A program made the position numbers and the translations under genes. Under the pieces are notes generated by a model that saw nothing but the letters and a program-made list of their open reading frames with translations, was not told where the DNA came from and made no database searches. Below are positions 1 to 63,295 of a stretch of 63,295 nucleotides of DNA, in pieces. Within the stretch, counting starts at the first letter, position 1. Each line of letters begins with the position of its first letter. The DNA comes from Bacteroidales bacterium (lineage in GTDB: Bacteria > Bacteroidota > Bacteroidia > Bacteroidales > UBA932), in contig JAKSJP010000014.1 in assembly GCA_024398105.1 (NCBI GenBank), positions 1 to 63,295 of the forward strand, read 5' to 3'.

Positions 1-46
1 GATATTGTATTGTCAAGGACTTATTAAAAGCTACCCTTTTTCAGTG

Positions 47-106
47 CCCTCGCCACGTAAGCGGGAGGGGCCCAGCTTCAGCTGGGAGGGACGAGCGAAG
101 CGAGGG
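47..106. repeat. REP-like imperfect palindrome
   Basis: A GC-rich imperfect palindrome. The outer arms CCCTCGC (47-53) and GCGAGGG (100-106) enclose a perfect inner hairpin, CCCAGC (71-76), TTCA loop, GCTGGG (81-86). No coding signal is convincing here. It resembles intergenic REP-type hairpins, but I cannot show other copies in this window. Confidence 0.45.
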
Positions 107-177
107 TTTCGGTTGCACCACTACACAACATCGCACCAGCACCACTTCGCGGACGGGAGACAAGCTTTCCTGAAATG

Positions 178-521
178 GACCTGGTGCAGGGGAAGGTGTC
201 TCTTGCTCTGTGTGGCCGATTCGTGCACCAGGTCCGGGCTTTTTGGCGAGACCTGGTGCGGGGAAAGGTGTCTCTTGCTCTGTGTGGCCGATTCGTGCAC
301 CAGGTCCAGGCTTTTTGACGAGACCTGGTGCAGGGGAAGGTGTCTCTTGCTCTGGGTGGCTGATTCGTGCGCCAGGTCCAGGCTTTTTGGTGAGACCTGG
401 TGCGGGGGAAGGTGTCACTTGCTCTGTGTGGCCGATTCGTGCACCAGGTCCAGGCTTTTTGGCGAGACCTGGTGCAGGGGAAGGTGTCTCTTGCTCTGTG
501 TGGCTGATGTGTGCACCAGGT
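178..521. repeat. 72-bp tandem repeat array with internal inverted repeats
   Basis: About 4.7 copies of a 72-bp unit start at 178, 250, 322, 394 and 466. Each unit holds GACCTGGTGCA followed about 46 bp later by its reverse complement TGCACCAGGTC, so the array is a ladder of alternating sites. Units differ at only a few positions. Because 72 is a multiple of three, several frames stay open across the array; these are repeat artefacts rather than genes. There are no unique spacers, so it is not a CRISPR. Two 18-bp copies of a second short repeat follow at 532-549 and 555-572. Confidence 0.85.
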
Positions 522-605
522 CGCTGGCAGAAAATCGGGCGAAAGCCGGACGGGAAATCGGGCGAAAGCCGGCGATTGCTGGGAAGGCCAGCCTCGGGAA
601 CAAGC

Positions 606-637
606 CAAAAGAGCCGACCCGTCAGGGCCGGCTCTTT
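606..637 (-). terminator. Intrinsic terminator of ppdK
   Basis: An inverted repeat pairs AAAGAGCC with GGCTCTTT around a short GC-rich loop, about 25 bp past the ppdK stop codon. Read on the minus strand the stem ends in a run of T residues. Confidence 0.7.
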
Positions 638-661
638 ATGTATTGCCTAAGGGCTTGCTTG

Positions 662-3388
662 CTACTTAGCCTGCTCGATCGCAGCCTGAGCAGCGGCGAG
701 GCGTGCTACAGGAACTCGGAATGGAGAGCAAGATACGTAGTTGATACCGATCTTGTTGAAGAACTTGATCGAGTCTGGGTCGCCACCGTGCTCACCGCAG
801 ACACCGCACATGAGATCTGGTCTTGCGCTGCGGCCTGAATTGATACCGTACTCTACGAGCTTGCCGACACCCTTCTGGTCGATAGTCTGGAATGGGTCAG
901 CGTCAACGATCTTGTTGCCGAGGTAGTCGCCCATGAAGGTACCTACGTCGTCACGTGAGAAGCCATAGGTCATCTGGGTAAGGTCGTTGGTACCGAATGA
1001 GAAGAACTCAGCGGCACGTGCCATCCTGTTACCGGTAAGAGCAGCACGAGGAATCTCGATCATGGTACCGAACTGGTAGTGGATGTTGCACTCAGCGCGG
1101 CCCTCGACCTCTGCCTTCACTCTGTCGCAGATAGCCTTCTGGAAGCTAAGCTCACGAGCTGAGATTGTAACAGGGATCATGATCTCAGGCATAGGGTTCT
1201 TGCCGACCTTCATAAGCTCGGCTGTAGCCTCGAAGATAGCTCTGTACTGGGTCTCGGCGATGAGAGGGAATGAGACGTGGAGACGTACACCACGGTGACC
1301 CATCATAGGGTTGACCTCGTGGAGAGCCTCACCTCTCTTCTCTACTTCCTTGACTGAGATACCAAGCTCCTTTGCGAGCTCCTTCTTCTTGTCGTCACCC
1401 TTTGGCACGAACTCGTGGAGAGGTGGGTCGAGAAGACGGAATACAACTGGCTTGCCGTCCATGATTGAAAGGGTGCCCTTTACAGCAGCCTTGATGTATG
1501 GCTCGAGGTCCTCGAGAGCCTTCTTTCTCTCAGCGTCAGTGTCGCAGAGGATCATCTTGCGCATCATAGAGAGCGGACGCTCTGAGTTCTTGCCGTAGAA
1601 CATATGCTCGATACGGAAGAGACCGATACCCTCAGCACCGAACTTGAGAGCCTTTGCAGCATCCTCAGGTGTGTCGGCGTTGGTCCTGACACCGAGCTTG
1701 CGGTACTTGTCGACGATAGCCATGAACTCTGTGAAGAGCGGGTTCTCAGTTGCGTCCATGGTGTCGATACGTACGTCGTATACGAGACCCTTTGAACCGT
1801 TGAGTGAGAGCCAGTCGCCCTCCTTGTATACCTTAGGATCATCACCGAATGTGACGGTCTGCTTAGCAAGGTTGATCTTCATTGAGTCGCAGCCTACGAT
1901 ACAGCACTTACCCCAGCCACGTGCAACGAGGGCTGCGTGTGAGGTCATACCACCGCGGGTTGTGAGGATACCTGCAGATGCACGCATACCCTCGATGTCC
2001 TCTGGAGAAGTCTCCTCACGGATGAGAATACAGTTGCGGCCTTCCTTCTGAGCCTGCATTGCAGCCTCTGAGGTGAATACGATGGTACCTACTGCTCCAC
2101 CTGGAGATGCAGGGAGACCCTGAGCGACTACCTTGGCCTTCTTCTCTGAAGCAGGGTCGAGGATCGGGTGGAGAACCTCGTCGAGCTGTGAAGGAGAGAG
2201 ACGCATCACAGCGGTCTTCTCGTCGATCATGCCCTCCTGGAGCATATCCATGGCCATCTGGAGTGCAGCGAGACCGGTTCTCTTACCGATACGGCACTGG
2301 AGCATCCAGAGCTTGCCTTCCTGGATTGTGAACTCGATGTCCTGCATGTCGTGGAAGTGCTGCTCGAGGTGGAGACGGATCTCGTCGAGCTCCTTGTATA
2401 CCTCAGGCATTGCGCACTCGAGTGAAGCGAGGTCCTTGTTCTTCTCGCTCTTTGTAGCTTCGTTGAGAGGGTTAGGTGTACGGATACCGGCAACCACGTC
2501 CTCGCCCTGAGCGTTGATGAGCCACTCACCGTAGAACTTGTTGTCACCGTTTGCAGGGTTACGTGAGAATGCAACGCCGGTTGCAGAAGTGTCACCCATG
2601 TTACCGAATACCATTGACTGTACGTTCACAGCTGTGCCCCAGTCATCTGGAATCTTCTCGATTCTTCTGTAAGCGATGGCGCGCTTTCCGTTCCATGACT
2701 TGAACACGCCGCCGATAGAGCCCCAGAGCTGATCGTTGGCAGTGTCAGGGAACTCGACGCCGAGGACTTCCTTTACCTTCTTCTTGAACTCCTCGCAGAG
2801 AACCTGAAGCTCCTCAGCTGTGATGTCTGTATCTGATGTGTAGCCCTTCTTGTCCTTGAGCTCAGCCATCATTCTGTCAAGCTGCTGGCGGATACCCTGT
2901 CCGTCTGCAGGCTCGATACCCTCTGCCTTCTCCATTACGACGTCAGAGTACATCATGATGAGACGTCTGTAAGCGTCATATACGAAACGAGGGTTGTTTG
3001 TCTTCTTGATAAGTCCAGGGATGGTTGCAGAGCAGAGACCGATGTTGAGGATTGTATCCATCATACCAGGCATAGAGCTTCTTGCACCTGAACGGCAGCT
3101 CACGAGAAGAGGGTCGTTTACATCGCCGAACTTCTTGCCCATGATGTCCTCAGTTGCCTTGAGGGCACGTGCAACCTCAGCCTTGAGGTCATTGCTGTAA
3201 CCACCACCGAGTGCATAGTACTCAGCGCAGCACTCTGTCGTGATTGTGAAACCAGCTGGAACTGGCATGCCGAGGAGATTCATCTCGGCGAGATTGGCTC
3301 CCTTACCACCAAGGAGCTCACGCATGCTACCGTTACCTTCGGCCTTCTTTCCACCGAAGCAGTAGACTCTTTTCTTGTTCTCAAACAT
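662..3388 (-). CDS. ppdK: Pyruvate, phosphate dikinase
   Basis: A 908-residue cytosolic enzyme interconverting pyruvate, ATP and phosphate with PEP, AMP and PPi. The N-terminal ATP-grasp region covers roughly the first 370 residues, with the swivelling phosphohistidine domain after it. The phosphorylated His lies in TRGGMTSHAALVAR near residue 484. The C-terminal PEP/pyruvate TIM barrel ends with the catalytic-Cys motif MCGVCGEHGGDP near residue 863. Length and motifs fit the full family. The ATG follows a -7 box (TAACTTTG, minus strand, 3431-3438). It appears monocistronic and ends in its own terminator. In anaerobes it typically serves PPi-linked glycolysis or gluconeogenesis; direction here cannot be inferred. 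Confidence 0.97.
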   Translation of the reverse strand: MFENKKRVYCFGGKKAEGNGSMRELLGGKGANLAEMNLLGMPVPAGFTITTECCAEYYALGGGYSNDLKAEVARALKATEDIMGKKFGDVNDPLLVSCRSGARSSMPGMMDTILNIGLCSATIPGLIKKTNNPRFVYDAYRRLIMMYSDVVMEKAEGIEPADGQGIRQQLDRMMAELKDKKGYTSDTDITAEELQVLCEEFKKKVKEVLGVEFPDTANDQLWGSIGGVFKSWNGKRAIAYRRIEKIPDDWGTAVNVQSMVFGNMGDTSATGVAFSRNPANGDNKFYGEWLINAQGEDVVAGIRTPNPLNEATKSEKNKDLASLECAMPEVYKELDEIRLHLEQHFHDMQDIEFTIQEGKLWMLQCRIGKRTGLAALQMAMDMLQEGMIDEKTAVMRLSPSQLDEVLHPILDPASEKKAKVVAQGLPASPGGAVGTIVFTSEAAMQAQKEGRNCILIREETSPEDIEGMRASAGILTTRGGMTSHAALVARGWGKCCIVGCDSMKINLAKQTVTFGDDPKVYKEGDWLSLNGSKGLVYDVRIDTMDATENPLFTEFMAIVDKYRKLGVRTNADTPEDAAKALKFGAEGIGLFRIEHMFYGKNSERPLSMMRKMILCDTDAERKKALEDLEPYIKAAVKGTLSIMDGKPVVFRLLDPPLHEFVPKGDDKKKELAKELGISVKEVEKRGEALHEVNPMMGHRGVRLHVSFPLIAETQYRAIFEATAELMKVGKNPMPEIMIPVTISARELSFQKAICDRVKAEVEGRAECNIHYQFGTMIEIPRAALTGNRMARAAEFFSFGTNDLTQMTYGFSRDDVGTFMGDYLGNKIVDADPFQTIDQKGVGKLVEYGINSGRSARPDLMCGVCGEHGGDPDSIKFFNKIGINYVSCSPFRVPVARLAAAQAAIEQAK

Positions 3389-3430
3389 ATCTTGTATCTG
3401 TTAGTTTATATTCTGTCTGATGTGAAAGCG

Positions 3431-3438
3431 CAAAGTTA
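3431..3438 (-). promoter_or_regulatory. -7 promoter box of ppdK
   Basis: TAACTTTG on the minus strand fits the Bacteroidota TAnnTTTG -7 element about 45 bp before the ppdK ATG. I see no good -33 TTTG at the usual spacing. Confidence 0.4.
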
Positions 3439-3474
3439 GCAAATAATTACATTCTTTTGGCCTTCACTTCTATA

Positions 3475-4848
3475 TTAAAGCAATTTTGATGCAATTTCTG
3501 ACAATTCGCTACGTTCGCCCTTGCGGAGGAAAACGTGTTCGAAGAGCTTCTGCCCGGACATTTTCTCGCCCAGATGGGTCAGACCGTTGGACCACTGGTC
3601 CAAGTATGGCTGGTCGATCTGGAAGATATCGCCGGTGAAAACCATCTTCGTCCCTTCGCCTGAGCGGGTGATGATCGTCTTGATCTCGTGCGGGGTGAGG
3701 TTCTGGGCCTCGTCGATGATGAAGAACACCTTGCCGAGGCTTCGTCCTCTGATGTAGGCCAGCGGAGTGATGAGTATCTTCTCCTCCTTGAGCATGGCCT
3801 CGAGATGGAGCGCTTCCTTGCTCGAAGGACGGAACTGGGCCTTGATGACATTGAGGTTGTCCATCAGCGGCTGCAGGTATGGGCTCATCTTCGTCTTCTG
3901 GTCGCCAGGGAGGAAACCGATGTCCTGGTTCCCGAGGGTGACTGCAGGGCGGGAGATGATGATCTGGTCGAACTGCTTCTCCTGCTCGAGGGCCGCAGCC
4001 AGCGCGAGAAGGGTCTTTCCGGTTCCGGCACCGCCTGTCAGCGACACGAGCGGGATCGAAGGGTTCATACATGCGTCGAGGGCCATCCTCTGTTCATGGT
4101 TCCTCGGCTTGATGCCATAGGCCTGGCGGTTGCGTATGAGCACGAGCTTCTTCCTGTCGGCGTCGTAGCGGGCACAGATCATGTCGCCTTCGTTCCTGAG
4201 CAGGTACAGGGTGTTCGGTCTAGGCTCCTTCTTCGACACGAAGGACCAGTCGGCCTCGTTGTTCTGGCCATAGGTGAGCGACTGCATGAGCTCTGCAGGC
4301 GCCTTTTCGATGAACTGCACCTCTTTCTGGGCACCCTCGACCCTTTCCTCCTCGATGCGGTCGGTCAGATAGTCCTGGGCTTCCATTCCGGCTGCCTTGG
4401 CCTTCATCCTGAGGTTGATGTCCTTCGTTACGAGGGCCACGAACCTGTCAGGATTGTTGTCCCTCACCCAGATCGCGGTCGCGAGGATGCGGTGGTCCTG
4501 GATGTCGTCGTGGAAAAGGTCCTTGAGGGCATCCGGGAAAGGATGGTTAGGCTCGATCTTGATGTTGCCCAGCCCCTTGCCGATAGGCACGCCGTACTTG
4601 CCGAACATCTTGCCTTCCGTCAGCTTGTTGATGTCGCGCATGAAGCCTCTCGCGTTGAAGCTCAGCGCGTCAGTGCCTTTCTTGAACTTGTCAAGCTCCT
4701 CTATCACAGCGATAGGAATGAAGACATCGTTGTCCTGGAACTTCCGGATAGCCTTGTAGTCGTGCAGGACGATGTTTGTGTCCAGGACGAAGATCTTAGG
4801 TTTCTTGATCTTTGCGTTCGATCCTGGAACATTAGCGTAAATTGCCAT
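3475..4848 (-). CDS. PIN domain-PhoH ATPase (PhoH2 type)
   Basis: 457 residues with two domains. The N-terminal PIN-type nuclease domain (about residues 18-150) opens with FVLDTNIVLHD, which holds a conserved acidic metal ligand. The C-terminal PhoH ATPase (about 245-455) has Walker A GGAGTGKT near residue 274 and Walker B FFIIDEAQNL near residue 377. PhoH2 proteins are described as ATP-dependent RNA-unwinding and RNA-cleaving enzymes, so a cytosolic RNA-processing or degradation role is likely; the substrate is unknown. It lies 15 bp downstream of the 4864-6054 gene on the same strand, so the two are probably cotranscribed. Confidence 0.9.
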   Translation of the reverse strand: MAIYANVPGSNAKIKKPKIFVLDTNIVLHDYKAIRKFQDNDVFIPIAVIEELDKFKKGTDALSFNARGFMRDINKLTEGKMFGKYGVPIGKGLGNIKIEPNHPFPDALKDLFHDDIQDHRILATAIWVRDNNPDRFVALVTKDINLRMKAKAAGMEAQDYLTDRIEEERVEGAQKEVQFIEKAPAELMQSLTYGQNNEADWSFVSKKEPRPNTLYLLRNEGDMICARYDADRKKLVLIRNRQAYGIKPRNHEQRMALDACMNPSIPLVSLTGGAGTGKTLLALAAALEQEKQFDQIIISRPAVTLGNQDIGFLPGDQKTKMSPYLQPLMDNLNVIKAQFRPSSKEALHLEAMLKEEKILITPLAYIRGRSLGKVFFIIDEAQNLTPHEIKTIITRSGEGTKMVFTGDIFQIDQPYLDQWSNGLTHLGEKMSGQKLFEHVFLRKGERSELSEIASKLL

Positions 4849-4863
4849 ATTTTCAGTGTGTTA

Positions 4864-6054
4864 TCAGTCCTCTCCCTCGGACACGGGTCCGCTGAGGAGA
4901 GAGTGCAAAATCTGTGTTATGTCGGAACTGTCGGAAGTGGTGGTCCGGATTCCGCTGAACCTGTCGGTCACATGGCCGAGAGGGTAGTAGGCTACATCCT
5001 GGAGAAGAAGCTCTGCGTCAACATAGTCATAGTCCTCGTCCGGGATCTCGACCAGCACGCCCGGGATCTCCGAGAAGAGAATGCGGACCGCGTCCTTTTC
5101 TCCATACGATTTCATGATACCTCCGATCTCGGCCTCGAAGCCCAGGTTCTCGGGCACGAGTCTGCTGAGGGCTGCCATGATCCCGCCTTCGCCTACGGTC
5201 TCGCCGGAAAGGACGATGCCGTCCTCGACAAGCTCACGCACGACCTCGTAGCAGTCGATGAAGTAGTCGGCCGCGTCGATGGCAGGCGCTTTCCCGCAAG
5301 GCTTTCCGATCGCCTCGGAAAGAGCAGATCCGCCAAGGAACAAGGTTCCCGGGTCGAAAGGTATGTATATTATCCAGCTGCGGTCGTTGCCCGTCGCGCA
5401 GGCGCCGCATCTGCGTGTGTGTCTTAGTGTCGGATGCTCCGTCCTGAAAGGCAGCTCCGAGAAGAAGTCCTCGCCGTCGCTGACGTCCTCGAACTCATCC
5501 ATCGCCGGGGAGTCGGAAAGCGAAATCCTGACGTCGACGGTCCTGGTGTCCTTGTCCATGGTACCTGCTCCGCCGTCCGTGCCCTGGTCGCTGACCCGAT
5601 AGTCCGCCATCTTGATGCCAAGAGCCTCGAGGTAGCCGCACGCCGACTCGACTGAGCTGTAGAGGGATGCCATGCTTCCGACAGTCCGGCTGTCCCAGTC
5701 CCACGAAGCCGATACGGCCAGGTCTCCCAGACGGAAATGACCTGCCATCCAGATCGAATTCAACAGCGCCTGGGCGATCTTCCCGTTGGTGTATGAAGGA
5801 CTGTAGCACAGAGGGACGTTCCTCTTTCCGAGCGCCTTGACCTTCTCGAGATATTCCTGGACGCATTCAGGATCAAGTGTTTCCGCAAAAGGGGACGGGT
5901 CTACGCTTTCGTCGACGACAGGCTCGTATGCCTCGTCTGCAGGAGCACACAGTTCTCTCTCACATGCCATCTCCAGCATTGCCTCCGGTGTGGCGTCCAT
6001 GCGGATGCCGTCTATGATGTACTCAGACCTCAGGACTGATGTATTTTCCTTCAT
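4864..6054 (-). CDS. PurL/AIR-synthase-related protein
   Basis: 396 residues, soluble, with no signal peptide or membrane segment. The C-terminal half reads like the second domain of the PurM/PurL ATP-binding superfamily: GETVGEGGIMAAL resembles the S-x-GG-hh-A segment, and RILFSEIPGVLVEI resembles the LF-SE-x-GR-hhV strand before the final small domain. A cysteine pair, CGACATG, and an aromatic stretch precede it. It is far shorter than PurL (about 740 or 1230 residues) and unlike a canonical PurM. It may be a phosphoribosylformylglycinamidine synthase-like relative with another substrate. It sits upstream of the PhoH gene. Function not assigned; I recognise only the fold-level similarity. 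Confidence 0.6.
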   Translation of the reverse strand: MKENTSVLRSEYIIDGIRMDATPEAMLEMACERELCAPADEAYEPVVDESVDPSPFAETLDPECVQEYLEKVKALGKRNVPLCYSPSYTNGKIAQALLNSIWMAGHFRLGDLAVSASWDWDSRTVGSMASLYSSVESACGYLEALGIKMADYRVSDQGTDGGAGTMDKDTRTVDVRISLSDSPAMDEFEDVSDGEDFFSELPFRTEHPTLRHTRRCGACATGNDRSWIIYIPFDPGTLFLGGSALSEAIGKPCGKAPAIDAADYFIDCYEVVRELVEDGIVLSGETVGEGGIMAALSRLVPENLGFEAEIGGIMKSYGEKDAVRILFSEIPGVLVEIPDEDYDYVDAELLLQDVAYYPLGHVTDRFSGIRTTTSDSSDITQILHSLLSGPVSEGED

Positions 6055-6091
6055 ATAAGCGTAGATAATCGTATATCATTGTAAAAATAAG

Positions 6092-6099
6092 TAAATTTG
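6092..6099 (+). promoter_or_regulatory. -7 promoter box of folC
   Basis: TAAATTTG on the plus strand, 29 nt before the folC ATG at 6128; no clear -33 partner. The TTG at 6116 would start translation very close to the predicted transcript start. Confidence 0.4.
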
Positions 6100-6127
6100 A
6101 AATCAGTTCAAAATATTGTATCGGGGG

Positions 6128-7447
6128 ATGATTGTTTTTTCACAGGAATTATACGAGAAGGAACTTGCGGCGCTGTTCGTGAGGTTCCCTTCAGTGCAGA
6201 ATGTACCTTTCTCAGACGCTTATAAGCCAGGTCTGGAGAGAGTCTGCGCCTTCGAGCAGCTGCTCGGCAATCCTTCGGACAAGTTCCGTGTCATCCACGT
6301 CGCCGGCACCAACGGCAAGGGCTCGACCTCGAACATGCTCGCCTCGGCTCTTTCGGCCCATGGCTACCGCACCGGACTCTTCACCTCACCCCACATCGAG
6401 GATTTCCGCGAGAGGATGAGGGTCGCTGACCGTCAGGCATGCGGCGGTCAGGCTCAGGTCACGCAGATGGTGCCAAAGGAGTACGCCTTTGATTTCATCC
6501 AGCGCTACAAAGCTGATTTCGAGCGACTTTCGCTCTCTTTCTTCGAGATAACCACAGGCATGGCGTTCAAGTGGTTCGCAGACATGGGCTGTGACTATGC
6601 GGTCATAGAAGTCGGTCTCGGAGGACGTCTGGACAGCACCAACATCGTAGACCCCGAACTGTCGATAATCACCTCGATCGGCCTCGACCACTGCGACCTT
6701 CTTGGCCATACCCTTGCCGAGATCGCCGGGGAAAAGGCCGGCATCATCAAGGCCGGAAGGCCTGTCGTGATCGGAGAGGACAGAACGGAGACCAGACCGG
6801 TGTTCGAGGCAAAGGCGGCGGAGCAGGGCAGCATGATCCTGTTCGCCGAGGACAAGGAACCGTCGCTCTGGGGCGATGCCGCCTGGATCGAAGGCAGCAT
6901 GGACCTTCAGGGCAAGTATCAGAGGAAGAATCTGAGGACGGTCCTCACGGCGCTGGACGTGCTCGGTCTTGCGGACAGGCAGTCGGAGGAGGCGATCGTG
7001 CATACGGCCCGAAGGATGGATTTCCATGGCAGGTGGGAGAAGCTTTCGGACTCTCCGCTTGCGATCTGCGACATAGGTCACAATGCCCATGCACTGAGGA
7101 ACAATTTCGCCCAGCTCGAAGAGATGATGGCCTCGGGAAAGTATGACAAGCTGATCGTCGTCTATGCCGTCATGGCGGACAAGGACCTCGATTCCATCAT
7201 TCCTCTTATGCCTGCATGTGCGCAGTGGTATTTCACTGCTCCGTCGACGAAAAGGTCACTTCCGTCGCAGGAGATCCTGAAGAAAGTTTCAGAATTCAGA
7301 GGATCTTCCGAGAATCTCTATGCCTTTGATACTGTTGAGGATGCAGTAGGCGCAGCGCTTCATGCCGCTAACCCGGATACTCTTATATATATTGGTGGCA
7401 GTACTTTTGCAGTATCTGAGGCCATCCCGCATTTCAGGAACAGATAA
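6128..7447 (+). CDS. folC: Bifunctional folylpolyglutamate/dihydrofolate synthase
   Basis: A Mur-ligase-family enzyme of about 439 residues that adds glutamate to dihydropteroate and to folates in the cytosol. The ATP loop VAGTNGKGSTS is near residues 58-68, followed by the substrate segment GYRTGLFTSPHIEDFRERM and the second FolC motif YAVIEVGLGGRLDSTN. The C-terminal rossmann-like domain starts near residue 300. The frame can open at TTG 6116, but I prefer ATG 6128, which has a G-rich stretch just upstream. The next gene begins 12 bp after the stop, so cotranscription is likely. folP lies elsewhere in the window at 43.1-43.9 kb. Confidence 0.95.
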   Translation: MIVFSQELYEKELAALFVRFPSVQNVPFSDAYKPGLERVCAFEQLLGNPSDKFRVIHVAGTNGKGSTSNMLASALSAHGYRTGLFTSPHIEDFRERMRVADRQACGGQAQVTQMVPKEYAFDFIQRYKADFERLSLSFFEITTGMAFKWFADMGCDYAVIEVGLGGRLDSTNIVDPELSIITSIGLDHCDLLGHTLAEIAGEKAGIIKAGRPVVIGEDRTETRPVFEAKAAEQGSMILFAEDKEPSLWGDAAWIEGSMDLQGKYQRKNLRTVLTALDVLGLADRQSEEAIVHTARRMDFHGRWEKLSDSPLAICDIGHNAHALRNNFAQLEEMMASGKYDKLIVVYAVMADKDLDSIIPLMPACAQWYFTAPSTKRSLPSQEILKKVSEFRGSSENLYAFDTVEDAVGAALHAANPDTLIYIGGSTFAVSEAIPHFRNR

Positions 7448-7459
7448 AAAGAAAATCGG

Positions 7460-10400
7460 ATGAAAAGAATGATGTTGATCGCGGCGCTTCTGGTTGCCGC
7501 ACTTTTTACCGTAGCAGCATATATGGCACCGCAGAATAACAGCAACGTGGCTAAGGATCAGCGAGGACATGTCCTTGTGAAAGACTGGGAAAAATTCAGT
7601 GAGGCCCAGGCCAAGGACCGTCCTCAGCTTCAGGAGGAAATTCTCTCCGGAATAATCGCTCAGGCCAAGGCAAAGCACCTGGCCTGGGATTTCTATGATG
7701 CGTGGGATCAGTACAGGTCGGTCAAGGTCCGTCGCAACTGGAAGGAATCCGATCCGGTTCTCAAGGCTTTCGGAGAGGATGTCGAGGCTTTCGGCGATCC
7801 GCTGGTGACTTTCCTGTTCCAGCGTAATTTCCGCGGCGTCAACCGTGGTCAGGGACTTGAGTACGCCAAGGCCAACTCCGCGGCTCTCAAGGCTCAGAAG
7901 AACGATGTGTTCTACCGTAACAGCAGCATTTCTCATGAAATGGGAGGTCAGCTCCCTTCCTATATCTCAAATGACTATGAATTCGCTCTCTGGGTGTGCG
8001 ACGCTTTCGAAGAACTGAAGAAATATCTTGGAGAGACCTACCCGAATGCGGCATATGCAGAGTATCTTGCGGCCTCCCGTTCCGCTCTGGGCAGAGAAAA
8101 GGCGCTCAGGCTCGTGGCTGATAAATATAAGGGTAAGGCTGTCGGTCTGTACGCAGAGGCTGATCTCCTTCAGGAGCAGATGTATGCGCTTCAGAGAGAG
8201 AAAGGCAGCACTCCTGCTCAGTTTAAGGATCTGTATGCGAAGTGCCAGGCTTTCGAGAAGACACGCAAGGCATTCACCGGCAAGGAGGCTGCCATCGTAA
8301 AGAACCTCGACCAGATCCAATATCTGGCCGAGAACCTTGTTTCAAAGTCGATAAGGGTCTTTGTCAACAAGGACACCGTCATGTTGATAGTCAGGAATAT
8401 CAGGAATCTCAAAGTCACTGTATCGGAGAGGGATAACTCGAAGAATGTCGTCCATAAGGCAAATCTTGTCAACTCGGTCGGAAGCTTCTATGTCCTTGAT
8501 ACACTGAAGACTGTCCTTCCGCAGATCAATGACGGCGAGTACGTTGTCGAGGCTGTCGGAGAGGGAGAGAAATTCACTCTTGACGTTGACAGGCATACTG
8601 TTTCCCTTGCATACAGACGTGACAGCGAGGGCTTCAAGGTCTACGCAGCCGACTATCAGAGCGGTGAACCTCTGACCAGCGCTGACCTTATTCTTACAAA
8701 GAACGGATCACAGGTGAAGAAGGTGGAGAACTTCCGTTTTGACGGAGGCTTCACAGCTCTGCCTTCAGACATCGCTTCGCAGATTACCGGGAAGGGCATC
8801 TACGCACTCAGCTGCTCGCTCAAGGACAAGGATGGCTTCGTCAGGAAGAGCCCTGAGCTCAGCATTTCAGCGACGACTACATTCTCTTCGCTCCGCAGCT
8901 CACGCCAGTATTGCAATGTCTATCTGAACATGGGAGCTTTCCATCCTGGAGATACCGTGAAATTCAAGGGAATACTCTATGAGGGAGACTTGGTCGAGGC
9001 CGTCAAGGTCGCTTCCAAAGGCTTGAAGGTCAGGGCGGCAGTGCGTGACTCGGAGGACAACGAAGTCGACCGCCTTGAACTTGAGACCAATGAATTCGGT
9101 TCCGTGGCCGGCGAATTCCGGATTCCGGAAGGTTTGAGGAACGGCAGGTTCACTGTCGAACTCTCGAGCGGCAGGTACCATGGTACCGCATCCTTCCGTG
9201 TCGACGAGTATGTGCTCCCGACCTATGAGATCAAGTTCGATGAGATCGACAGGCTCATCCTTCCGGGTGATGTCGTTACTTTCTCCGGAAAGGTGACGAG
9301 CTATTCGGGACACAGCATCTCTGACGCGGTCGTGACTTATGAGCTTGTCAATGACGGCGAGACTCAGGAGGGTAATCTCACTCTTGCGAATGACGGTTCG
9401 TTCTCTCTTGATGTGAAGACAGATTTCGTCGACAGCGACTGGGCATATGCATCGCAGCGGGTGTACATGTCAATCAAGGTCGTTGATGCGACCGGCGAGA
9501 CCCAGGAGGCAAACTATGGCGTTTCTGTTATGAAGTCGATCCGTATGAATCTCGATGTCATGGATACTGTGACTGCGCAGTATGATATTAAGGACAACAC
9601 GAAGTACTTCTCGTCTTACGTCGTTGACAGGGACAGCGTCAGGATTCATATGAGGGTGAATTCTACTCAGGGCAATCTTGTCCAGACTGCGGTTGAATAT
9701 GTTTTGAAGAATGAGAAAGATGAGGTTCTGAAGAAGGGTTCGGCACAGTCCGGTGAGGTCGTGGCTTTCGATCTTTCAGCCTATGGGTCGGGCGTCTATT
9801 CAGTCAGCGCCAAGGCGAGTGTCGTTGACAGCCGTGGCGAAAAGATAAAGGATGAGAGGGAAGTGCGCTTCCTCAAGGTTTCTGAGAACGATCCGACCCT
9901 TGATGCACCTCTTAAGAATTATTATAGGACATTCGGTGAGGAACTTGAGTCGGGCGAGATGATCAAGGCTCAGTTCGGTGCTGCCGACGGTCCCCTCTGG
10001 GCAGTTGTCGAGCTGTTTGGCGACAATATGAAACTTCTTGAGCGCAAGCAGTTGGCTCTCAAGGGTGAAAGGGGACTTGCAGGCTCGCTCGAGAATATCG
10101 AGTTCGAGTATAAGGCGTCGTATCCTGATGCAGTCCTCCTCCAGATTTTCTATTTCAAGGATGGGGCGACCAAGACCTTCCGCACCCAGTTCCGTCGCCG
10201 CAGGCATACTCTCGACCTTCCTCTCGCATGGGAAAGGTTCGAGGACAAGACCATGCCGGGCAGTCCTTACAGCTTCATCCTGAAGACTGCGCCTGACAGC
10301 GAGATCATGGCTGCCATCTATGACAAGAGTGTCGACAGGATCAATAGTCTCTACTGGAATACAGTGTCCATGCATGAGTTCTCGGTGCCGTCTGTGAATA

Positions 10401-12739
10401 TCTCCGCGGTCTGCGGAAGCTGTGGCGGCCACTATCCTGTCCTTCTGCGAGGAAGGGCGATGATGAAGTCTGCCGGACCTATGATGACTATGAATGCACG
10501 GGCGTCTGTACTTGCTGATCGGATAGACATTGTGGACGATGATATCGTGGTTGATGACGACATTTTCATGAACCTTGAGGATGCGGCTGAGGAAGAGGCC
10601 ATTCCTTTTGCATTCGCTGAAGGAGTCGAGGCCCCTGCAGTCAGGGAAAACTTCGCGGACGCCCTTGCGTTCGAGCCTTTCCTGCACAGCGACAGCGAGG
10701 GCAGGGCTGAACTCAGCTTCAGGACTTCAGACAAGCTCTCGACCTTCAAGGTGATGCTCTTTGCCCATGACAAGGCAATGCGCAACGCCCTTCTGACCAG
10801 TGAGATGACAGTGTCTATCCCTGTGAAGGTAGCTGTGGCCGAGCCAAAGTACCTCTATGTGGGCGACCAGTACAAGATGGCCGTTTCACTCTCTTCAAAC
10901 GAGAACACTCCGGTGGGCGGAACCCTCTGGCTCTACCAGTACGACGGCACCGACCATAAGAATTCAAAGCCTGTAAAGGCTTCTTCGGTCAAGATCATGG
11001 TACCTGCCTCGGGCTCCGTCTCGCATCAGTTCGAGGTTGCGGTCCCTAAGGCGGCGGGCGACAGAGGGCTTATGGTGGTCTTCAAGGCGGATGATGGGTA
11101 TTCAGACGCAGTGTTCGTATCCGTGCCAGTCTATGCCTGCTCGCAGACTCTCACCGAGGCCCACTCTGTCGTCATTCTCCCTGGCATGGACGCCAAGACA
11201 GAGATCGAGAAGCTCCGCAAGGCGTTCGTGAACGTCAGCGGCTACGGCGCAGAGCATAAGGAAATCTCGATCATCGATATGGTCAAGGATGCGGTTCCGA
11301 CTTCAGTGGAACCTCGAAACGACGACCTGCTTTCGCTCACTGAGGCATATTATGTAAGGAAGATCGCGGAGAGCCTTGGCGTCAAGGTCTCTGCCCAGAC
11401 CTCCGACGACAAGCTCGTCGGAAAGATCCTCGCCTGCAGGAATGCGGACGGCGGATTCGGCTGGTACGAGGGCATGGGCTCGTCGCCTGTGATGACAGCC
11501 ATCGTGATGGAAAGGTTCGCTAAGCTGGAAAGGGCGGGGCTCGGTACCATGGACCTTCGTTCATCTGTCAAGTATCTGGACGACAGCTATTTCCATGTCA
11601 ACAGACCTTATTGGTGCGGCGGAATTTCTGCCGACCAGTATCTCTATGTGCGCTCGCTCTATGCCGGTGTGGCGTTCGATGTGAACCCGTCGGGCAGCGA
11701 GCAGCAGAAGCTGATGTCGGACTTCAGGAAATATGTGAAGGAGTACCTCGTGCCTAAGGACGAGAGGGGGCTTAACGGTCAGATCCTGGCGAAGGCCCGC
11801 AGGCTCAGGACTCTTGCGGAACTCGTTTCTTCCGATGAGGGTGTTGCCCTTGCCGGTAAGTGGGGAGTGTCTCTCGGTGCACGCCGCAGGATGCTCGCAT
11901 CCCTCGAGGACGATGTCGTCTCACTTCTTGAATATGCTGTCGGCCACAAGGACGGCGGTATCTATTACCCTAATGCCGTCATGCCGTTCAGGGGACTGCT
12001 CGAGAGCGAGGCCTATGCACACAGCATGCTCTGTGACTTGTTTACGGACTATGCAGGTGGCTTTGGCGGAGCCGTTTCTGGTGGTTCGAAGGCTTCGGAG
12101 GCTGTGAGAGTCGCTGACGGTATCAGAATCTGGCTCATGCTTCAGAAAGAGACCCAGAAGTGGGGTGAGGAACCGGCGTACGTGGATGCGCTGAATTCTG
12201 TTCTCAGGGGCTCGGACGAGGTCAAGGCGACAAGAGTCATTCTTATGTCGAAGACCTACCAGAAGCCTTTCAAGGAGATCAAGGCAGCCGGCAATGGCTT
12301 CAGGATCGAGAGGAAGTACTTCCTCAATGACGAGGAGGTTGCGCCTGGCGCAGCCCTGAAGGTAGGCGACAGGCTTCGCGTCGAGTACAGGATATGGAAC
12401 GGCGAGAACCGCAGCTTCGTAGTGCTCAGGGCGCCTCGCGAGGCCGGCTTCAGGCCTGTCCAGCAGCTTTCCGGCATGTATGGCTGGGGAGTACGTCCAC
12501 TCCGCGTCAGCAGCTGGTTCAGTTTCCAGCCTCATGGCTACCGCAATGTCAAGGCCTCGGCGACGGAGTATTACTTCGATACCTATCCGGAGGAGAACTC
12601 GACGATTGTCGAGGAATTCTACGTCACCCAGGCGGGCAGGTTCTCAGCACCGGTCGTCGAGATCGAGTCTCTCTACGCACCTCACTACAGAGCAAATTCT
12701 GCTTTCGAGAGGGCTTTTGAGGTCAAGGGGGCGAGATAG
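7460..12739 (+). CDS. Alpha-2-macroglobulin family protein, thioester-less
   Basis: A very large exported protein (1759 residues) with an N-terminal signal/anchor hydrophobic segment at residues 4-21. Domain order follows bacterial alpha-2-macroglobulins. Helical N-terminal repeats are followed by MG domains, including the MG2-like FRVDEYVLPTYEIKF. An A2M-type segment carries FKVMLFAHD and KVAVAEPKYLYVGD, and a terpenoid-cyclase-like helical region runs from about residue 1270 to 1500 (GGFGWYEGMGSSPVMTA). I found no CxEQ thioester motif, so covalent trapping of proteases is not expected. A strongly acidic stretch rich in Asp/Glu lies near residues 1015-1045. Probably a periplasmic or envelope-attached protease trap or structural protein. 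It starts 12 bp after folC. Confidence 0.88.
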   Translation: MKRMMLIAALLVAALFTVAAYMAPQNNSNVAKDQRGHVLVKDWEKFSEAQAKDRPQLQEEILSGIIAQAKAKHLAWDFYDAWDQYRSVKVRRNWKESDPVLKAFGEDVEAFGDPLVTFLFQRNFRGVNRGQGLEYAKANSAALKAQKNDVFYRNSSISHEMGGQLPSYISNDYEFALWVCDAFEELKKYLGETYPNAAYAEYLAASRSALGREKALRLVADKYKGKAVGLYAEADLLQEQMYALQREKGSTPAQFKDLYAKCQAFEKTRKAFTGKEAAIVKNLDQIQYLAENLVSKSIRVFVNKDTVMLIVRNIRNLKVTVSERDNSKNVVHKANLVNSVGSFYVLDTLKTVLPQINDGEYVVEAVGEGEKFTLDVDRHTVSLAYRRDSEGFKVYAADYQSGEPLTSADLILTKNGSQVKKVENFRFDGGFTALPSDIASQITGKGIYALSCSLKDKDGFVRKSPELSISATTTFSSLRSSRQYCNVYLNMGAFHPGDTVKFKGILYEGDLVEAVKVASKGLKVRAAVRDSEDNEVDRLELETNEFGSVAGEFRIPEGLRNGRFTVELSSGRYHGTASFRVDEYVLPTYEIKFDEIDRLILPGDVVTFSGKVTSYSGHSISDAVVTYELVNDGETQEGNLTLANDGSFSLDVKTDFVDSDWAYASQRVYMSIKVVDATGETQEANYGVSVMKSIRMNLDVMDTVTAQYDIKDNTKYFSSYVVDRDSVRIHMRVNSTQGNLVQTAVEYVLKNEKDEVLKKGSAQSGEVVAFDLSAYGSGVYSVSAKASVVDSRGEKIKDEREVRFLKVSENDPTLDAPLKNYYRTFGEELESGEMIKAQFGAADGPLWAVVELFGDNMKLLERKQLALKGERGLAGSLENIEFEYKASYPDAVLLQIFYFKDGATKTFRTQFRRRRHTLDLPLAWERFEDKTMPGSPYSFILKTAPDSEIMAAIYDKSVDRINSLYWNTVSMHEFSVPSVNISAVCGSCGGHYPVLLRGRAMMKSAGPMMTMNARASVLADRIDIVDDDIVVDDDIFMNLEDAAEEEAIPFAFAEGVEAPAVRENFADALAFEPFLHSDSEGRAELSFRTSDKLSTFKVMLFAHDKAMRNALLTSEMTVSIPVKVAVAEPKYLYVGDQYKMAVSLSSNENTPVGGTLWLYQYDGTDHKNSKPVKASSVKIMVPASGSVSHQFEVAVPKAAGDRGLMVVFKADDGYSDAVFVSVPVYACSQTLTEAHSVVILPGMDAKTEIEKLRKAFVNVSGYGAEHKEISIIDMVKDAVPTSVEPRNDDLLSLTEAYYVRKIAESLGVKVSAQTSDDKLVGKILACRNADGGFGWYEGMGSSPVMTAIVMERFAKLERAGLGTMDLRSSVKYLDDSYFHVNRPYWCGGISADQYLYVRSLYAGVAFDVNPSGSEQQKLMSDFRKYVKEYLVPKDERGLNGQILAKARRLRTLAELVSSDEGVALAGKWGVSLGARRRMLASLEDDVVSLLEYAVGHKDGGIYYPNAVMPFRGLLESEAYAHSMLCDLFTDYAGGFGGAVSGGSKASEAVRVADGIRIWLMLQKETQKWGEEPAYVDALNSVLRGSDEVKATRVILMSKTYQKPFKEIKAAGNGFRIERKYFLNDEEVAPGAALKVGDRLRVEYRIWNGENRSFVVLRAPREAGFRPVQQLSGMYGWGVRPLRVSSWFSFQPHGYRNVKASATEYYFDTYPEENSTIVEEFYVTQAGRFSAPVVEIESLYAPHYRANSAFERAFEVKGAR

Positions 12740-12784
12740 GAGGTCGGGTCTGTGCAATATTTTCTTAAAAAATTGCGAAAAATA

Positions 12785-12815
12785 TTTGGATTCTTAGATT
12801 TTAGGCGTATATTTG
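12785..12815 (+). promoter_or_regulatory. Promoter of tRNA-Val copy 1
   Basis: TTTG (12785-12788), 19-nt spacer and TATATTTG (12808-12815) are a full match to the Bacteroidota housekeeping promoter, about 40 nt before the tRNA. Confidence 0.75.
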
Positions 12816-12854
12816 CAATCCCGTTAAGAAATTAACGAGGAGCAAATAAAGCTT

Positions 12855-12929
12855 GGGAGCATAGCTCAGTTGGTTCAGAGCGTCTGCCTTACAAGCAGAG
12901 GGTCGGGGGTTCGACTCCCTCTGCTCCCA
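12855..12929 (+). tRNA. tRNA-Val (anticodon TAC), copy 1
   Basis: 75-nt cloverleaf. Acceptor GGGAGCA (12855-12861) pairs with TGCTCCC (12922-12928), with discriminator A. The anticodon loop CTTACAA gives anticodon TAC (valine, GUA codons). The T-arm GGGGGTTCGACTCCC is present. The 3' CCA is not encoded. An identical gene lies at 18626-18700. Confidence 0.96.
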
Positions 12930-12937
12930 CAAAACGA

Positions 12938-12966
12938 AAGACTCGGATTTCTCCGAGTCTTTTTCG
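12938..12966 (+). terminator. Intrinsic terminator of tRNA-Val copy 1
   Basis: AAAGACTCGGA pairs with TCCGAGTCTTT around a TTTC loop and continues into a T run, directly after the tRNA. Confidence 0.8.
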
Positions 12967-13030
12967 TTTTGCGGGAGCTGCTCCCGCCTCTTTTTTATTG
13001 GGGAACCCCTAACCCCGCGCCTTTCAGGCG

Positions 13031-13216
13031 GCCGGCACGTGCCGGCTTTCTCTGTGCCGGCTTTCTCTGCACTGGCGCGTTCCGTCAGAGTCGGCACGCA
13101 ACCACCCTCGCAGACAGGTCTCCTGGCGGCATTGCCGTGCCGACCCACCTGAAATGGGCTGGTCGGCACGAGGATAGGGCTTTTAGGGCCGTCTGTGCTA
13201 TTGGTAGCGTGCCGAC
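13031..13216. repeat. GC-rich patch of palindromes and alternating inverted 9-mers
   Basis: A non-coding patch. It contains the perfect 16-bp palindrome GCCGGCACGTGCCGGC (13031-13046) and two tandem 15-bp copies of GTGCCGGCTTTCTCT (13039-13068). GTCGGCACG (13090-13098 and 13162-13170) then alternates with its complement CGTGCCGAC (13136-13144 and 13208-13216). The plan, alternately oriented short sites, resembles the array at 178-521. Confidence 0.6.
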
Positions 13217-13217
13217 C

Positions 13218-13370
13218 TTATTCCGAGTCTTTTTTTGTTTTTGGTAGTTCCGACCTTAGTCGCTGGGAATGCATCTGACCTTGGTCAGAATTAGACCATG
13301 TGTTGGCTGTGTAATCCCAGATTGAGTCCAGGTCGGCAACTGCTTTCTTGGTGATGTGATACTTAGCCAT
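13218..13370 (-). pseudogene. Truncated ParE toxin remnant
   Basis: A 50-codon frame whose ATG overlaps the parD stop codon, as is usual for parDE. The first 26 or so residues (MAKYHITKKAVADLDSIWDY and on to TANTWS) match the start of ParE/RelE-fold gyrase toxins. Intact ParE is about 95-100 residues. Here the similarity stops, and the remaining codons run through sequence copied from, or shared with, the tRNA-Val terminator (GACTCGGAATAA at the end). The core and C-terminal strands that carry toxin activity are missing, so it should be inactive. Confidence 0.75.
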
Positions 13371-13608
13371 TCCGTCTTGATGCTTTGAGGGCAGTCAGAT
13401 GAACTTCCGGATCAAAATCATCGTCTCTGCCACTGTTTTCTCCCTCCTCAATCGCTGATTTCAATTCAAGATACTTTCTCTCATTTTCCTCAAGCATCCT
13501 AAGCGCGGCGCGTATTACCTCGCTGGCGTTGTTGTATCTGCCCGTCTGGATCGTAGTGCTTATGAAATTCTCAAAGTACGGTCCTAGAGCAACTGATGTC
13601 GTTTTCAT
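13363..13608 (-). CDS. parD: ParD-family antitoxin
   Basis: 81 residues in the usual CopG/ParD layout. An N-terminal ribbon-helix-helix DNA-binding segment (SVALGPYFENFISTTIQTGR, then YNNASEVIRAALRMLEE) is followed by a charged C-terminal tail that normally wraps the toxin. ParD dimers bind their own operator and neutralise ParE. Its promoter has a matching palindrome at 13630-13646. The partner toxin gene is truncated, so this is an orphan antitoxin that may still repress itself or neutralise related toxins elsewhere. Confidence 0.9.
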   Translation of the reverse strand: MKTTSVALGPYFENFISTTIQTGRYNNASEVIRAALRMLEENERKYLELKSAIEEGENSGRDDDFDPEVHLTALKASRRNG

Positions 13609-13624
13609 GCTCTTTGTTTTTCTG

Positions 13625-13646
13625 CAAAGTTACCAAATATTGGTAA
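13625..13646 (-). promoter_or_regulatory. parD promoter and operator
   Basis: The minus-strand -7 box TAACTTTG (13625-13632) is overlapped by a palindrome, TTACCAA (13630-13636), ATA spacer, TTGGTAA (13640-13646). A perfect inverted repeat on the -7 box fits autorepression by ParD. Confidence 0.6.
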
Positions 13647-13763
13647 TTATGCAATGGCTGGCGTGCCGGCGACGGGTCCGCCATTTCCTCTAAGTCCCTT
13701 GGCGGACCGTCGCCGATATGTCAGCCTTTCGCCTAATTGCCGGGATCTTGCCGGGAAATTTGC

Positions 13764-13771
13764 TATCTTTG
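13764..13771 (+). promoter_or_regulatory. -7 box of the PHP gene, near-leaderless
   Basis: TATCTTTG ends only 4 nt before the ATG at 13776, so transcription would begin at or beside the start codon. No good -33 match is visible at 19-20 nt spacing. Confidence 0.45.
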
Positions 13772-13775
13772 TGCT

Positions 13776-14495
13776 ATGATCAAGCCAGTTCTAGACGTAC
13801 ATACCCACACGATTGCTTCGGGCCATGCGTACAGCTCCCTTCAGGAGATGGTTGCACGTGCGGCGGAAGTAGGCCTTAAGATTCTGGGTGTCACTGACCA
13901 CGGTTCCGCTCTGCCGGGTGCTCCGGACCCGCTGTATTTCTGGAATCTCGGGGTGGTGCCGAGGAATATGTATGGCGTCAGGCTCCTGATGGGCTCTGAG
14001 CTTAACATCCTGGATATCAACGGCACTCTCGATCTTGATGAGAGCTACTATAAGAGAATGGATATCCGTATCGCGGGTATTCATCGACTTGCATATAAAG
14101 GCGGCACGAAGGAGCAGAATACTCAGGCGATGATCAACGCGATCAACAACCCATGGACCCATATCATCAGCCATCCCGGAGACGGGACGGTCGAACTCGA
14201 GTTTGAACCGATCGTCCTTGCGGCGAAGGAATGCGGGACCTTGCTTGAGATCAATAACTCGACGATGAACCCGTATCGTCATAAGCTGGCGGCCCATGAC
14301 AACAACATCGAGATCCTGCGTCTATGCAAGGAGCATTCGGTGCCTGTCATCCTGGGCAGCGATGCGCACATTTCTTTCTCTGTCGGGGACTTTAGTAATC
14401 TCTGGCCTCTGCTCGATGAGGCGCAGTTCCCTGATGCGCTTATAGTTAACGACAAGCCCGAGCTGTTTATGGAGATGATTGGACAGCGATTCTGA
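13776..14495 (+). CDS. PHP-family phosphatase (YcdX-like)
   Basis: 239 residues, cytosolic. PHP-type metal motifs are in order: DVHTHT at residues 7-12, GVTDHG near 40, IAGIH near 105, ISHPGD near 130, and GSDAH near 200. These His/Asp ligands form a trinuclear metal centre in YcdX-like hydrolases, which act on phosphate esters. The physiological substrate is unknown. The frame is open from 13737, but the -7 box at 13764-13771 falls inside that extension, which supports ATG 13776. It lies alone between the parDE remnant and the fimbrial-like operon. Confidence 0.88.
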   Translation: MIKPVLDVHTHTIASGHAYSSLQEMVARAAEVGLKILGVTDHGSALPGAPDPLYFWNLGVVPRNMYGVRLLMGSELNILDINGTLDLDESYYKRMDIRIAGIHRLAYKGGTKEQNTQAMINAINNPWTHIISHPGDGTVELEFEPIVLAAKECGTLLEINNSTMNPYRHKLAAHDNNIEILRLCKEHSVPVILGSDAHISFSVGDFSNLWPLLDEAQFPDALIVNDKPELFMEMIGQRF

Positions 14496-14661
14496 TTTCA
14501 TGGCAGAAAATCGGCGTTTCATTTTGCGCCGCTTGCTAATTCATAAGTGAGTGACCACTTTTGCATCCGATTCCTGCCAAGGGAATTGGTGCTAGGAAAC
14601 CTTTTTAACTATTTTCAAATCTAAAAAACTAAAATGCGTATGGGAATTCCATGTTTTAATC

Positions 14662-14692
14662 TTTGTTTATTGCCAAATAATCACTACATTTG
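14662..14692 (+). promoter_or_regulatory. Promoter of the fimbrial-like operon
   Basis: TTTG (14662-14665), exactly 19 nt, then TACATTTG (14685-14692). The predicted start near 14697 leaves a leader of about 60 nt before the first ORF at 14756. Confidence 0.75.
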
Positions 14693-14755
14693 CACATTAT
14701 TCGCTTAAAAAACTAGGAGCGACGAGATAAAAAACTATTCTAAAGCTTAACGTGT

Positions 14756-14944
14756 ATGAAAAGAACTTACGTGAAATTGAGTTCAGAAATCCTCATGGTC
14801 GAGACCGAGAGCTCGTTCATGGGGGCATCAGTCGTCATAAAGACCGTCACCGTCGAGCCTTACAAGGACGGATGGGTAAGGGAAGGCCTTACTAAGGATG
14901 ACGGACTCTTGGATGACGGCACATTCGGAGTTACTTTCGATTAA
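14756..14944 (+). CDS. Small Bacteroidales protein of unknown function
   Basis: 62 residues, no signal peptide. It begins MKRTYVKLSSEILMVETES, which matches a pattern common in short Bacteroidales proteins (MK-K/R-TY-x-KP-x2-E-hhhE-x-E) whose role is unknown. The C-terminal half is acidic and Gly/Asp-rich. It is the first gene after a perfect promoter and lies 14 bp before the fimbrillin-like lipoprotein, so it belongs to that operon. It could be a regulatory or secreted peptide; nothing in the sequence decides this. Confidence 0.6.
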   Translation: MKRTYVKLSSEILMVETESSFMGASVVIKTVTVEPYKDGWVREGLTKDDGLLDDGTFGVTFD

Positions 14945-14958
14945 CAACCAGTAAAAGG

Positions 14959-16476
14959 ATGAAACGTATGAAAAGATTTAAATCACTGTCGCTGGCTGTA
15001 ATCGCAATGGGCGCAGCCGCACTCACAATCACATCTTGTAACCTCGAGGAAGGTGGACGATCAGGAAAGGCAGGTCGTGTGATAATCGATGTCTCTACCG
15101 ATTCAGGTATCGATACAAAGGCAGCTCACTCAGAAGAGTTCGAGACTGTCGATCTCTCTGTTGACGGACTCCCATTCTTCCTTTCAATGACAAAGTCTGT
15201 ATACAGGGCAACTCCATCAGTCCAGACTAAGGGTGCTGTCATCTTTGACGATAGAAATCTTGACAAGGATGGCGTAAAGAATATCACTGAGAGAGGATCG
15301 TTTGATATCCTTGCCAGGAAGTACACTGACAAGTCACTTTTCCCTTCAATTGATGACGTTACTGTTACAAATACTGCTTCCTACAAGGGTGGCAAGTGGG
15401 AGATTGATCACGAGATTGACTTCAATGATACAGACGCACTTGATTTCTGGGCATATTCATATGAGGGAACAAAGCCATATTCTCTTATTGACCACAGGAC
15501 ATTCAAGTATACAGGCGTGGAACCTGGAAAGAATAAGAATGACGGCTCTCTTATGTCAGATTTCCTCGTTGCCAACACTTCTAACCAGACCGCTGAGAAC
15601 AACCCTGTCAGCATTCACTTCTATCACGCACTTGCTGCTGTGAAGTTCAATGTGGCTCCTGCTTATCTGACGGAAGAAGTGACCGGTGGTCCATACAAAT
15701 ATCTTTCAGTGAGAATCTCGGAAGTTAAGAACTCAGGTTCAGCTACTTTTGATGGTAATAATGGTGCTTTCACTTGGACTACAGATGACGCAAAGGTCGT
15801 ATACGAGCAGGTCCTCTATGATGGAACCGAGGCTTCTCCTGCTGACAGAACAATGTTCTTCATCCCTCAGGATGCTAAGGATGTTCTTCTCTTCACCTTC
15901 TATCTTACAAATAAAGACGGCCAGGAGTATGCTCTTTCAACCAAGAGCATCGGTGCTACGAAGTTTGAGGCTGGCTACATCTACAACTACACAATCGGAA
16001 ATGATGTGACAGGTAATGTGGAGGTCGTAGTAAATGAAGATTTTGATGGTGAAACAAAGACAGCGACTGTCGGTCTTGAGGCAAGTGCTTCAGCTTATGT
16101 CAGAGTTGCGATTGTAGCTAACTGGTTTACTGATGCAGCTGAAGGCAAGCCATCCAAAGCTTATGAAAGGTATAAAGGAGCGATTGAGACCGGTGAGAAC
16201 TGGCTTTACAGCGACCCGTCAAAGGGTGGTGATGGCTATTACTATTATAAGTATCCGCTTCTCGGCCATACTGACTCTTCAGAGCTTGTCAAGGATTTCA
16301 AGTGTACTGGTGCTGAGCCTGAGTCTCCATTCAATCTCCATCTTGAGATGAAGATCATTGCACAGGCTGTCATGGCTAAACAGGTTGGTGACGAAAAGTT
16401 CTACAATGCAAAATGGGTTTGGGGCAGCGATTTCGGAAAGGATATCAAGTCACAGATCATCACTGTAGCTCAGTAA
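14959..16476 (+). CDS. Fimbrillin-like (Mfa-like) lipoprotein
   Basis: 505 residues with a lipoprotein signal peptide ending in ALTITSC, the lipidated Cys near residue 27. The body is beta-rich. The segment MSDFLVANT, then NPVSIHFYHALAAVKFNV, is the landmark of the fimbrillin/Mfa-like 1 family. Members are exported as lipoproteins and are surface pilus subunits or pilus anchors in Bacteroidales (type V pili). ATG 14959 is used; ATG 14968 is an alternative without consequence. Codon use is much more AT-rich than in the housekeeping genes nearby. The VWA gene follows after 31 bp, so the two probably assemble together. Confidence 0.78.
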   Translation: MKRMKRFKSLSLAVIAMGAAALTITSCNLEEGGRSGKAGRVIIDVSTDSGIDTKAAHSEEFETVDLSVDGLPFFLSMTKSVYRATPSVQTKGAVIFDDRNLDKDGVKNITERGSFDILARKYTDKSLFPSIDDVTVTNTASYKGGKWEIDHEIDFNDTDALDFWAYSYEGTKPYSLIDHRTFKYTGVEPGKNKNDGSLMSDFLVANTSNQTAENNPVSIHFYHALAAVKFNVAPAYLTEEVTGGPYKYLSVRISEVKNSGSATFDGNNGAFTWTTDDAKVVYEQVLYDGTEASPADRTMFFIPQDAKDVLLFTFYLTNKDGQEYALSTKSIGATKFEAGYIYNYTIGNDVTGNVEVVVNEDFDGETKTATVGLEASASAYVRVAIVANWFTDAAEGKPSKAYERYKGAIETGENWLYSDPSKGGDGYYYYKYPLLGHTDSSELVKDFKCTGAEPESPFNLHLEMKIIAQAVMAKQVGDEKFYNAKWVWGSDFGKDIKSQIITVAQ

Positions 16477-16507
16477 TAAGAAATACTAATATTAGGAGAT
16501 TCAAGAA

Positions 16508-18508
16508 ATGAAAAATCTTTTCAAATATATATTTATTGCTGCAGTGATGGTGATCTCATCTGCAGTAGCCAGTGCGCAGTCGAAGTACTCAGACGCTGAA
16601 AAGGCTGCTATCAAGGTCAGCAAGAACGTAGAAGGTCCAGCTAAAGACGGATCATTTACACTTACTCTTGATACTTTTGTTGCAGGTGATTTTGTGTCAG
16701 AGACAACATCTGCGTCTAAGCCATCTGATATTGTGTTGGTTCTCGATATGTCAGGCTCTATGGGATGGCCAATGTCAGGAACACCAACCCAAACAAGAGA
16801 TAACAATTCGACTATTTATGCTAATTGGCAAGCTGATAGCAAATCTTACTATATTAGAGATAATCAGCGCTATCGTTATATTTACGATATAAAGAAGAAT
16901 GGAAATACTTATACGGGATATTATGGAACAGGTAGTAGTACTCCATCTAGTTTCAATCTATCGAATTACACAATCTATGAAGGTAAACCATCAAGAATTC
17001 AAGCCCTTAAACAAGGTGTTAAGGCTTTTCTTAAAATTATAAAAGATCAAACAAGTGCTACCGTTCCTAACCAGATAAGTATTGTAACATTCTCATCTAG
17101 TGGAAGGTCTTCCGTAGTTACGAGAGATAAAAATGCTTTAAATGATTATGCAAGTTTGGTGTCTGCAGTTGATAATCTTGTAGCTAGTGGAGGAACTTAT
17201 GTTAATGAAGGTCTTCAAAAGGCTAAGACAATTCTAGATGGAGTCACTCGTCCTTCTGAAAAATCTGTAATCTTTTTTACTGACGGAGAAGCTGAAGACA
17301 CTAAGTCTACAATTTATAATACTGCTGCTGCTCTAAAAAATTCAAGTGTTACTATCTATTCTATAGGTGCTTTTGCTGCTAATGAAGCAACTTCTACAGT
17401 CAAAAGCTTTTTGTCTCAGGTATCTTCTAATTATGATGGAAATAAACAAGATACCGGAAAGACAGAATATAGTATCATCGCTTCGAGTGTTGAAGATCTT
17501 CAGACTGCTTTCGAAAAAGCAGCTGGAGGTGTCAGCCCTAAAGGTGGTCAAGGTATCAATGTTCCTGCTGACAAGATCACAATCAAGGATATCGTAACAT
17601 CAAAGTTTGTGCTTCCTAACGGCGCGAGCGATGTAACAGTTAAGATGGTACCTGTAAAGGTTGTGACTGTTCCAGCTACTGCTACTGCAGCATCTTATGT
17701 TCCTCAGTGGGGCAGCCCTGTGGATGCAGAAGGTGTGACTGCCGATGTGGTTGATAGTGGTTTGACAGATGAAGATGGAAATGCTCTTAAGAGTATCGAT
17801 GTCAAAGGTTTTGATTTCAGCGCTCATTGGGTTGGTCTTGATCGAATTGAAGTAGATGGAAGACAGACAGCAGCAGCAGTTCATGCTGATGGCGCTAAAC
17901 TTCAGATTAAGATCAAGATTGTTCCAGATCCTAATGACGTAGGTGGTGAGGTTAAGACAAATGATGATAGGTCAGGTTTCTATTTTGATGATGAAACCGC
18001 TCCTCTTCAGAACTACACAACTCCAGGCGCAGTCTTCGTACCTATGGACATGGATATTATCCTGAATGGTCTTGATGCAGATGAATCTGCTTTGTTCAAG
18101 GTGTATAGATACAATAAAGACGCTGACGGTAAGGATACTGACGAAAAGGAATATATCATGACAGTTGCTCTTACAGGTGAATCATCGGCAACTACAGTCT
18201 CTAAGCTTCCAATCGTTGATTACATTAAAGATAAGACTGATCCAGCTCTCATTCATGAGTCTGCTATAACATATGTTGTTGAGTGTGATTCTAACTGGTC
18301 ATGGAAGTACGATATTACTCCAAGTGATACTGAAGATCAGGGTGCTCAGCATGCTTTGTACAAGAGAACTTCAGGCGGTGTATTTACTTCTACAAATAAG
18401 TATGTCTTCAACGCAGTTAAGACTCCAACAGACGGCAAGGGTACAGCAGGTAAGTACATTTACGACGAATCTAGCGAGAACAACGTATTCAAGAGAGTCA
18501 ATAACTAG
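16508..18508 (+). CDS. Von Willebrand A domain surface protein, Mfa5/FimE-like candidate
   Basis: 666 residues with a Sec signal peptide (ISSAVASAQ) and no lipobox. A VWA domain spans about residues 75-330. Its metal-ion site motif is intact: DMSGSMG near residue 80, a central Thr region (GGTYVNEG) and FFTDGEAED near residue 258. C-terminal beta-sandwich-like segments follow, rich in DxDGK/VT repeats. VWA proteins next to fimbrillins act as adhesive tips in Mfa pili, which is my inference for this gene. Codons 98-340 are much more AT-rich than both ends: bases 16801-16860 have 18 G/C of 60, against 26 of 60 for 17581-17640. This suggests a mosaic or exchanged adhesin domain. Confidence 0.75.
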   Translation: MKNLFKYIFIAAVMVISSAVASAQSKYSDAEKAAIKVSKNVEGPAKDGSFTLTLDTFVAGDFVSETTSASKPSDIVLVLDMSGSMGWPMSGTPTQTRDNNSTIYANWQADSKSYYIRDNQRYRYIYDIKKNGNTYTGYYGTGSSTPSSFNLSNYTIYEGKPSRIQALKQGVKAFLKIIKDQTSATVPNQISIVTFSSSGRSSVVTRDKNALNDYASLVSAVDNLVASGGTYVNEGLQKAKTILDGVTRPSEKSVIFFTDGEAEDTKSTIYNTAAALKNSSVTIYSIGAFAANEATSTVKSFLSQVSSNYDGNKQDTGKTEYSIIASSVEDLQTAFEKAAGGVSPKGGQGINVPADKITIKDIVTSKFVLPNGASDVTVKMVPVKVVTVPATATAASYVPQWGSPVDAEGVTADVVDSGLTDEDGNALKSIDVKGFDFSAHWVGLDRIEVDGRQTAAAVHADGAKLQIKIKIVPDPNDVGGEVKTNDDRSGFYFDDETAPLQNYTTPGAVFVPMDMDIILNGLDADESALFKVYRYNKDADGKDTDEKEYIMTVALTGESSATTVSKLPIVDYIKDKTDPALIHESAITYVVECDSNWSWKYDITPSDTEDQGAQHALYKRTSGGVFTSTNKYVFNAVKTPTDGKGTAGKYIYDESSENNVFKRVNN

Positions 18509-18525
18509 TATTTAGTCTATATTAG

Positions 18526-18562
18526 AAAATGAGAGAGCCCATCAGGACTCTCTCATTTTTTT
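18526..18562 (+). terminator. Terminator of the fimbrial-like operon
   Basis: AAATGAGAGAG pairs with CTCTCTCATTT around a loop of about 10 nt and runs into seven or more T residues, 18 bp after the VWA stop. Confidence 0.88.
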
Positions 18563-18572
18563 ATCCATTTGA

Positions 18573-18603
18573 TTTGCAAAATCATTTTTTGAATGTATCT
18601 TTG
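18573..18603 (+). promoter_or_regulatory. Promoter of tRNA-Val copy 2
   Basis: TTTG (18573-18576), 19 nt, TATCTTTG (18596-18603), the same layout as copy 1. Confidence 0.75.
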
Positions 18604-18625
18604 CAATCCCATCAAGGGAAAGCTT

Positions 18626-18700
18626 GGGAGCATAGCTCAGTTGGTTCAGAGCGTCTGCCTTACAAGCAGAGGGTCGGGGGTTCGACTCCCTCTGCTCCCA
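18626..18700 (+). tRNA. tRNA-Val (anticodon TAC), copy 2
   Basis: Identical in all 75 positions to the tRNA at 12855-12929, including the five bases just upstream (GCTTG). The terminator after it is a diverged copy. Together the two genes bracket the parD-PHP-fimbrial segment as direct repeats. Confidence 0.96.
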
Positions 18701-18707
18701 CAAAACA

Positions 18708-18738
18708 AAAGACTCGGAATTAATCCGAGTCTTTCTTT
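18708..18738 (+). terminator. Terminator of tRNA-Val copy 2, shared with convergent ATPase gene
   Basis: AAAGACTCGGA and TCCGAGTCTTT with an ATTAA-type loop and a trailing T run. The convergent ATPase gene ends at 18740, so the hairpin can serve both strands. Confidence 0.75.
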
Positions 18739-18739
18739 T

Positions 18740-19879
18740 TTATCTTGATCCATAAAGTCTCTCAATCCATATCCCGAAGAAACGATTCGTGATGCTGTAT
18801 GAAGCTTCGCTTTTACTGATCACTTCTTTCTCGTAGAGTACTCTTGCCGCACTCTGGACTGTACTTGGGCTCTTAAGTGAGTGTTTCTTGATAAATGCCA
18901 TCGAGGTGATGTTATCAGCCTTGCCTTCTTTTGCTATCGCGATAAGCAGCGCCTTCTGTGTCTCAGAGTAAGATCTGAACAGATCCTCGAATGCTTTACC
19001 GTTCAGTTTTACAACATAGTCCAGGGATTCTGAGATTGTCTCAAGTGTGATCTGGCGGCCGTTTTCGGCTCTTTCGTACAAGTCATTCAACATCCTCTGT
19101 ACGTACCATGTATGACCTTCAAATCTGTCATAGACGCTCTCAAAACACGCTCTGTCAATCGTCCTGCCATTAGACGTAAAATGTCTTGCCGTGAATTCCC
19201 AGTATTTGTCCTTATCGATGACATCTAAGTATAAAGGGGAACAGCTCATATAGAATGGCTCAGACGGGCTGTTGAACAGCTTTTCCATCATTCTTCGGCT
19301 GCTTCCGGCGAAGATGAATCTTGCGTTTGTGCATTTCTGGACATAAGAACGAAGCAGTGCAGTCACATTCTTCTCCGGATATTCAGCTATCTGCTGGAAT
19401 TCGTCAATAGCTACGATACAAGGTCTGGGACTCTCATTCAGGTAGCGGAATATCTCTTCCAGGGATTCCTCGGGACGTGGTATCTCACCAAGTGATAAGT
19501 TGAACTCCAACTCTCCGCTTACCGGGTTCATCTTGACTCCTGGGCGAAGTGACTTGACAACTGATACGAAACGGTCCAGGAACCTTTCTTCCTTCGTTTT
19601 CATCTTACCGGCAATCTCGTTGCTCAGTAGGAGTATCAGCTCAGCCAGGGAATTAGTCGGAAACAGATCGATCGTAAATGTAGTATATGCCTCTGCCAAC
19701 GATCGTTCCCGTATTGTATGGGCTATCAGTCCTGACTTTCCCATTCTTCTAGGCGAGATCAGTACGGTGTTCCTTCCGTTGAGTATGTTGCTGCGGAGAA
19801 CTGACGTCTCAAACTCCCTGTCGCAGAAGTATTCTGGTGCGACGTAGTCTTCGGTGATGATGAACGGGTTAGCTCTCAT
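18740..19879 (-). CDS. AAA/STAND-type ATPase with C-terminal winged helix
   Basis: 379 residues, cytosolic. Walker A is SPRRMGKSGL near residues 42-51 and Walker B is CIVAIDEFQQI near residue 165. A sensor-like FIFAGSSRRMME follows, and the C-terminal region (STVQSAARVLYEKEVISK) looks like a winged-helix domain. This matches the archaeal-type ATPase family (PF01637-like), common in Bacteroidota, where the function is mostly unknown and some copies sit in mobile or defence islands. The promoter is a good match (TTTG-N20-TATCTTTG). It is the only full-length long gene in an island otherwise made of small modules and fragments. Confidence 0.8.
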   Translation of the reverse strand: MRANPFIITEDYVAPEYFCDREFETSVLRSNILNGRNTVLISPRRMGKSGLIAHTIRERSLAEAYTTFTIDLFPTNSLAELILLLSNEIAGKMKTKEERFLDRFVSVVKSLRPGVKMNPVSGELEFNLSLGEIPRPEESLEEIFRYLNESPRPCIVAIDEFQQIAEYPEKNVTALLRSYVQKCTNARFIFAGSSRRMMEKLFNSPSEPFYMSCSPLYLDVIDKDKYWEFTARHFTSNGRTIDRACFESVYDRFEGHTWYVQRMLNDLYERAENGRQITLETISESLDYVVKLNGKAFEDLFRSYSETQKALLIAIAKEGKADNITSMAFIKKHSLKSPSTVQSAARVLYEKEVISKSEASYSITNRFFGIWIERLYGSR

Positions 19880-19895
19880 GAGGTATTCTTTTTCG

Positions 19896-19927
19896 CAAAG
19901 ATATTATACAAATCTCAATTATTCAAA
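19896..19927 (-). promoter_or_regulatory. Promoter of the AAA ATPase gene
   Basis: Minus strand: TTTG (19924-19927), 20 nt, TATCTTTG (19896-19903). Confidence 0.6.
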
Positions 19928-19955
19928 ACTAAATAATTGAATTTCGCATAATCAA

Positions 19956-20117
19956 TCATCGCCCTCTCTGTCTATTCCTATTCTTATTTATAGTCTCCAG
20001 CTCTTCTCCTGTAGTGAACTTGGAGCGGCTCAGTATTGCGTTCATCTCGTCATACCAGTCAAATGCCACCACAATTTTGAGGAATGCTTCCAGTTCTCTG
20101 CCAGAGAATTTTGAGAT
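19956..20117 (-). pseudogene. C-terminal remnant of an unidentified protein
   Basis: An open stretch with no start codon that ends in TGA at 19956-19958. It reads as a natural C-terminal tail (FSGRELEAFLKIVVAFDWYD, then MNAILSRSKF and a basic end). Its codon composition looks coding. I do not recognise the family. It abuts the AT-rich control region of higBA, so it looks like the end of a gene whose front was lost. Confidence 0.35.
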
Positions 20118-20128
20118 AAAAGAATAGA

Positions 20129-20172
20129 AAATTCACTAAATAAGTGAATTTTAAATTATATTACTATCTTTG
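20129..20172 (+). promoter_or_regulatory. higBA operator and promoter
   Basis: The perfect inverted repeat AAATTCACT (20129-20137), 5-nt spacer, AGTGAATTT (20143-20151) lies where the -33 region should be. TATCTTTG (20165-20172) is the -7 box. This placement fits autorepression by the HTH antitoxin. Confidence 0.6.
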
Positions 20173-20190
20173 CTGAAAGAACATGACATT

Positions 20191-20298
20191 ATGATAGTGA
20201 AGTTTGGTAAAGAGTATCTGAGATTTACAGTTGAATACTTGGATGAGCCTACAGTTACGATATGCACATTAGAAGATATAACCAATCATTACAAATAG
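20191..20298 (+). pseudogene. HigB-type toxin with internal deletion
   Basis: A 35-codon frame placed exactly where the toxin should be, 3 bp before the antitoxin. Its first 10 residues (MIVKFGKEYL) match the start of Bacteroidales HigB/RelE-family toxins. Its last 25 or so (RFTVEYLDEPTVTICTLEDI, then TNHYK) match their end. Those toxins are about 100 residues, so some 65-70 central residues are missing in frame, including most of the RelE fold. Identification is from memory of the family. Confidence 0.6.
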
Positions 20299-20301
20299 AC
20301 T

Positions 20302-20619
20302 ATGGTACAATCAATCAGACCTTTTATAGCAGTCCATCCTGGTGAGTTGGTGAAGGATGAGATTGAATCTAGAGGCATCTCACAGAAGAAGCTCAGTGAG
20401 ATTATGGGTGTCCCATATACCATGCTCAATGAGATCCTGAACGGCAAACGCAATATTACTTCTGAAACTGCTCTTCTATTTGAAGCTGCATTAGATATCA
20501 ATGCAGAGATGCTTCTTAACATGCAGTCTTCGTACAGCCTGCAGACCGCAAGAAAGAATAAGGATCTGACAGCTCGTTTTGACGCTGTCAGACGTGCATA
20601 TGCAGCCTTGATGCTCTAG
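20302..20619 (+). CDS. higA: HigA-family HTH antitoxin
   Basis: 105 residues. The N-terminal PFIAVHPGELVKDEIESRGI and the HTH segment SQKKLSEIMGVPYTMLNEIL-NGKRNIT are diagnostic of the HigA family of XRE-fold antitoxins, which repress their own promoter and neutralise HigB. The helical C-terminus carries LQTARKNKDLTARF. The start codon follows the toxin remnant by 3 bp. The operator upstream is intact while the toxin has lost its core, so this is a second orphan antitoxin. Confidence 0.88.
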   Translation: MVQSIRPFIAVHPGELVKDEIESRGISQKKLSEIMGVPYTMLNEILNGKRNITSETALLFEAALDINAEMLLNMQSSYSLQTARKNKDLTARFDAVRRAYAALML

Positions 20620-20633
20620 GCTTTAGTAACATA

Positions 20634-20706
20634 ATAAGAGACCTTTAAGAATCAGGGCGACCATTTCCCCAAGTTGATTGGGAACCCGTTCTTAAAGTTC
20701 TCTTAT
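20634..20706. repeat. Structured element A: conserved core with self-complementary arms
   Basis: Left arm 20634-20651 and right arm 20689-20706 are 18 nt each and pair at 17 of 18 positions. The 37-nt core 20652-20688 carries GGGCGACC, TTTCCCCAAGTT, TTGGGA and CCCG, and can fold into an inner hairpin (CCCAA with TTGGG) and an outer GGG/CCC stem. The core is nearly identical to that of element B at 41578-41612, but the arms share no sequence with B. Its right end lies 5 nt from the breakpoint of an XRE-regulator fragment. Confidence 0.75.
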
Positions 20707-20711
20707 ATGTA

Positions 20712-20822
20712 TCAGACGCAGCGTCTGCTCAGACCCTTGTCTAGCCTGCGCTTCCGGCAGTTCTCTGCCAGTGACTTTGCCAGGCGTTCTGGGGTCTTGT
20801 TGAAAATGTCGAAGCTATAATA
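20712..20822 (-). pseudogene. XRE-family regulator N-terminal fragment
   Basis: The minus-strand frame reads DIFNKTPERLAKSLAENCRK, then RRLDKGLSRR, the typical first helices of the HTH regulators that precede hipA-like genes in Bacteroidales. It then terminates after two more codons, right beside element A. There is no start codon in frame (TAA upstream) and the recognition helix is missing. It appears to be a small leftover, cut at the element boundary. Confidence 0.5.
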
Positions 20823-20862
20823 GCATTATTATTTTAAATAACTGAGGTCCCGGATCATATAT

Positions 20863-20897
20863 GAAAAAACTTAAGGCCGAGTAGAACTCGGCCTTAG
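20863..20897 (-). terminator. Strong minus-strand intrinsic terminator without an annotated gene
   Basis: A 10-bp perfect stem (arms TAAGGCCGAG 20872-20881 and CTCGGCCTTA 20887-20896) is followed on the minus strand by AG and six T residues (20864-20869). On the plus strand the stem has no T run, so it serves leftward transcription. No protein gene ends here. Confidence 0.75.
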
Positions 20898-20948
20898 TAA
20901 GATAAAGGTACCACAGCTTGAAGTTATCGCGCTTTTTTGGGTTACCTT
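20863..20948 (-). ncRNA. Candidate small RNA of about 85 nt
   Basis: A minus-strand -7 box TATATTTG (20953-20960) predicts a start near 20948, and the terminator ends near 20863. The 5' part folds back: AAAGGTA (minus strand, 20943-20949) pairs with TACCTTT (20904-20910) around a loop of about 32 nt, followed by the terminator hairpin. The region has no sensible ORF. The -33 region is a poor match, so this could instead be the 3' part of a longer transcript from the promoter at 21250. No known RNA family is recognised. Confidence 0.45.
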
Positions 20949-20961
20949 TTCGCAAATATAA

Positions 20962-21245
20962 TGAAATTCTGCTAAATTATATATTATGCCGATAAACGTT
21001 TAGGTTGTGTAATGGGCTCCAATACAATGAGATAGTCTAATAAATCTCGTAAAAAATACTCCCGTTTATTACACGAAACCTTGCTCCTGCACATATCAGA
21101 CCGTTTTTCTGAAAATAGAAACGTTTACGCTTGAAGAAACGGCTAGTTCTGCTGAACATAGCAGAATAAAAATGAGAAGAAAACGTGAGGGTATTAAAAA
21201 GACTAAACCCGAATGTTTGATTGCTCAGGGACATCCGGGGATTAC
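20962..21245 (-). ncRNA. Possible longer leftward transcript, structured or coding 65 aa
   Basis: A full-match promoter (TTTG-N19-TATATTTG, minus strand, 21250-21280) would start a transcript near 21245. It could form a 5' hairpin (CCCGGATGT with ACATTCGGG), a perfect 7-bp hairpin TTCTGCT/AGCAGAA (21147-21166), a TCAGA/TCTGA hairpin (21096-21112) whose loop CCGTTT can pair with AAACGG (21137-21142), and a long closing stem (21002-21013 with 21068-21081). An alternative reading is a 65-residue ORF from ATG 21234 to 21037, Phe/Ser- and Arg/Lys-rich with no recognised family. It lies divergent to the Abi gene. Confidence 0.35.
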
Positions 21246-21249
21246 GATG

Positions 21250-21280
21250 CAAATATAGTCTTTTATTACAACATAGCAAA
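21250..21280 (-). promoter_or_regulatory. Minus-strand promoter divergent to the Abi gene
   Basis: TTTG (21277-21280), exactly 19 nt, TATATTTG (21250-21257), read leftward. This is among the best promoter matches in the window, yet no protein gene of convincing type lies downstream. Confidence 0.7.
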
Positions 21281-21298
21281 TAGAAAAAGAATTATTGA

Positions 21299-21967
21299 AT
21301 GAAGTACAGTGACTACGAGGCAGCCTTCTCCCCTGCAAGGCTCAATAAATACTTGACCGCATGTAGTGGCAATACCACAAAAGCCCTTACTCTTTATCGT
21401 CATAACGTGAAACTATGTCAGAAGTTTTATGGTGTCTTGAATATCTTTGAAGTCGTACTTAGAAATGCGATTAATGAGCATTACAAAAACCATTTCGGGG
21501 ACATGGATTGGATAAGAACTCAGATACGACCTGGTGGTATGCTTGAGCACCACCCTCATAAATCGAACGTTGAGAAGGCAATCGCTGATCTCTCAGCCGC
21601 CGGAAGGTACACTAACGACCGCCTGGTATCTTCGGTCTCATTTGGTTTTTGGACATATCTATTTACAAAGAAGCCATTCAAGTCAGGTGGACAAAGTTTA
21701 CTTAAAGTCTTTCCTGCTAGGACAACCGGTCTTGGACAGAGAGCAATATATAACGAATTGCAAGACATCAAGAATTTCAGGAACAAGATAGCCCACCATG
21801 AAGCAATCTGTTTTGACTCTATGGGACAGAAAAGCGTGTCCCTTGCCAAGGATAGTTATGCACTCATTTTGAAGTATATAATCTTTCTAGGATTCACTGA
21901 AAACCATTTGTACTATGGGCTGGATGTTCTTCCCGACAGCGTTCTCAATCATATTGACGCTTTATAA
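21299..21967 (+). CDS. Abi-like protein (Abi_2/AbiD-AbiF type, HEPN fold)
   Basis: 222 residues, cytosolic, all-helical by composition. YGVLNIFEVVLRNAINEHY near residue 50 and FRNKIAHHEAIC near residue 160 are the two landmark segments of the Abi_2 family. The second contains R-x4-H (RNKIAH), the HEPN ribonuclease motif. Abi_2 proteins such as lactococcal AbiD/AbiF block phage growth, probably by RNA cleavage. Some family members are associated with a conserved upstream non-coding RNA (recalled, not checked). Length is somewhat below lactococcal AbiF (about 340) but complete for the short form. It lies 19 bp from the divergent promoter at 21250-21280 and before an Rpn-like remnant. Confidence 0.8.
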   Translation: MKYSDYEAAFSPARLNKYLTACSGNTTKALTLYRHNVKLCQKFYGVLNIFEVVLRNAINEHYKNHFGDMDWIRTQIRPGGMLEHHPHKSNVEKAIADLSAAGRYTNDRLVSSVSFGFWTYLFTKKPFKSGGQSLLKVFPARTTGLGQRAIYNELQDIKNFRNKIAHHEAICFDSMGQKSVSLAKDSYALILKYIIFLGFTENHLYYGLDVLPDSVLNHIDAL

Positions 21968-21987
21968 AATACGCAGAAGACATTTTT

Positions 21988-22272
21988 ATGTATCTTTGTG
22001 AACCCCGGGTATCTTCCAACCTCTTTCGGGCTTCGGAGATTGCCCAGTTCGACCAAACCAAGAAACTGATTTACGACACAGAGATGATGACAGAAAGAGA
22101 CTATCAGCACGACATGTACTACTCCCGCGAAGAAGGCAGAGCTGAAGGAAGAGCTGAAGGGCTAGCAGAGGCGAGATCAGAGGTAGCTAGGAACTGTAAG
22201 GCTCTTGGCATACCCGTCGAAGTCATCGCTAAAGCGACAGGCCTGTCGGCTGAAGAAGTGGCTGAACTCTAG
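21988..22272 (+). pseudogene. Rpn/PD-(D/E)XK transposase-like nuclease, C-terminal fragment
   Basis: 94 codons that match only the tail of the Bacteroidales PD-(D/E)XK nuclease family transposases. A short EIAQFDQTKK segment is followed by the characteristic charged GRAEGRAEGLAEARSE repeat and the ending GIPVEVIAKATGLSAEEVAEL-type helix. Intact members are about 280-320 residues, so the nuclease domain is absent. A -7-like TATCTTTG (21991-21998) overlaps the apparent start, which argues that the first codons are not a native N-terminus. A remnant of a mobile or recombination-promoting gene. Confidence 0.6.
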
Positions 22273-22298
22273 CCTGTATGAGATAATTGATAATTTTT

Positions 22299-22334
22299 CG
22301 CCCTACCACCTCGAGTTTTGCAGGTGGTAGGGCG
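22299..22334. terminator. 13-bp hairpin between convergent genes
   Basis: CGCCCTACCACCT (22299-22311) and AGGTGGTAGGGCG (22322-22334) form a perfect 13-bp stem between the nuclease remnant and the ThuA gene. T-rich sequence lies on its left side only (TTTTT, 22294-22298), so terminator polarity is unclear. Confidence 0.5.
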
Positions 22335-22360
22335 TTAAATAATAACCGTAAGGCCGTGCC

Positions 22361-23275
22361 CTACCTCTTCTGCCTATAATCCATCCTGAACGAGGTCTTC
22401 TCGGCGGTAGGGAAGTCTGCAGGGACTTTCTGCTTTACCTTGCCGGTGGCGCACCATTCAGCGGCGCGGAGGATCAGGGTCTGGAAGCCGGCGCACTGCA
22501 TTGCAGGATTATTCTCGAGGGTCTCGCCGGCGTGGCCGAGCATGCAGTGGAAGATCCTGGCCTTGCCGTAGTCTACAGAGAATACGAGAGGCTCCTCGCG
22601 GCCTGAGCCGCGCTTCTCCTTGTATGAGAACGAGGTGTAGAGGAGATCGTCGATCTCGCCTGGACCGCGCATTCTGTCGTAGAGCTCGTCGGTGCCGTGC
22701 ATCCACTGCGCAGGAAGGCCCTTGGTGATCGGGTGCTTGCTGTCCCTGTTGGTGAGGAGATACTCGTGGCGAGGACCGTGTGAACCGCCGATGCCAGGGG
22801 TCATGTCCTTCACGAGGCCGCCGTCCTGCCAGTAGATGTAAGGTCCGTCCTTCTCGTTACGTCCGCCCCAGCCGCCGAGCGCGTTCATCTTGCTGTATTC
22901 AGCCCACTCGCGGAACGAGTTGTCCGCAGCGTGGTAGAAGATGATGCCGCCGCCGTTCTGGGCGTATGCCTCGAAGTCCTTCTTCATCTGATCGCTCCAC
23001 ATGTCTCCGTTGTAGTCAACTATGACAACACCGTACTGGCTGAAGTCAACGTTGAAACCTGACATGTCCTTGCCAGCCTCAGGAGAGACTGCGATATCGA
23101 CGGTGAAGAGGCCGGAGTCTTCAAGCATGATCTTGAAAGCCTGGCTGCTGATCTTCCAGAAATGGTTGTTCTGTCCGGTTACGACGACTGCCTTGATCTG
23201 CTTTTTGGCCGAAACGTCAATGCCTGGGAACAGAAGTCCCAGGCATAGGATGATTGAGAGAAGTCTGAATCTCAT
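22361..23275 (-). CDS. ThuA-like domain secreted protein
   Basis: 304 residues with a Sec signal peptide (MRFRLLSIILCLGLLFPG). The mature part is a single ThuA-like domain of the class I glutamine-amidotransferase-like fold: IKAVVVTGQNNHFW at the start, YGVVIVDYNGDMW, GGGIIFYHAADNSF with the landmark His, ARIFHCMLGHAGE near the end. ThuA proteins are linked to trehalose or other glycan use, but the exact reaction is unsettled. It is the last gene of an operon with the CE1-like esterase (gap 14 bp) and the beta-lactamase-fold hydrolase, suggesting glycan or ester processing in the periplasm. Confidence 0.88.
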   Translation of the reverse strand: MRFRLLSIILCLGLLFPGIDVSAKKQIKAVVVTGQNNHFWKISSQAFKIMLEDSGLFTVDIAVSPEAGKDMSGFNVDFSQYGVVIVDYNGDMWSDQMKKDFEAYAQNGGGIIFYHAADNSFREWAEYSKMNALGGWGGRNEKDGPYIYWQDGGLVKDMTPGIGGSHGPRHEYLLTNRDSKHPITKGLPAQWMHGTDELYDRMRGPGEIDDLLYTSFSYKEKRGSGREEPLVFSVDYGKARIFHCMLGHAGETLENNPAMQCAGFQTLILRAAEWCATGKVKQKVPADFPTAEKTSFRMDYRQKR

Positions 23276-23289
23276 ATGTTATCGTTCTT

Positions 23290-25582
<2,293 letters not shown>

Positions 25583-25605
25583 ATCAGTAAAGTGTCATAT
25601 GTACC

Positions 25606-25637
25606 CAAATATATCGACAAATAATCTGAAATACAAA
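25606..25637 (-). promoter_or_regulatory. Promoter of the hydrolase operon
   Basis: Minus strand: TTTG (25634-25637), 20 nt, TATATTTG (25606-25613), 24 nt before the ATG of the serine hydrolase gene. Confidence 0.65.
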
Positions 25638-25640
25638 CAC

Positions 25641-26834
25641 TTATTCAGATACTGTCTCTATGGTAGTCAGTGTGCTGTCAGGAAAGACTCGATGCATGAC
25701 GCTGTCGAGCTGCATCTCGAGTTCCTTGATCCTGTTCTCAAGCAGGCCCATCTCCGCCTCGGTCCTGTCGAATACGTCCTGGATGAGCGCATCGTCATCG
25801 TTTCCGAAGCTGTGCTCGACTATGTTGAGCTGGTCGTAGGCGATATGGTATTGCTCGGCAGAGGCATATAGCCTCTGCAGTTCCTCGTTGGTGAGGCCTT
25901 CTCCGGCGAAGAAGATGTCGGCGTATCTGTTCTTTCCTGAATGCATCTTGTAGTCGTGGATATAAGACTTTCCGATGATCTTGTTGGCTGTGACGAACTG
26001 GTCGACGTTTCTCTCGAGCTTGCTGTCTTTCGACATCCTGATCATGCTGAATCCGCCGGATATGATCAGGCAGGCACCGATGATTCCCATAGCCCTGGTC
26101 GCCATCCTGTCCGTGCCGGCTTTCTCCTTGTTGACAGGGAAGAGCACGAGTACCATCAGGTACGTGGCGACAGCGATGAAGAAGCAGTTTATCGCGAACA
26201 GTCCGGCCGCGCCGAAGATGAACCTCGGGTTGAGGTGGGCGAGTCCATATCCTACCGTGCAGAGCGGAGGCATGAGGGCTGTGGCGATGGCGACACCCAC
26301 GATTACAGTTCCTTTCTCGTTGTCTTTCCTGAGGCTTTCGAATATGCCTGCCAGACCTCCGACGAATGCAATCAGGACGTCGTAGAACGACGGACTGGTC
26401 CTTGCCACGAGCTCAGTAGGGTTAACGAGCCTCAGAGGCGAGAGGAAGAAGAAGACCGTGGAGACACCAAGGCTGATACCAACCATGATACCGAGATTCT
26501 TCATGGCCTTCCAGAAAAGGGTCCAGTCGTTCGTGCCGATCGCCAGACCCGCGCCGATGATAGGGCCCATGAGCGGGGAGATGAGCATCGCACCGATGAT
26601 GACGGCGGTCGAGTTGACGTTCAGACCGATCGAGGCGATGAGTATCGAGCATGCGAGGACGACTGCGTTCGCACCTTTGATCTCGACATTGGCCTTGATC
26701 CTTTCCGCGGCCTTCTTCGTGTCGGTGTGTTTCGAAGCCCAGTTGCGGGCTTTCTTTACGTTCAAGTCGACTTTCTCCCTGATTTCCGCAGCCAGGACCG
26801 CTATCTTCTCCTTGTCAAATATCGCTTTCTTCAT
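25641..26834 (-). CDS. DUF389 family membrane protein
   Basis: 397 residues. A charged N-terminus is followed by at least six membrane segments. The family's signature stretch is intact: VVLACSILIASIGLNVNSTA, then VIIGAMLISPLMGPIIGAGLA, with a later IATALMPPLCTVGYGLA. The soluble C-terminal part (from about residue 270) ends in a probable coiled coil (ENRIKELEMQLDSVMHRV). The function of DUF389 proteins is unknown. The gene is transcribed divergently from the MATE exporter with a 38-bp gap. Confidence 0.9.
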   Translation of the reverse strand: MKKAIFDKEKIAVLAAEIREKVDLNVKKARNWASKHTDTKKAAERIKANVEIKGANAVVLACSILIASIGLNVNSTAVIIGAMLISPLMGPIIGAGLAIGTNDWTLFWKAMKNLGIMVGISLGVSTVFFFLSPLRLVNPTELVARTSPSFYDVLIAFVGGLAGIFESLRKDNEKGTVIVGVAIATALMPPLCTVGYGLAHLNPRFIFGAAGLFAINCFFIAVATYLMVLVLFPVNKEKAGTDRMATRAMGIIGACLIISGGFSMIRMSKDSKLERNVDQFVTANKIIGKSYIHDYKMHSGKNRYADIFFAGEGLTNEELQRLYASAEQYHIAYDQLNIVEHSFGNDDDALIQDVFDRTEAEMGLLENRIKELEMQLDSVMHRVFPDSTLTTIETVSE

Positions 26835-26857
26835 TAAGTTTATTCTGTCTTATTTGT

Positions 26858-26865
26858 TACATTTG
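26858..26865 (+). promoter_or_regulatory. -7 box of the MATE gene
   Basis: TACATTTG ends 7 nt before the ATG at 26873, giving a very short leader; the -33 region is unclear. Confidence 0.4.
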
Positions 26866-26872
26866 CATAAGC

Positions 26873-28207
26873 ATGCGTGTCGTTAAAGATAACTATAATT
26901 TTCTGACTTCAGCCCCTGTCGGCAAAGTAATTCTGACAATGGCAGTTCCTACCATTATCAGCATGCTCGTCACCAGCATCTACAACATCGTCGACACTTT
27001 CTTCGTCGGAAGGCTCAGCACCCAGGCGACAGCCGCCGTCGGAATCGTATTCCCGATAATGACGATAATCCAGGCCTTCGGCTTCTTCTTCGGCCAGGGA
27101 TCGGGCACCTACATCTCCCGCATGCTCGGTGCAAAGAACAAGGAATACGCCTCCAGGATGGCCGTCACGGCCCTTGTAGGTTCATGTGCCTTCGGTCTTC
27201 TGCTCGCAGTCCTCGGCCTTCTGTTCCTTGATCCGCTTGCCCGGGCACTCGGTGCTACGCCGACCATCCTCCAGCCGACCAGGGAATTCCTCGGCGTCAT
27301 ACTGCTCGGCGCACCGTTCATGACCGGCGCCCTTACGCTCAACAACCAGATACGATTCCAGGGCAATGCGGCCTACTCGATGATAGGAATTCTCAGCGGA
27401 GCCGTCCTTAACGTGCTCATGGTACCTCTGTTCACCTTTACATTCGGTCTCGGGGTCCGCGGCGCGGCCATAGGTACGGTGATCGGCCAGATTGCCAGCT
27501 TCTTCGTGCTTCTTGCCATGTCGTACAAGGGCGACGGTGTCAAGATGAAGCTGAGCGACTTCTCGACTCAGAAGAGCTTCTATGTCGATATCTTCAAGGG
27601 TGGAACGCCTTCGCTTACAAGGCAGGGAATGGCCAGCCTCGCGACCCTGCTGCTGAATGTGGCCGCGGGAGGTTTCGGCGATGCCGCCATCGCGGGAATG
27701 TCCATCGTCAGCAGAATCTCCCTTGTCGTATTCTCCGGCATCATAGGCCTTGGACAGGGCTTCCAGCCTGTCTGCGGCTTCAGCTACGGCGCAGGGCTCT
27801 ATGAGAGGGTCAGGAAGGGTTATTTCTTCTGCCTCAAGGCAGGACTCGGCTTCCTGATAGCCTGCTGTATCCCGGGCTTTGTGTTTGCAGATGTGATAGT
27901 GGATGTGCTTCGCCATGATCCCGAAGTCGTAGCCGTCGGAATGGTCGCCCTTCGCTGGCAGATCGTGACATGGCCGATCGCGGCATTCATCACCTTCAGC
28001 AACATGACCCTCCAGACCAGCGGAAGGTCTCTCCCTGCAAATATACTGGCCGGCTGCCGCAACGGACTGTTCTTCATCCCGCTCATCCTGATACTGCCGC
28101 GCCTTTTCGGACTGACAGGTGTCGAGATATGCCAGACCGTGGCCGACGTGTTCTCCCTGATGGTGGCAGTGCCGCTGATGGTAAGCTATTTCAGAAGCAT
28201 CCGTTGA
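26873..28207 (+). CDS. MATE family efflux transporter
   Basis: 444 residues, inner membrane, about twelve hydrophobic segments in two homologous halves. The first half opens with LTMAVPTIISMLVTSIYNIV-type sequence and the second with GGTPSLTRQGMASLATLLLN. GLGQGFQPVCGFSYGAG and FGFFFGQGSGTYISRMLGA are typical repeats of the NorM/DinF-like group. MATE proteins export cationic drugs or metabolites against Na+ or H+; the substrate cannot be predicted. Full length. Transcribed alone, away from the DUF389 gene. Confidence 0.93.
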   Translation: MRVVKDNYNFLTSAPVGKVILTMAVPTIISMLVTSIYNIVDTFFVGRLSTQATAAVGIVFPIMTIIQAFGFFFGQGSGTYISRMLGAKNKEYASRMAVTALVGSCAFGLLLAVLGLLFLDPLARALGATPTILQPTREFLGVILLGAPFMTGALTLNNQIRFQGNAAYSMIGILSGAVLNVLMVPLFTFTFGLGVRGAAIGTVIGQIASFFVLLAMSYKGDGVKMKLSDFSTQKSFYVDIFKGGTPSLTRQGMASLATLLLNVAAGGFGDAAIAGMSIVSRISLVVFSGIIGLGQGFQPVCGFSYGAGLYERVRKGYFFCLKAGLGFLIACCIPGFVFADVIVDVLRHDPEVVAVGMVALRWQIVTWPIAAFITFSNMTLQTSGRSLPANILAGCRNGLFFIPLILILPRLFGLTGVEICQTVADVFSLMVAVPLMVSYFRSIR

Positions 28208-28294
28208 CGCTGATGTCTGCATCCGCTGACGCTGATGTCAGCCGCCATTCTTGACAAAATGGCTTTTTCTGTTCCGCTTATTGACTAAAAGTGA

Positions 28295-28302
28295 TATATT
28301 TG
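28295..28302 (+). promoter_or_regulatory. -7 box of ppa
   Basis: TATATTTG ends 7 nt before the ppa ATG at 28310, another case of an extremely short leader. Confidence 0.45.
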
Positions 28303-28309
28303 TGTCATT

Positions 28310-28936
28310 ATGGACTTCAACCACATGCATAAAGCACACCCCTGGCATGGAATCGACCTCGGTCCCAACTGCCCGGATGAGATAAGGGCATTCATAGAGA
28401 TTGTCCCTACCGACACTGTAAAATACGAGGTAGACAAGGCATCGGGATATCTCTGTCTCGACCGCCCTCAGAAGTTCTCGAACATCGTACCTAGCCTCTA
28501 TGGCTTCCTCCCTAAGACCTACTGCGGAGAGAAGATGGCAGCCCTTTCAAACGACGTGCTCGCAAGATACGACATCGAAGGCGACGGCGATCCGCTCGAT
28601 ATCTGCGTACTTGCTGAGAAGTCCGTCACCCATGGAGACATCATCGTGAAGTGCATTCCTATCGGCGGCATCCGTCTCCTCGACCACAACCAGGCCGACG
28701 ATAAGATCATCGCTGTCCTCAAGCACGACGCCGTCTATGGCCACTACACCGACATCGACCAGATCCCTAAGGACATCGTCCGCCGTCTCGTCCACTACTT
28801 CACCACCTACAAGGACATCCCTGGCGACCTCCGCAAGAGAATGGAGTTCGTAGGCCTCTATGGTGCTGAAGAGGCGCACAACGTCATCCGCGCCGCCATG
28901 GCCGACTACGACCAGTACATCGAGGAGAAGAAGTAG
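28310..28936 (+). CDS. ppa: Inorganic pyrophosphatase, family I
   Basis: 208 residues, cytosolic, hydrolysing PPi to two phosphates. The family I signature is present as EGDGDPLDICVL, with its metal-binding Asp residues, near residue 95. VPTDTVKYEVDKASGYLCLD provides the other active-site Lys/Glu positions. Full length for the Bacteroidota form. Monocistronic between its own short-leader promoter and a strong terminator. In organisms using PPi-dependent PPDK (ppdK at 0.66-3.4 kb), this enzyme competes for PPi. Confidence 0.94.
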   Translation: MDFNHMHKAHPWHGIDLGPNCPDEIRAFIEIVPTDTVKYEVDKASGYLCLDRPQKFSNIVPSLYGFLPKTYCGEKMAALSNDVLARYDIEGDGDPLDICVLAEKSVTHGDIIVKCIPIGGIRLLDHNQADDKIIAVLKHDAVYGHYTDIDQIPKDIVRRLVHYFTTYKDIPGDLRKRMEFVGLYGAEEAHNVIRAAMADYDQYIEEKK

Positions 28937-28973
28937 GCGTTTGTAAAGAGCTGATAATCAAGCTGTTAAATAA

Positions 28974-29003
28974 AATCCCTTCGGCCGATTGACCGAAGGG
29001 ATT
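28974..29003 (+). terminator. Terminator of ppa
   Basis: AATCCCTTCGG (28974-28984) and CCGAAGGGATT (28993-29003) form an 11-bp stem; the T run is short (TTTCTGTT). Confidence 0.75.
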
Positions 29004-29012
29004 TCTGTTAAA

Positions 29013-29033
29013 ACACTGATAATCAGTGCTTTA
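29013..29033 (-). terminator. Terminator of the pncB-susCD operon
   Basis: CACTGAT (29014-29020) and ATCAGTG (29022-29028) form a tight hairpin. On the minus strand it is followed by TTTTAAC, 17 bp past the last gene of the operon. Confidence 0.5.
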
Positions 29034-29044
29034 TGTACTCTATT

Positions 29045-30352
29045 TTATTCTGCCTTCTCGAAACGGCAGCCAAAACCAAGGAGGTCTGAATCGAAGTTCT
29101 CAATATCTCCGTCGTACCAGATTGATGCATCTTCTACGTCGAGGAACGGAGGAAGGTCGTAATCCTTGAAGAGAAGGTTGAAGCTTGTGCCATCCTCTGA
29201 GAGAGCGATAGCGATAGTAGCCTTGCCTAGGGTCTCCTTAGTTGCGTCAAATGATCTGTTTGCAGGGTCCAGGCTGTAATGTGTGAATACTTCTGGGTCA
29301 ACACCAGCGTCAAACATATAGAGGTTTGCCTCTTCGGAAGTGTACTTGCCAAGCTGCTCTCCATCTGCGCCAATGCTCATGGCCTCAGACATGGTGATGG
29401 TAGACTCTCTGAAGAACCAGTTGAATGCACCATCTCCACTAGGGGTGACTTTGATCGCACCAGTTTCTTCGTCTTCAGTGAATGTGAGTGTGAATCCTTC
29501 GTTTTCGAGAGGGAAAGTGTCAGCATCATAGCCATCTTCATCTGCGAAGAGATAGATAACCTCATAGTCATATATCTCGCTGAATGTCCATGTTCCGAGA
29601 AGCTTGCTTGGAGTCTGGAGCTCTGAGTGGACCTTGAAACGTACATATGCGTTGTCGCCAGGGATGAGCTTGTCGTTGCCTGAGTTGTCGATCTTTACGA
29701 GGACGCTCTCGCCTGGAGCCTCTGCGACGTTCTCAGAAGGCTTAAATGTCACGCTTGCGCTGTTGCCGCCCTTCTTGATGACGAAGTTCTCTGCGTCGCT
29801 CTCGATGAAGTCAGCGGCGTCTCCCTCAAGTGTGAAAGGAATTACGAGGTCCTCGGCCGCCATGAACTTGGCGCCTGACTTCTGGCCGGTGATGGTGAGA
29901 GTGATCTTTGAAGACTCGATGAGCTCGGCCTTGGTGGCGTTGAAGCTGTAGATGAGGGCTTCCTCAGCGTCCTTTGTCACGACTGCGGTGAAGTTGGTAC
30001 CGATCTTGACACCCTCGGCAGCGAGGAGCTTGATGGTGATGGCAGTGTTGCCCTTCATACCGTTGTCGGTGATGGTGATGGAGCTGCTGGTCGTACCAAG
30101 CGCGAAGTTGAAGACCTCTGCAGAAACGCTGTAGTCAACACCCTTGACTGCGTCGCTGGTGAACTCGACCGGAATTGCGAGGGCTGCAGGAGCCGGCTTG
30201 TCGAGGTTTACGGTTACCTCAACTGAACTTCCTGAAAGGACAGTGCTGATCTTGTCCTGGAACTCGATGGTAGGGCTTTCTTCCTTCGGCTTGCAGCCGA
30301 TCATGACTGAAAGAGTGGCGAATAATGCCACGATAGCTAGTGCTCTTTTCAT
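29045..30352 (-). CDS. Calx-beta-like domain lipoprotein
   Basis: 435 residues with a lipoprotein signal peptide (LSVMIGC, Cys near residue 20). Two tandem Calx-beta-like immunoglobulin folds are visible: residues 32-110 (VEVTVNLDKPAPAALAIPVEF, then GVDYSV and TITDN) and 140-235 with the same pattern. A C-terminal lipocalin-like or unknown beta domain (about 245-435) starts at LLGTWTFSEIYDYEV. In susCD operons such lipoproteins usually sit on the outer leaflet and bind ligand (SusE/SusF role); that role is inferred from position. Last gene of the operon, 13 bp after the small lipoprotein gene. Confidence 0.75.
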   Translation of the reverse strand: MKRALAIVALFATLSVMIGCKPKEESPTIEFQDKISTVLSGSSVEVTVNLDKPAPAALAIPVEFTSDAVKGVDYSVSAEVFNFALGTTSSSITITDNGMKGNTAITIKLLAAEGVKIGTNFTAVVTKDAEEALIYSFNATKAELIESSKITLTITGQKSGAKFMAAEDLVIPFTLEGDAADFIESDAENFVIKKGGNSASVTFKPSENVAEAPGESVLVKIDNSGNDKLIPGDNAYVRFKVHSELQTPSKLLGTWTFSEIYDYEVIYLFADEDGYDADTFPLENEGFTLTFTEDEETGAIKVTPSGDGAFNWFFRESTITMSEAMSIGADGEQLGKYTSEEANLYMFDAGVDPEVFTHYSLDPANRSFDATKETLGKATIAIALSEDGTSFNLLFKDYDLPPFLDVEDASIWYDGDIENFDSDLLGFGCRFEKAE

Positions 30353-30365
30353 AATTATTTAGTTG

Positions 30366-30566
30366 TTAATTCGTTGCATCTTCATATTCCATCCTTGCCG
30401 CGTTCACGATTTCCGTCTCTTCGGCACTCGGGATCTCTCCGGCAGGGAGAACATAGTCTGAATCTGAGTCTGTCGTCTTAGGTGGCTGCTCTTCATAGGA
30501 ACAGCTGCAGATGCCTGCAACCAGTGCGGTTACGGCAAATGTATGAAATATTTTCCTACTTTTCAT
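30366..30566 (-). CDS. Small lipoprotein
   Basis: 66 residues. A signal peptide with a lipobox-like ALVAGICSC precedes a short acidic mature part (SDSDSDYVLPAGEIPSAEET). No domain recognised. Its ATG overlaps the end of the SusD-like gene by 11 bp, so translation is probably coupled. It may be an accessory surface or periplasmic component of the transporter. Confidence 0.65.
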   Translation of the reverse strand: MKSRKIFHTFAVTALVAGICSCSYEEQPPKTTDSDSDYVLPAGEIPSAEETEIVNAARMEYEDATN

Positions 30567-31932
30567 AACCTGGATTCTGTTTCATTTCTGGGTTGATGTC
30601 TACATCTGTCTTGTAGATAGGCGCGGTGTAGAGATATTCCTTTGTTGTATACTTGAGTCCGTTGCTGACGATCCACCATTCAGGTCTGCCGTTGCGCTTG
30701 AGCTCGAACCAGCGGTCGCCTTCGATGAAGAGCTCCTTCTGCCTTTCGTCGAAGATGGCCTGGAGAAGAGGCGTCAGATCGTTCCCGAGGGCGTCGACCT
30801 TGATCAGATTCCCCTCACGGACGGCGGGCAGGGTTGCCATGGTCAGAGGCTGGACGTCTTCGATCCTGTTCTCCCTGAGCTGGTTGACCAGGGCCAAGGC
30901 CTTGTCAGTGCGGTTCTTGTGGCAGGCGCATTCAGCGGACATGAGGAGTATCTCGGAGAGACGTATCTTGCATTCTGTGACCTTGATGTTCTGCCTTTTC
31001 CTGTCGAGGCTGGAAGTGTAGCGCACGTCCTTTGAAGGCTCATCGCCGAAAAGCCTGACGAACTTTGCCGAGGCCGGTCGGGATGAAAGATATTTCTTGA
31101 CCACACTGAAATACCAGTCAAGCTCGCTGGAATCGTTGATATGCGACCTGATGATGACTTCGCCTTTTGCCGCCTTCTCGGAATTGATCATGGCATCATA
31201 CTCCGCGCGTGGAGTTATCCTGAATCCGCTGTTCTGCATGATGTCGTCACAGAGGATCTCACATGCGTCCCAGTCCTCCATCCAGAATAGCATCTTTGCC
31301 TTGAATGCCTTGATCACCCACTCGGTGAAGAGGAAGTGCTTGTCCTGAGGGTCAAGCGCAAGAGCCTTGTCGAAGAGGCTTATGGCGTACTGGCAGGTCT
31401 CGAGGAGAGAAGCCCTTGCAGGCATTTCCTCGATGTCGAACCTGTCGACTATAGGGAGTCCCAGCTGCGTCGATTCCTTACCGGCATCCCATGGCTCGCA
31501 ATAGTCCCTGATGAGGTTGTAGTAGACAGCTCCCTTGATAGCGTACGCTGCTGAGAGAGCGCCTCTTGCGGTCTTGCCTGTCCTACCCTCGAGATTCTCT
31601 ATGACAATGTTGCAGTCCTTGACGGTCGGCCATGCGTTCCTGTACTTGTGCTGCATCGAGTTGATCTCCTCGCCTGCGTATGAAGGCACGTTGTTTCCGG
31701 TCTTCACGTTCGCGTCGAGGTTGTCGGCGCAGCCTTCCAGACGGATGATCTTCTCCATGTTGCCGATGATGAACTCGTCCTCTCCGCCTTCGATGTCGCG
31801 GAGTATGGTCTCGATGACAGACGCGAATTCCTCGTCGGTGGTCGGGATGACATATCCCTGAGGCTGCACGTTCAGGAAGTTCGTACAGGCCGTCAGTACG
31901 CATGCTGCGAATATGTATAATATCTTTCTCAT
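30556..31932 (-). CDS. SusD/RagB-like outer-membrane lipoprotein
   Basis: 458 residues. A lipoprotein signal peptide (CVLTAC) is followed by the usual SusD start NFLNVQPQGYVIPTTDEEF. TPR-type helices follow, and the family's C-terminal landmarks are present: RKRQNIKVTECKIRLSEILL and FDERQKELFIEGDRWFELKR near residue 400. SusD-like lipoproteins cap the SusC channel and hand over ligand at the cell surface. It is somewhat shorter than typical glycan-binding SusD proteins (about 500-600), closer to RagB-type members. It begins 3 bp after the susC stop. Confidence 0.93.
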   Translation of the reverse strand: MRKILYIFAACVLTACTNFLNVQPQGYVIPTTDEEFASVIETILRDIEGGEDEFIIGNMEKIIRLEGCADNLDANVKTGNNVPSYAGEEINSMQHKYRNAWPTVKDCNIVIENLEGRTGKTARGALSAAYAIKGAVYYNLIRDYCEPWDAGKESTQLGLPIVDRFDIEEMPARASLLETCQYAISLFDKALALDPQDKHFLFTEWVIKAFKAKMLFWMEDWDACEILCDDIMQNSGFRITPRAEYDAMINSEKAAKGEVIIRSHINDSSELDWYFSVVKKYLSSRPASAKFVRLFGDEPSKDVRYTSSLDRKRQNIKVTECKIRLSEILLMSAECACHKNRTDKALALVNQLRENRIEDVQPLTMATLPAVREGNLIKVDALGNDLTPLLQAIFDERQKELFIEGDRWFELKRNGRPEWWIVSNGLKYTTKEYLYTAPIYKTDVDINPEMKQNPGYEK

Positions 31933-31935
31933 GTC

Positions 31936-34900
31936 CTAGAAATCAATGCTGAAACCTGCTGAGACACTTCTGGTAGTAGGGTAAGTCGCACCTGGGACTT
32001 CAGGGTCCATACCGTCGTAACTGGTGATAGTCAGCATGTTGTTGAGTGAAACATTGAAGCTGATACCTTCCATCTTCGCCTTCTTCACTATCCTGGACGG
32101 AAGCGAGTAGGAGATGATCATGGATTTGAGCCTCAGGTAAGAAAGGTCCTTGACGTAGATCGCATCGATGATGCTGTAGTCCATAGGGTTCGAAGCAGCG
32201 AAGTTGTATATTGCGTTGAACCTGTCATAGATGCGTGGGTACTTCACTCCGGTCCTGTTCGTCTCGGTCCATCTGTCGGTCCTGTCCTTGGTGACGTTGA
32301 GGTGATTGCTGTAGAGGTCGCTGTACTCAGACTGGACTTCCTCAGTCGAGACGCCTCGGTGCAATGCGTTAGTGTAGGACGCGGGCGAGCTGATCTTGTC
32401 GTAGACCTTGTTGCCGAAGGAGTAGACTCCTGAAAGGCTTGCCTTGAGGTTCCTGTAGCTTACTGAGAAGTTGAAACCTCCTGTGAAAGGCGCGATAGTC
32501 GTTCCGAGGTAGTATCTGTAGTTGTCAGGGTCGTTGAGGTCGGAGATGCTTGTGACCTTGGCGTCGTCCCTGAGCCTGTACTTATAGAGTCCGTTGCTGG
32601 CGTCTATGCCTCCGTACTGACCTGACATGATCGCTCCGACAGGGTAGCCCTCGACGTATCTGTCCTTAGAGGAGATGGTTCCGTTCGAGGATGGGGTATA
32701 CTTGGTCACCTTGTTGTAGTTGTAGGCAAAGTTGACGGAAGCATTGACTGCGACGTCCTTGCTCTGGTATATCTTGCCGCTCACTGTCGTCTCTATACCG
32801 CTGTTGAGGATGTTCGCCGAGTTGAAATAGACTGAGTAATAACCTACGGTGGAAGGAACGATGGATGAGGTCACTACATCGGAGCTCATCCTGTAATAGG
32901 CCTCGGTGTTGACATTGAGCCTGTCTTTCCATAGACCGAAATCAAGTCCGACCTTCGCGTCGCTGGTCTTTTCCCAGCCCAGGTTCGGGTTAGGGGCCGA
33001 TGGCAGCTGGCCGAGTTTGTATGTCCCGGTTCCGTCATACCTGTATTCCTGTTGGATGTACTGCATGACAAGGAGGTGGGTGGTGCTGGTGTTGACGTCG
33101 CCTGTGAAGCCGTAGGCAGCCCTCAATGTAGCGTGTGACACAAGCTGAGGCATCCATGATTCTTCGCCCAGATGCCAGGCCGCTCCGGCGCTCCATGTCG
33201 GGTTGAACTGCTTGTTCGAGCCGAAGTTCGAGCTGCCGTCGGTACGGAAGGAGGCGTTGAGGACGATGGTCTTGCCGATATAGCCGTCGACCGAACCGTA
33301 GAACGATGCGTATCTGTTCTCGGTGAAATACTGTCCGTTGAGCCTCTCGACCTCGCTCAGCCACTGGTCGGTAGGACCTGAGATAGGAGGAAGGGACGAG
33401 GTTCCGGTGACAGGGTCGTAGTTGTATCTCTTGGTGAAGATAGTATTGGAATCCGATCCGCGGATCTCGGCACCTGCAAGTGCGTTCACGGTATACTTGT
33501 CAGCGAACTGCTGGTTGTATGCGAAGTGGCCTCTCGCGACGTAGCTGTTGCGGTTCGTGCGGTTCTGCGAGATGTTGCCGTAGAGGTTGGTCTGGGACTT
33601 GTCGTCGTTTCCGAGACGGTCGCGGAAAGCGGTGTAGGTGTCCTTGTCGACTATCTTGTCGGTGGAGTTGTTCGAGAACGAGTAGGAAGCGAGACCTACG
33701 AAGTGCAGAGGCTCTGCGATCTTGATGTCAAGCTGTCCGCGCAGAGTGTTCGAGGTGTTGACGGTCTTGGTGAAGTTGCTGCCGAGCTCGCGCAGGATGT
33801 TGAATCCGTTAAGAGGCATCACCTGTTCCACACCGCGGCCGTTGTAGTAGCCGAGGGAGAAGTAGGTGTTGTCCGCAGAATAGCTGCCGTCATCCTCGTA
33901 TGCCTTCTCGTAAGGGTTTGCGAAATATGCGTACTTGAAGGCGTTGACATAGCTGTCCGGGCTCTTTGACTGCTGGCGGGCAGTCTCGAGTCCAACGTCC
34001 AGACGGACTCTGTCCACCGGTTTCATGGTCATGTTCGCGCTGAGGTTATACCTCTGGTAGTCATTGTTGATGAGCATACCGTTGTCGTCGTTCAGACCAC
34101 CTGCCACGTAGTACGTGTATTTGTCAGAACCTCCGCTGAGAGATATGTGGTGGTTCTGAGAGAAAGCGTTGCGGAAAAGAAGCTTGTACCAGTTGGTGTC
34201 GTTGCCGCGCAGAGAGTTGATATAGGCGTCCTGCGCCGCTACGTCGCCTTTCATCGCCGCGAAAGGTCCGACTCCAGCCCTTACCTGACCCACTATTCCG
34301 ATGACAGGGAAGATGGCGGTAGGGTCGCTGAGGGCTTTCTGGTAGCCTGCGGCAGAGAACTCGTCCCAGAGTTCCTGCTCCCAGTCGAGCTTCTCGGAAG
34401 AATTCATCAGGTTGACGCTCCTCTGAGGACGGAAAGACCATGTGAAGTTGTTGTTGTATCCGACCTTCGTGCTGCCGGCCTTTCCGCGCTTGGTGGTCAC
34501 TACGATGACTCCGTTTGCGGCACGTGAGCCGTAGATCGCGGCAGCGGCGGCGTCCTTGAGGACCGTGATGCTCTCGATGTCGTTAGGGTTGATTCCTCCG
34601 ATGCCGTTGACGAAGATATCGTCGAAGCCTCCTGTCGCAAGCTGCTCGGAACTGAGCTTAGGTGAGTCGTTCTGGAGAGGGACTCCGTCGACTACCCAGA
34701 GCGGCTCGCTGTTGCCCGAGAGGTTGTTCGTACCTCTGATCCTGATCTTGGACTGGGTTCCCGGCTGTCCGGAAGTCGCAGTTACGCTGACTCCGGCGAG
34801 CTCACCCTGCATGAGCGAACTGACCGAGGCGAGCGGCTTGGAACTGAACTTCTCCGAGTCCATGATACCTACCGATCCGGTGATCCTCTTGACCGTCGTC

Positions 34901-35250
34901 TGACCATAACCGGTCACGACGACCTGGTCGAGGGTGTTGGCTTCGAATTCGAGTACGATGACGACACCGCTGAGCTTCCCGGCCGTGACGTCGTATTCGA
35001 GCGTCTCCATACCGACTGACGAGACAATGACCGTCTTCACGCCTTCCGGAAGCGGCAGCGAGAAATGGCCGTCGAGGTCTGCGACGGTACCTGCTGAGTT
35101 CTTTTCCTTGCAGATAAGACCAGCCCCGATCACCGGCTGGCCATCGGGGTCAAGGACTGTTCCTTCGAAGCGTCTGCTCTGCGCGAAGGAGTCTAGGCTG
35201 ATGGCGAAGAGTATCGCCATGCAGAGGAATATTCTTAGCTTTCTAATCAA
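31936..35250 (-). CDS. SusC/RagA-like TonB-dependent transporter
   Basis: 1104 residues, outer-membrane beta-barrel. Signal peptide (MIRKLRIFLCMAILFAISLD, cleaved after SFAQ), carboxypeptidase-regulatory-like domain (FEGTVLDPDGQPVIGAGL), then the plug with VVTGYGQTTVKRITGSVG, LWVVDGVPLQ and ITVLKDAAAAAIYGSRAANG, then the barrel to the C-terminal Phe. It imports a ligand bound by the SusD partner, powered by TonB. The start is TTG (35248-35250) and overlaps the pncB stop by 8 bp; ATG 35220 would remove the positive n-region of the signal peptide. The coupling to pncB is unusual. Confidence 0.95.
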   Translation of the reverse strand: MIRKLRIFLCMAILFAISLDSFAQSRRFEGTVLDPDGQPVIGAGLICKEKNSAGTVADLDGHFSLPLPEGVKTVIVSSVGMETLEYDVTAGKLSGVVIVLEFEANTLDQVVVTGYGQTTVKRITGSVGIMDSEKFSSKPLASVSSLMQGELAGVSVTATSGQPGTQSKIRIRGTNNLSGNSEPLWVVDGVPLQNDSPKLSSEQLATGGFDDIFVNGIGGINPNDIESITVLKDAAAAAIYGSRAANGVIVVTTKRGKAGSTKVGYNNNFTWSFRPQRSVNLMNSSEKLDWEQELWDEFSAAGYQKALSDPTAIFPVIGIVGQVRAGVGPFAAMKGDVAAQDAYINSLRGNDTNWYKLLFRNAFSQNHHISLSGGSDKYTYYVAGGLNDDNGMLINNDYQRYNLSANMTMKPVDRVRLDVGLETARQQSKSPDSYVNAFKYAYFANPYEKAYEDDGSYSADNTYFSLGYYNGRGVEQVMPLNGFNILRELGSNFTKTVNTSNTLRGQLDIKIAEPLHFVGLASYSFSNNSTDKIVDKDTYTAFRDRLGNDDKSQTNLYGNISQNRTNRNSYVARGHFAYNQQFADKYTVNALAGAEIRGSDSNTIFTKRYNYDPVTGTSSLPPISGPTDQWLSEVERLNGQYFTENRYASFYGSVDGYIGKTIVLNASFRTDGSSNFGSNKQFNPTWSAGAAWHLGEESWMPQLVSHATLRAAYGFTGDVNTSTTHLLVMQYIQQEYRYDGTGTYKLGQLPSAPNPNLGWEKTSDAKVGLDFGLWKDRLNVNTEAYYRMSSDVVTSSIVPSTVGYYSVYFNSANILNSGIETTVSGKIYQSKDVAVNASVNFAYNYNKVTKYTPSSNGTISSKDRYVEGYPVGAIMSGQYGGIDASNGLYKYRLRDDAKVTSISDLNDPDNYRYYLGTTIAPFTGGFNFSVSYRNLKASLSGVYSFGNKVYDKISSPASYTNALHRGVSTEEVQSEYSDLYSNHLNVTKDRTDRWTETNRTGVKYPRIYDRFNAIYNFAASNPMDYSIIDAIYVKDLSYLRLKSMIISYSLPSRIVKKAKMEGISFNVSLNNMLTITSYDGMDPEVPGATYPTTRSVSAGFSIDF

Positions 35251-36730
35251 GTTTCAGCTGTTCAATCTGTTTGTTGATTCTCTCGAGGATGGAGATCTTC
35301 TCCGCTCTGAGCTCCTCTGAGATGTCGACCTTGTAGTAGTGAGGGTTGATGAGACGTCTCTCAGACTTGCTGAAATGTGCGAGTGTGTCGTCGTAGAATG
35401 CCTTCTTCTCAAGAAGAGTGTGCTTTTCAGCGACGTACTTGCCGTTCTCGATCACAATCTTCTGGAGCGGGCGGTATCTGTATGTCCCGGCCTCGAAAGT
35501 CTTGTATTTGAATCTGTCCTGCTCGTCGTAGACGGTGAAGGTCTCTCCGGCCTCGATCTTCCTGCTTGTCTCGTCGCCCCTGAGGCAGGTTACGTCCGCC
35601 TTGTGGATCTCACCATAGTCCGGATCGTCCTTGATGATACGGTAGGTGATCTGGAAACCAGGGTTGATGAGCTTGATGGTGTCCTCTGAACGCTTGAGCA
35701 CAGGCTCTCCCTTGATCTGCACGAGCTTGTAGACGTTGCCGAAGCAAGGGGCTGCCTTCGAAGTCGCGATAGCGTCGCCTACGCCGTAGCAGTCGATAGC
35801 GGCGCCCTGGCGCTCGAGGTCGGTGATGAGATACTCGTCAAGACCGTTGGTGGCGAAGATCTTGCACTTGGTCATGCCATGCTCGTTGAGGATCTTCCTT
35901 ACCTTCACTGAAAGGTAGGCAAGGTCACCGCTGTCGAGACGGATGCCGTAGCCGCCCTCGTACGAGTCGTCGATCCCGTTCTCGCGGAAAGCCCTGATGG
36001 CGTTGACGATACCGCACTTGAGGGTGTCATATGTGTCGATGAGGAGAATGAGGTTCTCGCCCATGTGGGTCTTGATATAGTCTGAGAATGCCTGGTGCTC
36101 GCCCTCGACGCTGCTGCCGTATGAGGTGATGTAGCTGTGGGCCATGGTACCTGTCGAAGGAACGCCGTTCATCACTCCGGTGAGGATGTTCGATGTGCTT
36201 GCGCAGCCTGCGATGATGGCAGCCTTGGCTCCGTATGTGGCTGCCCATGGACCATGGGCGCGTCTTGAACCGAATTCACTTACAGGGTGGTTGGTAGCCC
36301 TGCATACTCTTGAAGCCTTGGTCGCTACGGCCATCTGGTGGTTCATTATGCAGAGCATCGGTGTCTCGAGCACCTGGGCCTCGATGAGCGGACCCTCGAC
36401 GATTACGATAGGCTGGTTAGGGAACACGATCTCACCCTCGCGCATCGCATAGATGTTGCCGGTGAACTTCATGGTGCTGAGGTACTCGCGGAACTCCTTG
36501 TAGTCGTCTCCTGGAAGGAACTTCTCGAAGAAGCTGCTGTCCATGTTTCCAAGGTTCTGTACCATCTCTATCACCTCCTCGGTGCCGGATACTACAGCCC
36601 AGTTGTTGTTCTCAGGGGCTTTCCTGTAGAAGAGGTTGAAGATAGCAGTCTCGTCCTTCCTGCCTGTCTCGAAGAAAGACTTTCCCATAGTGTACTGGTA
36701 CTTGTCTGAGCAATATGCGTTGTTGAGCAT
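35243..36730 (-). CDS. pncB: Nicotinate phosphoribosyltransferase
   Basis: About 495 residues, cytosolic. It makes nicotinate mononucleotide from nicotinate and PRPP, the entry step of the Preiss-Handler route to NAD. Landmarks include NAYCSDKYQYTMGKSFFETG at the start, HGPWAATYGAKAAI, SYITSYGSSVEGEHQAF and GIRLDSGDLAYLS with the PRPP-site Asp. The frame extends to ATG 36787, but a -7 box (minus strand, 36756-36763) lies inside that extension and ATG 36730 gives the usual N-terminus. It leads an operon with susC, susD and two lipoprotein genes. Confidence 0.93.
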   Translation of the reverse strand: MLNNAYCSDKYQYTMGKSFFETGRKDETAIFNLFYRKAPENNNWAVVSGTEEVIEMVQNLGNMDSSFFEKFLPGDDYKEFREYLSTMKFTGNIYAMREGEIVFPNQPIVIVEGPLIEAQVLETPMLCIMNHQMAVATKASRVCRATNHPVSEFGSRRAHGPWAATYGAKAAIIAGCASTSNILTGVMNGVPSTGTMAHSYITSYGSSVEGEHQAFSDYIKTHMGENLILLIDTYDTLKCGIVNAIRAFRENGIDDSYEGGYGIRLDSGDLAYLSVKVRKILNEHGMTKCKIFATNGLDEYLITDLERQGAAIDCYGVGDAIATSKAAPCFGNVYKLVQIKGEPVLKRSEDTIKLINPGFQITYRIIKDDPDYGEIHKADVTCLRGDETSRKIEAGETFTVYDEQDRFKYKTFEAGTYRYRPLQKIVIENGKYVAEKHTLLEKKAFYDDTLAHFSKSERRLINPHYYKVDISEELRAEKISILERINKQIEQLKLD

Positions 36731-36755
36731 TTTCTGTCTTATATATTTATTACGC

Positions 36756-36763
36756 AAATCTAA
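36756..36763 (-). promoter_or_regulatory. -7 box of the pncB operon
   Basis: TAGATTTG on the minus strand, 25 nt before ATG 36730. It excludes the longer frame start at 36787. Confidence 0.4.
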
Positions 36764-36800
36764 ATATTTTTTTGCGTAAGTTTGCATTAAACATCACCTT

Positions 36801-38297
36801 ATGGAGACACTCAAGTCTATATTCAAGACATATACAGGGGCCGATGCCGATGAAATCAGGCCGCTTGGCGCTTCCGGAAGCAACCGCAGGTACTTCAGGA
36901 TGACTGGTGGCGGGACTTCTCTGATAGGCGTCAAGGGAACCGACCGCGAGGAGAACGCCGCCTTCATTTCCATAGACCGTCATTTCGCGGCAAAGGGCCT
37001 GAACGTCCCCAAAGTCCTGGCAGTCAGCGAGGACGGGATGTACTATATCCAGGAAGACCTTGGCGGCACTGCCCTCTATGACGCAGTCTCCGAAGGCCGT
37101 CACAGCGGCGTCTACAGCCCTGAAGAAAGGGCTCTGCTCTGCCGCACGGTAGCCATGCTCCCGGACATCCAGTATCTCGGAGGTGAGGGACTGGACTATG
37201 GTACCTGCTATCCGGAGCCTGAGCTCAATGGGAGGATGGTGATGTTCGACCTCAACTACTTCAAATATTGCTTCCTCAAGCCTAGCGGACTCGAGTTCAA
37301 CGAGGTCCGTCTCCAGGACGATTTCGACAGGCTTTGCAGCGACCTGCTCAAGGACTTCGGGAATACCTTCATGTACCGCGACTTCCAGGCCCGCAACGTG
37401 ATGCTCAAGGACGGTCAGCCGTATTTCATCGACTTCCAGGGAGGTCGAAGGGGACCGGTGTATTATGACCTTGCGTCGTTCGTGTGGCAGGCCAGGGCTA
37501 AATATCCGGACGACCTGAAGGAAGATATGATCTCAGCCTATCTCAAGGCTCTCCGCAGGTATGAACCAGCTCTCGACGAGGCAGCCTTCCGCAGCAATCT
37601 GAGGCTCTTCGTGCTATTCAGGACGCTTCAGGTTCTCGGCGCCTATGGATTCAGAGGACTTGTCGAGAAGAAGGCCCACTTCCTTGCGAGCATCCCGCCG
37701 GCACTGGACAATCTCCGAAAGCTGATAAGCACTCCTTTCGAGGAGTATCCGTATCTGAATCAGGTACTTGGACGCATGCTCTCACTTGAGAAGTTCAATC
37801 CTCCAGCAGCGTCCGAGGACGGCCTGCTCGAGGTCAAGGTCTACAGCTTCTCGTTCAAGAAAGGCATCCCGGAGGACAACTCCGGCAACGGTGGCGGCTA
37901 TGTCTTCGACTGCCGCGACATAATCAATCCTGCCAACAAGGAGGAACGCGACGGCAAGATCCTGAACCCGGACTATCTCTACTACCGAACCATCAACGGC
38001 AGGGACAAGGACATCATCGACTATATCGAGAACAGGGGCAGGTCGGAGGGATTCGTCGACGACTATATCCCGGTCGCTGACTATCTGGACCATGTCTGCA
38101 GCCTTGTCGACGCCCATGTCGACACCTACGTCAGACGCGGTTTCTCAAGCCTCCAGGTCTGCTTCGGCTGCACCGGGGGCCAGCATCGCAGCGTCTACTG
38201 CGCCCAGCACGTCGCCGAGCATCTTGCCGCAAAATACGGCGGCAGGATCCATGTCAGGCTCATCCACAGGGAACAGGGCATTGAGGAAAACTTATAG
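36801..38297 (+). CDS. AmgK-like sugar kinase fused to RapZ C-terminal domain
   Basis: 498 residues, cytosolic, two parts. Residues 1-330 are an APH-fold kinase: ATP-binding GASGSNRRYFRM near residue 24, catalytic loop TFMYRDFQARNVML near residue 192, metal-site YFIDFQGG near 210. This resembles AmgK, which phosphorylates MurNAc and GlcNAc at C1. Residues 343-498 match the C-terminal domain of RapZ (VKVYSFSFKKGIP, GGYVFDCRDIINP and GCTGGQHRSVYCA), the part that in E. coli senses glucosamine-6-phosphate. The fusion suggests sugar-responsive control of the kinase. The next gene, 18 bp on, is a MurU-like nucleotidyltransferase. Confidence 0.85.
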   Translation: METLKSIFKTYTGADADEIRPLGASGSNRRYFRMTGGGTSLIGVKGTDREENAAFISIDRHFAAKGLNVPKVLAVSEDGMYYIQEDLGGTALYDAVSEGRHSGVYSPEERALLCRTVAMLPDIQYLGGEGLDYGTCYPEPELNGRMVMFDLNYFKYCFLKPSGLEFNEVRLQDDFDRLCSDLLKDFGNTFMYRDFQARNVMLKDGQPYFIDFQGGRRGPVYYDLASFVWQARAKYPDDLKEDMISAYLKALRRYEPALDEAAFRSNLRLFVLFRTLQVLGAYGFRGLVEKKAHFLASIPPALDNLRKLISTPFEEYPYLNQVLGRMLSLEKFNPPAASEDGLLEVKVYSFSFKKGIPEDNSGNGGGYVFDCRDIINPANKEERDGKILNPDYLYYRTINGRDKDIIDYIENRGRSEGFVDDYIPVADYLDHVCSLVDAHVDTYVRRGFSSLQVCFGCTGGQHRSVYCAQHVAEHLAAKYGGRIHVRLIHREQGIEENL

Positions 38298-38315
38298 AAC
38301 ATTCAGGAGCATCCA

Positions 38316-39044
38316 ATGAAGGCAATGATATTCGCTGCGGGACTCGGGACCCGTCTGAAACCCCTTACCGACGAAATGCCGAAGGCGCTCGTTCCGGTGT
38401 GCGGACAGCCGCTTCTGTACCATGTGCTCGAAAAGCTCAAGGCCGCCGGGGTGGACGAGACGATCGTCAACGTCCATCACTTCCCGGACATGATAAGGCA
38501 GTGGATAGAGCACCATGATACCGGAATCAAGGTCAGCATCTCCGACGAGAGGGACTTCCTTCGCGAGACCGGCGGCGGAATAAAGTACGCCGAGCCGCTT
38601 CTCAAAGGCAGCGGCGGTTTCCTGGTCCACAACGTCGACATCCTGTCCAATCTCGACATCGCCTGGCTGATGTCCCAGGTCCATGGTACCTCGCTCTCGA
38701 CGCTTGTCGTCAGCGAACGCAAGACTAGCCGTTATCTGCTTTTCAACGACGAAATGAGGATGGTCGGCTGGACCAATGTGACGACAGGGGAGGTCCGTAC
38801 CCCGTTCAAGGACCTGGACGTCTCGAAATGCCGCAAGCTTGCTTTCTCCGGCATCCACTATATCTCAGACGGGATATTCGATCTGTTCAGAAAGAAAGAA
38901 GTCAGCGACAGGTTCTCCATCACTGACTTCTATATCGATGTCTGCGCCGATTACCCGATAATGGGTGTCGTCCCTGAGGATTTCAGGATGATCGACGTCG
39001 GCAAGCTTGACACTCTCGCCAAGGCTGAGGAATTCCTCGCCTAG
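38316..39044 (+). CDS. MurU-like sugar-1-phosphate nucleotidyltransferase
   Basis: 242 residues, cytosolic. The nucleotide-binding signature is AAGLGTRLKPLTDEMPKALV at residue 6; FLVHNVDIL near residue 107 carries the metal-binding Asp. The size fits MurU, the UTP:MurNAc-1-phosphate uridylyltransferase of the AmgK-MurU cell-wall recycling bypass; other sugars are possible. Placement directly after an AmgK-like kinase gene supports this. It converges on the CPBP protease gene with a 20-bp gap and no visible terminator. Confidence 0.82.
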   Translation: MKAMIFAAGLGTRLKPLTDEMPKALVPVCGQPLLYHVLEKLKAAGVDETIVNVHHFPDMIRQWIEHHDTGIKVSISDERDFLRETGGGIKYAEPLLKGSGGFLVHNVDILSNLDIAWLMSQVHGTSLSTLVVSERKTSRYLLFNDEMRMVGWTNVTTGEVRTPFKDLDVSKCRKLAFSGIHYISDGIFDLFRKKEVSDRFSITDFYIDVCADYPIMGVVPEDFRMIDVGKLDTLAKAEEFLA

Positions 39045-39064
39045 CTGTATTCTCTATTGATAGA

Positions 39065-39973
39065 CTAGATCGCAGGAATCTCGTCGCAGTTGCCCTGAGG
39101 ACTTGCTGTCTCGATCCTTCCTATGTATCTCACGAAGAGGATGATGAAAAGGATCGCGGCGGCAAAGATCGTCCAGTAGGCATATCCTGGCAGAAGATCC
39201 AGCCATGAATCATATTCGCTGAGCGACTCGCTCTGGCCCATGCAGAGGGCGAGGGTGTTGTTGGCGAAATGCATGAGCATGGTAAGCATGATCGAACCTG
39301 TCTTGTAGTAGACATAGCCCATCAGGCAGCCGATCGCGAATGCAGGGATGGCCTGCCATGGATTGAGGTGGATGACTGCGAAGAAAAGCGCTGAAAGCAC
39401 GATTGCAAGATATGGGTTCATGTTCGAGCCGTCTGCCTTCTTGTAGTTGAGCAGACCTCTGAGCACTGTTCCTCTGTAGAGCCATTCCTCAAAGAATGGA
39501 GCGAAGATGCTGACGCTGAGGAAATTGAGGAAGAAGTTGCCTTCTGTCATGCTGTTAAGCGCATCCTCGAGCCACTTCGGCATCTCAGGCATCGCAGAGT
39601 TGACTGCGTCCATGTCGAAAGCCATGCAGACCGTAGCCAGCATGCAGAGGACGGCGGTGAGGACCACTCCTCCCTTGCCGAAATGCTTGCTGTCGATCGC
39701 GTAGCCGGTCTCGAACATCATGTTGCGGTTGCTCACCATCTTGGCATAGATCATCGCAGGGATGAACATCACCGGATATGCGATCAGGGTACCGTAGGTC
39801 TCTACAGCTTCCTTTCCGAGAGGGATGAGGCAGAGCGATACGATGTTGCCCAGAAGTGCGCCGAGAAGGATCCACAGGAGCATTCCGAACATGCCGCTTA
39901 CACCTGGCACATACCATGAGAAGCCGGACAGTACGTCGTAGTTCGAGTTTGAACTTCTTTTAAAGAATGCCAT
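39065..39973 (-). CDS. CPBP-family intramembrane metalloprotease
   Basis: 302 residues with about seven to eight membrane segments. Catalytic motif 1 is FFEEWLYRGTVLRG near residue 163 (EExxxR), motif 2 is FFAVIHLNPWQ near residue 206, and FAIGCLMGYVYYKTGS carries the later Asn/His-type region. CPBP (Rce1-like) proteases cleave membrane peptides or process prenylated or bacteriocin peptides; the substrate here is unknown. It lies 6 bp from the following nucleotidyltransferase gene on the same strand, so cotranscription is likely. Confidence 0.88.
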   Translation of the reverse strand: MAFFKRSSNSNYDVLSGFSWYVPGVSGMFGMLLWILLGALLGNIVSLCLIPLGKEAVETYGTLIAYPVMFIPAMIYAKMVSNRNMMFETGYAIDSKHFGKGGVVLTAVLCMLATVCMAFDMDAVNSAMPEMPKWLEDALNSMTEGNFFLNFLSVSIFAPFFEEWLYRGTVLRGLLNYKKADGSNMNPYLAIVLSALFFAVIHLNPWQAIPAFAIGCLMGYVYYKTGSIMLTMLMHFANNTLALCMGQSESLSEYDSWLDLLPGYAYWTIFAAAILFIILFVRYIGRIETASPQGNCDEIPAI

Positions 39974-39979
39974 ATGGTG

Positions 39980-40915
39980 CTACTTATAAAGTGGGGTTGG
40001 ATATGTGCCGTTGTCAGCAAGTTCCTGGAACTTCGCTACCACTGCAGGACGATCCTCCTTGAAGGTCACGCCGAACCAGCGTGACGGGGTAGAGAGGACC
40101 TCGCACTTGTCGCCGCCCTTCTTGATCATGGTATCTACAGCGTAAGGGATGTAGTACTCCTTCTTGAGCTCCTTTACGTTGACGTCGAGGAATGCCTTGA
40201 AGATCTCGTAGCTCTTGCCGAAGTAGTCAGGGGTGAATCCCCACATGTTCATTGAGCAGAGGGTCTTGCCCTGGAGCTCGATGTGGTTCTCGAGGGTCAC
40301 TGAATTGTCGCCGTAGATGTTGCCGTCGGCCTCTCTTGCGATGTTGTGGTGCTCAGCGATGTCGGTGAGGTGCTGGTCTGCGTCGTATGTGCAGACTCCT
40401 CTTGATACTCCACCTGACTCTGAGAGGGTGTTCTCAAGCTCGAAGCCTACGATGCAGTAGGTTCCCTTGCTGTCCTCGTGTGCCTTGAGCCATTCGCCGA
40501 GGATCCTGAATGAATCCTTGCCATAGTAGTCGTCGCCGTTGATGACAGCGAAAGGCTCCTTGATGACATCCTTTGCCATAAGCACGGCGTGTGCTGTTCC
40601 CCATGGCTTCTGTCTCTCCGGATCCATCTCGTATCCCTCAGGGATCTTGTTGAGCTCCTGTGTGACGAATACGAACTCGAGAGGTGTGCCGTCGACGCAC
40701 TTGACATTCTTGTATTTCTCCTTCACTGCCTGCTCCATCTGCTCCTTGAAATACTCTCTGACGATATAGACTACCTTGCCGAAGCCGGCAGCCACTGCGT
40801 CATAGATAGAGTAGTCGATGATTGTCTCTCCGCTAGGACCGACTCCGTCCATCTGCTTGAGTCCGCCATATCTGCTGCCCATTCCGGCTGCAAGTACCAA
40901 AAGTGTAGGTTTCAT
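39980..40915 (-). CDS. Sugar-phosphate nucleotidyltransferase family protein
   Basis: 311 residues, cytosolic. The N-terminal signature is VLAAGMGSRYGGLKQMDGVG, with INGDDYYGKDSF near residue 120 carrying the metal-binding Asp, and WGTAHAVLMA near residue 105. The overall pattern is that of the NTP-transferase family, UTP--glucose-1-phosphate-like in layout. It is a conserved Bacteroidota protein whose sugar substrate I cannot state. Upstream of CPBP, apparently in one transcript. Confidence 0.82.
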   Translation of the reverse strand: MKPTLLVLAAGMGSRYGGLKQMDGVGPSGETIIDYSIYDAVAAGFGKVVYIVREYFKEQMEQAVKEKYKNVKCVDGTPLEFVFVTQELNKIPEGYEMDPERQKPWGTAHAVLMAKDVIKEPFAVINGDDYYGKDSFRILGEWLKAHEDSKGTYCIVGFELENTLSESGGVSRGVCTYDADQHLTDIAEHHNIAREADGNIYGDNSVTLENHIELQGKTLCSMNMWGFTPDYFGKSYEIFKAFLDVNVKELKKEYYIPYAVDTMIKKGGDKCEVLSTPSRWFGVTFKEDRPAVVAKFQELADNGTYPTPLYK

Positions 40916-40946
40916 AACTATTTGTTGTCTTTAATTTTCTCTTTTC

Positions 40947-40978
40947 TTGGTTGATGACCTCAAAATTAGTTATTTTTG
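40947..40978 (+). promoter_or_regulatory. Promoter of the ftsB-like gene
   Basis: TTG (40947-40949), 21-nt spacer, TATTTTTG (40971-40978), 40 nt before the ATG at 41018. Confidence 0.5.
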
Positions 40979-41017
40979 CTGACATCTTAATCAAGAAATC
41001 TCATAAAGGTCTCATAG

Positions 41018-41320
41018 ATGGGCAAGCTGAAGGAAATATGGAATGGTGAGCACAAGGGCTTTGTGCGTTATGCTGCAGTCGTGACTGTGCTTTTCCTGCT
41101 TTATGTCTGCGTCTTCGGACACGACAGTCTCTGGCGCTGGGTCAAGGCCGGAGCGGAACTCCGTGGCCAGAACCGCCAGATCGAGCTCTATCAGAGAGAG
41201 ATCGACCAGATGGACGCCCAGATCCGCATGCTCTCAAATGACGTCGACTCCCTCGAGGAATTTGCCCGGGAGAACTTTTCTTTTGCTGCCCCGGGCGACG
41301 ACGTCTATATCGACGAATAG
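41018..41320 (+). CDS. FtsB/DivIC-type septum formation initiator
   Basis: 100 residues. One membrane segment (VVTVLFLLYVCVFGHDS, residues 22-38) is followed by a coiled coil (NRQIELYQREIDQMDAQIRM) and a short C-terminal tail ending EEFARENFSFA, the normal FtsB/DivIC layout with periplasmic coiled coil. It should join the divisome with FtsL and FtsQ. Transcribed alone; its 3' side opens into the repeat field at 41327-41681. Confidence 0.88.
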   Translation: MGKLKEIWNGEHKGFVRYAAVVTVLFLLYVCVFGHDSLWRWVKAGAELRGQNRQIELYQREIDQMDAQIRMLSNDVDSLEEFARENFSFAAPGDDVYIDE

Positions 41321-41326
41321 ACGTGC

Positions 41327-41447
41327 GACCTAGGTCACCTGAAACCCCCGAGACCTAGGTCACTGTATTTCTGTAATTGATTGATATATAGTATTATAAG
41401 AAAAATGGGTGACCTAGGTCACGGCACTTTTGTCCGACCTAGGTCAC
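41327..41447. repeat. Four copies of the palindrome GACCTAGGTC
   Basis: GACCTAGGTCAC occurs at 41327-41338, 41352-41363, 41411-41422 and 41436-41447. The first and second pairs are both spaced 25 bp, with 59 bp between the pairs. Each is a perfect palindrome (GACCTAGGTC, one copy GTGACCTAGGTCAC). The intervening bases differ. No gene lies here; the site starts 7 bp after the ftsB-like stop codon. Confidence 0.85.
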
Positions 41448-41498
41448 TTTCTTGGGATTTGCCCTTTTTTGCAGGCAGCATCTTTCTGGTTATCCAGC

Positions 41499-41550
41499 AA
41501 TATCTGGACGTATTCCAAACAATATCTGGACGTATTCCAAACAATATCCG
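41499..41550 (+). repeat. 22-bp tandem repeat
   Basis: Two exact tandem copies (41499-41520 and 41521-41542), beginning AATATCTGGACG, followed by an 8-base partial third copy. Confidence 0.85.
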
Positions 41551-41559
41551 ATCTACATA

Positions 41560-41630
41560 AAAGCAGCAAACTCCTGCAAGGGCGACCTTTTCCCCAAGTT
41601 CTTGGGAGCCCGGCAGGAGTTTGCTGCTTT
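41560..41630. repeat. Structured element B: conserved core with self-complementary arms
   Basis: Left arm 41560-41577 (AAAGCAGCAAACTCCTGC) and right arm 41613-41630 are perfect 18-bp complements. Core 41578-41612 carries the same GGGCGACC, TTTCCCCAAGTT, TTGGGA and CCCG blocks as element A and folds into CCCAAG-TT-CTTGGG inside a GGGC/GCCC stem. The arms are unrelated to those of element A. It lies between the convergent ftsB-like and purB genes, and its right arm is amplified in tandem. Confidence 0.8.
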
Positions 41631-41681
41631 GTTATGCAGGGATTTGCTGCTTTGTTATGCAGGAGTTTACTGCTTTGTTAT
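41613..41681 (+). repeat. 23-bp tandem repeat derived from the arm of element B
   Basis: Three tandem 23-bp copies (41613-41635, 41636-41658, 41659-41681), each beginning with GCAGGAGTTT or a one-base variant and ending GCTTTGTTAT. The first copy is the right arm of element B, so the arm itself has been duplicated. Confidence 0.88.
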
Positions 41682-41687
41682 TGATTC

Positions 41688-43040
41688 TTACAGACAATAA
41701 CCTGTGTAAGTCCATGGAGTGATCTCGCGAAGCTCAGCCTTCACACTCTCAGCGACATCAAGAGTCTCGATGAAGTCCTTGATGGTAGCCTCGTCGACTG
41801 GCTTGCCGGTGCGGGTGAGAGCCTTGAGAGCCTCGTAAGGGTTAGGATAGTTCTCTCTTCTGAGGACGGTCTGGATAGCCTCGGCAGCGACAGCCCAGTT
41901 GGCCTCGAGGTCCCTGTGGAGGGCAGCCTCGTTGAGGATGAGCTTGCCGAGACCCTTCTTGAGTGAAGCGAAGGCGATGAGACCGTGTGCGAGAGGCACA
42001 CCGATGTTACGGCTGACAGTAGAGTCTGTGAGGTCTCTCTGGAGACGCGAGATAGGAAGCTTCATTGAAAGGAAGGTAAGGATCGCGTCTGCCATACCGA
42101 AGTTACCCTCGGCATTCTCGAAGTCGATAGGGTTCACCTTGTGAGGCATGGCTGAAGAGCCGACCTCTCCCTTTACGACCTGCTGACGGAAATATTCCAT
42201 TGAGATGTATGTCCAGATGTCGCGGCAGAGGTCGATGAGGATGGTGTTGATGCGGCGGAGAACGTCGAAGATCGCTGCGAGGTTGTCGTAGTGCTCGATC
42301 TGGGTTGTAGGGAACGACCTGTGGAGACCGAGAGAAGCTACGAACTCGTTGCCGAATGCGATCCAGTCGTACTGAGGGTATGCCACCTTGTGTGCGTTCA
42401 TGTTACCTGTAGCACCGCCGAACTTCGCAGGATAGGTCATCTGCTCGAACTGACGGATCTGCTCCTCAAGACGTACCTGGAACACCTTGAACTCCTTGCC
42501 TACGCGGGTAGGGGAAGCTGGCTGACCATGGGTCTTGGCGAGCATAGGGATCTCCTTCCACTCCTCTGCGTCCTTTGCGATGATTGCGAGGACTTCCTTG
42601 AGTGCAGGCATGTATACCTCCTCGAGCGCCTCCTTGAGCATAAGAGGGGTGGCGGTGTTGTTGATGTCCTGTGAGGTAAGTCCGAAATGGATGAATGTCA
42701 GATACTTCTCGAGACCGAGCTCTGTGAAGCACTCCCTGAGGTAGTATTCAACGGCCTTTACATCGTGGTTTGTCACCTTCTCGATGTCCTTCACCTTCTG
42801 TGCCTGCTCAGGAGTCATCTCCTTCCATACGGCCTGAAGCTTGGCTTCGAGCTCCGGATTGAGGACGCCTTCGAGCTGAGGGAGAGGCATCTTGCAGAGT
42901 GCGACGAAATATTCAATCTCGATCCTTACTCTGTACTTGATGAGAGCGTATTCGCTGAAATATTCTGAAAGGGAAGCGGTCTTGCTGTAGTAACGTCCAT
43001 CTATAGGAGTCACAGCCAAAAGTGTCTGAAGATTTGTCAT
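41688..43040 (-). CDS. purB: Adenylosuccinate lyase
   Basis: About 450 residues, cytosolic. It cleaves SAICAR and adenylosuccinate in purine synthesis. The fumarase/aspartase-superfamily signature SSAMPHKVNPIDFENAEG is near residue 295, with HFGLTSQDINNTA near 120 and KTHGQPASPTRVG near 170. The frame extends upstream to a TTG, but ATG 43040 gives the normal N-terminus (MTNLQTLLAVTPIDGRYY). The longer E. coli-like form is expected in this phylum. Minus-strand -7 box TATTTTTG at 43066-43073. The 3' end meets the repeat field. Confidence 0.95.
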   Translation of the reverse strand: MTNLQTLLAVTPIDGRYYSKTASLSEYFSEYALIKYRVRIEIEYFVALCKMPLPQLEGVLNPELEAKLQAVWKEMTPEQAQKVKDIEKVTNHDVKAVEYYLRECFTELGLEKYLTFIHFGLTSQDINNTATPLMLKEALEEVYMPALKEVLAIIAKDAEEWKEIPMLAKTHGQPASPTRVGKEFKVFQVRLEEQIRQFEQMTYPAKFGGATGNMNAHKVAYPQYDWIAFGNEFVASLGLHRSFPTTQIEHYDNLAAIFDVLRRINTILIDLCRDIWTYISMEYFRQQVVKGEVGSSAMPHKVNPIDFENAEGNFGMADAILTFLSMKLPISRLQRDLTDSTVSRNIGVPLAHGLIAFASLKKGLGKLILNEAALHRDLEANWAVAAEAIQTVLRRENYPNPYEALKALTRTGKPVDEATIKDFIETLDVAESVKAELREITPWTYTGYCL

Positions 43041-43088
43041 TCTAACCAATTGTCAAATTAGAATGCAAAAATAATGATATTGTTCGGT

Positions 43089-43946
43089 TTATCCTAATCT
43101 GCGGAAGATTTCAACTGTCCTTTTCGCCTCGGCGACGTCGTGGACCCTGAGGATGTCGGCACCTCTCTGGAGCGCAGCCAGATGGAGAGCCTGTGTCGCA
43201 GGGAGCGACTCCTCCGGAGTTATGTCGAAGAGCCTGTAGATCATGCTCTTGCGGGAGACGCCTACAAGGGTCCTGCGGCCTGGGATGAGGATGCTTTCCA
43301 TCTCGTCCATCAGCTGCCAGTTCTGCTCGACGGTCTTTGCGAAGCCGAAGCCGGGATCGAGCACCCACTCCCTGATTCCGAAGTCCTCCGCCTTGTCGGC
43401 GAAATCAAGGAAATACCTGCGGACAGCGGCAGTGACCGGGCTCATGGTACCATAGTCCGGATCGTCCGTACCCGGAAGGGGATAGTCCGTCAGCGACTGC
43501 ATGGTCATCGGGTTGCCTCTCTTGTGCATGGCGACGTATTCAAGCCCCAGTTCTCCGACGGTCGGGAGCATCTGAGGGTCGTCCTCGCCGGCAGAGATGT
43601 CGTTCACGATGAAGTCCCCGATCCTGTCGAAGCAGCGGCGTACGACCTCAGCCCAATAGGTGTCGATGGAGATGCGGATGTCGGGAAAACCGCTTCTGAC
43701 GGCCGCCAGGACAGGCTCCAGACGCTGCCATTCGACCTCCGCTCCGACACCCTGCGAACCTGGCCTTGTCGAGCAGGCCCCGATGTCGATGATGTCGGCG
43801 CCCTCATGTACCATGGTCCCGATACGGTCCATGGCAGCCCTCACGTCTGCCTTCCCGTCCTCCGAGAGGCATCGGCTCGCGCTGTAGTAGGAATTGTCGG
43901 TGATATTGACGATTCCCATGATCTCGATTTTCCGATTGCGGTCCAT
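43089..43946 (-). CDS. folP: Dihydropteroate synthase
   Basis: 285 residues, TIM barrel, cytosolic. It condenses pABA with the pterin pyrophosphate in folate synthesis, upstream of FolC (6128-7447). Landmarks are IMGIVNITDNSYYSASR, ADIIDIGACSTRPGS, ISIDTYWAEVV, IVNDISAG and WVLDPGFGFAKT. Minus-strand -7 box TAACTTTG at 43965-43972 lies 19 nt before the ATG, in the intergenic region shared with the divergent ridA. Confidence 0.95.
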   Translation of the reverse strand: MDRNRKIEIMGIVNITDNSYYSASRCLSEDGKADVRAAMDRIGTMVHEGADIIDIGACSTRPGSQGVGAEVEWQRLEPVLAAVRSGFPDIRISIDTYWAEVVRRCFDRIGDFIVNDISAGEDDPQMLPTVGELGLEYVAMHKRGNPMTMQSLTDYPLPGTDDPDYGTMSPVTAAVRRYFLDFADKAEDFGIREWVLDPGFGFAKTVEQNWQLMDEMESILIPGRRTLVGVSRKSMIYRLFDITPEESLPATQALHLAALQRGADILRVHDVAEAKRTVEIFRRLG

Positions 43947-44033
43947 AAGTCTGTCTGTTTACGGCAAAGTTATCAAAAAATGCCTATCTTTATAGGCTGT
44001 ATACACAATTGAAATAAAAACATAAGATATCAT

Positions 44034-44408
44034 ATGAAACAGATCGCAACAGACAAGGCTCCAGCAGCTATCGGCCCATACAGCCAGGCAATCAATGAAG
44101 GTGGACTCGTATTCGTCTCAGGCCAGATTCCTATCGACCCTGCGACAGGCGCATTCGTAGAGGGTGGCATCACCGAGCAGACCACCCAGTCTCTCACCAA
44201 CCTCCGCAATATCCTCGCAGAGGCAGGTACAGACCTCAGCCACGTCATGAAGACAACCGTGTTCCTTGCCGACATCGCTGATTTCGCTGCGATGAACGCT
44301 GTCTACGCACAGTTCTTCACAGCTCCGTACCCTGCACGCTCAGCCGTAGCAGTGAAGGACCTCCCTAAGGGAGCCCTCGTGGAGATCGAGTGCATCGCCT
44401 GCAAGTAG
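44034..44408 (+). CDS. ridA: RidA-family enamine/imine deaminase
   Basis: 124 residues, cytosolic trimer. It hydrolyses reactive enamine/imine intermediates of PLP enzymes. Family motifs include GPYSQAINEGGLVFVSGQIP at the start and PARSAVAVKDLPKGALVEIE near the end, including the substrate-binding Arg (YPARSAV). It is first in a tight operon with tmk (3-bp gap). A short inverted repeat, GCCTAT and ATAGGC (about 43982-43997), lies in the divergent promoter region. Confidence 0.95.
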   Translation: MKQIATDKAPAAIGPYSQAINEGGLVFVSGQIPIDPATGAFVEGGITEQTTQSLTNLRNILAEAGTDLSHVMKTTVFLADIADFAAMNAVYAQFFTAPYPARSAVAVKDLPKGALVEIECIACK

Positions 44409-44411
44409 GCC

Positions 44412-45095
44412 ATGCTGGTAGTCATCGAAGGACTTGACGGGGCAGGAAAGTCCACTCAGGTCAAAAGACTCAGAGCATATCTGACAGAGAAGTGCGGGAA
44501 CCTGGAGTACATCCATTTCCCACGCTATGACGCCCCTGTCTATGGAGACCTCATCGGAGGCTTCCTCAGAGGCGATTTCGGCGATATCAACCAGGTGCAT
44601 CCTAAGCTCGTGGCCCTTCTTTACGCGGAGGACCGCCACGGCGCCGCTCCCCAGATGAAGGCTACTCTCAGGGAGGGAGGCTGCATGCTCCTCGACCGCT
44701 ACGTCTATTCGAACATCGCATACCAGTGCGCCAAGATCGCTGACCCGAGGGAGAAGGAAGACCTCAGGGAGTGGATCAACAACACTGAGTACGGCAACTT
44801 CGACCTTCCGCGTCCGGACCTCAACATCTTCCTCGACGTCCCGATCGGATTCGTCGAGAAGAAGCTCGCTGAGAACAGGGGAGGCAACGACAGGAACTAC
44901 CTTGGAGGCGCCCAGGATATACATGAGGCCGACATCGAGTTCCAGAAGAGGGTGAGGGAAGTGTATCTCCGCCAGTGTGAGGTGGATCCGAAATTCATAA
45001 GGATCGACTGCTCTGACGAGAACGGTGCGATGCTCCCGCCTGACGATATTTTCGCCAAGATCAAGGCAACAGTAGATTCAACATTCAATTTCTAG
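44412..45095 (+). CDS. tmk: Thymidylate kinase
   Basis: 227 residues, cytosolic; dTMP to dTDP. The P-loop is IEGLDGAGKSTQVKRL at residue 5; LDRYVYSNIAYQ is the DR-Y motif near residue 95; the LID region follows FLDVPIGFVEKKL. Slightly longer than the usual 205-215 residues because of an extended LID region with YLGGAQDIHEAD. Coupled to ridA and, 2 bp later, the BT_3928-type gene. Confidence 0.94.
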   Translation: MLVVIEGLDGAGKSTQVKRLRAYLTEKCGNLEYIHFPRYDAPVYGDLIGGFLRGDFGDINQVHPKLVALLYAEDRHGAAPQMKATLREGGCMLLDRYVYSNIAYQCAKIADPREKEDLREWINNTEYGNFDLPRPDLNIFLDVPIGFVEKKLAENRGGNDRNYLGGAQDIHEADIEFQKRVREVYLRQCEVDPKFIRIDCSDENGAMLPPDDIFAKIKATVDSTFNF

Positions 45096-45097
45096 AC

Positions 45098-46324
45098 ATG
45101 AAGACAGATTTCCTCGGATACAGGAGATATTTCGCAGTAGTCATAGGTCTCGTATTCTTCTGCGCAGGCCTGCTCAAACTGATGGATCCCGTAGGAGCCA
45201 GACTTGTGGTCTCTGAATACTTCAAGTTCCTGGGCTTGGGATTCCTCGACTCACTCTCTTCGTTCGTGGGAGTCTCGCTCGCTGTCCTTGAGACCTTGAC
45301 CGGAGCCGCGCTGGTGACAGGCGTGTTCAGGAAGATCGCGGCGGCCGTCACCGCTGCTTTCCTCGGATTCTTCACCCTTCTCACTCTCGCGCTCTGGATC
45401 GTCAACCCGGAGATGGACTGCGGCTGCTTCGGCGAGGCCATCCATCTCACCCATTTCCAGTCGTTCATCAAGAACGTCGTCCTCTGCATCCTTGCCGTCA
45501 TCGCCTTCGTCCCGTTCAAGGACTATGGTACCCCGAAGAAGCGTAAGTACGTATCATTCGGCCTGATCGCGATATCATCCTTGCTCATCCTTCTATGGTG
45601 CGGCACCCACATCCCGTTCACGGACTTCACTCCGTTCAGTCTTTCGTCAAGGCTCGCCGCTGCGCAGGAGTACAATGAGGACGGGGAGGACAAGTTCATC
45701 GCTACCTTCATCTATGAGAAGAACGGCCAGGAGGGTACCTTCACTCTTGACGACCTTCCTGATTCGACCTGGAATTTCGTACGTACCGAGACTGTCCTGA
45801 GGCAGGACAATGTCGTCGAGAAGGACCATCCGACCCTTTCGATCTCGGACGCTGATGGCGTGTACCATGACCAGTTGCCTGCGGAAGACCTGGCGATGGT
45901 CGTATCGGCCCACAAGCCGTCTGCCGTGTCGGACAGGAACTGGGAGAAGATAGCTGATTTCCTTGTGTCAGCCGAAGGGAACGGCTTCACTTCGCTTCTT
46001 ATCACACCTGTGTCACACAGGGATGTCGTCGCGATGCTCCCTGCCACACTTACTGATGAGCAGCGTGCCGCGATAGTGGACAATCTTTATTTCTCTGATT
46101 TCAGGACCGTCATCTCTCTCAACAGGTCCAACGGAGGCGTGACATATTTCAATGAGGGACATCTTATCCAGAAATGGAGCGCCCGCAACATGCCTTCCGA
46201 TTCAAGACTCGGCAAGATCAGGTCCCACGATGAGACTGACCTGATGCTGACAGCAAGTACAAAAGGACGCCTGTCATTCCAAGCGTCCTTCCTATATTCA
46301 TTTGTCGTTATGTTTCTGATCTAG
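45098..46324 (+). CDS. BT_3928-family DoxX/MauE-like membrane protein
   Basis: 408 residues. The first 160 or so hold four to five membrane segments in a DoxX/MauE-like arrangement (VIGLVFFCAGLLKLMDPVGA near the start, and a DCGCFGE cysteine motif near residue 107). A further hydrophobic segment at about 155-170 precedes a periplasmic thioredoxin-like region. This is the conserved BT_3928 group of Bacteroidota; function unproven, but the vicinal cysteines suggest a role in periplasmic redox. Third gene of the ridA-tmk operon. The infB terminator lies inside its 3' end. Confidence 0.8.
   Translation: MKTDFLGYRRYFAVVIGLVFFCAGLLKLMDPVGARLVVSEYFKFLGLGFLDSLSSFVGVSLAVLETLTGAALVTGVFRKIAAAVTAAFLGFFTLLTLALWIVNPEMDCGCFGEAIHLTHFQSFIKNVVLCILAVIAFVPFKDYGTPKKRKYVSFGLIAISSLLILLWCGTHIPFTDFTPFSLSSRLAAAQEYNEDGEDKFIATFIYEKNGQEGTFTLDDLPDSTWNFVRTETVLRQDNVVEKDHPTLSISDADGVYHDQLPAEDLAMVVSAHKPSAVSDRNWEKIADFLVSAEGNGFTSLLITPVSHRDVVAMLPATLTDEQRAAIVDNLYFSDFRTVISLNRSNGGVTYFNEGHLIQKWSARNMPSDSRLGKIRSHDETDLMLTASTKGRLSFQASFLYSFVVMFLI
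46261..46290 (-). terminator. Terminator of rimP-nusA-infB, inside the convergent gene
   Basis: AAGGACGC (46263-46270) and GCGTCCTT (46283-46290) pair perfectly; on the minus strand the stem is followed by TTTTGT. It lies about 56 bp beyond the infB stop and within the coding sequence of the convergent BT_3928 gene. Confidence 0.6.
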
Positions 46325-46345
46325 AGCAGCCTCTAAGCCTGTGGC

Positions 46346-49189
46346 CTAGAGACTTCTCTTTATCTCGACGATCTGGAATGCCTCGATTACGTCGCCTTCC
46401 TTGATGTCGTTGTAGTTCTCGATTCCGATACCGCACTCCATTCCGGCGATGACCTCCTTGGCGTCGTCCTTGCCTCTGCGGAGAGACGATACTTCACCGG
46501 TGTAGATCACGATACCGTCACGGATGAGACGTACCTTGTTGTTCTTGGTGAACTTACCCTCCTTGATGAGACAGCCGGCGATTGTACCGACCTTAGGGAT
46601 CTTGAACGGCATCTTGACGTATGCTGTTGAAACGACCTCTTCCTTCTTCTCAGGCTCGAGCATACCCTCGATACCATCCTTGACCTCGTTGATACAGTCG
46701 TAGATGACAGAGTAGAGTCGGATTTCGATTCCTTCCTTCTCCGCGGTGTTCCTGGCCTCGGTCGATGGACGTACCTGGAAACCGATGACAACTGCGTCTG
46801 ATGCGGTTGCGAGCATGATATCTGACTCGGAGATTGCGCCGACAGCCTTGTGGATGACGTTTACATGGATCTCCTCTGTAGAGAGCTTGATGAGTGAGTC
46901 AGAGAGTGCCTCTACTGAACCGTCCACATCACCCTTGACGATGACATTGAGCTCCTTGAAGTTACCGATGGCGATTCGGCGACCGATCTCTTCGAGAGTC
47001 ATATGCTTCTGGGTCTTGATGCCCTGGATGCGGAGGAGCTGCTCACGCTTGTTGGCGATTGACTTGGCCTCCTTCTCGTCTGTCATGATGTTGAACTTCT
47101 CACCTGCGCTTGGCGCACCGTTGAGACCGAGGATCGATACAGGTGTGGATGGACCTGCCTCTGTGACGTTCTGCCCACGCTCGTTGAGCATGGCCTTGAT
47201 ACGTCCGTAGTAGCTTCCTGAGATCATCATGTCACCCTTGTGGAGAGTACCGTTCTGTACGAGCACTGTAGCGACGAATCCACGGCCCTTGTCGAGTGAT
47301 GACTCGATGACTGCACCTGAACCGAGCTTCTTAGGGTTGGCCTTGAGCTCCATGAGGTCGGTCTCGAAGAGGACCTTCTCGAGAAGCTTGTCGACATTGA
47401 TACCCTTCTTCGCAGAGATCTCCTGGCACTGGTACTTACCGCCCCATGCCTCTGTGAGGATGTTCATCTGCGCGAGCTGCTGGTAGATCTTGTCTGCCTG
47501 TGCACCTGGCTTGTCGATCTTGTTGATCGCGAATACCATAGGCACGTTTGCAGCCTGTGCATGGTTGATAGCCTCGACTGTCTGCGGCATGACTGCGTCG
47601 TCTGCGGCGATGATGATGATCGCAAGGTCTGTCATCTGGGCACCACGGGCACGCATCGCGGTGAACGCCTCGTGGCCAGGGGTGTCGAGGAAGGTGATGT
47701 GCCTTCCGTCAGGCATCTCTACGTTGTATGCACCGATGTGCTGTGTGATACCGCCGGCCTCACCGGCGATCACATTGGTCTTGCGGATGTAGTCGAGGAG
47801 GGAAGTCTTACCATGGTCGACGTGACCCATGACGGTGATGATAGGAGGTCTGGTCACGAGATCTTCCTCTCTGTCCTCTTCCTGCTCGATTTCCTGAGTG
47901 AGCTCAGCTGTGACGAACTCGACCTTGTAACCGAACTCCTCTGCTACGAGGACGAGGGTCTCGGCATCGAGTCTCTGGTTGATCGATACCATCATACCAA
48001 GGCTGAAGCAAGCTCCGATGACCTTGTTGACAGGGGTGTTGTTCATGAGGGTTGCGAGGTCGTTCACGGTAACGAACTCTGTTACCTTGAGTACCTTCTT
48101 CTCGGCGAGCTCCTGCTCCATCTCCTCCTGCATCTTCTGGGATGCAAGCTCCCTCTTCTCCTTCCTGTACTTCGCACCGAAGTTGCTCTTCTTGCTGTCG
48201 TTCATCCTTGCGTAGGTCTCCTTGACCTGCTTCTGGATTTCCTTCTGCATCTCTTCAACCTCAGCCTCGGTCATAGCCGGCTTGAACTTGTCGCGGTTGC
48301 GACCCTTTCCGTTCTGGTTGTTCTGGTTATTCTGGTTGTTGTTTCCGCGGTTGTCCCTGCCGTCCCTTCCATTCTTGCCTTTGTTGCCGTTCTGGTTGTT
48401 CTGGCCGTCCTTGCCGTTCTTACGGTCGTCGCGGTTTCCACCCTTGCGGTTGTCGCTGGCGTCTACCTTGTTGACGTCGACCTTCTGGCTTCCGTCCTTG
48501 GAGATACGCTCTCTCTTTTTCTTCTTCCTGTCGAACTGTGAGAGATCGACCTTGCCGACGATCTTGAGACCGTTCTGCCTAGGCTCTTCCGGTGCAGGTG
48601 CCGCTGCCTCTGCCTTTGCAGGCTGTGAAGGCTCCTCCGCAGGGGTAGGCACGGATTCCTCTTCAACTGCTGGTTCTGGCTCTGGCTCAGGTTCCTGCTC
48701 TACGACCGGCTCAGGCTCGGCCACTGGCTCCGGCTCCTGTACAGGCTCCGGTTCAGGTGTCGGCTCGGGAATCGGCTCCGGCTCTACGACAGCCGCCTCA
48801 GGCTCTGCGACCGGTGCCTCTTCCACCACTGTCTCCTCGACCTGTGGAACCACGACAGGCTCCTCTTCCTTTGCTGCAGGCTTTGAAGAAAGTGACGTGC
48901 TTGTGATGATTGTCTCTCTTACCGGCTCGTAGTCGTCGGCCTCACTGGCGCTCTTGCGGGTGTTCTTCTCGATGATCTCCTTCATCTTGATGTCCACCTT
49001 GGCTGCCTCCTGTGCGTCCTTGCGGTCTGCGCCGAACTTCTTCTCGAGGTCGGAAAGATAGGTGTCCGATACCTTCTGGTTAGGATTCATGTCCTCGATC
49101 CCTGCTCCCTTGTCATTGAGGAAGTCCACGAGGGTACCGATACCGATATTGAATTGCTTCGCTAATTTACTTAGTCTGATTTCTGCCAT
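46346..49189 (-). CDS. infB: Translation initiation factor IF-2
   Basis: 947 residues. The N-terminal IF2_N domain ([20 protein letters not shown]) is followed by a long low-complexity linker with Glu-Pro repeats ([20 protein letters not shown], about residues 120-200) and Asn/Gly/Lys-rich stretches. The G domain has GHVDHGKT near residue 455, DTPGHEAF and NKID. The EF-Tu-like domain II and C-terminal IF2 domains are complete. It guides fMet-tRNA to the ribosome; the initiator tRNA gene is at the window's end. Last gene of the rimP-nusA-infB operon, 31 bp after nusA. Confidence 0.97.
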
Positions 49190-49220
49190 ATAAACCCCTT
49201 TGAAATTGTTCTACTTAAGA

Positions 49221-50477
49221 TTAGTCCTCGAACTCTGCCTTGAGGATATCCATGATCTCGTCTACGGTCTCGTCCTCGAGGTCAGCCCTCTTGGCGATGT
49301 CAGCAGCTGAAAGGGCAAGCACGCTCTTCGCTGTGTCGCAGCCGATGGCCTGGAGACGCTCGATGATCCATGGATCGATGACGTCGTCGAACTCGCTGAG
49401 GAGTACGTCCTCCTCGTCCTCGCCGTCAACCTGTGGGACATCTCTCCATACCTCGATCTCACGGCCTGTGAGGAGGCTTGCGAGACGGATGTTGCATCCG
49501 CCCTTGCCGATACCCTTCTTGACCTCCTCAGGAAGCATGAATACCTTGATCTTGCCGTCCTCTGAAGTCATGTCGATAGAGGATATCTTCGCAGGGTTGA
49601 GGGCTCTCTGGATGAGGAGCTGGGTATTGGTGGTCCACTGGAGCACGTCGATGTTCTCGTTGCGGAGCTCGCGTACGATACCGATGATACGCGAACCCTT
49701 CACGCCGATACATGCTCCGATAGGATCGATTCTGTCGTCGTATGACTCGACAGCGACCTTGGCACGCTCGCCAGGTACACGTACGACCTTCTTGATGGTG
49801 ATGAGACCGTCGTAGATCTCAGGTACCTCCTGCTCGAAGAGCTTTACGAGGAACTCGTCAGAGGTTCTTGAGAGGACGATGTAAGGAGTAGTGTTGTTCT
49901 TCATCTCCACGCTCTTGATGATGGCGCGGACGGTGTCGTTCTTCTTGAAGTGCTCACCAGGGATCTGCTCTGACTTAGGGAGTCTGAGCTCGTTGCCGTC
50001 CTCGTCGAGGATGAGGACTTCCTTTGACCATGTCTGGTATACCTCACCTGTGAAGAGCTCGCCGATCTTCTCTGCGTACTTGTTGTAGAGGTTTGCCTTC
50101 TCGATGTCCATGATGCGGCCCTGGAGGTTCTGCCTGATGTTGAGGATACCTCTGCGGCCGAACTCCTTGAGCTCTACCTTCCTTGTGTAGGTCTCGCCGA
50201 TCTCGAAGTCGTCCTCGCCCATCTCCTGGAGCTCCTCGAGGGAGATCTCGGTGTTAGGATCCTCGACTTCCTCGACTACCTCGAGGTTCTGGTAGATCTC
50301 GCAGTCTCCCTTGTCGACGTTGATCACGACGTCGAAGTTGTCTGCTGAACCGTAGGTCTTGGTGATCTGTGTGATGAATACGTCCTTGAGGACACCCATC
50401 ATAACTGGTCTGTCAATGTGCTTCTCGTCCTTGAAGGATGCGAAAGCACTTTTAAGATCGATTTTCTCTTCTGCCAT
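49221..50477 (-). CDS. nusA: Transcription termination/antitermination factor NusA
   Basis: 418 residues. N-terminal RNA-polymerase-binding domain (DLKSAFASFKDEKHIDRPVM), S1 domain (about 130-200, TGEVYQTWSKEVLILDEDG), then KH domains with DPIGACIGVKGSRI near residue 245 and KGIGKGGCNIRLASLLTGRE near residue 330. A short acidic C-terminus with one helix-hairpin-helix-like segment follows. Typical Bacteroidota length. Central gene of the conserved operon. Confidence 0.97.
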   Translation of the reverse strand: MAEEKIDLKSAFASFKDEKHIDRPVMMGVLKDVFITQITKTYGSADNFDVVINVDKGDCEIYQNLEVVEEVEDPNTEISLEELQEMGEDDFEIGETYTRKVELKEFGRRGILNIRQNLQGRIMDIEKANLYNKYAEKIGELFTGEVYQTWSKEVLILDEDGNELRLPKSEQIPGEHFKKNDTVRAIIKSVEMKNNTTPYIVLSRTSDEFLVKLFEQEVPEIYDGLITIKKVVRVPGERAKVAVESYDDRIDPIGACIGVKGSRIIGIVRELRNENIDVLQWTTNTQLLIQRALNPAKISSIDMTSEDGKIKVFMLPEEVKKGIGKGGCNIRLASLLTGREIEVWRDVPQVDGEDEEDVLLSEFDDVIDPWIIERLQAIGCDTAKSVLALSAADIAKRADLEDETVDEIMDILKAEFED

Positions 50478-50495
50478 TTTATCTATGTTTTATTA

Positions 50496-50969
50496 TTAAT
50501 CAAATGTGATGTAAGGCCTTACTGAGTTGACCTGGTCGAAAGGAAGGACGTCGGTGTGCTCCACCTCGACCTTCTTCTTCTTTCCTTCGACGGCCTCCTT
50601 GGCCTTGTATCTGACTGTCACGCCCTGCTCGTCCGCGTCCACGAGCTCGGCTACGAACTTCTTTCCGCCCTTTGCCTGGACTTCGACCATGGTACCTTTC
50701 GCCTTGATGTACTGGCGGAGGTCCATGAACGGAAGGTCGAGACCTGCCGATGTCATCGTGAGGGCATAGTCCATCTCGTCCTGGTTCCAGATCTCATGGA
50801 ACACCTTGTCGAGTGCGATGCAGTCCTCGAGGTCTATGCTTCTGTCCATGGCCTCGATCATCACGGTGATGTTGTTGTCCGCGTCAGCCTCCACGTCTAC
50901 GATGAAACAGCCTCTTGCCTCTACGGCAGCGCTGAATTTCTCGCGTATTTCCTTTTCAAATGCGTTCAT
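50496..50969 (-). CDS. rimP: Ribosome maturation factor RimP
   Basis: 157 residues; needed for 30S subunit maturation. The N-terminal alpha/beta domain includes GCFIVDVEADADNNITVMIEA and DCIALDKVFHEI; the C-terminal SH3-like domain includes VEVQAKGGKKFVAELVDADE. First gene of rimP-nusA-infB, as in most bacteria. Its minus-strand -7 box is TATATTTG at 51033-51040. Confidence 0.95.
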   Translation of the reverse strand: MNAFEKEIREKFSAAVEARGCFIVDVEADADNNITVMIEAMDRSIDLEDCIALDKVFHEIWNQDEMDYALTMTSAGLDLPFMDLRQYIKAKGTMVEVQAKGGKKFVAELVDADEQGVTVRYKAKEAVEGKKKKVEVEHTDVLPFDQVNSVRPYITFD

Positions 50970-51032
50970 CTGCGTTCAGATATTTAAAAAAGATAGGAGA
51001 CGTCATGCGTCCCCTATCTCAACTCACGGGTG

Positions 51033-51040
51033 CAAATATA
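51033..51040 (-). promoter_or_regulatory. -7 box of the rimP-nusA-infB operon
   Basis: TATATTTG on the minus strand, about 63 nt upstream of rimP; the -33 element is unclear. Confidence 0.45.
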
Positions 51041-51115
51041 GCAATTTTTGTTCAGAATAGGCATAAGAATTGATAAAAAGTATATAAATATGGTGTATGT
51101 TGTCACAAACCGCAG

Positions 51116-51123
51116 TAAATTTG
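51116..51123 (+). promoter_or_regulatory. -7 box of lpxD
   Basis: TAAATTTG, 32 nt before the lpxD ATG at 51156; the -33 element is unclear. Confidence 0.4.
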
Positions 51124-51155
51124 CATCAATAAGTATAAATAGTTAACAGATATAT

Positions 51156-52145
51156 ATGGAATTTACAGCCAAGCAGCTTGCGCAGGTGCTCAAGGGAACA
51201 GTGGACGGGGATCCGGAGGCAAGAGCAACCGACTTTGCGAAGATCGAACATGGAAAGCCAGGCAAGCTCTGCTTCTACGCAAATCCTAAATACGAGGCAT
51301 ATGTATATACATGCCAGGCAAGCATCCTGCTTGTGAACAAGGATTTCGTGCCTACAGCAAAAGTCACCCCTACGATGGTCAGGGTCGAGAACGCATACTC
51401 GGCTCTCGCTGAACTGCTTAAATACGTTGCGACCAAGAAGCGCACGGACAGACGCCACAGAGGCTTCCGCTCTTCATGGTTCCTCACGACCAAGTTCGGA
51501 AAGAAGGTCTACCTCGGAAGCCATTCATACGTCGGCCACCACGCGGTGGTAGGCGACCATACCAAGATTTTCGAGAACGTCTATGTCGGCGACAATACAG
51601 TCATCGGCAAGAACTGCCTTATCTATCCGGGAGTAGTGATCTATCCTGGAATGGTCATAGGCGACAATGTGATAATCCATTCCAATGCAGTCATAGGCTC
51701 CGACGGCTTCGGAAACGCTCCGCAGCCTGACGGCACATGGGAGAAGATAGAGCATCTGGGAAACGTCATCATCGGAGACAACTGCGAGATCGGAGCATGT
51801 ACCACCATCGACCGTGCAGAGATGGAATCTACCATAATCGGAAAAGGCGTCAAGATCGACAACCTCTGCCAGATCGCACATAACGTCGAGATCGGAGACA
51901 ATACGGTCATGGCTGCCCAGTGCGGCATCGCAGGCTCGACAAAGATCGGAAAGAACTGCATCTTCGGAGGTCAGGTCGGCATCGCCGGCCATCTTACGAT
52001 CGCGGACAATACGACTATCGGAGCCCAGGCGGGAATCATTGGAAACATCAGGAAACCTGGTGAAGTACTGCTCGGTTCTCCGGCTCTTCCGGTCCGCAAT
52101 TATATGAAGAGCTACGCCGTCTTCAAGAGGTCGGGACAGGAGTAG
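51156..52145 (+). CDS. lpxD: UDP-3-O-acylglucosamine N-acyltransferase
   Basis: 329 residues, cytosolic trimer. Third acylation step of lipid A synthesis. The N-terminal uridine-binding domain ([20 protein letters not shown]) is followed by a left-handed beta-helix of hexapeptide repeats ([20 protein letters not shown]). The catalytic His is probably in the conserved [15 protein letters not shown] segment near residue 248. Slightly shorter than the usual 340-350. Separated from lpxC by 61 bp with its own lpxC promoter, so it is perhaps not strictly coupled. Confidence 0.95.
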
Positions 52146-52155
52146 GAAACAGCCG

Positions 52156-52187
52156 TTGGCAACTTTGAGGAAAAATTGCTAACTTTG
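52156..52187 (+). promoter_or_regulatory. Promoter of lpxC-lpxA-wbqC
   Basis: TTG (52156-52158), 21 nt, TAACTTTG (52180-52187), 20 nt before the lpxC ATG at 52207. Confidence 0.45.
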
Positions 52188-52206
52188 TCGGCTATATTGA
52201 TTACAG

Positions 52207-53109
52207 ATGAATCAGCATACATTAAGAAATACATACACATTCGAGGGTAAAGGTCTCCATACCGGAACAGTTTCCAGAATGACAGTGGGCCCGGCTCCTG
52301 AGAATTCAGGTGTGCGTTTCCGCAGGTCCGACCTCGGCGACGTCTATATCGACGCAGTCGCCGGGAACGTTTCGAACACTGCCCGCTCGACGACTCTCTC
52401 CAACGGTACTGCAGAAGTACATACAGTAGAACATATCCTTTCTGCGCTTACAGGCATGGGCATAGACAATGCCCTCATTGAGATCGACAACGTCGAGGTC
52501 CCTATCCTTGACGGCAGCGCGCGCTTCTATGTGGAGGCGTTCGCCAAGGACGGTCTCCAGGAGCAGGCTGCGGAAAGAGTATATATGACAGTCCCTGAGA
52601 CGATTGAGCTCAAGGACGAGAAGACGGGCTCGTGGGTCCGCATTGAACCTGCCGACAGCCTCTCATACGAGGTTACGGTCGATTTCGGCTCAAAGGTCCT
52701 CGGAGTGCAGAGCGCTGCATGGAACGAGGGCGCTGACTATGCGAAGGAGATCGGAGTGTGCAGGACCTTCGTGTTCTTCCATGAGATCGAGTTCCTCTTC
52801 GCCAACAACCTTATCAAGGGCGGCGACGTGGACAACGCAATAGTGATAGTCGAACATCCAGTTTCGGACGGACAGCTCCAGAGGATGTCTGCATCACTCG
52901 GCAAGCCGGCTCTCAAGGTGGAGTCGAACGGCTACCTGAACAATCTCCAGCTACATTTCGAGAACGAGTGCGGAAGGCACAAGCTTCTCGATCTTATCGG
53001 CGACATAAGGCTCTGCGGAGGCTTCCTCAATGCGAAGATCACCGCGTACAAGCCTGGTCACACCATCAATACCAACCTGGCCAAGGCATTCAGAAAGACT
53101 TTGGCTTAA
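52207..53109 (+). CDS. lpxC: UDP-3-O-acyl-GlcNAc deacetylase, not fused to FabZ
   Basis: 300 residues. Zinc-dependent committed step of lipid A synthesis. The first zinc motif EVHTVEHILSALTGMGIDN is near residue 75. The second His/Asp pair is in CGRHKLLDLIGD near residue 258, and the later GHTINTNLAKAFR provides the catalytic-base region. It stops at single-domain length. In many Bacteroidales LpxC is a fusion of about 460 residues with the dehydratase FabZ; the FabZ half is missing here and no fabZ lies before lpxA. Followed 15 bp later by lpxA. Confidence 0.94.
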   Translation: MNQHTLRNTYTFEGKGLHTGTVSRMTVGPAPENSGVRFRRSDLGDVYIDAVAGNVSNTARSTTLSNGTAEVHTVEHILSALTGMGIDNALIEIDNVEVPILDGSARFYVEAFAKDGLQEQAAERVYMTVPETIELKDEKTGSWVRIEPADSLSYEVTVDFGSKVLGVQSAAWNEGADYAKEIGVCRTFVFFHEIEFLFANNLIKGGDVDNAIVIVEHPVSDGQLQRMSASLGKPALKVESNGYLNNLQLHFENECGRHKLLDLIGDIRLCGGFLNAKITAYKPGHTINTNLAKAFRKTLA

Positions 53110-53124
53110 CACACAAGAATTCAT

Positions 53125-53940
53125 ATGAATAAGATTCACCCATTGGCAACCGTCAGCCCTGAAGCAAAGCTTGGCGACAATATCGAGATCGGACCATACG
53201 CATTCATCGATTCCGATGTAGAGATCGGAGACGGCTGCAAGATACTTCCACACGCGACGATCTTCCAGTATGTGAAGATGGGCAGGAACTGCACGGTGTT
53301 CCCAGGTGCAGTCGTAGGCGCTGTCCCTCAGGACCTCAAGTTCAACGGAGAAGTGACCTACGTGGAGATCGGTGACAATGTGACCATCCGTGAGTGCGCT
53401 ACCATCAACAGAGGTACCAAGGCAAGCGGAAAGGGCGTCACCAAGGTAGGCAGCAATACACTCATCATGTCATATGTGCACATCGCACACGACTGTACAG
53501 TCGGCAACCACTGCATCCTCGTAAGCTACACAGGTATCGCAGGTGAGACGGATGTAGATGACTGGGCAATCCTCGGCGGTGGCTGCAAGGCCCACCAGTT
53601 CTCGAAGATCGGTGCACACGCCATGGTAGGTGGAACATCCGGCATCAACAAGGACGTTCCTCCATTCGTTCTCTGCGGCAGGAATCCTATCTGCTTCTGC
53701 GGCGTCAACATCGTCGGTCTCCGCAGAAGAGGCTTCGATTCAGAGAAGATCCGTGAGATCAAGGATATCTATGACACAATCTACTACAGCGGCCTCAACA
53801 TCACTGACGGCTGTGCGAAGGTAGAGGCCGGTTTCCCTCAGTCAAAGGAAAGGGACATGATCCTCGACTTCATCAGAAACTCAAAGAGAGGTGTCATCAA
53901 GGCCAACCTTATCCAGAACGAACGAGTTGACATGGAGTAG
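53125..53940 (+). CDS. lpxA: UDP-GlcNAc acyltransferase
   Basis: 271 residues, cytosolic trimer; first step of lipid A synthesis. Hexapeptide beta-helix from IHPLATVSPEAKLGDNIEIG; the catalytic His is in the SYVHIAHDCTVGNHCILVS segment near residue 120; the helical C-terminus ends LDFIRNSKRGVIK. In one transcript with lpxC and, 2 bp later, wbqC. Confidence 0.96.
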   Translation: MNKIHPLATVSPEAKLGDNIEIGPYAFIDSDVEIGDGCKILPHATIFQYVKMGRNCTVFPGAVVGAVPQDLKFNGEVTYVEIGDNVTIRECATINRGTKASGKGVTKVGSNTLIMSYVHIAHDCTVGNHCILVSYTGIAGETDVDDWAILGGGCKAHQFSKIGAHAMVGGTSGINKDVPPFVLCGRNPICFCGVNIVGLRRRGFDSEKIREIKDIYDTIYYSGLNITDGCAKVEAGFPQSKERDMILDFIRNSKRGVIKANLIQNERVDME

Positions 53941-53942
53941 GA

Positions 53943-54590
53943 ATGCTCCTTACGACCGCATATTTCCCGCCGATATCGTGGTTCGCCGCGGTGGCGTCTG
54001 AATTTACCCTGTCCCCGGACAGGGTAAATCCGTCTATGCTGGTGCTCGAGGCATGTGAGAACTACCAGAAGCAGAGCTACCGCAACCGCTGCCGCATCTA
54101 TTCGGCCGGGGGAGTGGAGGACCTCAATGTGCCGGTAGTGCACGAAGGCGGGACATTCAAGCTTCCGATAACCTCCATCAAGGTCGATTATTCGGTTCCA
54201 TGGGTGCAGAAGACCGAGAGGGCAATATGTGCCGCATACGACTCCTCGCCTTATTTCGAATACTACAAGGACGACCTGTTCGCCATCCTTGACAGCCATC
54301 CTGAGACCCTCTGGGAACTGAACCTGAGGCTCATACGCTTCTTCCTGGCAAAGACAGGCATAGCTGCGCAGATCAGCATGACTGAAAGCTTCAGCCTGGA
54401 ACATGAGGGCACGGACAGGCGTTGGACCATACATCCCAAGAAAGAGAATACCGTACTCTCTGAACTGCAACTGGAAAAGCCGTATTTCCAGGTCTTTGCA
54501 AGGAAATACGGCTTCAAGCCCGATCTGTCGATAATGGATCTCCTATTCAACGAAGGTCCCGACAGTATTGTCTATCTAAAGAAATTCTAG
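53943..54590 (+). CDS. WbqC family protein
   Basis: 215 residues, soluble. The N-terminal LLTTAYFPPISWFAAVAS and CENYQKQSYRNRCRIYSAGG are landmarks of the WbqC family, named for genes in O-antigen clusters; reaction unknown. Position directly after lpxA (2 bp) fits an envelope-polysaccharide link. Its last four bases overlap the convergent FadL-like gene. Confidence 0.88.
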   Translation: MLLTTAYFPPISWFAAVASEFTLSPDRVNPSMLVLEACENYQKQSYRNRCRIYSAGGVEDLNVPVVHEGGTFKLPITSIKVDYSVPWVQKTERAICAAYDSSPYFEYYKDDLFAILDSHPETLWELNLRLIRFFLAKTGIAAQISMTESFSLEHEGTDRRWTIHPKKENTVLSELQLEKPYFQVFARKYGFKPDLSIMDLLFNEGPDSIVYLKKF

Positions 54591-56188
54591 AATCTCCATC
54601 CGAAGGTCAGCATCAGGCTCCAGAGGTCGTTTGCGATACGGATCTCAGGAGAGATGTTGTCGTCGTAGTCAGGATATGGGTAGAGATACTCGTAAGGTCT
54701 TACAGAGCATCTTACTGCTGCGTCGCAGAAGAATGAACCTGCAGACTTGTAACCTGCACCGAATGCGAATGCGTGTGTAGGAGCGCTTACGCTCTGAAGG
54801 TCGTCGAAGTCACCCATTGAACGCTCCGCACATGTCGTGAGGTTGTAACCTGCGCGGAATGCGATGTTGCTGAGAGGTGTGTACTCTGCTCCGACTCTGA
54901 GCATGTGCTGGGCTCCGGTCGCGCGTGAGATCGCGTTGTTGACATCGTCAAAGCTGCCTGAACTGCTGTAATTGACGTTGCGGAACTTCGATGTGCTGAA
55001 GTCTGCCAGCTCATAGTCTGCGCTGATCAGTCCGAATCCTGGGATGGTGTAGGCTGCACCTACGCTGTATCTTGCAGGAGCGACGAACTTATAGTTGTAG
55101 AGGTAGTCCTCGTCGTCGTAGATGGTCTCGCTGAAGCTGTTGTGCGCGTACTCGGTCTCACCTGAGAACCATGCTCTTTCTGTGATGTAGTTCGCAGTAG
55201 GAGTCTGGATTGTGGCGCCGAGGCGAAGGCCTTCCACTGGAACAGCTATGATACCGATCTTGGCGTAGATACCTGAACCGGTGGCGCTGTATCCCTGACG
55301 GAACTTCATGCTCTGGAAGTAGTCAGGCTTGTCTGAGATGGTCACAGGGAACGCATCGGATGTCTGGGCGCTTTCCTTGATGTATGAGTTGAAACTGTAG
55401 TCAAGGTCTACGATTCCAAGGTTCGCACCGATGAAGAACCTGTTGCTGAAGTTCATGCCGAAGTTGACGACCATGTCATATCTGTTGCCCTTTGACACTC
55501 TGCCATAGCTCTGGTCGATCGGGCCGGCGAGTACGAACTTGCCACCTACGATATCCTCGACAGGGCTCATGTAACCGCCGTTGCCGTCTTCGAAGATCAT
55601 TCCGCTGCGGTAGCCTACCATGGTTGGCCAGAGGTCGAACGGCATTTCGTTGTAATATGCCTTGCTGAGCTCGGTAGTGGTCATCTCGTTGACGGTGCTG
55701 AGCGCTCCGAGGTAGCCCATGTATGATGAGTTGCGGTTGGTTCCGCCTGCTGACATGTCGTCGTTGAAATAGCTTGTAGCGTTGCCTACGATGCCGAACG
55801 ACACGTTCAGGAGACCGCTCTTCCTGTGGGTCTTGTAGTTCATCATGACTCCGATGTTCGGCATGGTGAGCTTTGACTTGGAGTTGCTGATGGAACCTGA
55901 TGACTCGAGGTCCACGTTGCCGGAGGCAGAGTAGAGGGCCGTGCCTGTGAGGATGTTCAGCGACGGGGTGATGGTGAACTGCGAGTAGCTGTTCACTGCG
56001 GAGCCGGCAGGGTTCAGCTGCACTGAGCCGAGGTCGCCGCCAAGTGCGGTCATCGCGTTTCCGAGTGCGACGCTGCGTGCTGTTCCGAAGTATTCGTTCT
56101 GTCCGAAGCGGAGTGCGTCTGACACTCCCTGGGCTGAAGCGTTTATTGCGAGTGCTGCGAATGCAGCGACGATGATTGTCTTTTTCAT
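54587..56188 (-). CDS. FadL/OmpP1-like outer-membrane protein
   Basis: 533 residues with a Sec signal peptide (LAINASAQ). The mature start, RSVALGNAMTALGGDLGSVQ followed by LNPAGSA, is the plug landmark of the FadL/TodX hydrophobic-substrate channels. The rest is beta-barrel with alternating aromatics, ending in WSLMLTFGWRF with the terminal Phe needed for BAM recognition. Bacteroidota relatives are often misnamed hemin receptor. Likely exports or imports hydrophobic compounds; substrate unknown. Cotranscribed with the preceding Tyr/Trp-rich lipoprotein gene (19-bp gap). Confidence 0.82.
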   Translation of the reverse strand: MKKTIIVAAFAALAINASAQGVSDALRFGQNEYFGTARSVALGNAMTALGGDLGSVQLNPAGSAVNSYSQFTITPSLNILTGTALYSASGNVDLESSGSISNSKSKLTMPNIGVMMNYKTHRKSGLLNVSFGIVGNATSYFNDDMSAGGTNRNSSYMGYLGALSTVNEMTTTELSKAYYNEMPFDLWPTMVGYRSGMIFEDGNGGYMSPVEDIVGGKFVLAGPIDQSYGRVSKGNRYDMVVNFGMNFSNRFFIGANLGIVDLDYSFNSYIKESAQTSDAFPVTISDKPDYFQSMKFRQGYSATGSGIYAKIGIIAVPVEGLRLGATIQTPTANYITERAWFSGETEYAHNSFSETIYDDEDYLYNYKFVAPARYSVGAAYTIPGFGLISADYELADFSTSKFRNVNYSSSGSFDDVNNAISRATGAQHMLRVGAEYTPLSNIAFRAGYNLTTCAERSMGDFDDLQSVSAPTHAFAFGAGYKSAGSFFCDAAVRCSVRPYEYLYPYPDYDDNISPEIRIANDLWSLMLTFGWRF

Positions 56189-56207
56189 GATTGCCTAAGT
56201 TGTTTTG

Positions 56208-57593
56208 TTAACGTCTGCCACCTGATGATGAGCCTGAACGGCTTACGCCACCACCACTGTATGAGCTGCCGCCTGTAGATCTTGAAGCTCCGCCGCTGTA
56301 TGAGCTGCCACCGCTGTATGAACTGCCTCCGACTGAACGGCTGCTTGATGAACCGCTGTTATAGCTGCCTGCGCTTCTAGAGCTGCTGTTATAGTTTGAA
56401 CTGTTGTAGCTTGAAGAGCTTGAGCTGCGGTTGTAGCTGCTGTTGCTGCCTGCGCTGCGGATGGCTCTGCTGTCAGAAGTGCTTCTGCTTGCAGTTGAGC
56501 TTGCAGTCGATGGCCTGTAGCTGCTTGTAGACGCTACTCTCGAGGTCGAATTGGTGCTGCGTACAGCGCCTGAAGTTCCGCTTGAAGGACGTGCTGAAGC
56601 GCTGTTGGTTGCGCGTGAAGCAGTAGCTGAGCTGGTTGCGCGTGCTGCAGATGACGTGCTGGTAGCACGTGTTGCTGAAGCCTGTGCCCCGGCTGCGCCT
56701 GCAACCTGCGAGCTGGTCCTTCTTACCTGTGTCATGGTGCCTGTGCTGCCTGACTTGGTGGCAGAAGAGTTGCGTGACACTGAACCTGTGTTCCTTCTGA
56801 GGCTTGAACTGCTGGTTCCCATTCCGTCCGCCCTTGCGATCGTACCGCTTGCGTTTCCGCCGCGACGCATGCCTCTAGGCTCTCCGTTGATGCCGTAGCC
56901 GTTGTGATGTCTCCAACCTGGACCATGGTGACCCCATGCCATTGTGTAGCCGTACCATCCGCCATAATAATAAGGGCATCCCCAGCCATAGTAGCCGCCC
57001 CATCCGTAGTATGGGCTGTACCATGGATCATACCAGCCGCCGTAGTACCATGGATCGTACCATCCACTGTAGTACCATGGGTCATAGTACCAGCTGCTGA
57101 GGTAGTATGGATGTCCGAGCGAGTACCATGGATCGTAGAACATCGAGCTGTGGTAGAACCCGGTGTAGTACCATGGGTTGCGGCCGTAGCGGTGATAGTG
57201 CCAGCTGCTGTAGAAGAAAGGATCGGCGATGCCGTAACGGTACCATGGGTCGTAATACCATGAGCTGTATGTCCATGGTGAATAACCGAGGTAGAGGTCG
57301 ACTGAAGGAGTGTCGATCACGTTGATGGTGATTTTCTTTTGCTGAGCAGGCTGTGTCTCCTGTGAGAAGAGAGGCTCAGCGTCCCCGCTCTTGATATAGC
57401 TTTCGGAATCCTTGGTCTGCTGGATAAGCTCTGCCACTTCGGCATTGGAAGTCCTGACAACCTCGCGGGTTGACATTCCAGGTCTATAATAGATGCCATC
57501 CTCGAATTGCTGTGAAGAGGCAAGCTGCGCTGAAGTTCCGCACGAAACCAGTGCTACGAGCGCCAGAAACAATAGTGCGATGTTCTTTTTCAT
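56208..57593 (-). CDS. Tyr/Trp-rich and Ser-rich repetitive lipoprotein
   Basis: About 461 residues. Lipoprotein signal peptide (LVALVSC, Cys near residue 18). Residues 100-235 are an extreme Tyr/Trp/Pro/Gly repeat (SSWYYDPWYYSGWYDPWYYG-type units). The final 180 residues are Ser/Thr/Ala/Arg-rich and end in Gly/Ser repeats. No enzyme domain. Similar proteins occur in Bacteroidota and are sometimes annotated vitellogenin-like. Probably surface-exposed with structural or adhesive function (inference). The frame extends 15 codons upstream of ATG 57593, but that N-terminus lacks a signal peptide start. Confidence 0.75.
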   Translation of the reverse strand: MKKNIALLFLALVALVSCGTSAQLASSQQFEDGIYYRPGMSTREVVRTSNAEVAELIQQTKDSESYIKSGDAEPLFSQETQPAQQKKITINVIDTPSVDLYLGYSPWTYSSWYYDPWYRYGIADPFFYSSWHYHRYGRNPWYYTGFYHSSMFYDPWYSLGHPYYLSSWYYDPWYYSGWYDPWYYGGWYDPWYSPYYGWGGYYGWGCPYYYGGWYGYTMAWGHHGPGWRHHNGYGINGEPRGMRRGGNASGTIARADGMGTSSSSLRRNTGSVSRNSSATKSGSTGTMTQVRRTSSQVAGAAGAQASATRATSTSSAARATSSATASRATNSASARPSSGTSGAVRSTNSTSRVASTSSYRPSTASSTASRSTSDSRAIRSAGSNSSYNRSSSSSSYNSSNYNSSSRSAGSYNSGSSSSRSVGGSSYSGGSSYSGGASRSTGGSSYSGGGVSRSGSSSGGRR

Positions 57594-57622
57594 AGTTGTA
57601 TCCCTATAATAAATAAAATTCT

Positions 57623-57720
57623 TATCTTTGTGAGCCACGCATCCTGTCGTGGCTTAAATTGTTAATTGCAACAATCGTACCTTTATCTATATGATGCAAA
57701 ATGGCATTGTTTTGTTGCAA
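57623..57720 (+). promoter_or_regulatory. proS promoter and structured leader
   Basis: TATCTTTG (57623-57630) predicts a transcript start near 57635. The leader of about 130 nt then contains AGCCACG (57633-57639)/CGTGGCT (57648-57654) and a second hairpin with arms TTGCAACA (57666-57673) and TGTTGCAA (57713-57720). No known riboswitch recognised. Confidence 0.4.
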
Positions 57721-57763
57721 GGATAGGCATAAAACGGATAAAATCAAAATTAGGATAGTCAAA

Positions 57764-59242
57764 ATGGCAGATCAGATTACCAAAAGATCGGAGAATTATT
57801 CTCAGTGGTACAGTGACCTCGTGATGAAGGCAGACCTTGCAGAGCAGTCTGCAGTCAGAGGATGTATGGTCATCAAACCTTACGGATACGCAATCTGGGA
57901 GAAGATGCAGCGTACCCTTGACGACATGTTCAAGGCTACAGGACATACAAACGCATATTTCCCGCTCTTCATACCTAAGTCCTTCTTCAGCAAGGAGGCA
58001 GAGCATGTGGCAGGCTTCGCGAAGGAGTGTGCCGTCGTGACTCACCATAGACTCATGAACGACCCTGAAGGAAAGGGCGTAGTGGTCGACCCTGCAGCAA
58101 AGCTCGAGGAGGAACTCATCGTGCGTCCTACTTCTGAGACAATCATCTGGAGCACATACAAGAACTGGATCACATCGTGGAGAGACCTTCCTATCCTCTG
58201 CAACCAGTGGGCTAACGTCGTAAGATGGGAGATGCGTACCCGCCTCTTCCTCCGTACAGCGGAGTTCCTCTGGCAGGAGGGACATACCGCCCATGCTACA
58301 TCGCAGGAGGCGATCGAGGAGACACAGCGTATGGTCCAGGTCTATGCCGACTTCGCGCGCAACTTCCTCGCACTCCCTGTCATCGTAGGACACAAGAGCC
58401 CTAACGAGCGTTTCGCAGGCGCACTCGATACCATGACCATCGAGGCGATGATGCAGGACGGAAAGGCTCTCCAGGCAGGTACCTCGCATTTCCTCGGACA
58501 GAACTTCGCGAAGTCATTCGACGTCATGTATACAAGCAAGGAAGGCAAGCAGGAGTACGTATGGGCAACATCATGGGGCGTGTCTACACGTCTTATGGGT
58601 GCTCTCATCATGGCTCATGGCGACGACAACGGTCTCGTACTTCCTCCAGCCCTCGCACCTATCCAGGTAGTGATGGTCCCTATCTTCAAGACAGCTGAGG
58701 AGCATGAGGCCATCCTTGACAAGATGTACGAGCTCAAGAAGGCTCTCGAGGCTAAGGGACACAGCGTCAAGATCGACGACCGTGACACCCTCCGACCAGG
58801 CTTCAAGTTCGCAGAGTGGGAGCTCAAGGGAGTTCCTGTACGTCTTGCGATGGGGCCTAGGGATCTCGCAGCAGGCACCGTCGAGGTCCACCGCCGCGAT
58901 ACACTCGAGAAGAAGACCATGGAGCTCGCAGGCCTTGAGAACTCAATCGAGGGCCTCCTCGACGACATCCAGGCCAACATCTACAAGAAGGCGTTTGACT
59001 TCCGTGAGTCACGCGTAGAGAAGTGCGATTCATGGGAGGAGTTCAAGGAGAAGATCGGTACCGGCAAGTTCCTTCTCTGCCACTGGGACGGTACTCCTGA
59101 GACCGAGCAGGCTATCAAGGACGCTACAAAGGCAACCATCAGATGTATCCCTGAGGACTCGTTCGTATGCGAGGAGGAGGGCAAGGACATCTTCTCCGGC
59201 AAGCCTTCTTCAAGGAGAGTGGTATTCGGTATTGCATACTAG
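57764..59242 (+). CDS. proS: Prolyl-tRNA synthetase, archaeal/eukaryotic-like type
   Basis: About 492 residues, class II synthetase. Motif 1 region [20 protein letters not shown]; motif 2 with [15 protein letters not shown] and [20 protein letters not shown]; the anticodon domain follows from about residue 290. The absence of an editing insertion and the C-terminal zinc-like extension mark the eukaryote-type enzyme usual in Bacteroidota. ATG 57764 is chosen because the preceding 21 codons lie in the structured leader and the normal N-terminus is [16 protein letters not shown]. Confidence 0.95.
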
Positions 59243-59289
59243 TCCCCTGTACAAATAGAAATACACTGCAATAGAAAAAACTAGAAGTA

Positions 59290-60363
59290 ATGAAGAAAAT
59301 TCTTACAGCAATCACAGCGTTCGTAGCATTCTCGTCCGCTGTTTCAGCACAGACTGATGCCCAGAGGGCAGCCGCAGCAGCCGCTGCAGCAATCGCAGAC
59401 GCACCTAAGACAGAAGCTGCAGCACCGAAGCCGAAGTATTGGACAAGCTCGTTGATGACCAACATCAACTTCATCCAGTCATCATATACCAACTGGGCTA
59501 AGGGAGGTTACAACAACTATACAATGAGTGCCTATGTCGACGCAAAGGCTGACTACAAGAAGAACGACTTCATCTGGAACAACCGTCTCCAGCTTGACTA
59601 CGGTCTTCTCTATTCAGAGGACAAGCCTGTGGTTCAGAAGAACAAGGACCGTATCCTCCTTGAGAGCACAGCCGGCCAGAAGATCAACAAGAGCCTCAGC
59701 TATACAGCCAAGTTCACATTCCTCAACCAGTTCGCCAACGGTTACAACTATCCTGTACCTGCCAGCGGAAAGGATGCTGTAAGGCAGGAATGGAAGGACG
59801 CAAGAGTCCTCAAGTCAGCTTTCTGCTCTCCAGCTATCGCGACCCTCGGTCTTGGTATTGACTGGAACCCTAAGCCATGGCTCAAGGTCAACTTCGCGCC
59901 TCTCACCGGTGGTTTCACCATCGTGCAGACCGAGTCCCTCAGAAATGTCTATGGTATGGGTTTCAAGGACGGCTACACAAAGGATGACCTCCTTCCTGCA
60001 GATCCTAAGGCAAGAGTCGGCGGTCTCGTGGACAACGGAGATATCATGAAGGGAACACGTTTCGAGTTCGGTACCCAGCTTACCCTCGACGCCAAGGTCC
60101 AGGTCAATGAGAACTTCCAGGCCAACACCCAGCTCATCCTCTTCTCGAACTACCTCCACAATCCTCAGAACGTCCGTGTGAACTGGGACAACCGTTTCAT
60201 GTGGAAGGTTGCCAAGTACTTCTCAGTCAACCTCACCACCAGCCTTGTATACGATGACACAGTGCTCATCGTAAACGACTCTCATCCACTCGGTTGGAGG
60301 CATGCTCAGTTCTACGAGGCACTCCAGTTCGGCTTCACCTACACCTTCGCTACAAAGAAGTAG
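59290..60363 (+). CDS. DUF3078 domain-containing protein
   Basis: 357 residues. Signal peptide (FSSAVSAQ), an Ala-rich stretch, then DUF3078, whose landmark is YWTSSLMTNINFIQSSYTNW, then AKGGYNNYTMSAYV. The rest is beta-strand-rich and ends in FGFTYTFATKK, like an outer-membrane barrel. Conserved in Bacteroidota, function unknown. Lies 47 bp after proS and 15 bp before tilS, probably in the same transcript as tilS. Confidence 0.88.
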   Translation: MKKILTAITAFVAFSSAVSAQTDAQRAAAAAAAAIADAPKTEAAAPKPKYWTSSLMTNINFIQSSYTNWAKGGYNNYTMSAYVDAKADYKKNDFIWNNRLQLDYGLLYSEDKPVVQKNKDRILLESTAGQKINKSLSYTAKFTFLNQFANGYNYPVPASGKDAVRQEWKDARVLKSAFCSPAIATLGLGIDWNPKPWLKVNFAPLTGGFTIVQTESLRNVYGMGFKDGYTKDDLLPADPKARVGGLVDNGDIMKGTRFEFGTQLTLDAKVQVNENFQANTQLILFSNYLHNPQNVRVNWDNRFMWKVAKYFSVNLTTSLVYDDTVLIVNDSHPLGWRHAQFYEALQFGFTYTFATKK

Positions 60364-60378
60364 TGCGGGCATAGCCGT

Positions 60379-61761
60379 ATGCAGAAAAGATTCAACACGA
60401 CCATAAGAGGACTGTTTCCTGAAGGGGAGACAGTCCTTCTTGCCGTCAGCGGGGGCATCGATTCGATGTGCCTGGCGGATCTTTTCCTGCATAGCGGCGT
60501 CCCTTTCGAAGTCGCCAACTGCAACTTCCATCTCCGAGGCGAGGAAAGTGACGGCGACAGCGATATGGTACGGCAGTGGTGCGGGTACCATGGTACCGAG
60601 TTCCATTGCCGGGACTTCGATACGGAGGCCTATGCCTCGCAGCGGGGCGTCAGCATCGAGATGGCTGCCCGCGAGCTGCGCTACGGCTGGTTCGACAGCC
60701 TGTGCCGTGAGAGGGGATATGCCGCGGTCGCCGTCGCACACAATGCCAACGACAATGCCGAGACGATGGTCCTCAACATGCTCCGAGGCTCGGGAATCAA
60801 GGGCATGTCGGGCATGAAGCTTATGTCCATGGTACCTGTCCCGGGGGCATCGGTTCCGCTCTGCCGTCCGCTGCTTGAATTCTCCCGCAAGGAGATCGAA
60901 GAGTATGTGGCCGCGCATGAGGTCCCGTTCCGCGAGGACAGCACCAATGCTGAGACCGAATACCGCAGGAACAAGGTAAGGCATCTGGTCTTCCCTCAGT
61001 TCGCTCAGATCAATCCTTCTTTCCTCGAAGCTTTGGGCCGCGACATGGCCAACCTCGCCCAGGTGTCCGCCGTGGCGGATGACTGGTACGGGAATGCCAG
61101 GACTGAGGTTGTCAGCTATGAAGGTGCCGATGAGGCAAGGATTTCCGTCCCTGGACTGAGGAAGGCCGGGAATGTCGGATATATGCTCTACAGACTCCTT
61201 GAACCTTATGGCTTCAACAGCTCGGACATCGCTTCGCTCCAGGCTTTGCTTGATTCTCAGACGGTGTCGGGAAAGGTCTTTGAGGCAGGTGACTGGCAGA
61301 TAGTTACTTCGTCGTCGGAACTTGTCGTAAGAAAGGTGGCTCGTGTCTGCGACCCTGTCTGCATAGTCGTGGAAGGTCCCGGGCTATATGAGTTTGCCGG
61401 CGTCAGGTTCTCGGTGTCCGTGGAGGACCGGGACCCCGGAATGCCGCTGAGGCAGCCGGCCGGAGTGACTGTCGGCGATGCAGGTACCATGGTCCTGCCA
61501 TTCCTTGTCAGGAAATGGAGGAACGGGGACTGGATGATGCCGATCGGCCTCCATGGAAAAAAGAAGCTCAGCGATATGTTCGTGGACCTGAAGATGTCGC
61601 TCGTGGACAAGGAGAAGGCGCTTGTCGCTGTCGTGCCGGGGATGAATCCGGAAGGTGACGGGCCTGTGCGGGTCGCAGCGCTTCTTGGGCGACGCGTCGA
61701 CGAGACGGTCAAGGTTACAGCTGACAGCAGAAAAGTGGTGATTGTCAGGATTCTTTCTTAA
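60379..61761 (+). CDS. tilS: tRNA(Ile)-lysidine synthetase
   Basis: 460 residues, cytosolic. ATP-dependent lysidine formation at C34 of tRNA-Ile(CAU), essential for AUA decoding. PP-loop motif [16 protein letters not shown] at residue 20; the N-type ATPase region continues with [10 protein letters not shown] and [20 protein letters not shown]; the C-terminal TilS domains include [19 protein letters not shown] near residue 385. Followed 32 bp later by the hisS ATG. Confidence 0.94.
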
Positions 61762-61765
61762 ATTT
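61758..61765 (+). promoter_or_regulatory. -7 box of hisS
   Basis: TAAATTTG overlapping the end of tilS; predicted leader about 25 nt. Confidence 0.35.
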
Positions 61766-61793
61766 GCAGTCTTTTGAAACAATAGATATAACA

Positions 61794-63200
61794 ATGGCAG
61801 TTCAGAAACCATCGATTCCAAAGGGAACACGCGACTTCGGCCAGAAGGAAATGGCCGAGAGAAACTATATTTTCGATACCATCAAGAGCGTTTTCCGTAC
61901 CTACGGCTACTCGCAGATCGAGACTCCTGCCCAGGAGAACCTTTCGACTCTTCTCGGCAAGTACGGCGACGAGGGAGACAAGCTCCTTTTCCGCATCCTC
62001 AATTCAGGTGATGCTTTCTCTGGCATCGACTATGAGAGTTTCCGTAACGAAGATGGCAGCTACAACAGCAAGGCTCTCTCGCTCAAGACCTGCGAGAAGG
62101 GTCTCCGCTACGACCTTACCGTGCCTTTCGCACGCTACGTCGTGCAGCACCAGAACGAGCTTTCATTCCCGTTCCGTCGTTTCCAGATCCAGCCGGTATG
62201 GAGAGCTGACCGTCCTCAGAAGGGTCGTTACAGGGAGTTCTACCAGTGCGACGCTGACGTTATCGGCAGCAAGTCACAGATCAATGAGCTCGAGCTCGTT
62301 CAGATCGTGGACAGAGTGTTCACACTCTTCGGAATCAATGTGCTCATCAAGATAAACAACCGTAAGCTCCTTACAGGTTTCGCTGAGATCGCAGGTTTCC
62401 CTGACAAGGTGGTCGACATCACCGTGGCCATCGACAAGCTTGACAAGATCGGCCTCGATGCTGTCAAGGAGGAGATGAAGGAAAGGGGACTCACCGATGA
62501 GGCCATCGCCGTCATCGAGCCTATACTCGGTCTTTCAGGCACTACGGCAGAGAAGATCGCTACCATGCGTTCGATGATGAACGGCCAGAGCGCTTCAGGT
62601 CTTGTGTCTGAGGCTGGTCTCAAGGGCTGCGACGAGCTCGAGGAGCTCTTCGGCTTCATCGAGGCGGCTGGAGTCAAGCAGGCTGTGGAGATCGATCTCT
62701 CGCTTGCGCGCGGTCTCAACTACTATACTGGAGCGATCTTCGAGGTAAAGGCTCTCGATTTCCCTATCGGAAGTATCTGCGGTGGCGGTCGTTACGACAA
62801 CCTTACCGGTATCTTCGGCCTTCCTGACATGTCAGGCGTCGGCATCTCGTTCGGTGCAGACCGTATCTACGATGTCCTCAAGGGTCTTGAGAAGTTCCCT
62901 GCAGGTCTTACCACTTCGACGACGCTCCTTTTCGCGAACATGGACCGTGCAGCTGTCGCGTATGTGATCCCTGTTGCCCGTGCGCTCAGAGAGAAGGGAA
63001 TCTCCTGCGAGATCTATCCGGACAGCACCAAGCTCAAGAAGCAGTTCGACTACGCCGACAGGAAGGCTATTCCGTTCCTCTCGATCGTCGGTGGTGACGA
63101 GATCGCTGCTGGTGTGGTCAACGTGAAGAATCTTTCTTCAGGAGAGCAGAAGCAGTTCGCGAAGGACGATATTGAAGGAATTGTCGCATTTTTGCGATAA
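61794..63200 (+). CDS. hisS: Histidyl-tRNA synthetase
   Basis: About 468 residues, class II synthetase. Motif 1 region [19 protein letters not shown]; motif 2 [20 protein letters not shown]; HisA signature [13 protein letters not shown] near residue 305; motif 3 [14 protein letters not shown]-terminal anticodon-binding domain complete. ATG 61794 is preferred over a TTG at 61764, because a -7 box TAAATTTG (61758-61765) overlaps that upstream start. Confidence 0.95.
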
Positions 63201-63203
63201 TTC

Positions 63204-63234
63204 CTTGCAATTTAAAAATTAGTTCGTATATTTG
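63204..63234 (+). promoter_or_regulatory. Promoter of the initiator tRNA gene
   Basis: CTTG (63204-63207), 19 nt, TATATTTG (63227-63234). Confidence 0.55.
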
Positions 63235-63244
63235 CAATCTACAT

Positions 63245-63295
63245 CGCGGGATAGAGCAGTTGGTAGCTCGTCGGGCTCATAACCCGGAGGCCGGA
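63245..63295 (+). tRNA. Initiator tRNA-fMet (CAT), partial at window end
   Basis: Starts CGCGGGA, D-arm AGAGCAGTTGGTAGCTC, anticodon arm with GGG-CTCATAA-CCC: three G-C pairs flanking the CAT loop, the mark of initiator tRNA. The variable loop is reached at the window edge; the T-arm and acceptor 3' strand lie outside. Confidence 0.92.

What the first reader, a model, noticed from the sequence alone, without database searches (positions are those of the whole stretch)
20634..41630. Two structured elements with a shared core of about 35 nt and unrelated, self-complementary arms
Elements A (20634-20706) and B (41560-41630) share an almost identical core (blocks GGGCGACC, TTTCCCCAAGTT, TTGGGA, CCCG; most of 35 positions identical) that folds into an inner hairpin. 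The 18-bp arms of A and of B have no sequence in common, yet each pair is complementary to itself (17/18 and 18/18). Conserved core plus covarying arms points to selection on structure. Possible explanations are a mobile hairpin DNA element, an integron-like or single-strand recombination site, or an RNA domain. I do not recognise it as a described family.
Basis: seen in the sequence. Interest (0 to 1): 0.75.

Follow-up and report, generated by a model that had tools for sequence, protein, structure and literature searches.

The report
Mobile DNA hairpins with variable arms
The two hairpins belong to a small family of scattered DNA repeats in a group of gut bacteria; each copy keeps nearly the same loop but has its own pair of matching arms, and comparison of related species suggests that the arms are copied from one another and that the loop can flip, so paired changes here need not mean an RNA with a job.

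Summary
A (20634-20706) and B (41560-41630) are two of 20 copies found in this genome; a third, diverged copy lies at 13654-13728. The host is a Candidatus Cryptobacteroides-like Bacteroidales genome. Each copy is a hairpin with a conserved apical core (about 16-38 nt) and its own self-complementary arms (median stems 17, 27 and 15.5 bp for three core types). The family is patchy: the two closest relatives found have none, and a strict type I/II core pattern is in 4 of 400 genus genomes. Many own copies lie just after stop codons; in relatives some lie in frame inside atpG and dnaG. Among three sister species, six orthologous pairs (120 base pairs) show 26 two-sided Watson-Crick replacements against 7 one-sided changes, and the loop is inverted in 4 of 6. 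Arm mismatches show no clear strand bias (21 G.T, 14 A.C). This points to DNA-level arm homogenisation and spacer inversion by template switching rather than selection on an RNA. How new copies arise is not shown. REP and Rickettsia palindromic elements are the nearest known kinds; the REP tags and a linked Y1 transposase were not found. New variant of a known kind.

The parts
20634..20706 (+). Element A, type I hairpin: 18-bp arms (17/18 paired) around the core GGGCGACCATTTCCCCAAGTTGATTGGGAACCCG; begins 14 nt after the stop of an HTH_3 gene (20302-20619 +)
41560..41630 (+). Element B, type I hairpin: 18-bp arms (18/18 paired) around the core GGGCGACCTTTTCCCCAAGTTCTTGGGAGCCCG; 57 nt beyond the stop of the adenylosuccinate lyase gene (41688-43049 -)
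13654..13728 (+). Third, diverged copy of the family in the window
   Evidence: 33.3 bits, E 1.1e-5; sequence
41613..41681 (+). Three 23-bp direct repeats (GCAGGAGTTTGCTGCTTTGTTAT and variants), the first of which includes the right arm of B
   Evidence: sequence

Best explanation
A and B are copies of a short (about 70-80 bp) dispersed hairpin DNA repeat of Cryptobacteroides-like Bacteroidales. SHOWN here: many copies per genome with near-identical cores and different self-complementary arms; no copy in the two closest relatives found; presence or absence at orthologous sites among three sister species; copies at gene 3' ends and in frame in protein linkers; two-sided replacements and inverted loops at orthologous sites. 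INFERRED: once in place, the arms stay complementary because DNA polymerase switches template between them, copying a change in one arm into the other and sometimes inverting the loop; no function of the hairpin is needed for that. INFERRED and weaker: new copies arise by replicative insertion of the hairpin or of its core, often at gene ends where terminator hairpins normally sit, with a factor supplied in trans; a Y1/HUH (RAYT-like) transposase is the obvious candidate but is not demonstrated.
For: 20 copies in the own genome and 8, 6, 4 in G023, G048, G047; 0 in G088 and G012, the closest relatives found. Cores agree at 0.82, 0.84 and 0.94 (types I, II, III) but arms at 0.40, 0.37 and 0.45 (shuffled 0.27-0.29); pairs with cores at least 97% alike have arm identity of only 0.39, 0.48 and 0.51. 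Presence and absence at orthologous sites: E1 to E6 and E8 in G023, G047, G048; own sites of B and of the L042, L043, L044 and L049 elements lack it in the relatives read. Six orthologous pairs, 120 base pairs: 82 same, 26 two-sided Watson-Crick changes, 7 one-sided, 5 other; loop inverted in 4 of 6. No clear strand bias in mismatches. In-frame copies in atpG (G047, G048) and dnaG. Template switching is published to homogenise arms and invert spacers (PMC8604942 passages) and to make compensatory stem changes (PMC8794818 abstract and introduction).
Against: The orthologous pairs are few, were chosen because both copies could be read, and are all of type II; none is from the own genome. The two dnaG copies lie at slightly different distances from the conserved ENRILAPAE motif and may be separate insertions; L058 ends a contig. 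In the core, the C.A mismatches of A and B on + would be U.G on -, which leans towards a minus-strand RNA. Own copies lean to one orientation at gene ends, which frequent flipping would blur. The mobilising agent is unknown; direct repeats at the feet are at most 3 nt.
Confidence: 0.6

Rival explanations
1. REP-like elements mobilised in trans by a RAYT/Y1 (HUH) transposase that recognises the hairpin loop as single-stranded DNA; arms co-evolve because only well-paired copies stay mobile.
For: Y1_Tnp genes in 4 of 4 element-bearing genomes tested (4 genes in the own genome) and in 3 of 6 genomes without R1 matches, 2 of those 6 over the Pfam cut-off. The core is the conserved part; inverted and clustered copies occur.
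Against: Three of the four own Y1 loci were searched with R1 and hold no copy; they are flanked by other inverted repeats. GTAG near the feet in 4 of 51 copies (control rate 0.14), CGTC in 11 of 51 (control 0.22). Selection for mobility would not act on old copies fixed in atpG or dnaG, yet these too show two-sided changes.
Confidence: 0.2
2. The core alone is the inserted unit and enters pre-existing terminator or stem-loop hairpins, whose stems become the arms.
For: Pairs with identical cores and unrelated arms (L036/L037, L171/L172). At E4 G047 has a bare hairpin TGCCCGGGCTTTGTCCCGGGCA matching the outer arms of the G023 element; at E5 two sisters have an A-tract hairpin at the site. The gene end of L043 has ordinary T-tract terminators in G012 and G088. 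Long-stem hairpins with small loops occur elsewhere in the own sequence. In G033 the net extra length in the interrupted gene is roughly that of the 45-nt core.
Against: E4 is equally explained by loss of the inner part in G047, and G048 has nothing there; the empty G048 site at E3 has no hairpin. The G033 linker is hypervariable. Own arms share a consensus, which unrelated terminator stems would not.
Confidence: 0.3
3. A cis-acting RNA or terminator element: a 3' UTR hairpin kept paired by selection at each site.
For: 14 of 21 own copies lie within 75 nt, 8 of 21 within 12-19 nt, after the stop codon of a gene on the minus strand of the element (mechanical ORF calls); strong folding; core C.A mismatches of A and B would be U.G on the minus strand.
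Against: No clear wobble bias in the arms; no strand-specific T-tract, T fraction 0.40 and 0.41 on the two strands for type I; copies inside coding regions; orthologous genes lack it; no Rfam match above gathering except tRNAs.
Confidence: 0.1

Closest known systems
Rickettsia palindromic elements (RPE), as described in the MITE review PMC10969869 (passages)
   Same: Dispersed palindromes that also insert in frame into protein-coding genes and leave an open frame.
   Different: [quoted passage not shown] here the unit is about 70-80 bp, only the loop is conserved, arms differ between copies, and no sequence relation to RPEs was tested.
REP / REPIN repeats with RAYT (TnpA-REP) transposases (PMC3733652 passages; PMC8266576, PMC2817692, PMC3116915 seen only in a listing)
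   Same: Short extragenic palindromes in many copies, often in clusters or inverted pairs.
   Different: No GTAG or CGTC enrichment at the feet, arms not conserved in sequence, no copy at three own Y1 loci, about 20 copies per genome, occurrence inside genes.
Quasipalindromes and inverted repeats changed by polymerase template switching (PMC8604942 passages; PMC8794818 abstract and introduction; coding palindromes of Nematomorpha, PMC6649704 abstract)
   Same: Arms made or kept perfectly complementary, spacer inversion, palindromes within coding genes.
   Different: Those are changes at individual sites; here one conserved loop is dispersed over a genome with many arm pairs.

Membership tests
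REP / REPIN (RAYT-associated) | GTAG or CGTC tetranucleotide at one end of the palindrome (PMC3733652) | tested here: not met
   GTAG 4 of 51 (control rate 0.14), CGTC 11 of 51 (control 0.22)
REP / REPIN (RAYT-associated) | Copies flanking a RAYT gene | tested here: not met
   No R1 match at E<=0.01 in 20 Y1 loci, 3 of the 4 own ones included; two weak ones (E 0.05, 0.23) in L081 and L080
REP / REPIN (RAYT-associated) | Dispersed extragenic palindrome in many copies | tested here: met
   20 copies in the own genome, 17 pattern matches in G090
Rickettsia palindromic elements | In-frame insertion in protein-coding genes | tested here: met
   atpG in G047 and G048, dnaG in G047 and G048, SDH_alpha gene in G033
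Rickettsia palindromic elements | Sequence relation to an RPE family and a conserved encoded peptide | not tested
   No RPE sequence was fetched; here the arm-encoded residues differ between copies
MITE | Conserved terminal inverted repeats and target-site duplication | tested here: not met
   Arms vary between copies; no direct repeat at the feet in 46 of 51, 2-3 nt in 5 of 51
Template-switch-maintained inverted repeat | Arm homogenisation (two-sided changes) at orthologous sites | tested here: met
   26 two-sided, 7 one-sided, 5 other, 82 unchanged of 120 base pairs in six pairs
Template-switch-maintained inverted repeat | Spacer inversion | tested here: met
   4 of 6 pairs inverted, with caveats for dnaG and L058
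Structured RNA family of Rfam | Match at the family's gathering score | tested here: not met
   Only tRNAs in the window; sub-threshold hairpin matches in nine loci
Integron attC | Conserved boxes at the foot, cassette array with integrase | tested here: inconclusive
   Loop conserved and feet variable by reading, copies scattered over contigs; integrases not searched
Intrinsic terminator | Hairpin followed by a T-tract on the transcribed strand | tested here: not met
   T fraction in the 8 nt after the hairpin 0.40 and 0.41 on the two strands, 17 type I copies; single copies with TTTT exist

The most novel reading that the evidence does not exclude
A 'loop-only' selfish element: the 16-38 nt loop sequence is the sole inherited unit; it reaches new sites without a dedicated transposase, takes its arms from local DNA by template switching, then keeps them perfect and flips its loop by the same process.
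Probability: 0.2. Interest if true: 0.82.

Novelty: new variant of a known kind. Interest (0 to 1): 0.62.

Why it matters
Compensatory base-pair changes are taken as the strongest sign of a functional RNA. Here a dispersed hairpin with strong compensation, found even inside atpG and dnaG, looks better explained by DNA copying between its own arms, so it gives many natural replicates for measuring template switching and spacer inversion in bacteria, and a warning for covariation-based RNA discovery. It also adds a bacterial group outside Rickettsia in which palindromes enter essential proteins in frame.

Tried and rejected
Known RNA: Rfam at gathering score in the window and at relaxed threshold on nine loci gave tRNAs and sub-threshold hairpin matches only. 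RAYT as neighbour: not borne out. A hairpin with CCCAAGTTTT beside Y1 genes in L080 and L081 was a lead, but the matches are weak (E 0.23 and 0.05), the two loci look alike and the 8-mer is expected about twice by chance in those loci (own estimate), so I dropped it. An early idea that arms are exactly 18 bp was dropped: stems often continue past a bulge and type II stems are longer (median 27). Terminator function: no strand-specific T-tract. Phage carriage: two core patterns gave 0 viral contigs each and the A region 0 phage records. The G033 in-gene insertion could not be measured exactly because the linker is hypervariable. One search had two arm boundaries wrong in one pair and is replaced; one search had a stem-length fault and is replaced.

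Rows dropped: two of 53 pattern rows were removed (a chance match in L131, a half element in L009). The remaining 51 are the copies caught by three core patterns, not every known copy: for type I 17 of the 21 own copies. The type III pairwise figure uses 15 of 20 rows: 4 rows of G033 and G020 were left out on purpose and one G090 row (L143) by mistake. The stop-codon distances rest on mechanical ORF calls. E7 gave only 69-71% matches and was not read.
Full report
WHAT IS THERE. A (20634-20706) and B (41560-41630) are as described: 18-bp arms, 17/18 and 18/18 paired, around a shared core. The core pattern occurs only there in the window (0.00 expected), and both fold well below shuffles on either strand. 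A pattern with up to 2 mismatches gives five places in the own genome (G000, 2.43 Mb in 48 contigs), with 1 match of the reversed control pattern. A covariance model from those five (R1) finds 20 copies at E<=0.001 in the own genome, 8, 6 and 4 in G023, G048 and G047, and one each in G020, G030 and G033: 7 of 61 genus genomes. That run used strict filters and missed a G007 match found later. A third window copy lies at 13654-13728.

ANATOMY. Own (type I) copies read arm - AAGGGCGACC(A)TTTTCCCAAGTTC(C)TTGGGAGCCCG - arm'. Copies in G023, G047 and G048 (type II) are nearly perfect palindromes closed by CCCTTTTCCCAAGTTTTATGGG. G090, G033 and G020 hold a third core, about GGCGANCATTTACCCGGATAGGGCGCGAAGCGCAGNGAGNC. 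G007 has a looser relative. Stem medians are 17, 27 and 15.5 bp for the three types (n = 17, 14, 20; ranges 13-19, 21-45, 3-23).

ARMS AGAINST CORE. Cores agree between copies at 0.82, 0.84 and 0.94 (types I, II, III), left arms at 0.40, 0.37 and 0.45, shuffled arms at 0.27-0.29. Pairs whose cores are at least 97% alike have arm identity of 0.39 (7 pairs), 0.48 (10) and 0.51 (34). The correlation of the two is -0.05, 0.37 and 0.32. So arms are weakly related but have been rewritten or exchanged much more than cores. They are not changing at extreme speed: between G023 and G047, with 94% flank identity, the 30-bp arms of E1 are identical and one loop base differs.

DNA OR RNA. In 51 copies the inner 22 arm columns give 943 Watson-Crick pairs, 21 G.T, 14 A.C (G.U on the other strand), 33 other mismatches and 111 gaps. 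An RNA stem should favour the wobbles of one strand; here the two kinds are similar. Against this, the C.A mismatches in the cores of A and B on + would be U.G on -, a weak pointer to the minus strand. T fraction in the 8 nt after the hairpin is 0.40 and 0.41 on the two strands for type I.

WHERE THEY SIT. By mechanical ORF calls, 14 of 21 own copies end within 75 nt, and 8 of 21 within 12-19 nt, of the stop codon of a gene on the minus strand of the element. In relatives of the own genome the sites read lack the element. For B, nine loci were read: in five (G234, G182, G016, G026, G060) the adenylosuccinate lyase stop is close to the convergent DivIC-like gene, where the own genome has a 367-bp gap; four have other neighbours and no element in the stretch read. 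The GMP synthase gene of L043 ends in ordinary T-tract terminators in G012 and G088; L044 has no element in G012 or G088, L042 and L049 none in G012. G088 and G012, the closest relatives by the lyase gene among 300 genus genomes (84 and 82%), have no R1 match, nor have 28 of the 29 others searched with them.

INSIDE GENES. In G048 and G047 an element lies in frame in atpG, in the same linker, and another in the linker of dnaG; in G033 one lies in an SDH_alpha gene. Of 80 atpG loci from named genomes, 71 could be read through the linker by a motif and 9 not; four of those read (L183, L184, L186, L187) hold the type II core, each with different arms, 30 bp in L187. The linker is hypervariable: 67-112 residues in the span measured.

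ORTHOLOGOUS SITES. Flanks of eight type II copies were searched in G023, G047 and G048 and seven sites read. E1: in G023 and G047, not in G048. E2: in G023; G047 has a different palindrome there and G048 no element in the stretch read. E3: in G023 and G047; G048 is empty, read close to a contig end. E4: full in G023, a bare small hairpin in G047, and in G048 overlapping stop and start codons. E5: in G048; G023 and G047 have an A-tract hairpin there. E6: in G047 and G048. E8: in G023; the G047 contig ends within the site; none in the G048 stretch. E7 gave only 69-71% matches and was not read. L055/L061 is another shared site, where G047 keeps one half of a G023 element. [quoted passage not shown] The loop is inverted relative to the flanks in E3, E6, dnaG and L058/L059 and not in E1 and atpG. 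For E3 the loop resemblance is modest (10 against 6 matches). Caveats: the dnaG copies may be separate insertions; L058 ends a contig; the outer arm of E3 needs a gap; pairs were chosen because both copies could be read.

READING. Two-sided changes with inverted spacers are what template switching between inverted-repeat arms produces (PMC8604942, passages; PMC8794818, abstract and introduction). It needs no function of the hairpin and explains perfect pairing inside atpG and dnaG. It does not explain how copies reach new sites. Near-identical cores at unrelated sites and presence or absence among sisters say that they do, without target-site duplications (none in 46 of 51, 2-3 nt in 5), conserved ends or a linked gene. 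Y1 transposase genes are in the four element-bearing genomes tested and in 3 of 6 others, but three own Y1 loci hold no copy and carry other inverted repeats.

DISTRIBUTION AND LITERATURE. The strict type I/II pattern is in 4 of 400 genus genomes and in 1 of 119 family genomes, the own one; it is narrower than R1. The type III pattern is in 0 of 393 order genomes, a sample that did not hold G090, G033 or G020. No viral contig matched either pattern used. In the listings I saw no paper on such an element; that is a narrow basis.

VERDICT. A real, dispersed and apparently undescribed hairpin family; the covariation of its arms is most likely made by DNA copying and not by selection on an RNA. 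A new variant of the small palindromic repeats known from REPs and RPEs.

Noticed in passing
window 41327-41445; L036, L038, L046, L049: A second dispersed repeat: the palindrome GACCTAGGTC occurs 4 times in the window (0.09 expected) and 15 times in 202 kb of own sequence fetched (window included), often in pairs 25 bp apart; 0 in 169 kb of loci from six relatives.
   Followed up: partly
window 41498-41545: Direct repeat of about 22 bp (ATATCTGGACGTATTCCAAACA) beside element B, in an intergenic region that is short in relatives.
   Followed up: no
window 12855-12930 and 18626-18701: Two tRNA-Val genes with the same anticodon and the same Rfam score in one window, and the start of a third tRNA-like match at the window end.
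   Followed up: no
L190 (atpG linker): A different hairpin, 21-bp arms around a loop of about 80 nt without this core, in the same atpG linker: the linker seems to take up several kinds of palindrome.
   Followed up: no
L078, L080, L081, L085 (Y1 transposase loci): Y1_Tnp genes of this genus are flanked by their own hairpin-rich inverted repeats, unlike the elements reported here.
   Followed up: partly
L070 3704-3911 (G020): Two elements with the same core in a direct tandem repeat of about 127 bp, a third 1.2 kb away.
   Followed up: no
L053 (G048:C42), L058 (G023:C31), L052, L267, L048, L050: Copies often lie at or near contig ends, and L053 continues into an inverted copy of its flank, which may be an assembly fold-back; further copies may be missing from the assemblies.
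   Followed up: no
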